Of a stretch of 64,000 bases of DNA, positions 1 to 64,000 are shown piece by piece. Source of the DNA: Colletotrichum lupini. Its lineage: Eukaryota > Ascomycota > Sordariomycetes > Glomerellales > Glomerellaceae. Every line of letters starts with the position of its first letter. Position 1 is the stretch's first letter. The translations under genes and the position numbers were made by a program. The notes under the pieces were generated by a model. The model saw nothing but the letters and a program-made list of their open reading frames with translations. It was not told the DNA's origin and did no database searches. Location: positions 2,666,001 through 2,730,000 of the forward strand of contig NC_064675.1 in the NCBI RefSeq assembly GCF_023278565.1, written 5' to 3'.

Positions 1-1
1 G

Positions 2-121
2 TGCGTAGACGTCAAGAGCAGAGCCTCTGCCGACGAGCTTCTTCAGCACGACTTCCTCAAGCACGGATGCCCGCTGGGCAGCCTGTCTGAGCTTCTTGCC
101 TTCAAGAAGCACGCCAAATAA
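2..121 (+). CDS. C-terminal end of a STE20/PAK-type Ser/Thr protein kinase (partial)
   Basis: Only the last 39 codons and the TAA stop (119-121) lie in the window; the gene enters from the left edge. The frame starting at base 2 reads CVDVKSRASADELLQHDFL and then a tail ending LLAFKKHAK. This matches the end of the kinase domain (subdomain XI, with the invariant Arg of the SRASADELL segment) and the short tail typical of fungal STE20/PAK kinases. These kinases act downstream of Cdc42/Rac in mating, filamentation and polarity signalling. The SLSELLAFKKHAK-type tail fits STE20 better than Cla4, but this is family recall on a short fragment. Composition is normal and there is no sign of RIP. Confidence 0.75.
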   Translation, partial: CVDVKSRASADELLQHDFLKHGCPLGSLSELLAFKKHAK

Positions 122-1377
122 GTTGGCAAGCACAGCACGGGCGGTGTAGCCCACAGCGGTCAGCGCTGAGGAGCGGATGCCATTGACGATTAGTGGCGTT
201 TATTTTGGCACCGGCGGTATCGTGCAACACTTCCCGACGTGCGCGAAAGCAAGCAAAAGAGACATCACGTTCGGCTTCTCGAACGAATTCCCTACTCCTC
301 ATCAACCATTCACACGACGTACTCATGAAAACTTCCAATTTCAATCGACGCGAATATCCTTGACACCCCCTTCTGACTTACGCAGGACGAGAAAATGCTT
401 CGTTCATCCCATCATGGCGGCGGCATGGGAATCTTTTTGCTAATGGTTTCGGTCACATTGCATAGTTGTTTAGTCACCGTAGGGGAAGAATGGTAATTTA
501 GAGGAAAGGTACAGCCCGCGACATTTCGGCGGCTCAATCGTGGAGAGGCAACGGAAGAGATAAGGGGCCAAGGGAGACAAGCGTGTTGCCTGGGTCTCAA
601 CAGAGAGCATGAGTAGAAGGCGAGCAGACAGCGCTGATAGATCGTCTCAATGGAATGGATCAATGAACGTTGCAGCTTTTGACGTGAAACTTGACAAACT
701 CGAGCACCGCTATCGAGCCTAAGGCCTCCCTGTGATCTGAGGAAGGTATGCCAATCCGTGCCAGTACGAGAGAGCCTCGGCGACCTAGGACTATCTAGTA
801 GTTCCATCATCTTTGCTAATCTAGAACATAGGCGGAAGCATCCACCTCTTTATATTGGTAGAGAAGACCTGACTTTCGGCCCGCGCGGAGCTTAGCCAAT
901 CCCCGCTCTTCTTACTTGCGAAACCGCGGGCACACCTCAACAACCTTCTCGTATTCGGAACCCCGTAGCCCTTGCATCCGAGAAAAACGAGGCCGCCGCC
1001 AACCACGTCCCTCGAAACTGGTTTCCTTCCTCTTCCTTTCATGCCACCATTCTCTTGCCAAAATCCGCGTCCCCGTTGTTTTTCTGCCCCGAGCCAGGCT
1101 TTGCCGAATTTGCGCAGGCTTCGGTCATACTCTTGCATTTCGAACCGTGGTTCCGCCACCGTCGCGCGCACCCGCCGATCGCTACACGGGTTGTGACCGG
1201 CCCCTCTCACATTCCCTTTGCTTACCTACTCCGGGGCGGCGGCGGCGGCCTAAGCGTCCCCAGGGGGGAGACTGCTGGCTGGTTGGCTGCTGCTTGGCTG
1301 CTGTGTGCGAGTTGCGCGCCGCTGACCAAAGTCGAAGTGGCTGGGCTGCCGCGTAACCCGGCACGGTACGGTAAAAG
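122..1377. other. Intergenic region between the kinase end and the Zn2Cys6 gene
   Basis: This 1.25 kb holds the 3' flank of the kinase gene and the upstream region of the Zn2Cys6 gene. Several unsupported ORFs cross it on both strands, but none has a recognisable domain or a Kozak-like start. The part from about 880 to 1377 is C-rich and pyrimidine-rich, as expected for a fungal promoter and 5' UTR. I see no RNA gene and no repeat. Confidence 0.5.
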
Positions 1378-3232
1378 ATGGACAGCCCGATGGATGGGTC
1401 CGGCGGCCCGTCCTCGGCGCCGGGTTCGACGCCGACGGCTACGGCGACGACGCCTCACAGTGGTGTTGGGGTGACTGCTGCTGGTGGTACCAATACCACC
1501 ACCACCAAGTCGCCTAGCGTTGCGATGCCGTTGGGGAGTATTTTGGCGGCGAGCAGCAGCGTTGGTGGTTCGTCCACGACGAGTACGACGGTCTCGGCTT
1601 CGGGTGCTGGTGCTAGGAGGCGGAGCACGCCTGGTGGTACTACTACAACTACTCCCGGTGCTGCTACGGCGAATACTGGCGCGACTGTTGTCTCGAGGCG
1701 GTCGCATCCCAAGTCGAGGACGGGGTGTAGGACGTGTAAGAACCGAAAGATTAAAGTGAGTTCTTTAGTATACCATTCTTTGCGTTGCAAATCGTTTGCT
1801 ACGAGTGTTTTTCTACCTGGGTGTTGGTGTTGTGACATACACCCCACCCCCTTTGCTTTCTCACACACTCTCATTGATGCCACCATCACATCTCACTTCA
1901 TTTCCCTCAATCTCATGTCTGGTCTTATTTTCCATACCCTCTTACTCGATTTTCTCCTTGTTACGCAATAGGTGACCCCAAGCACCGAGACAAACTGACA
2001 AAGAACCACCCCCACAGTGCGACGAACACAAACCCTCATGTAGGAACTGCATCAAACACGCCGTCCCCTGCGACTTCCTCCAGTCCCAAAGACACTCCTC
2101 CTCATCCGTCCCGCGCTCGCCGGGCAGCCTCTCGACCCCGGGAGGGCCCATCAACGGCGACGACATCGGGGCCGGGGCCAGGGCCAGGGCCGGTGGTGGT
2201 GGTCTCAGCCTCGGCAATGGCGGAGGCATCGACGACCTCTCCCTTAACCTAATCGACCTGGAACTCATGCACAACTTCACAACCTTTGCCTTCAACACGC
2301 TTTCGACGGACCCCGTGGTGCGGCAGATGTGGAAGGTGCCCGTCGTCCGGCTGGCGCTCGAGTGCGACTACGTCATGCGCGCGCTGCTGAGCGTGTCGGC
2401 GCTGCACCTCGCGCACAATAGGCCCGAGAGGCGGGATTTCTTTATCAGCCGGGCCCTGACGTATCACCAGATGGCGAGCCGTACGGCTATGGGGTTGATG
2501 GGTGCGCTGGACGGGGAAAATTGTGAAAAGTTGTATCTGTTCTCGGTGTTGACCATCTTTTTTGGTTCGTTTTGTCACTCACACCCTTTTACCCCTATTT
2601 CACACAAATCTACAGAAATCAGGACTAACACCTCCCCAAAAGCCCTCGCCTGCCCGCGCAAATCCTCAGACTCCCTCATCATGGGCGAGTCCTCCTTCCC
2701 AGACTGGCTCTTCCTCCTCCGCGGCACCCGCTCCCTCCTCAAAGAACTCGACCCGCACACCTACGCGGGGCCCCTGACCCCAATGTTCAACCACGGCCGC
2801 GAGCGCTACATGCACACCCGCGACGAGTCCAAGATCCAGTCCGACCTGCTCGCGGACCTCCAGCGCCTCGTCAACAAAACCTGCGCCGACGCCGCGCTCC
2901 TGCCGATATACAACCGCGCCATCGACGAGCTGCGGCGGACGCTGAGCGTGTTTCTGTGGGACGGCGGGAGGGGGATGGATATCACGGACGCGTTTGTGTG
3001 GAAGTATCTCATGGCGGAGGATTTCTTGCCGCTTTTGAAGAGTCCCGGGCACACGCAGGAGGCTGTGGCGATCTTTTCGCATTTTTGTATTTTGCTAAAG
3101 AGGTTGGAGAATGAGTGGTGGCTTCAGGGGTGGGCTACGCATTTGATCTCGAGGGCGTGGGCTGTGCTGGATCAGGATCATCGGCTTTGGATTCAGTGGC
3201 CTATCGAGGAGCTTGGTTGGGTGCCGCCTTGA
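1378..3232 (+). CDS. Zn2Cys6 fungal transcription factor, UPC2 / sterol-uptake-regulator type
   Basis: A 504-residue protein is encoded in three exons: 1378-1755, 2018-2564 and 2643-3232. Residues 1-110 are a low-complexity Ser/Thr/Gly/Ala leader. The binuclear cluster is at residues 117-144, with Cys 117, 120, 127, 134, 137 and 144, exactly C-X2-C-X6-C-X6-C-X2-C-X6-C, preceded by the basic stretch RRSHPKSR. The region beginning LELMHNFTTFAF, then ALLSVSALHLAHN, and the C-terminal WWLQGWATHLISRAW and LWIQWPIEELGWVPP segments are hallmarks of the UPC2-like fungal TF family. These are nuclear activators linked to sterol or other metabolite control. Introns 1756-2017 and 2565-2642 both have GT/AG ends and CTGAC or CTAAC branch sites. 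Family assignment is firm; the regulated pathway is inference. Confidence 0.88.
1756..2017 (+). other. Intron 1 of the Zn2Cys6 gene
   Basis: GTGAGT donor at 1756, CTGAC branch-like site near 1996 and CAG acceptor ending at 2017. Splicing joins KNRKIK to CDEHKPSC, so the intron sits between the second and third zinc-binding cysteines. Without splicing the cluster would be incomplete. At 262 nt it is long for this kind of genome. Confidence 0.8.
2565..2642 (+). other. Intron 2 of the Zn2Cys6 gene
   Basis: GTTCGT donor, CTAAC branch site at about 2624 and AAG acceptor ending at 2642. It is 78 nt and in frame, so it reads through as coding, but the inserted residues are unlike the family. Splicing restores a smooth TIFF-ALACPRKSSDS join. 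Confidence 0.75.
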
Positions 3233-4180
3233 TTGTTGTGGGAGGATGGGGTGTTGGAGAGGGTTCTGTGTATAGTAGGAATGAGTTCTTCCGTGTTTGA
3301 TATGATGGTGTACGATGTCACGTTTGGCTGAGCGTTGCGAGGTCATTTTTGGTACACAATACATCGGATGTCGTTACATGTATTTGATGTTCAGAAGGCT
3401 ATGGGTTCTTACTGATGGGGTGCTCTAAATAGATGGATGTACTGAAACGGTTGAAAAAGATGGGTTTACTTTCTCCTATCAATGCTGTGTTGCTGCCATC
3501 TGTTTAGATCGGCCTAGAAGAGCAAAGCGGACCGCCGCAACCTACATGTATTCTTCGTCTACAAACAACACCGCGTACTTATAAAACCATCATACTGATG
3601 CCAGACGAGTGACGCTTGATACATTCAGCCGCGTAGAAGCCTATCATGGCGGTGGACAGGCTTGAGCCACATCATGAAGCCTGACATGGCAGACAGTGGG
3701 AGAATACGCTTACACTCCTGATGTTTCACGGATGAGACATATCAAAACCCCCTAAGCTTCCAAAGTCTCCTCTCAAGCTTTGTAGCATGTTCAGCCCGGA
3801 ATATGAGTAGAAGGCTGAATGACTGAATGGCACGAGGGCCTCTCTGGTTTAGCAGCCATTCGGACATGATCTAGAGCCTCGCCGCTCATGACGTGCCCGA
3901 CCAAAAGACTCGTTGTGCATCTCAGGAATCTCTTTCTCGCCCCGCGATGGCTTGGCAGGCTCGTCAAGATAGCTTGGAGCAAGCTTTTATACCACTAAGG
4001 GTGAACCATCAATCCTGTGCTACGAGCGACGAGATTTCTTGTGAGAAAGGGAGCACCAAGCCCGATTCGTCAAATCTTGAGCCCGACATTGAAGTGCCTG
4101 GAAAGTAGCGGAATGGGACAAATAGCAGCATCAAACTTCTTTAGCAGGATTTAGCCGAAGAGATTTGAGATAGTATACGC
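3233..4180. other. 3' flank of the Zn2Cys6 gene and left edge of the transposon nest
   Basis: This is normal-composition sequence up to about 4150. Small ORFs near 3790-4110 overlap on both strands and have no domain or family signature, so I do not call them genes. The last five bases (TACGC, 4176-4180) are the left TSD of Copia copy A1. The matching right copy at 18963-18967 reads TGCGC. Confidence 0.55.
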
Positions 4181-4385
4181 TGTTGGTATCTCTATTATAG
4201 GGTAGTTAGTTCGAACCGTAGTTAATAAAGAGATTAATTAAACTATATAAATATCTACGTAATAAGTATAAAAAAGAGGTTCTAACTATAAGTTAGGCTA
4301 GTTACGATAATTATAAATAAGGCCCCTAATTAGCCCCTACGTAGTTAGTTATATACCGCAGTCGAATTAAATTTCTAATCTAATA
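4181..4385 (-). repeat. Left LTR of Copia A1 (3' LTR)
   Basis: 205 bp, beginning TGTTGGTATC and ending TCTAATA (RIP-altered from TCCGACA). It contains the palindromic CCCCTAATTAGCCCC core shared by all family A LTRs. Confidence 0.93.
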
Positions 4386-6879
4386 CTAACTTTCTCTTTT
4401 TTTTATTAATTTAACTACTACGGTTAGAGGTATAATTTAACCTCGGGCCCGTTTACTAAGTCGTCTCCCTTTCCCCCTTTTCTTTACTCTTTTTATATAA
4501 CCTATCCCTCTATTTATATAATAGTTTTTTTACTACTTACGAATTACTTTAATCCCTTATTTAGTACTACTTTTATAAAAGCGTTTACGAGGTTATTTTT
4601 ATTATTAATCTAACGGATCTCGAGTATTTTACGCCTTTTATATAATTACTTAAGGGCTATAATATTAATTATAAGCTTCTTTTCTTTTATCGTTCCTAAT
4701 TTAATAAAGTATTTATATAACGAGTAAGAATCGGTATAAATAACTATTAAAATAAGTAAAAGGCTAATTTAATTAGTAATCTTCTTTAGCGTTATTAAAA
4801 TTATATAAGAGAGGTTAACGCTATTAATTATACTATATACTTCTAATACTAATATACTTCTCGTTACCTACTTACTTTTAATTAATAAATAATAAATTAT
4901 ATTACCGTATATAGTAAATTCGCTCTCGTCTATACTCTTATTAACTAGGATAATAATATACCTTAATTACGAAATAAGGTTATTATTATTCGTAAATAAC
5001 TTATTAATAAAGACGTAGAGCTTATTAATTGTAAAGTTAATTAAGTAATAAACAAGACCTCGATCGAGATTTATTTATTACTACTTAAGCCGCTTATTAA
5101 GTACTTTAACGTCTCGTTTAGTTAGATTTATAACTTATACTACCCTAGCGTAATTAAAAATTACTTTAAGCTAATAAATATTTATAATATATACCCCTCG
5201 CGCGAGCTTAGCTTTATACTACTTCTTAATATTAGTTATATTTAAATTAATAAGGTTAATTTTCTTACCCTACCCCTTTTATTAAAAAATAATAGTTTCC
5301 TTTTTAATTATAAAAATCCCGCCGTTAAATACTAGGGGGGTATTTATTATAAGGACCTTTTTTAGTTTTATTATAAAGCCCGCTTTTTAGAGCTCCTTAT
5401 CCTCCTTCTTTATAAAGTTAATATCAGATAGGCTTAATATATTATTAGTCTATATTTTAATAATCCTAGATTAGTCGCCTTTATACTCCGTAATTAGTAA
5501 GTACGGGTCGTATATAAAAATAACTATTAATAATTAATTAATATAAAAATCGTAATAAGTAGCCTATTAATAAGTACCCAATTCTGCGAGCCTATATAAT
5601 AGCTTAAGCACTTTAATAATTATGCTTTTTAAGTACTTACTAACTATTTCTTTTAATAAATAGGCTAGGATTTTCTTTATAAGCCCTATAGCCGATTAAG
5701 TATAAGCCTAGGTAATATTACGGCTCTAAATCTCGTATTCCTTTTTCTATAGTAATATTATTAGTACTATTATTAATCGTTAGTTATAGTACTATATAGT
5801 AAGTAATTATATAAGTAGCGTCGCTTTTTTAACGTCGCTATACCCCTAAATTACGTATCTAAACTTCTCGTATAGCTAGGGTATTCTTTTCCCTTTAATC
5901 TTATAAACTATTTATAATTTAAATATATAGAGGTTTATACATTTTTTTTAGGTCGTATAAGATAAATCGATAGACCCCACAATTACAAAAAGTATCTACT
6001 TTAATAAGATCTAATCCTTTATATAGTTTTTTAATAATTATAATTACGCTTTTCTTACGTAATTTAACCGCTAGCTCGAAATCGGCTTTTTTTTTTACTA
6101 TATAAAAAGTATTAATTACCTTGTTACTAATAATAAATTGCTACGTTAAGGCTTACTATTATAATTTTTTACGACGTCTCGCTAGTAGTATTAATACCCT
6201 TTTAGCAATTTCCTCTTCTTCGTCGTTTATTAATACTACTACGACGATTTTATTAAGAATAATTTCTTATACTTTTACTACAGGTTATATAGTTTCCCCT
6301 AGCTCTTTTTCTTTTTATAAGTTAAAAATTACTTCGTTAGGATCTTTATAGTACAGTCTAACTATTATAATTAATACTTTAAGTAACTAGTTGCGATCTC
6401 TCGTAACTATATAAAAGCGCTCGTTAATAAAAATTAACTTATATAGCTTAGCCTATTATTAAGTAATTTCGCACTATACTTATATATCCGAATTTAGCGG
6501 TATATTTAAATTATCCCCTATATTGGGCCTATTATATATAGTAATTACCTTATTAACTTACCTTTTTATACTTACCTCGCGCAGTGCCCGCATTACTTTT
6601 TTAACTACTTAGGCTCGTTAGTTTATACTTAGTAATAGTAGTAAGGCTAAGGTCGTTTTTAAATATACTCTAAATATTAATAACGTTAATATAAGTCCAT
6701 TAGGCCCTATAGTATCGTTATAGTATTTAAGTGCTATTTAGAGGTATTCGTTATTAGTAAAATCCGGATTTTCCTTTTTAATAATTCTAAACGCCCTTTT
6801 TAATTATTAATATGCCCTCTCTACCTTTTTAATACTATAGTGCGCTTTAATAAGTACGATTTTTAGCTATATACCGTAA

Positions 6880-7089
6880 TATTAATAGGTATATAACATA
6901 GGGAAGAAGCTTATAGAGGCTAATTACTATTAGGGTCTAAAAGAGGAATTATTAAAATCTGCCCTTCCCTCGAGGTATACTACTAGCGCTCTATATATAC
7001 CTAAGCTACTCTTTTATTACTTAGTCCCCCTTTTTATATCCCCTTAAGCTATCCCTTAACTAACGAGGCTTAATTAGTAAGGCTTAATA
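6880..7089 (-). repeat. Left LTR of Gypsy B1 (3' LTR)
   Basis: 210 bp, starting TATTAATAGG (from TGTTAATAGG) and ending GGCTTAATA. It matches the other three family B LTRs throughout. Confidence 0.93.
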
Positions 7090-8700
7090 AGATACTCCCT
7101 CCCCTAGGCTTCGTCCCGAAGCCCGCTTATAGTTTATATATACTATATTAATCCCTTACCTAGGAGGTCCTTAGATATATAGTACGAGGGTAAGTATAAG
7201 TAGCGCCCGTCGGCCCGAGTATAGACCCCTTATTCTAGATAATAGCCTTATAATTCTATACCTAGGTTACTCTTACTTATAGGCCGTCCTTACGACCGCT
7301 AATACCTAAACGGTTATTACCCTATTTTTATTTACTAATATTAACCCCTTTTTAAGCTATTATAATTCCGAATTCCTTTTCTCTTTTTTTTTATCTATAG
7401 TTATCCTTTTTATATATAGTCTCTTATTTTTATTAGCGTCTACGCTACTCCCTCGTTACGTAGATATTATAGCTAACGAATATTTTCTAAATCCCTATTC
7501 TCGTATACTCCCCGCGCCTAAGTAAGTCTTTTTTAAAGTCGTTCTATAGTCGTTATTAACTTATTTTAGTATAATTATAGCCCCTAATCGTAGCGTTATT
7601 ATTATTAATAATAGAACGGTTATTAGTACTATAAGTATACCTAGTAGCGGCCGCGGTAGTAGTCTACCTAAAAAGCCCGATATCCCTTTTACTTACCCTA
7701 ACCTCGTATATATATTACTACTTATACACTACTTATACTAACTATTATAAACTCTTATTAAAAAAAAGAAAAAAGCGAACGCTAAAAAGATCGGGGTTAG
7801 CTAAGTACGCCCGCTCCTCTATTTTACTTATGTTATACGCAAGGCGCTCGATCTAAAAGCTAAGTATTATAATTAGCTAAGTTAGTAATTTATAGCCCCT
7901 AGTTCGCTCTTTTATCTAATACTTCTCTAGGATCTCGCGTACGTTATATTAAGTATACTACGCAGAACTATTTTTATAAAAATATAATAAGCGCTTAGCG
8001 CTATTACTACTCCGTCGCTTTTCTTAAGTATTATATTAATAACGTCTTAGGTCCCTAAGTCCGCGGAATTTATAATACGAACCTTTTAAAATACTATACT
8101 CGCTTCTAATAGCGACGTTTATAATTCGGAGGTTTATTACTCCGTTATCGCTCTATTATTATTATTATTTAGGTTACTAATATTATTTTATAGCTTTAAT
8201 AGACCTACCGAATCGCCGCTAATAATACGCAAAGGGTACTTAAGTACGCTAATAAAGAGGCCCGCTTAACCCCCGTTATTAATAATAACGATAATAAAGT
8301 AGTTATAAGCTCCTCCCGCGCTACGTTTTTATTTTATAACGATATTATAATCGCACTACTTCGTACTATCTATAATAAAGTACGCCGCTCTAATAATATT
8401 CTAGCTAGTATATAATTACCCCGCCTATGCTCCGTATTCGTAGCTAATTATTTATAAATTCGCTAATAATAAGGAGATTATTTTTTTTATAACGACCCCT
8501 AGGATAATAGCTAGGGCGGCCCTTTTATATATAAGGGCGGTCCTTTTATAAATAAGGGTAGTCCTTTTGCGCGTCGTAAGGATTAAAAAAACGGTTAGTA
8601 ATTAGCGCGTTTACGCTACTTAATTATAACTATATAGCCCCTTTTTTTCGTTATTAATAACTAGTTTACTACGTTATTAGGCTCCTTAGGAGCTAGGGCG
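7090..8700. other. Unassigned 1.6-kb segment between chromodomain and 3' LTR of Gypsy B1
   Basis: Known Ty3/Gypsy elements usually end shortly after the integrase chromodomain, but family B carries about 1.6 kb more before its 3' LTR. No RT, RNase H or gag motif is visible on either strand. Both copies preserve the segment at full length. It contains near-tandem GGGCGGTCCTTTTATA-like units around 8516-8570. It could be a long untranslated region or an extra ORF destroyed by RIP. Confidence 0.5.
8516..8573. repeat. Short tandem repeat inside Gypsy B1
   Basis: Three adjacent units of about 20 bp, each containing GGGCGG(C/T)CC or GGGTAGTCC followed by TTTTATA or TTTTGCG and an AAGGG run, lie in the 3' region. 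The equivalent array in B2 is at about 46056-46114, so it belongs to the element. Confidence 0.65.
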
Positions 8701-8719
8701 CGCTACTTAATTAAAACTC

Positions 8720-11700
8720 GTTCTTTATATATACTAATTAACGCTACGTTTTTAATATACCTAGCTAGCTCTTACGTATTTTCGTCGCTACTATATCCCT
8801 TCTACCGGATTAGGTATTATCGCCTCCTCTTCGGCCCTCTATATTATATAATATCTTCTATTTTATAAAGTAGCTCCCTATCTATATCCCCGATAGGTAA
8901 GGGCTTTTAAGGGGCTTCTTTATAGTATTAATACGGCTCGAGTAAGGATATATAGAACATATTATATATTTTATACTACGTTAATATATCTAGTTAGTAA
9001 GCGACCCCCGCCGTTCTAACTATTAATTTAACTTCGAATAGGCCTAGATACTTATTAACTAACTTCCGGCTAGGACGCTACCTCTTAATATTCTTTTTTA
9101 ATAATAGTACCTAGTTACCTATTTTATATAATATATCTATCCTAGTTTTATTAACTTATTACTTATACGTCTCGCGTGCTTTTTATATAAAGGGTTATAA
9201 AGCTTTTTAGTTAGCTCGTAATTAGGCTATACGCTCCTTAGCTAAGATATTCTATATACTATTTCGAGTCCCCGTTAAGATCGATATAGGGTACGTAAGT
9301 AAGAACCTAAGTAGGGCCTTAGTAAGCGCTTTACGGATTACTAAGTACTAGGCGTTATTATATATAAACTTAGCTAAGTAAAGACGCTGCGCCTAATTTA
9401 ATTAATCTTAAGTATAAAAATAGCGAAGGTACTACTCTAAATATTAGTTCTACCGTTCTATTTAACTATCTGTTTATAGGTAGAACGCGGTACTAAGACG
9501 CCTCTTTATTATTAAAAAGTAATAGAGATAAGTCTAAAACTTATTTATAAATAACGACCCCTTGTTAAAGACGATCCTTTTAGGTATTCTAAACTTAGTA
9601 AAGATCTTTACGAATAAGAAGTTTATAAATCCCTAGGCTATAAGGGTCGTCCTCGTAATAATATAGACGTTATACTTCGTAAATCGGTTTACTATAACGA
9701 GTACTACGTCGTAGGGGCGCCTTTTAATTAGCGTAGTTAATATAAGTAAGCCCGTAATAAAGTCTAGCGATATTTCTTATTATAGCCTAACTAGGGTAAG
9801 TAGGGGGCGTAATAAGCTATACGGCTTATAATAACAAGGCTTCGTCCGCTAGTATATTATATAAGTATTAATATAACTTTTTATATCCTTATTTATTCTA
9901 TCTTAGTAATAGTAGCGTTTTAGTAGCGCTATCGTCCGCTTTATATTATAATATCTTACTATAAGCATATCGTAATATACTTTAATAACCTCCCTCCTTA
10001 GCCCCTTATATAATAGTACGTAGGCGCGGCCGCTATAGTATAATAGCTTTTTAAAATTATATACTTAGCTTTATTATTATTTCTTCTTAGCTAAGCGAGG
10101 CCGTTAGTTCTTTTTAATCTATTACTTATCTCTTATAAAAGCGTCTTTTTATTAAGCGGCCCGTAGTTAACTTATTATTAGTAACCCCTCTTTATTAAAT
10201 ACTATTTTAGGTACTCTTATTACGTCGGAGTTTTATAAAACGAGTAGCTTACGATTTATAGTTCTAGCGGTAAGTTTAAGTAGCTTTTTAAGTATTATAT
10301 TATAACTCTAACGCCCTAGGCTCGTAGCCCCGTTATACCTCTCGAAATACTCCTCGGAGTTCCCTCGAGCTAGAGCTCCTAATCTCCTTCGCTTACTTTT
10401 CTATACTATTACTAGTTCCGCTTTTAAAATACTTACTATTCCTTTTATTTAGGAGCCGCTCCCGCGGCTTGTCCTCGTATACCTTATTATTACGACTCTA
10501 AGGGGCTTTTATATATTTTTAACGTTATAAAGGTCTTCCCTTATTTTTAATAATAGCTCCTCTACTTTACTATCGTTACTACTTTTATTATAATTAGGTC
10601 TTTATAATAGTCTATTCGCTAGGTTCTTTATACCTAACTTAAACTTAATCTCGATATTAAACGCTATAAGTTCGTTTAGTTAGCGTAGCTATCTCCCGTT
10701 TAGTCTCTTTTTTATATCTAAGAACTATAAATTAAAATAATTTATAAATACTACGACCTAATCTTAGTTATAAGCGAGGTAGTGTCGCTAGTTCCTTAGT
10801 ACGTCTACGATAGTTAGTAGCTCCGCGTCTTTTATACCGTAATAGCTCTCCGTATTTATTAATTTCCTCGACCTATAAGTAATTAGGTACTAATTACCCT
10901 TAAATAATTACGTAATTACTAAGCCGATAGCTCGAGCCGAAGCGTCTATTTATAACCGTATGGGTAGGGTAGGGTCGAAATATCGTAATATTAGTACGTT
11001 AATAAATACTATTAATAGCTTCTTAAACGACTCTATGGTTAGTATTAGTAACTCTAATTATCCTAGTTTTACCTTCCTTAATAAGTTTATTAGAAGTACT
11101 ATTATCTTAGCGTAGTTATTAATAAATTTATAGTAGAACCCCGTAAATTTAAAGAACGTTTATATATCTTTAATACTCCTTAGAAGTAGCTAATTTACTA
11201 TAGCTTCGGTACGCGCGGGTTCTATTTCTATACCTTTATTAAATACGATATACCCTAAGAATCCTATACGCAATATATAAAACTTATATTTACCGCCGTT
11301 TAGATATAAGTTCTATTATTGTAATTTTTATAGTACGCTACGTACGTGCTCTTTATGCGCTACGTAGTCGTTATTATATATTAGGATATTATCTAGGTAT
11401 ACGATATAAACGGTATTAACTAGGCCGCTTAGAACGTTATTAATATGCGCTTAAAAAGTCGTGGGCGCGTTAGTTAGCCCAAAAGGTACGACTAGGTATT
11501 CGAACTACTCGTATTTAGTACGAAAAGCCGTTTTCTATTTATCGCCCTCGGCTATACGTATATAGTAGTACGCGTTCTTAAGGTCTAGCTTTATAAAAAT
11601 AGAGGTATTAAATAGTTTATTTAGTATCTCTCTAATTAGCGGTAGTAGCGTTCTATTTTTTTATATAATCTTATTAATCGCTCTATAGTTAACGTAAAGT

Positions 11701-13700
11701 CGTAGCTCTCCTCTTCTTTTAAGTATAAAGAGGATAGGTACTCTTACCGGGCTTATAAAGGGGCGTATCTAGCCCCTAGCCTCTACTTTTATTAAATAGT
11801 TGCGCAGGATCTCGAGCTTATAATTTAATAATAAATAAATAGGTCCCTAGGGGATAGGCGCTACGTTATTTAGCTCGATACAGTAGTCGTGCGGTGCTCT
11901 ATTTAGTAACGAGATAGCTTTTTTTTTAAAAATAAGTCGTTAAAGTCCTAATAACGCAGCTTCTAATCCTCGGTTACGCTCGCTAGTACTACGTTACTAT
12001 TTATAGCTAGGTTAATTATAATATGCGCGAGTATTACCGAAACTAAGTCGTTTAGTAGCCCCTTTTTTAGGGCGTCTAAGCGGATATATCGTTCGTAGAT
12101 TAGATACTATTACTTCTTTTATTTCTAACTAATTAGCAGGTTAATATCCTCTAGCTAAGAGAAACCGAGGATAAACGTAGGTACCGTAATATTAGCTATT
12201 ACGAAGTAATATAGCTATATCTCTATTACGTAGTCGCTATTAGTAATTCGAAGCCGTAAGTAATAGCTTCTTAGCGTCTCTATTTATTTACCCTCGACGT
12301 TTACTAGCTATAGTAATAAGTAAATTCGTAAATTAGTATTAAAACTATTAAATAGCCCGATACTAACTACGTTCCCTTTTACTCCCGAATCGATAAGGGC
12401 GCTTAGCTTTTTTTATACGTAGTTTAGGTATATATAGGTCGGGACGTCTAAGCGCCGCCCTTATTAATCGCTAGCTACTCTTTTTATTAGGATAGTATTC
12501 GAGCTCGTTACTAGTCCGCGCTACTTAACTAGGGCGAGGTTTAATTAATAGTTAGCGGCCTTATGCCCTTTTTAATTATATTTATAATATATAACGCTCG
12601 GGTAGCTATTAGCGAGGTACTTAGTTTTATTATAATTATAGTACTACTAATACTACTCCCGCGGTCGCGAGTAATCCCTTATAATATAGCTAGTCTTTTT
12701 ATAATTATAATACGTAGTATCCTTACTAAGTAAGTTACGGCGTGTTCTTTATATATTCGACTTATTAGCGCCCTAGTATCTTCTTACTAGCTCGTTCGAG
12801 TTTAAGTTAGAATATTACCTAGGAGACGTTCGTAGGCTCCTTATTAATAGCGAGGATTATTTAATACGTCTTATTAATAATACTAGTTATAAATAAGTCC
12901 GCAGAAGTTCTATTTATAATACTATTATAAAGTATAGTTCGGGCCGTAGCTTACTTATTAGCGTAGAGATCCTCTATTTCTCTATTAGGATATATTCTAA
13001 TTCTATCTCGAGCTTATTAATGCGGCTAATGAACTCGTCGACTTTTTTTTTTTAACTTTATAAGGTACTATTTAGTTATATACTCGCTACTATTCCTTAA
13101 CTAGCGGGATTAGATAGGTTATTTTATAAAAAGGTCTCTAGTTCCTCCTATATAACCTAGTTTATTATAAAACCGGGGGTCCTTTAGTAGTTAAAAATAT
13201 AGTATATCTAAGAGGTTTTTACGCTACTACTTAGGTAGCTAACTATATATATTACTTTATCGCGGTCTATTCTTATTTATTAAGCCTATAGGTCGAAGCG
13301 ATAATAATAATTAAAAAAGAAGCTCTATAAATCCCGTACCGATTTATTAATATATAATAAGTTAGGGAGGGATAGCGGTCTAAACGTAAACGTTCCGCTT
13401 ACGGCGCTTATTTAAGTCGGGAGGGAGCTAGTAAATAGGGGCTTAGGTAGTACGAACTTATCGCTTTATTATTACTCGAGCGGCGCTTTAAGTACGGCTT
13501 TACTTATTAAACTATCCTTAGTTCGGGGGTTTACGTTTCTATTTATATTAAAACTAACGTCCGAGGTTATTATAGCTAAGACCGTAGCCCTTAGTACGGG
13601 GGCCGGGCTATTTAAAGAGCTCTATAAGCGCTCTAAATTTACTTATCTTCTATATAAGCGCTCTTCGTACGTTATAATAAGGATTTCTTTTTTTAATTAT
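8720..13700 (-). pseudogene. RIP-inactivated gag-pol of Gypsy B1, with chromodomain
   Basis: Reading the minus strand, gag runs from about 13700 and two CCHC zinc knuckles lie near 12560-12690, where the expected cysteines now read Tyr (TGY to TAY). RT has the KLDLKNAYYYIRI and VPFGLTNAP segments (11400-11610) and an active site at 11388-11399 now reading YLDN. After RNase H and integrase comes a GPY/F-like segment ending HNVF(H)VSLLEPY (about 8930-9110), then a chromodomain around 8762-8823 reading YLIR*KGYSSDENT*E, where the two stops replace the conserved Trp residues. The order gag-RT-RNase H-integrase-chromodomain defines a Ty3/Gypsy chromovirus. Many TAG/TAA stops make it non-functional. 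Confidence 0.88.
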
Positions 13701-14026
13701 TATTCTTATTCTTATAATTTTACTAGCCTATTGCTTATTGTTCGGTTTAGGTATTAATAAGTAAGGGTAAGAGGTTCGCTATTTTATTTAAAATTCGTTA
13801 ATACTCCTAGTGATATAGTCTTTTTACGTCGCCGCTATATTAATAGTTTTATTATACTTTATTCTTATATCGTTTACTAAAGAGGAGGCGACTCTAGGGG
13901 GTTTAATAAAAAAGAGTCGTCTTCTTTTTATTATTATAGTACTAACTACGCTCTCTCGCTACGTCTCGTTTTTATTAGCATTTTAAGCTTCCGGCCTAGT
14001 CCCCTTTATAAGTAGAGATTTTAAAC

Positions 14027-14236
14027 TATTAATAAGTATACGATATAGGGAAGAAGCTTATAGAGGCTAACTACTATTAGGGTCTAAAAAAGGAATTACT
14101 AAAATCTGCCCTTCCTTCGAGGTATATTATTAGCGCTCTATATATACCTAAGCTACTCCTTTATTACTTAGTCCCCCTCTTTATACCCCCCTAAGCTATC
14201 CCTTAACTAATAAGGCCTAACTAGCGAGGCTTAATA
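14027..14236 (-). repeat. Right LTR of Gypsy B1 (5' LTR)
   Basis: 210 bp, from TATTAATAAG to GGCTTAATA, followed by TSD CGTAA. Confidence 0.93.
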
Positions 14237-17200
14237 CGTAAGCTATTATATTATCCCTAAATTCTGCTAATTTAAAGCTAGTATTAGCGTCGGTTCTAAT
14301 ACCGTCTAGCGGTCCCTAGTATATATCGATTTAGCTTTTTTATAGGGCTATTTATACTATTTTTATTTATAGATCCCAGAGGAATTGCCCTACCTAGAAA
14401 GATATAGCTACGTCGATTATATATAATACTAGCCAACTATTTAAGTAGAAGATATTAACGACGATTTCTTAGTTAAAGTTAAGCTTATTACGTAATTTAA
14501 ATTTAAATTTGCGTAGGCTCTGCGTATTTATTTAGTATTAGTAATATACTTTCGTTAACTACTTTAGCGCCCCTATTTCGATATTATTATTACTTAATTA
14601 CTTTAGGAGGTTATATAGCCTCGTAACTAACGGGTACCCGAATCTCTAGTATAGTCTTCTAAGCTTACTTTCCGTTAGGTAATTAATTAACTTCGTATTA
14701 TTAATAAGCTTTATAAACGTATACTCCTATTATTATTTAACTATCTCAAAGTACTTATTACTAGAGATTTTATTCTTTATATTATTAAATATAATACCTA
14801 GTTAATTTATATTTTTTAAATATAAGAGAAATGGGGTATTAACGAGTAAAATATAGAAAATTATTATTCCGAAGTATATCTCTATTTCTACTATACTTAG
14901 GGCGACGATTTCTTTACCTAGGCTAAAACTAATCTTTATAATACTCGCTATTAATATATTAAGTATTATTAGCGCAATCTTTTATAGCGCTTAGAATTAC
15001 CCTTTTTTTTAATTAACTATTACGATGCCCTAGTATCTAAGATAATCTTATAAAAATTATCTAGGCCGTACTTTTTGCTCGCGTAGAATGCTTATATAAG
15101 CTTAGTATTTAAGAGATTTAGGTAGTATAAAAAGGACCCCTTTAGCTACCCTTAGATTTACTTAGTACTATATTTCTTTTTTTTAAATATTAAAAAAAAT
15201 AGCGTCTTCTTTTTAATCGTTAAGAGAATAGGCTTTAGCCCTATCAGATTTACCTTTTTAGTTACCTCTATATCCGTTATCTAAGGGACCTTCTTTTATT
15301 ATTTATAAATAAAAGCCTACTTATTAAGAGCTTTCGCTACCCTCTATTTATTTAGCCTCGTATATTTTCTAAAAACTAACGGGGTAAAAAAAAAGTAGTT
15401 AATATTATTAATTTTATTATAATTTAATTCGTTAGTATAAGGAATAAGATTTTCTTTATTTTCTAAATTTCTTATAAGGGGTATATGCTTTAAGTTACTA
15501 CTTTAGCTACTATTATTAAGTTCTATACCCCCGGATCTACCCTTATAAATAACGAGGAATTAGTTAAACTAATAAGGGCTAGTTTTATTATTTACTACCC
15601 TTAACTTTTTATATTATTCGTACGATTTAATACGCTCTTTTTTAAAATAGTTACTTAACTAATATTTATCCTTTTTATAAATATAGTATTACCTTTTTTA
15701 TTACCCTACCCGTAAGTTAAATCTCTACTTATTTAACGAATCTAGGCCTCCTTATTAAGGATTACTATATCTAGCCTCTTTTCTTTTTTATTATACGTTT
15801 AATCGACTTAATATTATTAATAAGGGCCGTTATATGTTTAGAAATAGGGTTAGTGCGGTATTCTTACTTTAATATTAAAACTAGATCTTAGCTTCGAATA
15901 AAGCGTTTCGTAATCTTTAAGTACTTAGTATAAAGTTATTTTTATTTCTAATATACGCTAGACTGCGGTATAAAAATATTCAACTTTCCGCTTATTTATC
16001 CCCTTATTTAGCTAGGTTTTCGCTAGTTTATTAATTCGATTAATAAGCTCTTTAAGGATTTTTACTCGCAATTTACCTTTTATTATCCTAGCTATAAATA
16101 TAAAAAAAATCGCTCGTAGTTTAAATAAGAGCTTTAAGTTTTTATTATAAGTCTCGAAGCAGCTTCGGATTGCGTTAATTATACTAAAAAGGTCGTTTCG
16201 ATCGAAATTACGTACCGCTTCGTAATAATAATTAGAGGCTTTATTTACGAGTACGATATTAATTACTAAATAGTACTAGTATTCCCTAATTCTAACTTTT
16301 TTATAATAATTATAAAATATTATTAGGGTTTTTTATAAGACCTTATACTTCCCTCTAGAGTATAATTTCTTTTTTAAGAAGATCTTTTTAAGGTTTATAA
16401 ATTGCCTCGTATTTGCCGCTAGATTTTTAGTATTTATATACGATCCTTGCGTCGCTACGTATTATTAGTAATTTTAGGTCGTTTATTTCTTTTTTTATTA
16501 GCCGATCGGTACCGAATTTTATATTAATAGCGGTAATAAGTTATAAATTAAAATAGGTAGAATTATTAATTATCGTACTTTTAGTACTATATTTTGCCCC
16601 GGTATATCCTTTTATAATAATAGATTTCTGTTAGTAATTATAAGGAGGAAATCTAGGTCGTTTACCCTTTTTTTAAATTTATTAAAGTAATTATACGCTC
16701 TATTAACCTAGGCCTGGTTTTATAATACGAATTCCTCTTTTATAATTATCGCTATTAGTATTTTATATAGCTTTTGCGATTATAACTACGCTAATAATAC
16801 CCCTCGCCCGTAAAGGAATTTATTTACTACTTTTACGATTCCTAAGCTTACGCTTATAAACTATTTATCTAGTTAGTAACTAAGGTCGTTTACGATCTCG
16901 TAGAATAGGGGTTACCCCTATAGCCCCTTTTTTTTATAAACCTTAGTTAAATAGATTAATACCGTATTAATTTACTTACTATTAAACTAATTTACGATTC
17001 TATATATCTACGTCCCTTAATAGTCTAAGTTAATATTTACTTACTTATAAGGGATTAGGATTCTATTTAAGATTAGGTTTCGTTCTCTTTTTTTTTACCC
17101 TAACTTACTAAGGGTCGTACTCTAGCTTATGCTTATATTAGTAATTACTAACGTATTTAATTTTAACGGGGATATATTTAATCCGCGCGCTAGTTATAAT

Positions 17201-18757
17201 AAATCCGTACTTTCGCTACTTAACGAATTTATTAAAGTCTAGGAGATTCCCACTTTTTTTTACTATCTCGCTACTACTTTCGTTTTTATTATTTTTAGCG
17301 ATTACTATTACTTTTCTAAATTACTAACTATTATACTTACTAAGATCTTCTTTTTTATTTAATATAAAAAGGTAGGTTTTAGTAGTTCTTTTTAATAATA
17401 GTAGTAGTAAACGTTTATATTATTATAAGAAGATATAGTAATTAATCTCGGGATCTTTATTAGTTATTAATTTCCGCTATCTTATATATTTCTAGCTTTT
17501 TAAGCCTCGTGCTTTTTATAATTTTTAAATAGCTTCTTTCTCTAACTTACTTCCTCTAGGGCAGTATTTTATAAAAATAGTTAAAAATAAATACTAAGCG
17601 GCTTATAAAAGAGCTATATAAGTTATTAAAAACCGTATGGGCCGTTAAGTATAGTTAACGAAGTTAAGCCCTCTTTTTTATAAAATTATAGATTTTAAAA
17701 ACTTATTAAAAATACTTACTTATTACTTATACGCAATAGGGTTAGATACTTTAAAAATCTTATTTTTTACGGCCTTTCGGTACTTTATTTTATATTTTTT
17801 AAATAGTTTTTTTCGTAGCTTAATTGCGGTAAGGTAATTATTACTTACTAATAATCCTTTTTATTACTTAGTTAATTTTTTAAAATTAGTAATTTTATAT
17901 TAAGAGCTAGTATAAAAAGAAGCCTTTTAATAGCTCTCTAAAGGATTTTTTTTTTCTTTTTAAATCCTCGTCTTTTTAGCCTTTTTTTAAGCTAATAATA
18001 ATTTTAATAAGAGGTCGTAGGACTATTTTAAAGTAGCCGCTTTTTTTTTAAGTTAATTTCTAAGATTTATAATATTTTTAACTTAATATTATTAAGACCT
18101 CTAAATCCCCTCCTCCTTCGTTAAACCGTCCCCTATACTTTATTTTTAAGTAATACCTAGGGGGTAGTTAAGAGAGTTACGAGGAGGTTATTTAGATTGC
18201 GGGCTTAAGGTCGTACTTATAAGATCCTTATAGTAATAAACTTTTTTATATACTATAAATCTCTTAGTTTAATAACTCCTATAGGGTTACTTTTGTTACT
18301 AAATAAAAATGTTTATATTTAGAGATCCCCTTTTTTAATTACGTAGTACTTTTTTATATTATATTATTAAGCTCGTTCGTTACGCTAATTAATTAAGTAA
18401 GTAGTCGTTACGTAGGTATTTTCTTTTATTAATTTAACTAGTTAATTTTTAATTACGGGCCGGCTATAAAAAAGTTATTTAATAAAAAAGCTACTCGGGG
18501 TAATAGTAAAAGGCTAGTTACTTAAGTAGTTCCGTTAATTAATATAGTTTAACGTAGTAAACGTCGACCTCTTATAAATAATAAAGGGCTACGATTACTT
18601 AATTCCGTATAGTATTTAAGGATCGCTTTTTTTTTAATCTATTTTTATAAAATTAATTAGTACGAATTTCTTATCCTATATAGTATTAAGAAGTCGTCTT
18701 TTTTACGTAGTAAGATACCTTACCGATCTATAATAATAGAATTTAATTATTAATTAG

Positions 18758-18962
18758 TATTAGTATTTTTATTATAGAGTAGTTAGTTCGAACTATAATT
18801 AACGAAGAGATTAATTAAATTATATAAATATTTACGTAATAGGTATAAAAAGGAGGTTCTAACCGTAAGTTAGGCTAGCTACGATAATCGTAAATAGGGC
18901 CCCTAATTGGCCCCTGCGCAGTCGGTTATATGCCGCGGTCGAATTGGACTTCTAATCCGATA
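18758..18962 (-). repeat. Right LTR of Copia A1 (5' LTR)
   Basis: 205 bp, ending CTAATCCGATA and followed by TGCGC. It is less damaged at its outer end than the left LTR and keeps TGCGCAGTCGG and GCCGCGG. Confidence 0.92.
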
Positions 18963-19776
18963 TGCGCATTCACTAGAAACTGAAAACCACATGAGGCTTG
19001 GCTTCCAAGTGCAACCACGGCCTTCTCATAGGATTACACTATCTATCTTGGTAGCACGCTCTGCCGCGCCTAGGAAAACGAGACTTCTGAGCCGCAAAAC
19101 GCAAGGCTAGAGCTACTGTCTGTGTTACCGTTAGCTTCTCTGACGGTAGAACTGGGCGCACCTTGTTTAGTAGCTTCATGAATGTCAGCATGAGATGTGA
19201 TATCAGAATATGCTTAAAGCCCTCCAGTAGGCCGTTCTCAGAGCCTTTCGGATCCAAGAGCGTGATGAGATTGTTTCTGAGGAGCTTTCTGGGCCCGATC
19301 TAGGAACTCGTACCGTGTCCCCCAATGGCGTTCAAGACCTCTTCTCAGAGAGGCAGTGACGATGCAGACCGGTTTTCAAAGAACGAGAATTGGAAGGCAA
19401 CATTGAAGCATGGAAGTCAGGATGTTGGGGCTTGGGGAGGTCCAGCCTGCCTACTCTTCTCGAGAATGCCAGACTTTCTCAGAGCCTTGCCGTCACCCAC
19501 GCCTTCCCCCCGGTGATGTGGCGTAAGCGATATGCAGTCAGCAGCTGAGAGCGGAAATAGCCTCATGATTAATATTTGCGCGCGCAACCCAAAAGAAACG
19601 ACCAACCAAAGATGGAGGAACTTGATTGGGAAATGTCTTCCACACCCTTGTCTAAATCATGTACCAGCTTGGCAACACGCATATAACTATGATCTGGCCC
19701 CGCCCAGGCTGTCAAACAGGTTCGCTCGACTAAGTGAGCAGGCTACGAATTGCAACTGCTTCTGCAATACGCAAAC
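18963..19776. other. Former upstream region of the broken CorA-like gene
   Basis: An island of ordinary composition lies between Copia A1 and the ATG at 19777. With A1 and one TSD copy disregarded it is continuous with the left flank at 4180. Small ORFs (for example 18907-19110, 19325-19516, 19417-19605 on the minus strand) overlap one another and have no recognisable features. It probably contained the promoter and 5' UTR of the gene that begins at 19777. Confidence 0.55.
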
Positions 19777-21039
19777 ATGTCGAGCGTCGAGAGCGAGCGC
19801 TCAGTACCTGCGCCGGATAAGCCTGTCGAGGAACAACGGCCCTTATGGAAGGACGACGATGTTCCAGCAGAAGATAGCGATGCTTTCAAGAGCCGTATTC
19901 ATCGTGAGTTACTTTGCTATTAAACTTACAGGGTTAGCCGACTCACGCCAATTAGGCTACTTCGGAGAGCATGGTGCGAAAGATGAGACGTTCTAACTTA
20001 AAGATGATTAAATTAGCAATTGGTCCGACCCGCCGAACCCTAAGTGCTACGCTTCTTTTGGGGATGACGGAGTAATAGCTACCGTTAATGCCTACGGCGA
20101 CTTGATGCAATTTAGTAGCTTTTTGGGGGTTGGTCAATCCGGTGTATTTTCTGCCGACTATGGCGATACAGACGAGCTATTCTATGTTCTAAGTAGAGCT
20201 GAGTAACTGCTCGAAATGTAGCGAGATTAAGTGCGCGAGTGCGTTGGCTACGGCCTGCGATTTCTTAGTATAAATCCGCGGCGATGCCGCAATCTAGGTT
20301 ACGTCTATGATAGATGGCCTCGGTATGAGATGGAAGACGATAAACTTAAACTTACTTTGTAGTGGATGGTCTACGAGAGAACGGTTTTGTAGCAATGCCT
20401 TATTATAAACGATAGGGCGGACGATGTGGAAGTCCCTTTTCGATTTGCTAAAGCTATGCAGATCCGAGACTTGGATTATCTTAAGTGGCCCAATTTAGAA
20501 AAGCAGCCTGGCCAATTTCAAATCCAAGCCCCAAATGGCTACGGGTGGGTTTTTGTTTAGCATTTGTAGTATGAAGGAGCGGACGAAGAAAAGGAGAACG
20601 GAGCAGTATTATCGCCTGCTATTTAAATCGAGATAGTAACCGAAGATCCAAAGGAAATGCCGAAATAGGCGAAGCTCCCATCGCCTGAGCTATTGGATGC
20701 TATTGTAGTTGTGGTGTCTGTCTTTGTGGATGGTAAAGCTGTTTATTGGGATCCTAGGGATAGTACGGTTCCCGACCTTTGGAAAAGATATTTGGGGAGT
20801 AAAGCTACATTTGAGGTTGTCACCGCTTATAAAATGGTATATTTGACTAAGTTTAATGCTGCATGGGATGAGTTCCTCGTACTAGCCGTCTAAGTAGACG
20901 TTGGTAAGTATCTGAAGTTAGTTAAATTTACGGCGTTCCGTATCTTAGAATATATTAAGCCTGCCGAAGGTAAGGAAAAAGAGAAATCCGAGAAAACTAG
21001 AAATCGATGGGTACAATCTGTTCTATTAACTAAAGATAT
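19777..21039 (+). pseudogene. CorA-like gene, fragment 1 (codons 1 to about 404)
   Basis: Starts with ATG in CAAACATGT context and reads MSSVESERSVPAPDKPVEEQ. Exon 1 ends at 19903 and exon 2 resumes at 19956 with RYFGEHGAKDETF. About 12 in-frame stops follow, for example CAA-to-TAA after DETF. It ends at the GATAT target site of Copia A2 (21035-21039). The single open piece 20693-20893 is a part of this frame, not an independent gene. Confidence 0.82.
19904..19955 (+). other. Intron 1 of the CorA-like gene
   Basis: GTGAGT donor, GACTCAC branch-like site and AATTAG acceptor give 52 nt and a clean RIH-RYFGEHG join. An inner CTTACAG acceptor at 19931 is also in frame but would leave a 28-nt intron, which is too short. 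Confidence 0.7.
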
Positions 21040-21244
21040 TATTAGTATCCCTATTATAGGGTAGTTAGTTCGAACCGTAGTTAACGAAGAGATTAATTAA
21101 ACTATATAAATATTTACGTAGTAAGTATAAAAAAGAGGTTCTAACCGTAGGTTAGGCTAGCTATAATAATTATAAATAAGGCCCCTAATTAGCCTTTATA
21201 TAGTTAGTTATATACCGCGGTTAAATTAGATTTTTAATTTAATA
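21040..21244 (-). repeat. Left LTR of Copia A2 (3' LTR)
   Basis: 205 bp, from TATTAGTATCC to TTTAATTTAATA. It is strongly RIP-converted compared with the solo LTR at 43356. Confidence 0.92.
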
Positions 21245-24200
21245 CCAACTTTTTTTTTTTATTAATTTAATTACTATAGTTAGAAGTATAATTCGACCTC
21301 GGGCCCGTTTATTAAGTCGTCTTTTTTTCCCCCTTTTCTCTACTCTTTTTATATAACTTATCTTTTTATTTATATAATAACTTTTTTATTATTTATAAAT
21401 TACTCTAATCCTTTATTTAGTATTACTTTTATAAAAGCGTTTATAAAGTTATTTTTATTATTAATCTAACGGATCTTAAGTATTTTGCGCCTTTTATACG
21501 ATTACTTAAGGGCTATAATATTAATTATAAGCTTCTTTTCTTTTATTATTCTTAATTTAACGAGGTATTTATATAGTAAGTAGGAATTAGTATAAATAAC
21601 CGTTAAAATAAGTAAAAAGCTAATTTAATTAATAATTTTTTTTAGCGTTATTAAAATTATATAAGAGAGGTTAATGCCGTTAATTATACTATATACTTCT
21701 AATATTAGTATACTTTTCGTTACCCGCTTATTTTTAGTTAATAAATAGTAGATTATATTACTATATATAATAAATTCGCTCTTACTTATACTCTTATTAA
21801 TTAAGATAATAATATACCCTAATTACGAAGTAAGGTCGTTATTATTCGTAAATAACTTATTAATAAAGACGTAGAGCTTATTAGTTATAAGGTTAATTAG
21901 GTAATAGATAAGACCTTAATCGAGATTCGTTTATTATTACTTAAGCTACTTATTAAGTACTTTAACGTTTTATTTAATTAAATTTATAGCCTATACTACT
22001 CTAATATAATTAAAAATTACTTTAAGCTAATAAATACTTATAATATATACCCCTCGCACGAGCTTAGCTTTATATTACTTTTTAATATTAATTACGTTCG
22101 GATTAATAAGGTTAATCTTTTTACTCTATTCCTTTTATTAAAAAATAACGGTTTTTTATTATTATAAAAATCCTATTATTAAATACTAGGGGGGTATTTA
22201 TTATAAGGACCTCTTTTAGCTTTATTATAAAGCCCGCTTTTTAAAGCTCTTTATCCTCCTTTTTTATAAAATTAATATTAAATAGGCTTAATATATCGTC
22301 GGTTTATATTCTAACGATTTTAAATTAGTTACCTTCGTACTCTATAATTAATAAGTACGGGTTATATATAGAGGTAATTATTAATAGTTAATTAATATAA
22401 AAATCGTAATAAGTAGCTTACTAATAAGTACCCGATTTTATAAGCTTATATAGTAGCTTAAGTACTTTAATAATCGTGCTTTCTAAGTACTTATTAGCTA
22501 TTTTTTTTAATAAATAGGCTAGGATTTTCTTTATAAGCCCTGTGGCTAATTAAGTATAGGCCTAGGTAATATTACGGCTCTAAATTTTATATCCCCTTTT
22601 TTATAATAATACTATTAATATTATTATTAATCGTTAGCTATAGCGCTATATAATAAGCGATTATATAAGTAGCGTTACCTTTTTAACGTTACCGTACCCC
22701 TAAATTACGTATTTAAACTTTTTATACGGCTAGGGTGTTTTTTTTTTTAATTTTATAAACTATTTATAATTTAAATATATAGAGGTTTATATGTTTTTTT
22801 AAGTTATATAGAATAAATTAATAGACCCCTCGATTATAAAGAGTATTTATTTCGATAAAATTTAATCTTTTATATAGCTTTTTAGTAGTTATAATTATAC
22901 TTTCCTTGCGTAGTTTAACCGCTAGCTCAAAATCGGCTTTCTCTTTTACTATATAAAAAGTATTAATTACCTTATTATTAATAATAAATTATTATATTAG
23001 GGCTTACTATCGTAGTCTTTTGCGACGTCTCGCTAGTAATATTAATACCCTTTTAATAATTTCCTTTTCCTCGTTATTTATTAGTATTACTACGACGATT
23101 TTATTAAAAATAATTTCTTATACTTCTACTGTAAGTTATATAGTTTCCCCTAGCTCTTCTTTTTTTTATAAGTTAGAAATTACTTTATTAGGATTTATAT
23201 AATACGGTCTAACTACCGTAATTAATACTTTAAGTAGCTAGTTACGATCTTTCGTAATTATATAAGAGCGCTCGTTAATAAGAATTAACTTATATAACCT
23301 AGCTTATTATTAAGTCATTTCGTACTATACTTATATATCCGAATTTAGTAATATATTTAAATTACCCCCTATATTAGGCCTATTGCGCATAGTAATTACC
23401 TTATTAACTTATTTTTTTATACTTACCTCGCGTAATACTTATATTACTTTTTTAATTATTTAAGCTCGTTAGCTTATACCTAGCGATAGTAGTAAAGTTA
23501 AGGTCGTTTTTAAATATACTTTAAATATTAATAATATTAATATAAGTCCGTTAGGCCCTATAGTATTATTATAGTATTTAAGTACTATTTAGAAGTATTT
23601 GTCGTTAGTAAAATCCGGATTTTCTTTTTTAATAATTCTAAACGCCCTTTTTAATTATTAGTATACCCTTTTTACTTTTTTAATACTATAGTGCGCTTTA
23701 ATAAGTACGATTTTTAGTTATATACCGTAGGCCGTTATATTATCCCTAAATTTTACTAACTTAAAGCTAGTATTAGCGTCGGTTTTAATATTATTTAGCG
23801 GTCCTTAGTATATATCAATTTAGCTTTTTCGTAGGGTTATTTATATTATTTTTATTTATAAATCCTAGAGGAATTACCCTACTTAAAAAGATATAGCTAC
23901 GTTAATTATATATAGTACTAGCCGACTATTTAAATAAAAAATATCGATAACGATTTTTTAATTAAAATTAAGCTTATTACGTAATTTAAACTTAAATCTG
24001 CGTAGGCTCTGTATATTTATTTAGTATTAGTAATATACTTTCGTTAACTATTCTAACACCCTTATTTCGATATTATTATTACTTAATTATTTTAAAAAGT
24101 TATATAGCCTCGTAACCGACGGGTGCCCGAATCTCTAATATAGTTTTCTAAGCTTACTTTCCGTTAAGTAATTAATCGACTTTGTATTATTAATAAGCTT

Positions 24201-27200
24201 TATAAACGTATACCCCTATCGTTATTTAACTATTTCGAAGTACTTATTATTAAAGATTTTATTCCTCGTATTATTAAATATAATACTTAGTTAATCTATA
24301 TTTTTTAAATATAGGAGAAATAAAGTATTAATGGGTAAAATATAAAAAGTTATTATTCCGAAGTACGTCTTTATTTTTACTATACCTAGGGCGACGATTT
24401 CTTTACTTAGGCCGAAACTAATTTTTATAATACCCGCCGTTAACGTATTAAGTATTATTAATACGATCTTTTATAGTACTTAGAATTGCCCTTTTCTTTT
24501 AGTTAACTATTACGATACCTTAGTATCTAGGATAATTTTATAGAAATTATCTAGGCCGTACCTTTTGCTTATATAGAATATTTATATAAACTTAGTATTT
24601 AAAAGATCTAAGTAATATAAAAAGGACCCCTCTAGCTACTCTTAGATTTATTTAGTATTATATTCTTTTTTTTTAAATCTTAGAAAAAATAGCGTTTTCT
24701 CTTTAATTATTAAGAGAATAGGCTTTGGCCTTATTAAATTTACCCTTTTAACCGCCTCTATATCCGTTATTTAAGGGACCTTCCCTTATTATTTATAAAT
24801 AAAAACCTACTTATTAAGAGCTTTTATTACCCTTTATTTATTTAGTTTTATATATCCTCCGGAGGCTAACGGGGCGAAAAAAGAGTAGTTAATATTATCG
24901 ATTTTATTATAATCTAATTTATTAGTATAGGGGGTAAGATCTTCCTTATTTTCTAAATCTTTTATAAGGGGTATATATTTTAAGCTATTATTTTAGCTAC
25001 TATTACTAACTTCCGTACCCCTGGATTTATTTTTATATATAACGAGGAATTAGTTAAATTAACGAGGGCTGGTTTTGCTATTTATTACCCTTAACTTTTT
25101 ATACTATTTATACGATTTAATACGCTCTTTTTTAGAGTAGTTACTTAATTAATATCTATCCTTTTTATAAATATAGTATTACCTCTTTTATTACCCTACC
25201 CGTAAGTTAAATTTTTATTTATTTAATAAATCTAAGCCTCCTTATTAATAATTACTATATTTAGCCTCTTTTCCTTTCTTATTATACGTTCGATCGACTT
25301 AATATTATTAATAAGGGCCGTTGTATACTTAGAAATAGGTTTAATACAGTATTTGTATTTTAATATTAAAACTAGATCTTAGTTTTAAATAAAGCGTCTC
25401 GTATTCTTTGGGTACTTAATATAGGGTTATTTTTATTTTTAATATACGCTAAATTATAATATAAAAATATCCGACTTTTTACTTATTTATCCCCTTATTT
25501 AGCTAGGTTTTTATTAGCTTATTAATTCGATTAATAAGCTTTTTAAGGATCTCTATTCGTAATTTACTTTCTATTATCTTAGTTATAAATATAAAAAAAA
25601 TCGTTCGTAGTTTAAATAGAAGCTTTAGGTTTTTATTATAAGTTTTGAAGCGGCTTCGGATTGCGTTAATTATACTAAAAAAGTCGTTTTAATTAAGATT
25701 ACGTACCGCTTCGTAATAATAATTAGAGGCTTTATTTCTAAATATAATATTAATTACTAAATAGTACTAGTATTCCCTAATTCCGACTTTTTTATAATAA
25801 TTATAAAATATTATTAGGGTTTTTTATAAGACCTTATACTTCCTCTTAAAGTATAATTTCTTTTTTAAAAAGATCTTTTTAAAGTTTATAAATTACTTCG
25901 TATTTACTATTAGATTTTTAATATTTATATACGATCCTTGCGTCGCTACGTATTATTAATAACTTCGGGTCGTTTACCTCTTTTTTTATTAACTAATTAA
26001 TACCGAATTTCGTATTAATAATAATAACGAGTTATAGATTAAAATAAGTAGAATTATTAGTTATTATACTTCTAATATTATATTTTGCCCCGGTATATCC
26101 TTTTATAATAATAGATTTCTATTAGTAATTATAAAGAGGAAATTTAGGTCGTTTACCCTTTTTCTAAATTTATTAAAGCGATTATACGCTTTATTAACTT
26201 ATACTTAGTTTTATAATACGAATTCCTCTTTTATAATTATTATTATTAATATTTCGTATAGCTCTTACGATTATAATTACGCTAATAATACCCCTTGTTT
26301 ATAAAGGAATTTATTAACTATTTTTATAATTCTTAAGCTTGCGCTCGCGAACTATTTATTTAGTTAGTAGCTAAGGTCGTTTATAATCTTATAAAATAGG
26401 GGTTACCCCTATAGCCCCTTTTTTTTATAAACCTTAATTAAATAAATTAATACCGTATTAATTTACTTACCGTTAAGCTAATTTACGATTTTATATATTT
26501 ATATCCCTTAATAATCCGGGTTAATATTTATTTATTTATAAGGGATTAGAATTCTATTTAGGATTAGGTTTCGTCCTTTTTTTTTTTTTTAACTTACTAA
26601 GGGTTATGCTCTAGTTTATACTCGTATTAGTAATTATTAGCGTATTTAATTTTAATAGGGATATATTTAATCTGCGCACTAGTTATAATAAATTCGTACT
26701 TTTATTACCTAACGAATTTATCGGGGTTTAAGAGATTCCCACTTCTTTTTACTATTTTATTACTACTCTCGTTTTTATTATTTTTAACGATTACTATTAC
26801 TTTTTTAAATCGCTAGCTATTATACTTACTAAGATCCTCTTTTCTATTTAGTATAAAAGAGTAGGTTTTAGTAGTTCCTTTTTATAATAGTAGTAATAAA
26901 CGTTTATATTATTATAAAAAAATATAGTAATTAGTCTTAGGATCTTTATTAATTACTAATTTCCGCTATTCTATGTATTTCTAGTTTCCTAAGCCTCGTA
27001 CTCTTTATAATCTCTAAATAACTTCTTTTTTTAACTTATTTTTTTTAAAATAGTATTTAATAAGAATAGTTAAAAATAAATATTAAGTAGCTCGTAAAGG
27101 AGCTATATAAGTTATTAAAAACTATATAGGCCGTTAAGTATAATTAACGAAGTTAAGCCCTTTTTTTTATAAAATCGTAGATTTTAAAAACTTATTAAAA

Positions 27201-27461
27201 ATACTTATTTATTATTTATACGTAGTGGGGTTAAATATTTTAAAAATCTTATTTTTTATAGCCTCTTAGTACCCTATTTTATATTTTTTAAGTAGTCTTT
27301 TTTATAGCTTAATTATAATTAGGTAATTATTACTTATTAATAATCCTTTTTATTATTTAGTTAATTCTTTAAAATTAGTAATTTTATACTAAGAGCTAAT
27401 ATAAAAAAAAGCCTTTTAGCGGCTTTTTAAAGGATTTTTTTCTTTTTTTTTTAGATCCTCG

Positions 27462-27684
27462 TGTTACGGCAGTGGGCATTAGGGCCCCTGTGGGCCCCGT
27501 GGCTTAGCCTTAGGCTGCGAGGCTAAGCTCTTAGTAGTTACGTAACGAGCTAGACCGCTAGGCCCAAAGGGCTAGCTCGCTAGCTTCTACTTACTATTCT
27601 ATTTTTTCCTTCTTACGTTAAGTCTTTAGTTAATTAGGTTAATATAGTAGCGTTCCGACCTACCTTAAGTTCCCTTTTATAATA
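27462..27684 (+). repeat. 5' LTR of Gypsy C
   Basis: 223 bp, from TGTTACGGCAGTGGGC to TTTTATAATA. It has a stem-loop with arms GCTTAGCC (27502-27509) and GGCTAAGC (27521-27528), the palindrome GTTACGTAAC and an AGCTAG-rich inverted repeat. Little RIP is seen in its first 30 bases. Confidence 0.92.
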
Positions 27685-28099
27685 CTACTTAACGTTACTT
27701 AATTAACTATTCTTTAAAAACAGAACGATAATATCTTAATTAATTAACTATTTACTATACTAACTAGCTACTTTTACTAAGAAAGCTTATAAGAGAGCCG
27801 AGCAATAGCTAACTAAATTAATCGTATATAAGTAGTATAATTAATACCCCTTAAATATATACCCCTTTTACTAGACGTAATAGTTAGAGGATATAGCTAA
27901 GGAGGCTAGGTCTCTTTTTATACTAATAGCTTTTAATAAAGTCGTTATTTTTATAAGTTTTAATAGAGCGTCGTAGGCCCTAACGAAGGCGCTAAGCTCT
28001 TAGTTATTAACCCTAAGGTCGCGCTATTCGACTAGTTAGTAAAGCGCTTCTTACCCTTTATTACTTAGGCCGATTACTTAGCGTACTTTAATAACGTAG

Positions 28100-31000
28100 C
28101 TAACTAGCTTACCTCGCCTATTTATATCCGCAACGATATCCTTTTTAAAAAGAATACTAAGTAGTATATCGACCTCGACCTTATCTAAGAACTATACTTT
28201 AAAAACGATAAAAAGACCCTACTTAAGTAGATCGAATAGTAGCTAAAGATGCGCATTACTTAGTATTAATTAGAGTAGGTCCTAGCTTTTATTATTAGCT
28301 AGCTAAGTAATAATACGGAGCGCTTATACGTAATAACCTATAAGAACCTCGACCTTATATATATTACTATTATAAAGCTCTATATTACGAAAGAAGCCCT
28401 TACCTAAGCCCATGTTAATAATGCGGCTATAGTTAAAAAACTAGAGTAATTAGAGAACGGCTCCTAAGCTAGCTCTATTTAGGACATTACTACCCTTAGC
28501 GTACTAAAATAATAGCTAGTACGCTTAGAAACGTAGGGTAGCTACGAGACTACTCTAGCCTCGTCCTATCCCATTACCTACGGCTCTTAAAAAATACCTA
28601 ACGTGCCTATTTTTATAAGCGATAATACTAGCTTTAAGTTTAATTACTAGCTCTAACGTATTATAAAGCGCTTAGAAAATACTAACTATAGTATAAATAG
28701 GTATCGCTTAGAGTATATTATTAATAAGATTAGAGGTAGTGCTACGGAGTTTATATACCTAATACTAACTTTTAACGAGATTACTACGGCCGAGTAGCTA
28801 CTTTACGAGCTTAAGTCGGCTTATACTAGCCCGATTATTATAGACAACGCTAGTCGTAAGCTAGACGTACTCGTAATTATACTTAAAAACGTTTACTAAA
28901 AGCGCTCTATATTTACTAAGCTCGCGCGTATTAATAAGCTTCTAAAGTCTTAGTAAAAGCGCCGTTTTTATAATAAGCTACTTATATATTTTTATAACTA
29001 AGCTATATTAAAGTACTTAAATAACACGGCTACTTTCTAAAAGTATATTAAGTACGTTACCTAGTTAGCTAACGCGATATAGCCCCCTTTTATAGAGGAC
29101 CGCCCGGTTAAGGCTTCTAACTAAACCCGCTAAACCTTAGGTAGAAATAATAGAAGTAGCGGAAATAATAGAGGTACTAAAGGTATTAAATAGGACTAAG
29201 GTCGTACCTCTACTCGCGAGATAATCCCTAAAGCCCTATATTAAAAGCTTAAGGATAGTAGCGCTTATTTCGTTTATAATAATACTAAATATATTTCTAA
29301 AGACTATTTTAAAAAGCTAAAGATTACTATAGCCGCTATTAACGCTACCGAGGGCCTTATTAAGATAGAGTCGGGTTTAAAAAACTAGAACCCCTAGTAG
29401 AAGTAAACTCCTAGCTAGGGGATACGTATAAAAAGGACGGAAGATTAGTAATTAATTTAGCGAGCTTATAAGATCTCGTAAGGGGCTAGCCCTTTAAAAT
29501 AGAGCTTATACTAGTATTTAATAAATATAGAATTTACTTAAGAGCCTTACTTAATACGAGAGCTAATAAGTACGGATTTATAAATAACTACGTAACCCCT
29601 TTATTATAACGGTTCTGCGCAGCCCTATCTTATAAATTATAACGCCTAATCCCTACTACTAGATTTAATAAAGAGCGATTAGATAATACTAGCGTAGTAT
29701 AGACCGCTAACTTATATATTAATTAATAAGTCTTTTTAAAAGTACCCCTCTTTTAGTTTAATACGGGTCGCTACGACTTAATCCTAGGGTAGAAGTAGTT
29801 CGAATACTACGGGGTAAACCCTAATGTTCGCTACCGATATTTAATATAGCTAGAGGACCTATTATTATAAGAGACGCCCTTTACTATTATTAGGGATATC
29901 GAGGACCTATATACCCCGGAAGTTATTAACGTATAATACTAAATCGACGCTAACTATTAATAGGACTTATTTAAAATAAATATAACCCGCTATAACTAAA
30001 AGCTTTAGTAATAGCGGGTAAAGGGCACACTAATTAAGATATTACTACGCTTACTAAAGACGATAGCCCGTTAAATATAGCGGTTAAATAAGGCTAAGAA
30101 TACAAAGAAAATAGAACGCGCCCTTAACGGTATTAATATTACCCCCATAGAGAGGGCTAGGTAGTAAAAACTATACTTAGTAATAGTATAAATAGATATT
30201 ATTTTTATTAGCGCTCCCGCTTTTAAAAAAAACCTAAGGTAGAACGATATCGAAATAGGCTTTATATTATTTTATAAGCTTAATTATATTATAGAGGATA
30301 AGAAGGAGGAGGTAGACCCTTTATATAACGACGACTAAGTTACTTACGACCTTATAGCGACGAACTTACTAAAGTATTTACGGCCCTAGACTAACGTTTT
30401 TAGTAAGGCTACTAGCGATATACTAGCGCTTTATAAACTATATAACTATAAGATCGAGCTCCTAAATAGTAGTAGGGAGAAGCTAACTTATTACCCTTTA
30501 TATAAGTAGTTAGTGCCTAAGCTAGAGGCTATAAGGGCCTATTTACTAAAGTACTTATAAAAGGGATTTATCGAGCTAAGTAATACTCCTTTCGTATTAC
30601 TAACGCTATTTATAAAAAAGTACGATAATAGCTTGCGCTTTTACGTTAACTTCTATAAGCTTAATAAGGTTATAAAAAAAGACTACTACCTATTACTACT
30701 TATTAATAAGACCCTCGCGCGGCTAGGTAAAATAAAGGTGTTTATTAAGCTAGATATTAAGTAGGCCTTCTACCGTATCCGACTCGACCTAGCCTTTAAG
30801 GACTTAACGACGTTTAGAACCCGCTACGGGGTATATAAGTATAAGGTAGTACTCTTTAGGCTCTATAACGGGCTTATTACGTATTAGTAATATATAAACG
30901 AGATACTAATAGAGTACTTAGACGACTTTTATACGGTATATATAAATAATATCCTAATCTTCTCCAACGACCCCCTTTAGTACTAAGAGTACGTTATTAA

Positions 31001-33520
31001 AGTACTAGACCGCTTGCGGAAGGTAGGCTTATAAGCGGATATTAAGAAGTGCGAATTTAGTATTATTTTTATAAAGTACCTAAGCTTTATAGTTTTAATA
31101 AAAGGTATATAGCTAAACGAGGAGAAAGTCTCTATAGTTAGAGACTAGAAACTACCTATATTACTTAAAAGTATCTAGTCTTTCCTCGGGTTTTATAACT
31201 TTTATAAGAGGTTTATAAAGAATTACGGCTACCTAGCTAGGCCCTTTACGAAGTTAATAAGTAAAGGAGTTCCCTTTAACTTTAGTGCCGGCTACGAGAC
31301 GGCCTTTAAGGCTATAAAACTAGCGCTAACGTCGGTACCTATCCTTTATTACTTTAAATAAGAGCTATTAACGCGGCTAAAAATAGACGCTTTTAACTTA
31401 GTATACGCCGGGGCGCTATTATAATAATAAAAGGATAACGGGTTATAGTACTTAGTAGCCTTTTATTTAAAAATAATAAGCGGCACAGAGCTTAACTACG
31501 CTATTTATAATAAAAAAATATTAATAATAGTGCTATATTTAGAGAAATAGCGCGCAGAGCTCGTAAGCTATAAATATAAGTTCGATATTATTATAGACTA
31601 TTAGCTACTACTATTCTTTATAACTAAGCGCCTACTTAACTTATAATAAGCCCGCTAGGCTAGCACGCTAATAAACTTTAATTTTTAAATTTACTATTAC
31701 CCGGGGAAGGAGAACGTGCTAGCTAACGCCCTCTTATAAAAGATAGAAGATATCCGTACTTAGTAAGTACTAAAAGAGGCTAATAGGATATAAGTCCTTA
31801 TACTACTAGGACTACTATTTTTTAATATTATAGCGGAGCTACGGGCGCTACTAAGCGCCGCCGTTAGCTAACTATAGCTTATAGTTAGCTTACTTTTATT
31901 AGAAAACGAGCTATAGGGGTACTTATTAATAAAAAAGATTTTAAAGCTTAATAGGGACCTTATTATAATATCTCTCGTATTAATACGAGCGCTAGCGGCT
32001 AAAGGACGCGAGCGCTAGTCTATTTAAAATAACGGATTATTAATAATAAATAAGAAACTCGTAGTACCCGAGGAGGAGAACCTCCGTACTATAGTTATTC
32101 GTAAGGTTTACGAATAGAAACTCCTTACTTACCTAGGGCGTAATAAGGTCATAAAAATAATTAAATAGCGGTACTACTAGCCGGGCCTAATAATAAATAC
32201 TTATTAATACGTTCGGAACTATTATACTTACTATTAGTTATAGAAGCCGCGCAATAAACCCCCGGAGGAGCTAAGACCGCTATTAGTACCTAACTACTTA
32301 TAATAATATATCTTTACTAACTTTATAACTATCCTTACTAATTAAAAAGGATTTAATAATATATAAATAGTAGTAAACTGCTTAGGTAAAAGGGCGATAT
32401 TTATTCCTTATTATAAGACTATTATAATAAAAGATATAAGCTAGATATTCTATAAGCGGGTACTACCTATCTTCGGCCTATTAAAAACTATTACGTCGGA
32501 CCGAGGCCCCTAATTTATCTCCGACTTCTAAGGGGAGCTTTATAAGATTTACGGGGTTAAGTTATAGCTATTAATAGCGGATTACTTATAGATAGACGGC
32601 TAGATAGAGGTACTAAACTAGTATATCCTATAATAGTTAAGACTACTAGTTAACTAATATTAAGATAACTAGAGCGATATACTACCCGCAGTCGACTTTA
32701 CTTATACTACCTAGCTTAGTAAGACTACGGGGCTATTACTATACAAAATAGAATTCGGTCGCTAGTTACGGCTTTTTTTTAACTAGTCTAAGCGAACTTA
32801 TTAATTCGGCTCTATAAAAGAGAAGCTAAACCGTACTAACGCGTAGCGTATAGCTTAGGGAATATACGAGGCCTAGGAAATCGCTAGGGGTAATATAAAA
32901 GTTACTTAGGTACGATATAAAAGGTATACTAACCGCTACCGGCGCCCGGACGACTTAAAAATAAGAGACCGGGTCTTTATTAATACCTCGTATTAGAAGT
33001 TTACCGATGTAAATAAACTATAATAGCTATAGGCCGGCCTATAGCCTATCGTTAGTACTAAATAAGGGGTTATATAGGTCGTAGAATTATTAATAAGTAG
33101 CTAGGTATACCCGGTTTTTTACTTAAATAAGCTAAGGAAGGCTACTAACGACTTACTACCCGGGTAGAACTAAGAGCCGCTATTATTAATTACTAATAAT
33201 AACGGCGAGCCGGAGTACGAGGTCTTTAAAGTAGTTAAGTTATATTTATATAAGGAAAAGCTATAGTACTAAGTAGATTAGAAGGAATATAATACGGATC
33301 TAACGTAGTACGACATAAAGAGCTTTAAATATACGCCGGCGGCGCTATAAGCGTTTTATTATTAGTACTTAATTACTAAGGGTCCGCTATAGAACTTAGA
33401 TATATAAATAGAAGCTACCGTAGCTAGCGATTTGCTACTACTAAGGGACGATAATAATATAATAGTAGTAATTATAGCTACGGATTCGCTAAAATAAAGA
33501 GTAATTAAGAGGTTTATTTT
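28100..33520 (+). pseudogene. RIP-inactivated gag-pol of Gypsy C, with chromodomain
   Basis: A gag zinc knuckle lies near 29250-29320, where CX2CX4HX4C now reads AYFVYNNTKYISKDYFKK. RT has KLDIK at 30746-30760, then TTFRTRYGVYKYKVV, and the active site reads YINN at 30939-30950 followed by ILIFSND (YIDD before RIP). The integrase HHCC region is about 32095-32230, the catalytic Asp segment TSDRGP is near 32490, and a GPY/F-type region follows. A chromodomain lies at about 33205-33350 (EPEYEVFKVVK, then KEYNTDLT*YD). Stops at former Trp and Gln codons are frequent throughout, so no function remains. Confidence 0.88.
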
Positions 33521-33563
33521 TCGGCGCTACGGATAGCGCCCTCTAGTATAGAGGGGGGGGTAA

Positions 33564-33787
33564 TATTACGGTAGTAAGTATTAGGGCCCTTGTAAGCCCC
33601 GTGGCTTAGCCTTAGGCTACGAGGCTAAGCTCTTAGTAGTTACGTAACGAGCTAGACTGCTAGGCCTAAAGGGCTAGCTCGCTAGCTTTTACTTACTATT
33701 CTATTTTTTCCCTTTTTACGTTAAGTCTTTAGTTAATTAGGTTAATATAGCAGCGTTCCGACCTACCTTAAGTTCCCTTTCGTAATA
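33564..33787 (+). repeat. 3' LTR of Gypsy C
   Basis: 224 bp, from TATTACGGTAGTAAG to CCCTTTCGTAATA. It differs from the 5' LTR by one small indel (a C/T run near 33709) and several C-to-T or G-to-A changes. Confidence 0.92.
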
Positions 33788-34580
33788 CTCGTCTTTTTAG
33801 CCTTTTTTTTAAATTAATAATAATTTTAATAAGAGGTTATAGGACTATTTTAAAATAGCCGCTTTCTTTTTAAGTTAATTTCCGAGATCCGTAATACTCT
33901 TAACTTAATATTATTAAGACCTCTAAATCCCCTCTTCTTTTATTAAACTATCCTTTATATTATATTCCTAAGTAATACTTAGGGGGTAGTTAAGGGAGTT
34001 ATAAAGAGGTTATTTAAATCGTAAGCTTAAAGTCGTACTTATAAAATCTTTATAATAATAAACTTTTTTATATACTATTAATTTTTCTAACTTAATAACT
34101 CTTATAAAATTACTTTTATTATTAAATAAAAATATTTATATTTAAAGATCCCCTTTTTTAATTATATAATATCTTTTTATATTATATTATTAAGCTCGTT
34201 CGTTATATTAATTAATTAAATAAGTAGTCGTTACGTAAGTATTTCTTTTTATTAATTTAACTAATTAATTTTTGATTACGGGCCGGCTATAGAAAAGTCG
34301 TTTAATAAAAAAGCTACTCGGGGTAATAATAAAAAGCTAGTTACTTAAGTAGTTTTGTTAATTAACGTAGTTTAACGTAATAAACGTTAACTTTTTATAA
34401 ATAATAAAGGGCTACGATTACTTAATTCCGTATAGTATTTAAAAATCGCTTCTTCTTTTATTTATTTTTATAAAATTAATTAATATAAATCTCTTATCCC
34501 GTGCGGTATTAAGAAGTCGTCTTTTTTATATAATAAAATACCTTACCGATTTATAATAATAGAATTTAATTACTAATTAG

Positions 34581-34785
34581 TATTAATATCCTTATTATAA
34601 AATAGTTAGTTTAAACCGTAATTAACGAAGAGATTAATTAAACTATATAAATATTTACGTAGTAAGTATAAAAAGGAGGTTCTAACTATAAGTTAAGCTA
34701 GCTATGATAATTATAAATAGGGCCCCTAATTGGCCCCTACGTAGTTAGCTATATACCGCGGTCGAATTAGACTTCTAATCCGATA
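34581..34785 (-). repeat. Right LTR of Copia A2 (5' LTR)
   Basis: 205 bp, from TATTAATATCC to AATCCGATA, followed by TSD GATAT. Confidence 0.92.
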
Positions 34786-34790
34786 GATAT

Positions 34791-35880
34791 ATAACTATAT
34801 CGACTACTAACTAATAGCTTAACAGATCATATTGACTTTGTTATTCGCCGGAATTTAGAGCATATTCTGTTAGTATATACTATTCCCGTTAAGAATCCTT
34901 CTATCGAGGGAGGAATAGTGGTAGTTGCTCTGATATATGGCGATATGTTAATGCATAGGGTGTGTCCTTTAGCGAGTTTGTGAGATAGAAACCACTCCTC
35001 CCCCTTTCTTCTTAAGCCAGAGTTAGGCGCATTCTGACTTCTTTAGCTTTGCGTTCTTATTCTTATTTGAAATTGTAGAGCGTCTGGATGACACCGAGGA
35101 TGCTGGAGCCAAACATGCTTATAAGTCGCTACGACGGAGAATAGACTTGGTCTGTCGCGGCTACTTGCAGTGGCTTTCGAAAGCTGGTCTTACGGAAGGA
35201 GGAGTTTTTGTAGCAAATTACTAGCTAATAGGTAAAGTCATGGTTGATAGGAATGATGGTTCATTTTTGCTATGCGACTTTTTTACCGATATACCGTTCT
35301 ACTTATTGAAGATTTCCGCGTTTATGAACACCTATAATAATAATGACTATCGGAGACTTGCCCGAAGGGTGATACGCAAGGTTGCTCAATCCTGGCTTTA
35401 TGCCCTTAATAAGTCTGATAAGCGTGCCTCCTATGTCTGGCCTCACGCACAAGATGAAGGGTATAATAAATACAGACTTAATGAACATGTCTGGATATGG
35501 AGAGCGTTGAAAACGATCGAAGATGATCGGCGAAGATCTTCTGAAACGAAGGACCACCCGGACGATGGGGAAATAGATCGTGAAGAGGTGGCTGAGGGTG
35601 ACATAAAGGATTAGAAAGTTCTTGGCATAGGTCAACGAGACTAATATGTCAGTGATGATGAGAAGATTTTTAGGAAGTTCGACTCTGATGTTATCTAGCG
35701 GGATATCCTGAGGCGGTTTACTGTCGAGAACGACGTGTCTAAGAAACGAATGCTGGTAATAATGCGGTCTCCCCGCGAGACGCGCTTTTTGCTCTATACT
35801 AGCGATACTGCTTTATTCTACGGCATTAAGTGAAATTTCTTTTTATAAACAATTTTTAACGAGGTTTGGGATAATACTAT
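34791..35880 (+). pseudogene. CorA-like gene, fragment 2 (codons about 404-745)
   Basis: It continues the frame of 21039 (KDI, a stop at a former CAA, then LYRLLTNSLTDHIDFVIRRN). After the intron at 34980-35046 it resumes as FFAFLFLFEIVERLDD and runs to EVWDNTI at the Copia A3 junction. The largest open piece, 35240-35614, encodes MVDRNDGSFLLCDFFTD and ends at a RIP-type stop. About seven in-frame stops are present. No catalytic domain is recognised in this middle part. Confidence 0.8.
34980..35046 (+). other. Intron 2 of the CorA-like gene
   Basis: GTGAGA donor, CTGAC branch site (35033-35037) and TTTAG acceptor, 67 nt. It shifts frame by exactly the amount needed to join the reading before it (third base at 34791) to that of 35240-35614. 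Confidence 0.8.
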
Positions 35881-36085
35881 TGTCGGATTAGAAGTCCAAT
35901 TCGACTACGGCATATAGCCAACTGCGCAGGGGCTAATTAGGGGCCCTATTTATAATTATCGTAGCTAGCCTAACCTATAGTTAGAACCTCCTTTTTATAC
36001 TTACTACGTAGATATTTATATAATTTAATTAATCTCTTTGTTAACTACGGTTCTAACTAACTACTCTATAATAGGGATACTAATA
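35881..36085 (+). repeat. 5' LTR of Copia A3
   Basis: 205 bp, from TGTCGGATTAGAAGTCC to GGGATACTAATA. Its outer end keeps the original TG. Confidence 0.92.
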
Positions 36086-36599
36086 CTAATTAGTAATTAA
36101 ATTTTATTATTATAGATCGGTAAGGTATCTTATTATATAAAAGAGACGACCTCTTAATACCGCACGGGATAGGAGATTCGTACTAATTAACCTTATAGAA
36201 GTAGACGAAAAAGGGGGCGATTCTTAAATACTATACGGAATTAAGTAATCGTAGCCCTTTACTACCTACGAGAAGTCGACGTTTATTACGTTAAACTACG
36301 TTAATTAATAAAACCGTTTAAGTAACTAGCCTTTTATCGTCGCCCCGAGTAGCTTTTTTACTGAATAATTTTTCTATAGCCGGCCCGCAATTAGAAATTA
36401 ACTAGTTAAATTAATAAAAGTACGGTATAAAAGAGTACTACGTAATTAAAAAAGGGGATTTCTAAATATAAATATTCTTATTTAGCGATAAAAGTGACCT
36501 TATAGGAGTTATTAAGCTAAGAGATTTATAGTATATAAAAAAGTCTATTACTATAAGGATTTTATAAGTACGACTTTAAGCCCGCAATCTAAACGACCT

Positions 36600-39500
36600 C
36601 CTTATAACTCCCTTAACTACCCCCCGGGTATTACTTAAAAATATAGTATAGGGGACGGTCTAACGAGAGAGGAGGGGATTTAGAGGTCCTAATAATATCG
36701 AGCTAAGAGTATTACGGATCTCGGAGATTAACTTAAAAAAAAGGCAGCTACCCTAAAGTAGTCCTACGACCTCCCGCTAGAGTTATTATTAGCCTAAGAA
36801 AAGGCTAAAAAAACGAGGATCTAAGGGAAAAAGAAAAGAATCCTTTAGAGGGCCGCTAAAGGGCTTCTTTTTTATATTAGCTCCTAGCGCGAGATTACTA
36901 ATTTTAAGAAATTAACTAAGGAAGCTATTTAGAGATTATAGAGAGCACGAGGCTTAAGAAGCTAGAAATATATAGAATAGCAGAAATTAATAACCGGTAA
37001 AGATCCCGAGACTAATTACTATATCTTTTTATAGTAATTTAAACGTCTATCGCTATTATTATTAAAAAGAACTATTAAAACCTACCCTTTTTTATTAAAT
37101 AAAAAGGAGGATCTTAGTAAGTATAATAGCTAGCGATTTAAAAGGGTAGTAGTAATTATTAAAAATAATAAAAACGAGAGTAGTAACGAGACGGTAAGAA
37201 GAAGCGGGAATCTCTTAGACCCCGATAAATTCGTTAAGTAGCGAAAGTACGGATTTACTACGACCCGCGCGCGGATTAGATATATCCTTATTAAAATTAA
37301 ATACGCTAGTAATTACTAATATAAGTATAAGCTAGAGCACGACCCTTAGTAAGTTAGGGTAAGGAAAGAAAGGACGAAACCCGATCCTAAATAGAATCCT
37401 AATCCTTTATAAGTAAGTAAATATTAACCCGGACTATTAGGGGACGTAGATATATAAAATCGCAAATTAGCCTAACGGCGAGTAAATTAATACAGTATTA
37501 ATCTATTTAACTAAGGTTTATAAGAAAAAGGGGCTATAGGGGTAACCCCTATTTTATAAGATTATAAACGACCTTAGTTACTAGCTAAACAAATAGTTCG
37601 CGAGCGCAAGCTTAAGAATTATAAAAGTAGTTAATAGATTCCTCTACGGGCGAGGGGTATTACTAATATAATTATAATTACGAGAGCTATACGAAATACT
37701 AATAGTAATAATTATAAAAAAGGAATTCGTATTATAGAACTAGGCATAGGTCGATAGAGCGTATAATCGCTTTAACGAATTTAAAAAAAGGGTAAACGAC
37801 CTAGATTTCCTCCTTATAATTACTAATAGAAATCTATTATCATAAAAGAATATACTAAGATAAAATATAGTACTAGAAGTACGATAATCGATAATTCTAT
37901 TTATTTTAATCTATAACTCGTTACCGCTACTAATACGAAATTCGGTACCGATTAGCTAATAAAAAAAGAAGTAAACGACCTAAAATTACTAATAATACGT
38001 AGCGACGCAGGGATCGTATATAAATACCGAAAATCTAATAGTAAATACGAAGTAATTTATAGACCTTAAAAAGATCTTCTTAAAAGAGAAATTATACTCT
38101 AAGGGGAAGTATAAGGTTTTATAAAAAACCCTAACGATATTTTATGATTATTATAAAAAAGTCGGAATTAGGGAATATTAATACTATTTGGTAATTAATA
38201 TCGTACTCGTAGGCAAAGCCTCTAATTATTACTACGAAGTAATACGTAATCTCGATCGAAACGACTTTTTTAATATAATTAACGCAATCTAAAGCCGCTT
38301 TAAGACCTATAATAGGAACCTAGAGCTCCTATCTAAGCTATGAGCGATTTCTTTCGTATTTATAGCTAGGATAATAAAGAGTAAATTATAAATAGAGATC
38401 CTCGAAGAGCTTATTAATCGAATCGATAAGCTAGCGAAAACCTAGCTAAATAAGGGGATAAACGAGTAAAAAGTCGAATATTCTTATACCGTAGTTTAGC
38501 GTATATTAAAGGTAAAAATTACCCTATACTAAGTACCTAAAGACTACGAGACGCTCTACTTAAGGCTAAGATCTAGCTTTAATATTAAAATAAAAATACT
38601 GCGCTAAACCTACCTCTAAATATATAACGGCCCTTATTAATAATATTAGGTCGATCGAACGTATAATAAGAAAGGAAAAGAGGCTAGATATGGTAATTAC
38701 TAGTAAGGAGGCTTAGATTTATTTAATAAATAGAGATTTAACTTATAGGTAGGGTAATAGAAAAAGTAATATTATATTTATAAAAAGGATAGATATTAGT
38801 TAAGTAACTACTCTAAAAAAGAGCGTACTAAATCGTACGAATAGTATAAAAAGTCGAGGGTAATAAACGGTAAAACTAGCCCTCGTCGGTTTAACTAATT
38901 CCTCGTTATATATAAGGGCAGATCCGGGGGCACGGAACCTAGCGACGGTAGTTAAAATAGTAACTTAAAATATATACCCTCTATAAGAGATTCGGAAAAT
39001 AAAGAAGATCTTACCCTCTATACTAACGAATTAAATTACGACGAAATCGATAATATTAACTACTCTTTTTTCGCCCTGTTAGCCTCCGGAGGATATACGA
39101 AGCTAAACGAATAGAGGGTAATAAAAGCTCTTAATAAGTAGGTTTTTATTTACGGATAGTAAGGGAAGGTCCCTTAGATAACGAATACGGAAGTAGCTAA
39201 AAGGGCGAATTTAATAAGGCCAAAGCCTATTTTCTTAACGATTAAAAAAAAGACGCTATCTCTTTTAATATTTAAAAAAAAGGAATATAGTACTAAGTAA
39301 ATCTAGGAGTAGCTAGAGGGGTCCTTTTTATATTACCTAGATCTTTTAAATACTAAGCTCGTATAAGCATTTTATACGAGCAAAAGGTACGGCCTAAACG
39401 ATTTTTATAGGATTATCCTAAATACTAGGGTATCGTAATAGTTAACTAAAAGAAAAGGGTAATTCTAAGCGCTATAAAAGATCGTACTAGTAACGCTTAA

Positions 39501-42500
39501 TACGTTAACGGCGGGTATTATAAGGATTAGTTTCGGCCTAAGTAAAGAAATTATCGCCCTAGGTATAATAAAAATAGAGACGTACTTCGGAACGATAACT
39601 TTCTATATTTTGCCCGTTAATACCCTATTTCTCTTATATTTAAAAAATATAGATCGACTAGGTATTATATTTAATAATACGAAGAATAGAATCTCTAGCA
39701 GTAAGTACTTCGAGGTAGTTAAACGACGATAGGGGTATACGTTTATAAAGCTTATTAATAATACGAAGTCGATTAATTACCTAACGGAAAGTGAGCTTAA
39801 AAAACTATACTAGAGATTCGGGTACCCGTTAGTTACGAGGCTATATAACCTCCTAAAGTAATTAAATAATAATAATATCGAAATAGGGGCGCTAGAGTAG
39901 TTAATAAAAGTATATTATTAATATTAGATAAATGCGCAAAGCCCACGCAAATTTAAGTTTAAATTGCGTAATAAGCTTAACTTTAACTAAGAAATAGTTA
40001 TTAATATCTTTTACTTAAACAGTCGGCTAGTACTATATATAATTAACGTAGCTATATCTTTCTAAGTAAGGCAATTCCTCTAGGATTTATAAATAAAAAT
40101 AGTATAGGTAGCCCTACGAAAAAGCTAGATCGATATATACTAAGGACCGCTAGACGGCATTAGAACCGACGCTAGTACTAGCTTTAAGTTAGTAGAATTT
40201 AGGGATAATACGACGGCCTACGGTATATAACTAAAAGTCGTACCCGTTAAAGCGTACTATAGTATTAAAAAAGTAAAAAGGGCATATTAGTAATTAAAAA
40301 GGGCGTTTAGAATTATTAAAAAAGAAAATCCGGATTTTACTAACGACGAATACCTCTAGATAGTACTTAAATACTATAATAATATTATAGGGCCTAACGG
40401 ACTTATACTAACGCTATTAGTATTTAGAGTATATTTAAGAACGACCTTAGCTTTGCTACCGTTACTAGGTATAAGCTAACGAGCCTGAGTAGTTAAAAAA
40501 GTAATACGGGTACTGCGCGAGGTAAGTATAAAAAAGTAAGTTAACGAGGTAATTACTACGCGCAATAGGCCCGATATAGGGGATAATCTAAATATATTAC
40601 TAAATTCGGATATACGAGTATAGTACGAAATTACCTAATAATAGGCTAGGCTATATAAATTAATTTCTATTAACGAGCGCTCTTATATAATCGCAAGAGA
40701 TCGCGACTAGCTACTCGAAGTATTAATTATAGTAATTAGACCGTACTATATAAATCCTAACGAGGTAATTTCTAACTTATAAAAAGAAAAAGAGCTAGGG
40801 GAAACTATATAACCTACGGTAGAGGTATAAGAAATTATCCTTAACGAAATCGTTATAGTAATATTAATAAGTAACGAAGAAGAGGAAATTACTAAAAGGG
40901 CACTAATACTACTAGCGAGACGTCGTAAAAGACTACGACGGCAAGCCCTAATGCGGCAATTTATCACTAGTAACGAGGTAATTAACACCTTTTATATAAT
41001 AAAAGAGAAAGCCGATTTCGAGCTAGTAATTAAACTACGCAAAGAAGGCGTAATTATAATTACTAAAAAGCTATATAAGGGATTAGATCTTATCGAAGTA
41101 AATACTCTTCGTAATCGAGAGGTCTATCGATTTATCCTATATAACTTAGAAAAATATATAAACCTCTATATATTTAAATTACGAATAGTTCGTAAGATTA
41201 AAGGGAAAGGAATACCCTAGCCGTACGAGAAGTCTAGATACGTAATCTAGGGGTACGGCGACGTTAAAAAGGTAACGTTACTTATATAATTACTTACTAT
41301 ATAGCGCTATAGCTAACGATTAATAATAATACTAATAACATCGCTACGGAAAAAGGGATACGAGATTTAGAGCTATAATATTACCTAGGCCTATACCTAA
41401 TCGGCCACAGGGCTCATAAGGAAAATCCTAGCCTATCTACTGAAGGAAATAGCTAGTAAGTACTTAGAAAGTACGATTATTAAAGTACTTAAGCTACTAT
41501 ATAGGCTCGTAAAATCGGGCACCTATTAGTAGGCTACTTACTACGATTTTTATATTAATTAACTATTAATAGTTACCTCTACGTACGACCCGTACTTACT
41601 AATTATAAAGCACGAAGGTAACTAATTTAGGATTATTAGAATATAGACCGACGATATATTAGGCCTATTTAATATTAACTTTATAAAGAAAGAGGATAAG
41701 GAGCTTTAGAAAGCGGGCTTCGTAACGAAGCTAAAAGAGGTCCTTATAATAAATACCCCCTTAGTATTTAACGGCGGGATTTTTATAATTAAAAAAAAAC
41801 CATCGTTTTTTAATAAAAGGGGTAGGGCGAGAAGATTAACCTCGTTAATTTAAATATAACTAACGTTAAGAAGTAATATAAGGCTAAGCTCGCGTAAGGG
41901 GTATATATTACGAGTATTTATTAACTTAAAATAACTTTTAACTATATTAGGGTAGCGTAGGCTATAGATCTAACTAAACGAGACGTCGAGGTACTTAATA
42001 AACGGCTTAAGTAGTAATAAACGAATCTCGATTAAGGTCTCGTCTATTACCTAATCGACCTTACGACTAGTAAGCTCTACGTCTTTGTTAATAGGTTATT
42101 TGCGAATAATAACGACCTTACTTCGTAATTAGGGTATATTATTATCCTAGCTAACGAGAGTATAGGCGAGAGCGAATTTATTATATATAGTAATATAATC
42201 TACTACTTATTAATTAAAAGTAAGTAAGTAACGAGAAGTATGCTAGTATCGGAGGTCTATAATATAGTTAACGGCGTTAACCTCTTTTATATAATTTTAA
42301 TAATACTAAAGAAGATTACCGATCGAATTAGCCTTCTACTTATTCTAATAGTTATTTATATAGATTCCTACTTACTATACGAATACCTTATTAAATTAGG
42401 AACGACGAAGGAAAAGAGGCTTATAATCGATATTATAGCCCTTAAGTAATCGTATAAAAGGCGTAAAATACTTAAGATCCGTTAGATTAATAATAAAAAT

Positions 42501-42570
42501 AACCTCGCAGACGCTTTTATAAAAGTAGTACTAAATAAGGGATTAGAGCAATTCGTAAGTAGCAAAAAAG
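36600..42570 (+). pseudogene. RIP-inactivated gag-pol of Copia A3
   Basis: Order is gag, protease, integrase, RT, RNase H, which defines Ty1/Copia. A zinc-knuckle-like segment (YYIYKKDRY, from a Cys-rich form) is near 38770. The protease site around 39420 reads ILNTRVS (from DTGAS), followed by TFYILPVNT. The integrase His/Cys region is about 39790-39960 and its core about 39970-40460, including VEFRDN, with the catalytic Glu now Lys. RT covers about 40950-41900 (KADFELVIKLRKEGV, and TDDI with Asp codons at 41650-41655). RNase H is about 42080-42560 (YIDSYLLYEYLIKLGTTKEK). Stops and Gly/Glu losses show it is dead. Confidence 0.88.
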
Positions 42571-42709
42571 TTATTATATAAATAAAGGGATAGGTTATAT
42601 AAAAAAAGTAGAGAAAAGGGGGAAAAGGAGACGACTTAGTAAACGGGCCCGAGGTCGAATTATACCTCTAACTATAGCGGTTAAATTGATAAAAGAAAGA
42701 GAAAGTTAG

Positions 42710-42914
42710 TATTAGATTAAAAGTCTAATTCGACCGCGGTATATAGCTAATTACATAGGGGCTAATTAGGGGCCTTATTTACGATTATTATAGCTAGCCT
42801 AACCTACGGTTAGAACCTCCTTTTTATACCTACTACGTAGATATTTATATAGTTTAATTAATCTCTTCGTTAACTACGGTTTAAACTAACTACCCTATAA
42901 TAGGGATACTAATA
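42710..42914 (+). repeat. 3' LTR of Copia A3
   Basis: 205 bp, from TATTAGATTAAAAG to GGGATACTAATA, followed by TSD ACTAT. Confidence 0.92.
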
Positions 42915-42919
42915 ACTAT

Positions 42920-43355
42920 TAAGGCCCAGGTCTATTATAGCGAGAATTCGGAGACAGGGTGGGATAACTCGATTAGATATGCGCTAGCAATTATAATAAG
43001 AACTAGGAACATAACTCTTAACAAAAGGTCGCCGAATAACCTTATTAAGTCTGCGTTTAATATTTTACTTCGATTTATAAATCCCAACGGGCACTTTTAT
43101 AGGCAACTGGACGGAACTACGAAAGAGCTAGCGCTGTTCGCTAGAGAAGAGGACCGAGATTTCTATTTCTTCGCAAGTTTCGAAATACCTTACATTCTTC
43201 TTACGTATCTTCTAAAAATCGACTTAGTATATAAAGACATTGCCGGAAAAGACCCCGAGTCGCTAGTTAGACTCGAAAGGCTCTAATTAACACCCTAGCA
43301 CCCCTTTAACGAAGTCGTAGATATAATTATATAGTAGCTAAAGCGATAGGAGCAC
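42920..43355 (+). pseudogene. CorA-like gene, fragment 3 (codons about 745-890)
   Basis: Continues the frame across Copia A3: KAQVYYSENSETGWDNSIRY, then FINPNGHFYRQLDGTTKELA and FYFFASFEIPYILLTYLLKI. Five stops (TAA/TAG) fall in its last 100 bases. It ends at AGCAC, the left TSD of the solo LTR. Confidence 0.8.
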
Positions 43356-43560
43356 TGTTAGTATCCCTATTATAAAGTAGTTAGTTCGAACCGTAGTTAA
43401 CAAAGAGATTAATTAAACTATATAAATATCTACGTAATAGGTATAAAAAGGAGGTTCTAACCGTAAGTTAGGCTAGCTACGATAATCGTAAATAGGGCCC
43501 CTAATTAGCCCCTGCGCAGTCGGCTGTATGCCGCGGTCGAATTAGACTTTTAATCCGATA
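43356..43560 (-). repeat. Solo LTR of Copia family A
   Basis: A single 205-bp LTR, TGTTAGTATCC to AATCCGATA, flanked by TSD AGCAC (43351-43355) and AGCAT (43561-43565), which differ by one C-to-T change. No internal sequence is attached. It is the expected product of LTR-LTR recombination of a full element oriented like A1, A2 and A4. Confidence 0.92.
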
Positions 43561-43565
43561 AGCAT

Positions 43566-44420
43566 AGGTCGCCTATAAATATAAGTTCTGCCGCTAATGC
43601 CGGTGAATCTCAAAACGTATCTGCAGGCCTGTATCTGAACGTCAAGTCCAAGCGGCCTAAGACTACGGTAATGAAAAAGAGCGTCCCTTTTAATAGCTTC
43701 ATTGATCAGAGTAGCATCATTGACCTTGATGATGAATGGCTCTATAACTATCCATCCTTTCTAGGCGGCGATGAAAAGACAGCCGAAAGCCTCTATGAAG
43801 AGATAAGGAAGTTTTTGGGTCTAACGTGGCAAAATAACATAAGCACACGGATGAATAACACAAACATCGTAATCACAAAGGTAGCTGAAAAGTACATACA
43901 AAGACTTTTAGAGCTAAAGAAGGATAATGCTTCGCTAACTTTAGACTTAACTTTCTTCCGAAATAACGACAATAACGAGATATATTCTTATGTAATTAAT
44001 ATCCGGAAGTAGAAGAATCTAAGTAAATAGGAAAGGGCGAACGGTAACGACATATACTATCTTAATAGGAGTTACTCGCTCTAGAGATACTTTTTAAGGC
44101 CTCGTGTAGTTAAAGAAGCTAAGAAAAGACTTATTTAGCTACTAGTAGCGAGCGACTAGTATGCTCTCGTTTACTATATAACTAGCCCACTAAATAAGAG
44201 ACAAGCTATTTCGCTCTTCTTTAACCGTTATTACTATTATAAAAAACAGTTCTTCGAAAAAATAACAATAGTACTTAATACCTAGTATAGTGAACTTTAT
44301 CTAAGCTTCTATCGACTAGTTAATAAGAATTACGAGCTAGAGACGGGAATCCCCCCGTCTAGTTAGAAAAACATTCTAGGTGTTGCTAATAAAAAGCTCA
44401 TGCAATGCTCGATAGGGTTT
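43566..44420 (+). pseudogene. CorA-like gene, fragment 4 (codons 891-1175)
   Basis: Resumes exactly in frame after the solo LTR (RSPINISSAANAGES). The open piece 43671-44012 reads MKKSVPFNSFIDQSSIIDLD and includes LTLDLTFFRNNDNNEIYSYV. Further on come YYKKQFFEKITIVLNT and LETGIPPSS. It has seven stops and ends in IGF at the B2 target site GGTTT (44416-44420). Confidence 0.8.
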
Positions 44421-44630
44421 TGTTAATAGGTATACGATATAGGGAAGAAGCTTATAGAGGCTAACTACTATTAGGGTCTAAAAGAGGAATTACTAAAATC
44501 TGCCCTTCCCTCGAGGTATATTACTAACGCTCTATATATACCTAAGCTATTCCTTTATTACTTAGTCCCCCTCTTTATACCCCCCTAAGCTATTTTTTAA
44601 TTAACGAGGCTTAACTAGCGAGGCTTAATA
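44421..44630 (-). repeat. Left LTR of Gypsy B2 (3' LTR)
   Basis: 210 bp, TGTTAATAGG to GGCTTAATA. Next to it on the inside is the complement of the purine tract GGGGAGGGAG. Confidence 0.93.
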
Positions 44631-46260
44631 AAGTGCTCCCTCCCCTAGGCTTCGTCCCAAAGCCCGCTTATAGTTCGTATACGCTATATTAATCTTTTAC
44701 TTAAGAAGTCCTTAGATATATAGTACGAGGGCGGGTATAAGTAGTACCCGTCGGCCCGAGTATAGACCCCTTACTCCGGATAATAGCCCTATAATTCTAT
44801 ACTTAGGTCGCTCCTATTTATAGGCCGTCCTTATAACTACCGGTACCTAAGTAGTCGTTGCCCCACTTTTATTTACTAATATTAACCCCTTTCTAAGCTA
44901 TTATAATTCCGAATTCCTTTTTTTTTTTCTTTTTTTATAATTATCCTTTTTATATATAGTCTCTTATTTTTATTAGCGTCTGCGCTACTCCCTCGTTACG
45001 TAAATATTACGGCTAACGAATATCTCCTAAATCCCTATTTTTATATACTCCCCGCGCCTAAATAAGTCTCTTCTAGAGTCGTTCCGTAGTCGTTACTAAC
45101 TCGTTCTAATATAACTATAGCCCCTAATCGTAGCGTCGCTATTATTAATAATAGAACGGTCGTTAGCGCTACGGGTATACTTAGTAATAGCCGTAGTAGC
45201 GGTCTATTTAAAAAGCCTAATATCCCCTTTACTTACCCTAACCTCGTATATATATCGCTACTTATACGCTACTTATACTAACTATTATAAACTCTTATTA
45301 AAAAAAAGAAAAAGGCGAACGCTAAAAAGATCGGGGTCGGCTAGGTACGCCCGCTCCCCTACCCCGCTTACGTTATATATAAAGCGCTCGATCTAAAAGC
45401 TGAGTATTATAATTAGCTAGGTTAGTAATTTATAGCCCCTAGTTCGCTCTTTTATTTAATACTTCTTTAGGATCTAGCGTGCGTTATATTAAATATACTG
45501 CGCAGAACTATTTTTATAAAAATACGATAAGTACTTAGTACTATTACTACTCTGTCGCTTTTCCTAAGTATTATACTAATAGCGTCTTAGGTCCCTAAGT
45601 CCGCGGAATTTATAATACGAACCCTTTAGAGTACCGTACTTACTTCTAATAGCGACGTTTATAATTCGGAAGTTTATCGCTCTATTATCGCTCTATTATC
45701 GCTACTACTTAGGTTATTAATATTACTTTATAGCTTTAATAGACCTACCGAATCGCCGCTAGTAATACGTAAAAGGCGCTTAAGCGCGCTAATAAGGAGG
45801 CCTACTTAACCCCCGTTATTAATAACGACGATAATAAAATAGCTATAAGCTCCTCCCGCACTATGTCTTCGTCCCGTAACGACGCTATAATTGCGCTACT
45901 TCGTACTATCTATAATAAAGTGCGCCGCTTTAATAATATTTTAATTAGTATATAGTCGCCCTACTTATACTCCGTATTCGTAACTAATTATTTATAAATT
46001 CGCTAATAGTAGGGAGATTATTTTTTCCGTAACGACCCCTAAAATAATAGTTAGGGCGGCCCTTTTATATATAAGGGCGGTCCCTTTATAAATAAGGGCG
46101 GTCCTTTTATACGTCGTAAGGATTAGGAAAATAGTTAATAATTAGCGCGTTTATATTACTTAGTCGTAGCTATATAGCCCCTTTTTTTTATTATTAGTAA
46201 CTAGTTCGCTACGTTATTAAGCTCCTTAGGAGCTAGGGCGCGCTACTTAATTAAAACTCG

Positions 46261-49200
46261 TTCTTTATATATATTAATTAACGCTACGTTTTTGATATAC
46301 TTAGCTAGCTCTTACGTATCTTCGTCGCTACTATATCCCTTTTACTAGATTAGGTATTATTACCTCCTCTTTAGCCCTTTATATTATATAATATTTTCTA
46401 CTTCGTAAAATAGCTCCCTATTTATATCCTTAATAAGTAAGGGCTTCTAAAGGGCTTCCTCGTAGTATTAATACGGCTCGAGTAAAAATATATAGAACAT
46501 ATCGTATATTTTATACTACGTTAGTACGTTTAGTTAGTAAGCGACCCCCGCCGTTCTAATTATTAATTTAACTTCGAATGGGCCTAGATACTTATTAGCT
46601 AACTTCTAGCTAGGACGTTACTTCTTAATATTCTTTTTTAATAATAGTACTTAGTTACTTACTTTATATAATATATTTATCCTAGCTTTATTAGTTTATT
46701 ACTTATACGTCTCGCGTACTTTTTATATAAGGGGTCGTAGAGTTTTTTAGTTAGCTCGTAGTCGGGCTATACGCTCCTCGGCCGAGATATTTTATATACT
46801 ATCTCGAGTCCTTATTAAGATCGATATAGGGTACGTAAGTAAGAACCCGAGTAGGGCCTTAGTAAGCGCTTTACGGATTACTAAGTACTAGGTATTATTA
46901 TATATAAACTCGGCTAGGTAAAGACGCTATGCCTAATCCGATTAGTCCTAAGTATAAAAGTAGTAAAAGTACTACTCTAAGTATTAGTTTTACCGTTCTA
47001 TCTAACCGTCCGTTTACGGGTAGAACGTAGTATTAAGATACTTCTTTATTATTAAAAAGTAGTAGAGATAAGTTTAAAACTTATTTATAAATAACGACCC
47101 CCTATTAGAGACGATCCCTTTAGGTATTCTAAACTTAATAAAAAATTTTACGAATAAGAGGTCTACAAATCCCTAGGCTATAAGGGTCGTCCTCGTAGTA
47201 ATATAGACGCTATATTTTATAAATCGGTTTATTATAATAAGTACTACGTCGTAGGGGCGCTTCTTAATTAGCGTAATCGATATAAATAAGCCCGTAATAA
47301 AATCTAGTAATATCTCTTACTATAACCTAACTAAGGTAGGTAGGGGGTATAATAAGCTATACGGCTTATAATAACAAGGCTTCGTTCGCTAGTATACTAT
47401 ATAAGTATTAATATAACTTTTTATATCCTTACTTACTCTATCTTAGTAATAGTAGCGTTTTAGTAGCGCTATTATCCGCTTTATATTATAATATCCCGCT
47501 ATAGGTATATCGTAATATACTTCGATAACTTCTCTCCTTAGCCCCTTATATAGTAATACGTAGGCACGGCCGCTATAGTATAGTAGCCCTCTAGAGTCGT
47601 ATACTTAGCTCTATTATTACTTTTTCTTAACTAAGCGAGGCCGTTAGTTTTTTTTAGTCTATTACCTATTTTTTATAAAAGCGTCCTCTTATTAAGTAGC
47701 CCGTAATTAACCTATTATTAATAACCCCTCCTCGCTAAATACTATTTTAGGTACTCTTATTATGTTAAAGTCTTATAGAATAAGTAGCTTATAATTTATA
47801 ATTCTAATAATAAGTTTAAGTAGCTTTTTAAATACTATACTATAACTCTAACGCCCTAGGCTCGTAGCCCCGTTACGCTTCTCGAAGTACTCCTCGGAGT
47901 TCCCTCGAGCTAGAGCTCCTAACTTCTTTTACTTATTTTTCTATACTACTACTAGTTCTACTTTTAAAATACTTACTATTTTTTTTACTTAGGAGCCGCT
48001 CTTACGGCTCGTCCTTATATACCTTATTACTATAACTCTAAGGGGCTCTTATATATTTTTAGTATTATAGAGGTCTTTTTTTATTTTTAATAGTAGCTCC
48101 TCCGCTCCGCTATCGTTACTACTTTTATTATAATTAAGTCTTTATAATAGTCTATCCGCTAGGTTCTTTATACTTAGCTTAAACTTAATCTTAATATTAA
48201 ACGCTACGAGTTTATCTAATTAGTATAGCTATCTCCTATTTAGTCTCTTTTTTATATCTAGGAACTATAAGTTAAAATAATCTATAAATACTACGACTTA
48301 ATCTTAGCTATAAGCGAAGTAGTATCGCTAGTTCCTTAGTACGTTTATAATAGCTAGTAGCTCCGCGTTTTTTATACTATAGCGGCTCTCCGTATTTATT
48401 AATTTCTTCGACTTATAAATAATTAAGTACTAATTACCCTTAAATAATTACGTAACTACTAAGCTAATAGCTCGAACCGAAGCGTCTATTTATAACTGTG
48501 TGGGTAGGGTAGGGTCGAAATATTATAGTATTAGCGCGTTAGTAAATACTATTAGTAGCTTTTTAAACGACTCTACGGCTAGTATTAGTAGCTCTAATTA
48601 TCCCGGTTTTGCCTTTTTTAATAAGTCTATTAGAGGTACTATTATCTTAGCATAGTTATTAATAAATCTATAATAAAACCCTATAAATCTAAAGAACGTC
48701 TATATATCTTTAATGCTCCTTAGAAGTAGCTAATTTATTATAGCTTCGGTACGCGCGGGTTCTATTTTTATACCTTTGTTAAATACGATATACCCTAGGA
48801 ATCCTATATATAATATATAGAACTCGTATTTACTACTATTTAAATATAAGTTCTATTACTATAGTTTTTATAATACGCTACGTACGTGCTCTTTATACGC
48901 TACGTAGTCGTTACTATATATTAGGATATTGTCTAGGTATACGATATAGATAGTATTAACTAGGCCGCTTAGAACGTTATTAATATGCGCTTAGAAAGTC
49001 GCGGGCGCGTTAGTTAGCTCGAAAGGTACGATTAGGTACTCGAACTGCCCGTATTTAGTACGAAAAGCCGTTTTTTACTTATCGCCCTTAGCTATATATA
49101 TATAGTAGTACGCGTTCTTAAGGTCTAGCTTCGTAAAGATAGAGGTATTAAATAGTTTATTTAATATCTTTTTAATTAGCGGTAGCGGCGTTCTATCTTT

Positions 49201-51241
49201 TTATATAATCTTATTAATCGCTCTATAATTAACGTAAAGTCGTAGCTCTCCTTTTTTCTTAAATATAAAAAGGATAGGTACTCTTACTGGGCTTATAGAG
49301 GGGCATATCTAGCCCCTAGCCTCTATTTTTATTAAATAGTTACGTAAGATCTCGAGCTTATAGTTCGATAGCGGGTAGATAGGTCCCTAGGGAATAGGCG
49401 CCGCGTTATTTAGCTCGATATAGTAGTCGTACGGTGCTCTATTTAGTAGCGAGATAGCCTTCTTTTTTAAAAATAAGTCGTTAAAGTCCTAGTAACGTAG
49501 CTTCTAGTCCTTAGCTACGCTTATTAGTATTACGTCGCTATTTATAGCTAGGTTAATTACGATATATATAAGTATTACCGAAACTAAGTCGTTTAGTAGC
49601 CCCTTTTTTAGGGCGTTTAAGTAAATATATCGTTCGTAAATTAGATATTACTACTTCTTTTACTTCTAACTAATTAGTAAGTCGATATTCTCTAGCTAGG
49701 GGAAACTAAGGATAAGCGTAAGTACCGTAATATTAACTATTACGAAGCGATATAGCTATGTTTTTATTACGTAGTTATTATTAGTAATTTAAAGCTATAG
49801 GTAGTAGTTTCCTAGCGTCTCTATCTATTTACCCTCGACGTTTATTAGCTACGGCGATAGGTAAATTCGTAGATTAGCGTTAAAGCTATTAAGTAGCCCG
49901 ATACTAACTACGTTCCCTTCTACTCCTAAATCGATAAGGGCGCTTAGCTTCTTTTATACGTAGTTTAAGTATATATAGGTCGGGACGTTTAAGCGCTACC
50001 CTTATTAATTACTAGTTACTTTTCTTATTAAGATAGTATTCGAGCTTATTATTAGTCCGCGCTACTTAGCTAGGGCGAGGTTTAATTAATAGCTAGCGGC
50101 CTTATACCCTTTCTAATTATATTTATAATATATAACGCTCGAGTAGCTATTAGCGAGGTGCCCGGTTTTATTATAATTATAGTATTATTAATACTACTCC
50201 CGCGGTTGTGGGTAATCTTTTACGATATAACTAGTCTTTTTATAATTATAATACGTAGTATCTTTACTAGGCGAGTTACGGCGTATTCTTTACGTATTCG
50301 ATTTATTAGCGCCTTAGTATCTTCCCGCTAGCTCGTTTAAGTTTAAGTTAGAATATTACCTAGGGGACGTTCGTAAGCTCTTTATTAATAGCGAGGATTA
50401 TTCGATACGTCTTATTAATAATACTAGTTATAGGTAAGTCTACGGAAGTTCTATTTATAATACTATTACGAGGCATAGTTCGGGCCATAGCTTACTTATT
50501 AGCGTAGAGATCCTCTATTTCTCTATTAGGACATATTCTAATTCTATCTCGAGCTTATTAATGCGGCTAACGAACTTATTAACTTTCTTTTTTTAGCCTT
50601 GCGAGGTACTATTTAGTTATATACTCGCTACTATTCCTTAGCTAGCGGGATTAAATAAGTTATCTTATAAAAAGGTCTTTAGTTCTTTTTATATAACTTA
50701 GTTTATTATAAAACCGGGGGTCCTTTAGTAGTCGAAAATATAGTATATTTAGGAGGTTTTTATACCGCTACTTAAGTAGCTAACCGTATACGCTACTTTA
50801 TTACGGTCTATTCTTATTTATTAAGCCTATAGGTTAAAGCGATAGTAATAGTTAAAAAAAAAGCTTTATAAATCCCGTACCGATTTACTAATATATAATA
50901 AGTTAGGGAGGGATAGTAATCTAAATATAGACGTTCCGCTTATAGCGCTTATTTAAATTAAGAGGGAGCTAATAAATAGGGGCTTAGGTAGTACGAACTT
51001 ATTATTTTATCGTCGCTCGAGCGGCGCTTTAAGTACGGCTTTGCTTATTAAACTATCCTTAGTCTAGGGGTTTACGTTTCTATTTATATTAAAGCTAACG
51101 TCCGAAGTTATTATAATTAAAACTATAGCCCTTAGCGCGGGGGCCGGGCTATTTAAGGAGCTTTATAAGCGTTTTAAATTTACTCGTCTTTTATATAAGC
51201 GCTCTTCGTACGTTACGATAAAGATTTCTTTTTCTAATTAT
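46261..51241 (-). pseudogene. RIP-inactivated gag-pol of Gypsy B2, with chromodomain
   Basis: Same order as B1: gag with two zinc knuckles at about 50101-50231, RT active site YLDN at 48928-48939, integrase with GPY/F segment at about 46470-46650, chromodomain at about 46303-46364 (YLI, then KGYSSDE). B2 keeps a few residues that B1 has lost and vice versa, so the pair could give a consensus of the family. Stops occur throughout. Confidence 0.86.
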
Positions 51242-51567
51242 CGTTTTTATTTTTATAGTTCTACTAGCCTATTACTTATCGTTCGGTTTAAGTATTAATA
51301 AGTAAGGGTAAGAGGTTTACTATTTTATTTAAAATTCGTTAATACTCTTAGTAATGCGGTCCTTTTACGTTACCGCTACGTTAATAGTTCTACCGCGCTT
51401 CGTTCTTATATTATTTACTAAGGAAGAGGCGACTCTAGGGGGTCCGATAGAAAAGAGTCGTTTTTTTTTTATTATTATAGTACTAACTACGCTCTCTCGC
51501 TATGTCTCGTTCTTATTAGTATTTTAAGCTTCCGGCCTAGTCCCCTTTATAAATAAAGATTTTAGAC

Positions 51568-51777
51568 TATTAATAAGTATACGATATAGGGAAGAAGCTT
51601 ATAGAGGCTAATTACTATTAGGGTCTAAAAGAGGAATTACTAAAATTTGCCCTTCCTTCGAGGTATATTACTAGCGCTCTATATATACCTAAGCTACTCT
51701 TTTATTACTTAGTCCCCCTCTTTATGCCCCCCTAAACTATCCCTTAACTAACGAGGCCTAACCGGTAAGGCCTAATA
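51568..51777 (-). repeat. Right LTR of Gypsy B2 (5' LTR)
   Basis: 210 bp, TATTAATAAG to GGCCTAATA, followed by TSD GGTTT. Confidence 0.93.
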
Positions 51778-51782
51778 GGTTT

Positions 51783-52481
51783 CGCTTTTTAAGAGACTTT
51801 TTTAACCGATACTAGACTTATTATATAATTAAACACGTCTTGCCTTAGTAGCAGAGGCCTGAGCCGTGGGACGAAAAAGGTTAGTAATAAAGGAAAGTGC
51901 TAAAGTTATAGCTTTTTAATAGAATCCTAAAAGAGATTGTCTAGAGTACTAAAGATATCTTCGATATAGTCGTATACGAGCTAGGAGAAAACCGGGGAAC
52001 AATCTTATTCTCGACTCTGAGTAGCGTTAAGTACTTTTTATCTAGCGCCTAGTAGTAGAACTATTAGTAAATACTCTAGGTCGTAGAGGAAGAGCTCGTA
52101 GACGTGCTATCGACCGTCCTTAAATAGGAGGCGCGTGAGAAAGATAGGGGCTAGGAGCGGCCGCGATAGATACGTAACGACGAGCGTAAATACCGCGGCC
52201 TCATTAGGAAGATATAAGGTTCGATAGGTCGCTATACGCGAGATTTACATAACTACCGTAATAGCATTCGGTTACTAAAGGAGTAGCTAATCAGTAATTA
52301 GCAACAGAGCCGTAATAACCTCTCGCTAATCGACGTAGAGAACGTCCGGCTCTTTACGTACGTAACTGTTATATTCCTACCGCTTAGCTTCGCGGCTAGC
52401 ATCTTTAGCATGAGCGAAACACTACTAGGCGATGTCCTTAAGCCCATAATTATTTGCTCCGTTATTACGCTCTTCCTCACC
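51783..52481 (+). pseudogene. CorA-like gene, fragment 5 (codons 1176-1408), with TM1
   Basis: In frame from fragment 4 (IGF to RFLRDFFNRY). It has the highest density of stops, about 20, nearly all where Trp or Gln would fit. Next come a basic stretch around 52180-52310 and SNLSLIDVENVRLF-like sequence leading into TM1 (about 52340-52410, ending FAASIFSM). TM2 begins (VLKPIIICSVITLFLT) and is cut at TCACC (52477-52481) by Copia A4. Confidence 0.83.
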
Positions 52482-52686
52482 TGTTAGTATCCCTATTACA
52501 GGGTAGTTAGTTCGAACCGTAGTTAACGAAGAGATTAATTAAACTATATAAATATCTGCGTAATAGGTATAAAAAAGAGGTTTTAACTATAGGTTAAGCT
52601 AGCTATAATAATCGTAAATAAGGCCCCTAATTAGCCCCTACGTAGTTAGCTATATATTACGGTCGAATTAGATTTCTAATTTAATA
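52482..52686 (-). repeat. Left LTR of Copia A4 (3' LTR)
   Basis: 205 bp, TGTTAGTATCC to TCTAATTTAATA. The outer 60 bases are well preserved and the inner end is RIP-converted. Confidence 0.93.
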
Positions 52687-55600
52687 TTAACTTTCTCTTT
52701 TTTTTATCGATTTAACTACTACGGTTAGAGGTATAATTCGACCTCAGGCCCGTTTACTAAGTCGTCTCCTTTTCCCCTTTTTTTTTACTTTTTTTATATA
52801 ACCTATCCCTCTATTTATATAATAACTTTTTCGCTACTTATAAATTACTCTAATCCCTTATTTAGTACTACTTTTATAAAAGCGTTTGCGAGGTTATTTT
52901 TATTATTAATTTTACAGATTTTAAGTATCTTGCGCTTTTTATATAATTACCTAAGGGCTATAATATTAATTATAAGCCTCTTTTCTTTTATTATTCCTAA
53001 TTTAACGAGGTATTTATATAGTAAGTAAGAATTAGTATAAATAACCGTTAGAATAAGTAAAAGGCTAATTTAATTAGTAATCTTCTTTAGCGTTATTAAA
53101 ATTACGTAGGAGAGGTTAATACTATTAACTATACCATAGACTTCTAATATTAATATACTTCTCGTTACCCGCTTATTTTTAGTTAACGAGTAATAGATTA
53201 TATTACTATATATAGTAAATTCGCTCTTACTTATACTCTCGTTAGCTAGGATAATAATATACCCTAATTATAAAGTAAGGTCGTTATTATTTATAAATAA
53301 CTTATTAATAAAGACGTAGAGCTTACTAATTATAAGGTCGATTAGGTAATAAACGAGACCTCGATCGAGATTTATTTATTACTACTTAAGCTGCTTATTA
53401 AGTACCTTAACGTTTTATTTAGTTAGATCTATAGCTTACGCTACCCTACCGTAATTAAAAATTACTTCGGGTTAATAAATATTTATAATATATACCCCTC
53501 GCACGAGCTTAGCTTTATATTATTTTTTAATATCGGTTATATTTAAATCAACGAGGTTAATTTTCTTACCCTACCCCTTTTATTAAAAAACGACGGTTTC
53601 CTTTTTAATTATAAAAATCCCGCTATTAAATACTAAGGGGGTATTTATTATAAGGACCTCTTTTAGCTTCGTTACGGAGCCCGCTTTTTAGAGCTCCTTA
53701 TCCTCCTTTTTTATAAAGTTAATATTAAATAGGCCTAATATATTATTAATTTATATTCTAACGATTTTAAATTAGTTACCTTTATACTCCGTAACTAGTA
53801 AGTACGGGTCGTACGTAAAAGTGATTATTAATAGTTAATTAATATAAAAATCGTAGTAAGTAGCTTATTAATAAGTGCCCGATTCTACGAGCCTATATAG
53901 TAGCTTAAGTACTTTAATAATCGTGCTTTTTAGGTACTTATTAGCTATTTCTTTTAGTAAATAGGCTAGGATTTTTTTTATAAGTCCTGTGGCTGATTGG
54001 GTATAAGCCTAGGTAATATTACGGCTCTAAATTTCGTATCCCTTTTTTTATAGTAATACTATTAGTGCTATTATTAATTATTAGTTATAGCGTTATATAG
54101 TAAGTAATTATATAAGTAGCGTCGCTTTTTTAATATCGCCGTACCCTTGAATTACGTATTTAGATTTCTCATATAGCTAGGGTGTTCCTTTCTTTTTAAT
54201 TTTACGAATTATTCGTAATTTAAATATGCGGAGGTTGATATATTTTTTTAGGTTATATAGGATAAATTAATAGACCCCTCGATTGCGAAGAGTATTTATT
54301 TTAATAAGATCTAATCCCTTATATAGTTTTTTAGTAGTTATAATTATGCTTTCCTTGCGTAGTTTAACTACTAGTTCGAAATCGGCTTTTTTCATTATTA
54401 TATAAAAGGTATTAATTACCTCGTTATTAGTAATAAATTACTGCGTTAGGGCTTACTATTATAGTTTTTTATAACGTCTCGCTAGTAGTATTAGTACCCT
54501 TTTAATAATTTCTTTTTCTTTATTATTTATTAGTACTACTATAACGATTTTATTAAGGATAATTTTTTATACTTTTACCGCGGGTTATATAGTTTTCCTT
54601 AGCTCTTTTTTTTTTTTATAGGTTAGAAATTACTTCGTTGGGATTTATATAGTACGGTTTAATTACTATAATTAATATTTTAAGTAGCTAGTTACGATCT
54701 CTTATAATTATATAAGAGCGCTCGTTAATAAAAATTAACTTATATAGCCTAGCCTATTATTAAGTAATTTCGCGCTATACTCGTATATCTAAATTTAGTA
54801 ATATATTTAGATTATTCCCTATATTAGGCCTATTGCGCGTAGTAATTACTTTATTAACTTACTTTCTAATACTTACCTCGCGCAGTGCCCATATTACTTT
54901 TTTAACTACTTAGGCTCGTTAGCTTATATTTAGTAATAGTAATAAGGCTAAGGTCGTTCTTAGATATACTCTAAATATTAATAGCGTTAGTATAAGTCCG
55001 TTAGGCCCTATAGTATTATTATAATATTTAAGTACTATTTAGAGGTATTCGTTATTAGTGGAATCCGGATTTTTTTTTTAATAATTCTGAACGCCTTTTT
55101 TAATTATTAGTGTGCCCTCTTTACTTTTTTAATACTATAATACGCTTTAATAAGTACGACTTTTAACTATATACTATAGGCCGTTATATTATTCCTGAAT
55201 TTTACTAATTTAAAGCTAGTATTAATGTCGGTTTTAATACTATTTAGTAGTCCTTAGTATGTATCGATCTAGCTTTTTTATAGGGCTATTTATATTATTT
55301 TTATTTATAAATCCTAGAGGAATTGCCCTATTTAAAAAGATATAGCTATATCGATTATATATAGTACTAGCCGACTATTTAAATAAAAGATATTAATAAC
55401 GATTTTTTAGTTAAAGTTAAGCTTATTACGTAATTTAAACTTAAATTTACGTAGGCTCTGTATATTTATTTAGTATTAGTAATATACTTTCGTTAACTAT
55501 TCTAACACCCTTATTTCGATATTATTATTACTTAATTATTTTAAAAAGTTATATAGCCTCGTAACCGACGGGTGCCCGAATCTCTAATATAGTTTTCTAA

Positions 55601-58600
55601 GCTCACTTTCCGTTAAGTAATTAATCGACTTTATATTATTAATAAGCTTTATAAACGTATACCCTTATTATCGTTTAACTATTTCGAAGTACTTATTATT
55701 AAAGATTCTATTTTTCGTATTATTAAATATAATGCCTAGTCGATCTATATTTTTTAAATATAAGAGAAATGGGGTATTAATAAGTAAAATATAGAAAGTT
55801 ATTGTTCCGAAGTGCGTCTCTATTTTTACTATACCTAGGGCGACGATTTCCTTACTTAGGCTAAAACTAATCTTTATAATACTTACTATTAACGTATTAA
55901 GCGTTACTAATACGATTTTTTATAGTACTTATAGAATTACCCTTTTTTTTTAGTTAACTATTATAATACCTTAGTATTTAGGATAATCTTATAGAAATTA
56001 CTTAGGCCGTACTTTTTACTCGCGTAAAATACTTATATAAGCTTAGTATTTAAGAGATTTAGGTAGTATAAAAAGGACCCCTTTAGCTACCCTTAGATTT
56101 ACTTAGTACTATATTCCTTTTTTTTAAATATTAAAAAAAATAGCGTCTTCTTTTTAATCGTTAAGAGAATAGGCTTTAGCCCTATTAGATTTACCTTTTT
56201 AGTTACCTCTATATCCGTTATTTAAGGGACCTTCCCTTATTATTTATAAATAAAAGCTTATTTATTAAGAGCTTTTATTACCCTCTATTCGTTTAGCCTC
56301 GTATATCCTCTAGAGGCTAACGGGGCGAAAAAAGAGTAATTAATATTATTAATTTTATTATAATCTAATTCGTTAGTATAGGGGGTAAGATCTTCTTTAT
56401 TTTCCGAATCTTTTATAGGGGGTATATACTTTAGGCTATTATTTTAGCTACTATTATTAGGTTCCGTACCCCTAGATCTGCCTTTATATATAATAAAAAA
56501 TTAGTTAAATTAACGAGGGCTGGTTTTGCTATTTATTACCCTCGACTTTTTATATTATTTATACGATTTAATACGCTCTTTTTTAGAGTAGTTACTTAAC
56601 TAATATTTATCTTTTTTATAAATATAGTATTACTTTTTTTATTACCCTACCCGTAAGTTAAATCTTTACTTATTTAACGAATCTAGGCCTCTTTATTAGT
56701 AATTACTATATTTAGCCTTTTTTCTTTTTTTATTATACGTTCGATCGACTTAATATTATTAATAAGGGCCGTTATATACCTAGAGGTAGGTTTAGCGCAG
56801 TATTCTTATTTTAATATTAAAACTAGATTTTAGCCTCGAGTAGAGCGCCTCGTAGTTTTTAAGTACTTAGTATAGGGTTATTTTTATTTTTAATATACGC
56901 TAGATTATAATATAAAAATATCTGACTTTTTACTTATTTATTTTCTTATTTAGCTAGGTTTTTATTAGCTTATTGATTCGATCGATAAGCTTTTTAAGGA
57001 TCTCTATTTATGATTTACCCTTTATTATCTTAGTTATAAATATAAAAGAAATCGCTCGTAGCTTAGATAGGAGCTCTAGGTTCTTATTATAGGTCTCGAA
57101 GCGGCTTTAAATTACGTTAATTATATTAAAAAAGTCGTTTTAATTAAAATTACGTACTACTTTATAATAATAATCCGAGGCTTTACTTATAAGTATAATA
57201 TTAATTACCGAATAATACTAGTATTCCCTAATTTTAACTTTTTTATAATAATCGTAAAATATTATTAGGGTTTTTTATAAGACGTTATACTTCCCCTTAG
57301 AGTATAATTTCTTTTTTGGGAAGATCTTTTTGAGGTTTATAAATTACTTCGTATTTACTACTAGATTTCTGGTATTTATATACGATCCCTACGTTACTAC
57401 GTATTATTAGTAACTTTGGATCGTTTACTTCTTTTTTTATTAGCTAATTAGCGCTGAATTTTGCGTTAGTAATAGTAATGAGTTATAAATTAAAATAAGC
57501 AGAATTATTAATTATCGTATTTTTAGTACTATATTTTGCCCTAGTATATCCTTTTATAATAATAGATTTTTATTAGTAATTATAGGGAGGAAATTTGGGT
57601 TATTTACTTTTTTTTTAAATTCGTTAAAGCGATTATACGCTCTATTAACTTATACTTAGTTCTATAGTACGAATTCCTTTTTTATAATTATTATTATTAG
57701 TATTTTATATAGCTCTTGCGATTATAATTGCGTTAGTAATACCCCTTACTTATAGAGGAATTTATTAACTACTTTTATAATTCTTAGGCTTGCGCTCGCG
57801 AACTATTTATCTAGTTAGGAACTAAGGTCGTTTATAATTTCGTAAAATAGGGGTTACCCCTATAGCCCCTTTTTCTTATAGACCTTAGTTAAATAGATTA
57901 ATACCGCGTTAATTTACTTATTATTAAGCTAATCCGCGATTTTATATATCTACGTCCCTTAATAATCCGGGTTAATATTTATTTACTTATAAGGGATTAG
58001 GATTTTATTTAGGATCGGGTTTCGTCCTTTTTTTTTTTACCCTAACTTACTAAGGGTCGTATTTTAGTTTATGCCCGTATTAGTAGTCGTTAGCGTATTT
58101 AATTTTAATAAGGATATATTTAATTCGCGTATTAGTTATAATAAATCCGTATTTTTATTACTTAACGAATTTGTTAGGGTTTAGGAGATTCCCGCTTCTT
58201 TTTACTATCTCGCTACTATTCTCGTTTTTATTATTTTTAGTAATTATTATTACTTTTTTAAATTGCTAGCTATTATACTTATTAAAATCCTCCTTTTTAT
58301 TTAGTATAAAAGGGTAGGTTTTAGTAGTTCTTTTTTATAATAATAGTAGTAAACGTTTATATTACTATAAGAAGATTTAGTAATTAGTCTTAGGATTTTT
58401 ATTAGTTACTAATTTTCGCTATTCTATATACTTCTAGCCTCCTAAGCCTCGTGCTCTTTATAATTTTTAAATAATTTCTTTTTTTAACTTACTTTTTTTA
58501 AGGTAGTATTCTATAAGAATAGTTAAAAGTAAATACCGGGCGGCTCGTAAAGGAGCTATATAGGCTATTAAGAACTATATAGGCTATTAAGTATAGTTAA

Positions 58601-59701
58601 CGAAGTTAAGCCCTCTTTTTTATAAAATCGTATATTTTAAAAACTTACTAAAAATGCTTATTTATTACTCGTATATAGTAGGGTTAAATACTTTAAAGAT
58701 TTTATTTTTTACGGCCTCTTAATACCCTATTTTATATTTTTTAAATAATCTTTTTCATAGCTTAATTACGGTTAAGTAATTATTACTTATTAGCGATCCT
58801 TTTTATTACTTAGTTAATTTCTTAAAATTAATAATCTCGCGCTAGGAGTTAATATAAAAAAAAGCCCTTTAGCGGCCCTTTAGAAAATTCTTTTTTTTTC
58901 CCTTTAAATCCTCGTCCTTTTAGCTTTTTCTTAAGTTAATAATAACTCTAGCGGGAGGTTATAAAACTATTTTAAAATAGCTACCTTTTTTTTAAGTTAA
59001 TTTCTAAGATTTATAATACTCTTAACTTAATATTATTAAGACCTCTAAATCCCCTCCTCCTTTATTAAACCGTCCCTTATATTATATTCTTAAGTAATAC
59101 CCGGGGGGTAGTTAAGAGAGCTATAAAGAGGTTATTTAGATTATAAGCTTAAGGTCGTATTTATAAAATCCTCGTAGTAATAGACTTTTTTATATACTAT
59201 AGATCTCTTAGCTTAATAACTCTTATAAAGTTACCTTTATTACTAAGTAAGAATATTTACGTTTAGAGATCCTTTTTTTTAATTACGCAGTACTTTTTTA
59301 TATTATATTATTAAGCTCGTTCGTTACGCTAACTAATTAGGTAAGTAGTTATTATATAAATATTTCTTTTTACTAATTTAACTAGTTAATTTTTAATTAC
59401 GGGCCGGCTATAGAAAAGTTGTTTAATAAAAAAGCTACTCGGAGTAATAATAAAAGGCTAGTTACTTAAGTAGTTTTATTAATTAACGTAGTTTAACGTA
59501 GTAAACGTCGACCTCTCGTGGGTAGTAAAGGGCTATAATTACTTAATTTTATATAATATTTAAGAATTACCTCTTTTTTTATTTATTTTTATAAGGTTAA
59601 TTAATATAAATTTCTTATCCCGTATAGTATTAAAAGGTCGTCTCTTTTACGTAGCGAGATATTTTATTAATTTACGATAATAGAATTTAATTACTAATTA
59701 G

Positions 59702-59906
59702 TATTAGTATCCTTATTATAAGGTAATTAGTTCGAACCGTAGTTAATAAAAAGATTAATTAAACTATATAAATATTTACGTAGTAGGTATAAAAAGGAGG
59801 TTCTAACCGTAGGTTAGGCTAGCTATAATAATTATAAATAGGGCCCCTAATTAGCCCCTGCGCAGTCGGCTGTATGCCGCGGTCGAATTAGACTTTTAAT
59901 CCGACA
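59702..59906 (-). repeat. Right LTR of Copia A4 (5' LTR)
   Basis: 205 bp, TATTAGTATCC to TTAATCCGACA, the only family A LTR here that keeps its terminal CA. Confidence 0.93.
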
Positions 59907-59911
59907 TCACC

Positions 59912-60589
59912 ATTATGGCGCTGGCGAATGCGAAGAAAGTGTCAATGGCGATTAATAACTACTCGCAGGCGAAGATCAACAGCAGTCTGTTTAACTTGAG
60001 ACACGAGGCGCAGGCGTCACCCACACGACATTAACATGAGGAGGCCAAGGCTGGCGGGGTATCTGAAAAGGACAAAAAGCCTGGCGGTCCTACTTCAACC
60101 CAACCAATCATCAACAAGGCAAGCTTTTCGGGGCACGTTCGGTTCTGGATAGTATATCTATTCATTGACCTGCCCTCTGAGAAGGTCTCTACGACATGTG
60201 GGATCTTGGGAGACAAAGAGCCTAGCTACTGGACCACCTACATTCATGTCATTGTAGGATTCATGGTTTCACCTGTCCTTCTCGTTGCTCGCCTCATCCA
60301 GATTTTTCTTTACAACACAATCGATTTGGGGCGACTGGCCTGGGGTAAGTGTGATGCCCCACCTGACCGTTCTCACTACTGACTCACTCAAGGCCAATAC
60401 AAGCTTTTTGTTACATCAGCAAAGCCGAAGAAGCAACAGTTGAAGCGGAATTGGCTGACAGACACCACGAGTATACATCGGTCGCTCAAGGAAAAGGTTG
60501 CAGAAGTGAAAGAACGCTTATCAGACCAGCAGATAAGTAAGAACGAACCGAGCAGGTATGGAGATACCGGTATGAAAGAGTCAAGATGA
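59912..60589 (+). pseudogene. CorA-like gene, fragment 6 (codons 1409-1617 and stop)
   Basis: In frame from TM2 in fragment 5 (LFLT to IMALANAKKVSMAINNYSQ). One in-frame TAA follows PTRH at about 60030. Later come FSGHVRFWIVYLFIDLPSEK and the hydrophobic VIVGFMVSPVLLVARL. Intron 60345-60392 joins LAWG to QYKLFVTSAKPKK. A basic, charged tail ends GMKESR and TGA (60587-60589). Composition is almost normal, which shows RIP fading to the right. Confidence 0.82.
60345..60392 (+). other. Intron 3 of the CorA-like gene
   Basis: GTAAGT donor, two possible CTGAC/CTCAC branch sites and AAG acceptor, 48 nt. Removing it is needed to keep the last 66 codons in frame up to TGA at 60587-60589. Confidence 0.8.
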
Positions 60590-60853
60590 AGTGATACGTC
60601 TCACGAAGCTCCCTCTGCATATCATGTGTTGAGTACTGCTCATTTCAGTTACATACCGGTAAATGTCAAGAGCATTAGAGTGCGCGCCCATCAAGATTCG
60701 TAGTGTTATAAATCAAGTTGCTTCATTCTTTGAAACTTCTAGCTTGCACCCTCGTTCGATGTAACCACAGTCTCTCAAAATACTGTTCAAGAGCATCCGG
60801 CAAGACTCGTGTGATCAAAATTCTGAGACATCCTAGCTAAACAAGCTCACTGC
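60590..60853. other. Convergent 3' flank between the CorA-like gene and the minus-strand gene
   Basis: 264 bp of normal composition with nothing coding. It must hold both transcripts' 3' ends. I see no clear poly(A) signal. Confidence 0.5.
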
Positions 60854-61471
60854 TCAGTTTCCAACCTCAATAGTCTCCGTCTCCCACTCCCCTATCAAAG
60901 ATCCTGCACCAGCACCGACAGACGTCAACTTCTCGGGGCTCTGCAACACTTCCTCCGTGGTCAGGCCAGGCCAGACAGCCATCCACCTCCCCTTCATCGC
61001 TACCTTGGCCTTGCCTGCCTCCCACACATCACCCGGCACTCTTGGCTCGCGAAGCTCAACAACTTGATCCGCGCTCTCACCGGGTCGCAATGTGATGAGC
61101 GACTCGGCGCCGGGCGGCATCTTGCGGTTGATCATGATGGCATGGGTCTCGATCGGCTCGGAGGCCCCAGCCGGCTGGATGGACACCTGGCCCAGACCGA
61201 GAACGGCGGGGTCAAGCGGGGAGTTCCATTTCAGGAGCGTCACGGGCGTGTCCGGGTGTGTGTTCTTGACGGACACTGAGACTTTCGGAGGCGAGGTGCC
61301 GGACTGAGACAGGCTCACCTCGAGGTTGTTGAGGAAGGATGAGGAGGAGTCAGAAGTCATTGTGAAGGATTGCAGTGGTGAATAAAAGTAGAATGTGAGT
61401 ACGATGACGGCGCCGATGGCTAGGGCGGCCGGGAATGAAAGAGGCCCTCGGCTACGGTGATGAGGGTTCAT
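60854..61471 (-). CDS. Membrane-anchored protein resembling a stand-alone deuterolysin (M35) prodomain
   Basis: A 205-residue protein starting at the ATG complementary to 61469-61471 (MNPHHRSRGPLSFPAALAIG). Residues about 13-30 form one hydrophobic segment followed by an outward Ser-rich linker, fitting a type II signal anchor. Residues from about 48 onward align by eye with residues 28-165 of the deuterolysin encoded at 62672: LEVSLSQSG with LDVKIEQVG, VSVSVKNT with ASITNT, TLRPGESADQVVEL with TIEAGEVVKVQWDA. No HEXXH or other catalytic motif exists, so it is prodomain-like only. An in-frame ATG at 61774 would add 101 residues, but these look unlike protein, so I prefer 61471. Role unknown; it might bind or restrain the protease. 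The conserved fold is my inference. Confidence 0.7.
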   Translation of the reverse strand: MNPHHRSRGPLSFPAALAIGAVIVLTFYFYSPLQSFTMTSDSSSSFLNNLEVSLSQSGTSPPKVSVSVKNTHPDTPVTLLKWNSPLDPAVLGLGQVSIQPAGASEPIETHAIMINRKMPPGAESLITLRPGESADQVVELREPRVPGDVWEAGKAKVAMKGRWMAVWPGLTTEEVLQSPEKLTSVGAGAGSLIGEWETETIEVGN

Positions 61472-62671
61472 GTATGATGACTCTTTTTTGACTAGGGGTG
61501 TTTGGAGAGTGAGAGTAAGCAATGTAGAATTGAGTGAGGTTTCTTCAGGTACGAGAGCTTCAGAGTTCAACGGGTTGATGGTGATGGAGGCAAAGTCTGT
61601 ATGTTGGGTTGCTGGAAAGGTGATGATGAGTCCAGGGGGCCAAGAGAATCGAGATTTGAGAAAGAATGAGAACGATGACGATGTTGTGCCACGACAGTCT
61701 CCTGACAAAGCTCCAGACGAGTCCACTACGCAAGGAAGAGGAGGCAAATGGAGAATGCCTGATTGGATCGTCAACGGCTTTGATGCTCCTTTAGGCAGGT
61801 CGCAGAACCGATGAGAATCATGAAGGGAACGGACGTTTGTAGGATATTGGGGCTAGACCGAGCATGAATGCGGGGCAAATGTTTGTTACGTACACGCGCG
61901 TATGAGGTTGTCGCTGCCGAGATTAAAAGTTGCCCCGAGCGAGTCTGAATCAAAGCAGCGCCACTGTTGTTTAAATCAAAACGGCACGCAGCCAAGACCT
62001 TGCCAAGTCCACGTTTTGGTGTACGCCTGTCGGTAGTGAAAATAAACAGCTAATCAGAGTCGACCTGGCCCACTACTCTATTTACTTTAAACTCCGAACC
62101 CGGCACCTCCTACTCCATAACGACCTGTTAAGGCTCATATTAAGCTCACTAAAGGAGTGGGAGCCGCTTCTAAACCATCATAACCATGGCTCCCATTCGT
62201 ACAACGAAGCAGCTGGGGATGGCTTCAGTTAAAGTAGTCTGTGTAGATCCGTTACGAGATGGCCCCGCTTGACACACCCACCTCTATCCGCGGCTGCGCG
62301 CTTCGGTTGGTGGAAGCCTCGTGTATCAGCTTTCCTGTTCGTCTCTATTTTGGACATGATCGGATAATTTCCATCCTCCCAACTTCGCACCCGCATCCCG
62401 AACCACTGGGACAATTCTCCGTGGTGGAACGTTGCCCCGGCTTCGCACCCGTATCCTTGAAGTTTCTTCTCCGTGATGCAATCTACTGTTCGTTTGAGGT
62501 CCCAAGACGGGTTACCTTCAGATCAGGGGGCTTCCCTCTCAGGAGTTATGGAGGAGCCATAAAGCCTTCCTCTCTCGCTGCTAACTATCCTTCCTCTTGA
62601 GAAGAATCCAGCATCTTCCAACGGCTTCGTCCTACACTCTCTTTAAAATCCCACCACCTTGCTTAGCCACC
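61472..62671. promoter_or_regulatory. Shared divergent region between the prodomain-like gene and deuterolysin
   Basis: 1.2 kb between two divergently transcribed genes, so both promoters must be here. Overlapping small ORFs (for example 61470-61814, 61771-61995, 62259-62600) have no recognisable features. A CT-rich stretch and CTTTAAAATCCC at 62640-62651 lie just before the deuterolysin ATG. No specific operator is recognised. Confidence 0.5.
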
Positions 62672-63805
62672 ATGAAGGCCGCCACTGTCGTTTCTTGCCT
62701 CGCCGCCCTTGCCAACGGCGCTGCCGTCAACCTGGGCAGACGTGCGGAGCCCCTCGATGTGAAGATCGAGCAGGTCGGCAACAGTGAGCTGAATGCTAGC
62801 ATCACCAACACCGGAAGCACGCCCCTTCGTGTTCTCAAGGCGGGCTCGATCCTCGATGGATCGCCCGTTGAGAAGGCCCAGTTCTCGACGAGCTCGGTCG
62901 ATGGCACTGGTGGTAAGTCTAGACTACTCTTCATACACTCCAAAAGCAAACAGTATCTAACACTATCAATAGTCAGCAAGGTTGCCTTCACTGGCGTGCG
63001 AGTCTACGTTCACGATGCCGATCTCCCCGACTCTGCCTTCCAGACCATCGAGGCCGGCGAGGTCGTCAAGGTCCAGTGGGACGCCGCCCAGGTCCACGAC
63101 CTCAGCAGCGGTGGCGACTTCAACATCTCCAGCACGGGATCCCTCCGCTACGCCGAGGAGGGCAGCAACAAGATTGCCGGCCAGGTCGTCTTTGACTCGG
63201 GCGTCCTCCAGGCCACCGTCGACGGCACCCAGGCCGCCTCGGTCCACGCCGCCTTCCACGAGTCCCTGAACGCCAAGCGCGTCACCATCCAGTCCGACTG
63301 CACCGGCACCAAGAAGACGGCCGTCACCGCCGCCCTCTCAAAGGCCAAGACCTACGCGACCAACGCCCAGACGGCCGCCAACGCCGGCACCCGCCTGCAG
63401 CAGTACTTCAAGTCGACCACGTCGAGCACAAAGTCCACCGTCGCCGGCATCTTTGGCAAGGCTGCCACCCTCCTCGGCAGCACGTCGAGCGGCGCCGGCC
63501 TCTACTGCACCGACGTCGGCAACTTCTGCAGCGACGGTGTCGTCGCCTACGCCCAGCCTGGCAGCGGCGGTTACATTGTCGTCTGCGACTACTTCTTCCA
63601 GTTCCCCGCCTCCACCACCTCGTGCCGCGCCACCGACCAGCCGTACGTCCTGGTTCACGAGTCCACCCACTTGACTGAGGTTGGCGGCACCGACGACGTC
63701 TGCTACGGCTACGAGGGCTGCGTCGACTCCCTCAGCACTTCCCAGGCATTGAACAATGCCGATTCCTTTGCCATGTACTCTCAGGGCATCCAGACCAACT
63801 GCTAA
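62672..63805 (+). CDS. Deuterolysin, secreted M35 (aspzincin) metalloprotease
   Basis: A 357-residue preproprotein in two exons, 62672-62912 and 62973-63805. Residues 1-17 form a signal peptide, 18-183 a prodomain, and the Kex2-type Lys-Arg is at 182-183 (ESLNAKR). The mature 174-residue enzyme begins VTIQSDCTG. The zinc motif HESTH is at 309-313 and the aspzincin motif GTDDVCYG at 319-326, with the metal-binding Asp. Eight cysteines lie in the mature part, mostly paired as in the family. M35 enzymes are secreted endopeptidases with a preference for Lys-rich basic proteins. The start is the ATG in ACCATGAAG context, not the upstream in-frame ATG at 62597. Codon use is strongly C-biased at third positions, unlike the RIP block, suggesting high expression. 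Confidence 0.95.
   Translation: MKAATVVSCLAALANGAAVNLGRRAEPLDVKIEQVGNSELNASITNTGSTPLRVLKAGSILDGSPVEKAQFSTSSVDGTGGKSRLLFIHSKSKQYLTLSIVSKVAFTGVRVYVHDADLPDSAFQTIEAGEVVKVQWDAAQVHDLSSGGDFNISSTGSLRYAEEGSNKIAGQVVFDSGVLQATVDGTQAASVHAAFHESLNAKRVTIQSDCTGTKKTAVTAALSKAKTYATNAQTAANAGTRLQQYFKSTTSSTKSTVAGIFGKAATLLGSTSSGAGLYCTDVGNFCSDGVVAYAQPGSGGYIVVCDYFFQFPASTTSCRATDQPYVLVHESTHLTEVGGTDDVCYGYEGCVDSLSTSQALNNADSFAMYSQGIQTNC
62913..62972 (+). other. Intron of the deuterolysin gene
   Basis: GTAAGT donor, CTAAC branch site near 62957 and ATAG acceptor, 60 nt. It is in frame, so the unspliced reading is open, but removal gives a normal GTG-VSKVAFTGV prodomain. Confidence 0.85.
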
Positions 63806-64000
63806 ATGCGGTGGTCTACGATGGCTCGGGTTGAGACGTTTCTTTGTACAATATTAGCCAGCATTTAACATGTATCTATACCTTCCATGAACAAATATCA
63901 CACCATTGATCAATCGTGCACTTGCCTTTTAATTAAGAACGTGATACATAGATGATGAGAAGACCTAGATGTTCGGTTTGGGTTGTAGTTATTCAAAATA
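63806..64000. other. 3' flank of the deuterolysin gene
   Basis: Normal-composition sequence after the TAA at 63803-63805, continuing to the window edge. No other gene start is seen. Confidence 0.5.

What the first reader, a model, noticed from the sequence alone, without database searches (positions are those of the whole stretch)
19777..60589. One 1617-residue host CorA-like gene exploded over 41 kb by five LTR insertions and still readable in frame
Six islands between elements read as a single gene. With A2, A3, the solo LTR, B2 and A4 each disregarded together with one TSD copy, and three canonical introns removed, the total is 4854 nt, exactly 1618 codons with a terminal TGA. Each junction keeps the frame: residues 403-404, 744-745, 890/891, 1175/1176 and 1408/1409. 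This is hard to obtain by chance, and it shows that the islands are exons rather than old spacers. The CorA-like tail (FLPLSFAASIFSM) identifies the family.
Basis: partly seen in the sequence, partly recalled or inferred. Interest (0 to 1): 0.9.

Follow-up and report, generated by a model that had tools for sequence, protein, structure and literature searches.

The report
Dead fungal gene split by retrotransposons
A single large fungal gene has been split over 41 kb by five retrotransposon insertions and also peppered with mutations of the kind made by the fungal defence against repeated DNA, so it is a dead gene whose reading frame can still be traced, not a working one.

Summary
The anatomy is real. 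Five LTR insertions (A2, A3, a solo LTR, B2, A4), each with a 5-bp target-site duplication, cut one gene into six islands. Less three short introns they total 4854 nt, 1618 codons ending in TGA. A distant paralog about 1.75 Mb away on the same contig aligns to islands 2, 3, 4 and 5 in order.

"Still readable in frame" is only half right. There is no frameshift, but the frame holds 52 premature stops, 51 of them TAA/TAG, with the CpA loss of repeat-induced point mutation, RIP. Removing an insert with one duplication copy always restores phase, and RIP makes only transitions, so a kept frame is what a young RIP-killed pseudogene should show.

The unexpected part: no second copy was found, and most of 38 flanks of the same LTR family elsewhere are hardly touched. 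Yet islands 1-2 lost CpA on the coding strand, and island 3, later island 4 and island 5 on both strands; loss stops within about 4 nt of A4. Best reading: RIP spread between clustered copies. Orthologs could not be searched.

The parts
4181..18962 (+). Element A1 with a nested B-type element, ending 814 nt upstream of the start codon; duplication TACGC/TGCGC read by eye
18963..19776 (+). Sequence between A1 and the start codon, without RIP signature
   Evidence: fCA 0.63, fTG 0.63
19777..21039 (+). Island 1: ATG, exon 1 (19777-19903), predicted intron 19904-19955, exon 2; 12 premature stops; CpA lost on the coding strand
21040..34785 (+). Element A2 with a nested third element (its repeats at 27464-27686 and 33566-33789); duplication GATAT
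34791..35880 (+). Island 2, predicted intron 34980-35046; 7 premature stops; CpA lost on the coding strand
35881..42914 (-). Element A3, inverted; duplication ACTAT
42920..43355 (+). Island 3; 5 premature stops; CpA and TpG both depleted
43356..43560 (+). Solo LTR of family A; duplication AGCAC/AGCAT
43566..44420 (+). Island 4; 7 premature stops, all after about 44000; first 330 nt less mutated than the rest
44421..51777 (+). Element B2; duplication GGTTT
51783..52481 (+). Island 5: CorA-like part; 20 premature stops; CpA and TpG both depleted
52482..59906 (+). Element A4; duplication TCACC
59912..60589 (+). Island 6: C-terminal end, predicted intron 60345-60392, terminal TGA 60587-60589; one premature stop; no RIP signature

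Best explanation
One host gene of about 1618 codons with a CorA-like membrane tail was killed twice over. Four LTR elements and one solo LTR inserted into its exons, and RIP put 52 stop codons into its frame. Shown: one gene at least for islands 2-5, the insertions, the stops, the CpA-specific loss, no second copy found. Inferred: RIP reached this sequence because it lay between clustered copies of family A, so that the pieces between copies were treated like the repeats, while sequence outside the cluster (left of A1, right of A4) was left alone. Inferred: A4, and probably A3 and the solo LTR, were already in place, because the mutation pattern changes at or near them. Inferred: A2 and B2 may be later, because the pattern is alike on their two sides. 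Islands 1-2 would then have had about one round of RIP on one strand, and islands 3 to 5 more than one.
For: Anatomy and stops. Paralog matches islands 2, 3, 4, 5 in order. CpA 25-27 per kb in islands 1-2 against 86 in island 6 and 73 in the right-hand gene, with TpG undiminished (67-70 against 60 and 62); islands 3 and 5 have 32 and 20 CpA, 14 and 17 TpG per kb. Trp codons kept in islands 1-2 (15 of 699) and nearly gone in islands 3, 4b, 5 (2 of 552), P = 0.006. No flank of 38 is as strand-skewed as islands 1 and 2 (0 of 38). Loss ends within about 4 nt of A4 at all three penalties tried. Outer flanks of the cluster are normal. In Neurospora 91.9% of RIP clusters are on one strand (PMC7296669, passages), and linkers in repeat-linker-repeat constructs mutate in a DIM-2-dependent way (PMC11969663, passages).
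Against: Other close spacers do not behave so as a rule: of 8 flanks with another element-like block within 1.8 kb, 4 look normal (L040, L043, L048, L049), 2 intermediate (L045, L051) and 2 depleted (L015, L032; whether these are single-copy was not tested). The sequence between A1 and exon 1 is normal though it too lies between copies, and the first 330 nt of island 4 are less hit though they adjoin the solo LTR. The match of change points to insertion sites depends on the penalty: 2 of 5 within 30 nt (P 0.03) or 3 of 5 within 100 nt (P 0.06) at the weakest, 1 or 2 of 5 (P 0.11-0.31) at the stronger ones. PMC12543289 reports k-mer enrichment in the repeats but not in the linker (passages).
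Confidence: 0.5

Rival explanations
1. The gene was itself duplicated once, both copies were hit by RIP, the other copy was lost, and the dead AT-richer gene then collected LTR insertions.
For: RIP targets duplicated DNA. Most flanks of family A are not mutated, so the elements alone do not usually bring RIP with them. The coding-strand pattern is alike on both sides of A2, as if islands 1 and 2 had been contiguous.
Against: No second copy was found with islands 1 and 5 as DNA or islands 1, 2 and 4 as protein, apart from the distant paralog, which has no strong RIP signature over its matched part. The loss ends almost exactly at A4. The solo LTR's two duplication copies differ by a C/T at a CpA, which suggests RIP after that insertion.
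Confidence: 0.33
2. Plain leakage of RIP out of each element into its neighbourhood.
For: Within about 110 nt of A2 and of A3's left end both strands are depleted in islands 1 and 2. Leakage into single-copy genes is published for Leptosphaeria maculans, with up to at least 930 bp quoted there for Neurospora (PMC2973834, passages).
Against: In 38 flanks from 36 of 39 fetched loci of the family, the pooled CpA share is 0.55 in the first 50 nt and 0.47 in the next 50, against 0.63 far away. Island 6 next to A4 is normal.
Confidence: 0.12
3. A working gene read through five giant introns, as 'still readable' might suggest.
For: No frameshift over 4854 nt.
Against: 52 premature stops, 20 of them in the CorA-bearing island.
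Confidence: 0.02

Closest known systems
RIP-mutated single-copy genes next to repeats, such as AvrLm6/LmCys1/LmTrans alleles in Leptosphaeria maculans (PMC2973834, passages seen)
   Same: A gene held to be single-copy, mutated C to T in CpA context beside RIP-hit repeats.
   Different: There a gradient falling with distance from one side; here insertions inside the exons, regimes that differ by island and strand, and a sharp stop at A4.
Repeat-linker-repeat RIP constructs of Neurospora (PMC11969663, passages and one section seen)
   Same: Unique DNA between close repeats can be mutated.
   Different: Natural cluster of RIP-hit elements, spacers from 0.4 kb; enzymes unknown; most other close spacers here are not depleted.
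CorA-like Mg2+ transporter family, PF01544
   Same: Island 5 matches profile positions 193-256 at 27.0 bits, the cut-off being 27.
   Different: Only the C-terminal part matches; islands 1-4 and 6 match no Pfam family except a sub-threshold Forkhead hit; the GMN motif (recalled) reads SMS in island 5 and in the paralog.

Membership tests
LTR retrotransposon insertions | 5-bp target-site duplication at each of the five insertions | tested here: met
   4 of 5 identical, the solo LTR with one C/T difference
LTR retrotransposon insertions | paired long terminal repeats (A2, A3, B2, A4) | tested here: met
   pairs of 197-208 aligned columns; with A1, 124 transitions and 1 transversion in 1002 columns, no gaps
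RIP-mutated pseudogene | CpA-specific C to T change | tested here: met
   CpA 20-35 per kb in islands 1-5 against 86 in island 6, CpG not depleted; 51 of 52 stops TAA/TAG
RIP-mutated pseudogene | target present in more than one copy | tested here: not met
   no second copy for islands 1 and 5 as DNA or 1, 2, 4 as protein save the distant paralog; islands 3 and 6 were not searched this way
RIP spread between repeats | unique DNA between copies mutated, outside spared | tested here: inconclusive
   true for much of islands 1-5 and the outer flanks; not for the stretch between A1 and exon 1, nor for 4 of 8 other close spacers
CorA (PF01544) | profile match over the curated cut-off | tested here: inconclusive
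   27.0 bits, 25.2 bits and below the cut-off in the six-frame search
CorA (PF01544) | GMN motif after the first membrane helix (recalled) | tested here: not met
   FSMS in island 5 and in the paralog
CorA (PF01544) | Mg2+ transport | not testable with these tools
   none

The most novel reading that the evidence does not exclude
The locus is a natural record of RIP acting on unique DNA only where it lies inside a dense cluster of repeat copies, one strand per round, with the element ends acting as borders of each round. Isolated copies of the same family leave their flanks alone, so clustering, not adjacency, would be what exposes host genes to RIP.
Probability: 0.35. Interest if true: 0.55.

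Novelty: new member of a known kind. Interest (0 to 1): 0.35.

Why it matters
RIP is usually described as a defence aimed at repeats, with host genes hit by chance leakage. Here a host gene cut into pieces carries different amounts and strands of RIP in different pieces, while most sampled flanks of the same element family are spared. If clustering is the cause, it would say when host genes become exposed, and the order of insertions and rounds could be read from one locus. As a gene, it is simply dead.

Tried and rejected
Full-length working gene: rejected because of 52 stops. Another genetic code: not pursued; other CorA matches in this genome lie in long frames without stops, and the stops here go with CpA loss. 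Homologs outside the genome: searches were not run by the tool (database switched off); one megablast of the right-hand gene against plasmids found nothing; the tail had no credible relative among solved structures (best E 0.22). The bacterial, viral and metagenome collections were not searched. Organism: not identified; paper searches for its genome size gave nothing. Support for island 6 from the paralog: none. Paper searches that returned nothing.

Full report
What was claimed. Six islands between five LTR insertions at 19777-60589 form one gene of 1617 residues that is still readable in frame.

Anatomy. The insertion edges and 5-bp duplications are as described. Four of the five duplications are identical; the solo LTR's differ by one C/T at a CpA. 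The islands sum to 5021 nt, the three predicted introns to 167 nt, leaving 4854 nt or 1618 codons with a terminal TGA. A2 also holds a nested third element. A1, with a nested B-type element, ends 814 nt upstream of the start codon. The LTR pairs of A1, A2, A3, B2 and A4 differ by 124 transitions and 1 transversion in 1002 columns, without gaps; 61 of the transitions lie in a CpA/TpG context as I scored it. That fits young insertions with differences made mainly by RIP.

Is it one gene? A locus about 1.75 Mb away on the same contig (L012) matches island 2 (residues 201-270, 39% identity), island 3 (1-94, 26%), island 4 (31-71, 39%; 134-270, 24%) and island 5 (78-122, 40%; 143-213, 41%) in that order on one strand. 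Those E-values are for a small set of fetched loci. Genome-wide, island 2 finds it at 1.0e-9 and the reverse search at 3.8e-9, but island 4 finds only itself, as does island 1. Islands 3, 5 and 6 were not searched genome-wide as protein queries. The paralog itself has TGA codons inside its matched frame, so it may be broken too or have introns there. Island 6 has no support from it. Islands 1 and 6 therefore rest on phase and on position.

Is it readable? No. The frame has 52 premature stops. Gln codons against TAA/TAG are 13 to 18 in islands 1-2, 9 to 32 in islands 3, 4b and 5, and 13 to 1 in exon 1, 4a and island 6. The absence of frameshifts is what RIP, which only makes transitions, and recent insertions would leave. 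Phase continuity over an insertion less one duplication copy is automatic.

How was it mutated? CpA is lost and CpG is not. Islands 1 and 2 have 25 and 27 CpA per kb but 67 and 70 TpG; island 6 has 86 and 60, the right-hand gene 73 and 62. So islands 1-2 were hit mainly on the coding strand, except within about 110 nt of A2 and of A3's left end, where both fall. Islands 3 and 5 have lost both, as has island 4 after about 43900; its first 330 nt are less hit, though at fCA 0.44 and fTG 0.41 still lower than 35 of 38 control flanks. Exon 1, the stretch before it and island 6 look normal. One-strand clusters are the usual product of one round in Neurospora: 91.9% of clusters (PMC7296669, passages).

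Control. They gave 38 usable flanks from 36 loci; L016, L031 and L046 gave none. Pooled CpA share is 0.55, 0.47, 0.56 and 0.61 at 0-50, 50-100, 100-200 and 200-400 nt, and 0.63 at 1600-2900 nt. Flanks as low as islands 1 and 2 on their lower strand number 2 of 38, as low as islands 3, 4b and 5 1 of 38; none of 38 is as skewed between strands as islands 1, 2 or 3. The two low flanks, L015 and L032, are short spacers before another element-like block.

Why here? The mutation pattern, segmented without regard to the insertions, changes within 4 nt of A4 at each of three penalties, 23 nt from the solo LTR at the weakest penalty only, and 86 nt from A3. Against random sites this is P 0.03 (2 of 5 within 30 nt) or 0.06 (3 of 5 within 100 nt) at the weakest penalty and 0.11-0.31 at the others. 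This favours, without proving, RIP after A4, and perhaps A3 and the solo LTR, were in place, and so spread between clustered copies. Against it stand normal spacers elsewhere (4 of 8 under 1.8 kb), the normal stretch between A1 and exon 1, and one report of no k-mer shift in a linker (PMC12543289, passages). A lost duplicate of the gene remains the main rival.

What it was. The tail matches PF01544 at the cut-off (27.0 bits; 25.2, below it). The recalled GMN motif reads SMS here and in the paralog, so the difference is not made by RIP, and magnesium transport should not be assumed. The rest of the protein matches no Pfam family above threshold.

Verdict.

Noticed in passing
window 27464-33789: A third element, with direct repeats of 151 and 85 nt spaced 6.1 kb, is nested in A2.
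   Followed up: partly
window 4181-18962: A1, with a nested B-type element, ends 814 nt upstream of the start codon, and the DNA between shows no RIP signature.
   Followed up: partly
L012:3541-6178 (own genome, contig 2): The only paralog found in the genome searches has in-frame TGA codons at 4426 and 4858 but no strong RIP signature there; it may be decaying in another way or have introns there.
   Followed up: partly
window 62597-63805: Right-hand neighbour is a deuterolysin-type metalloprotease (PF02102, 189 bits).
   Followed up: no
window 2267-3232: Left-hand open frame has a weak fungal transcription factor domain match (PF11951, 22.0 bits against a cut-off of 21).
   Followed up: no
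L015 left flank, L032 right flank: Two short spacers between element-like blocks (372 and 788 nt) are depleted of CpA and TpG; whether they are unique DNA was not tested.
   Followed up: no
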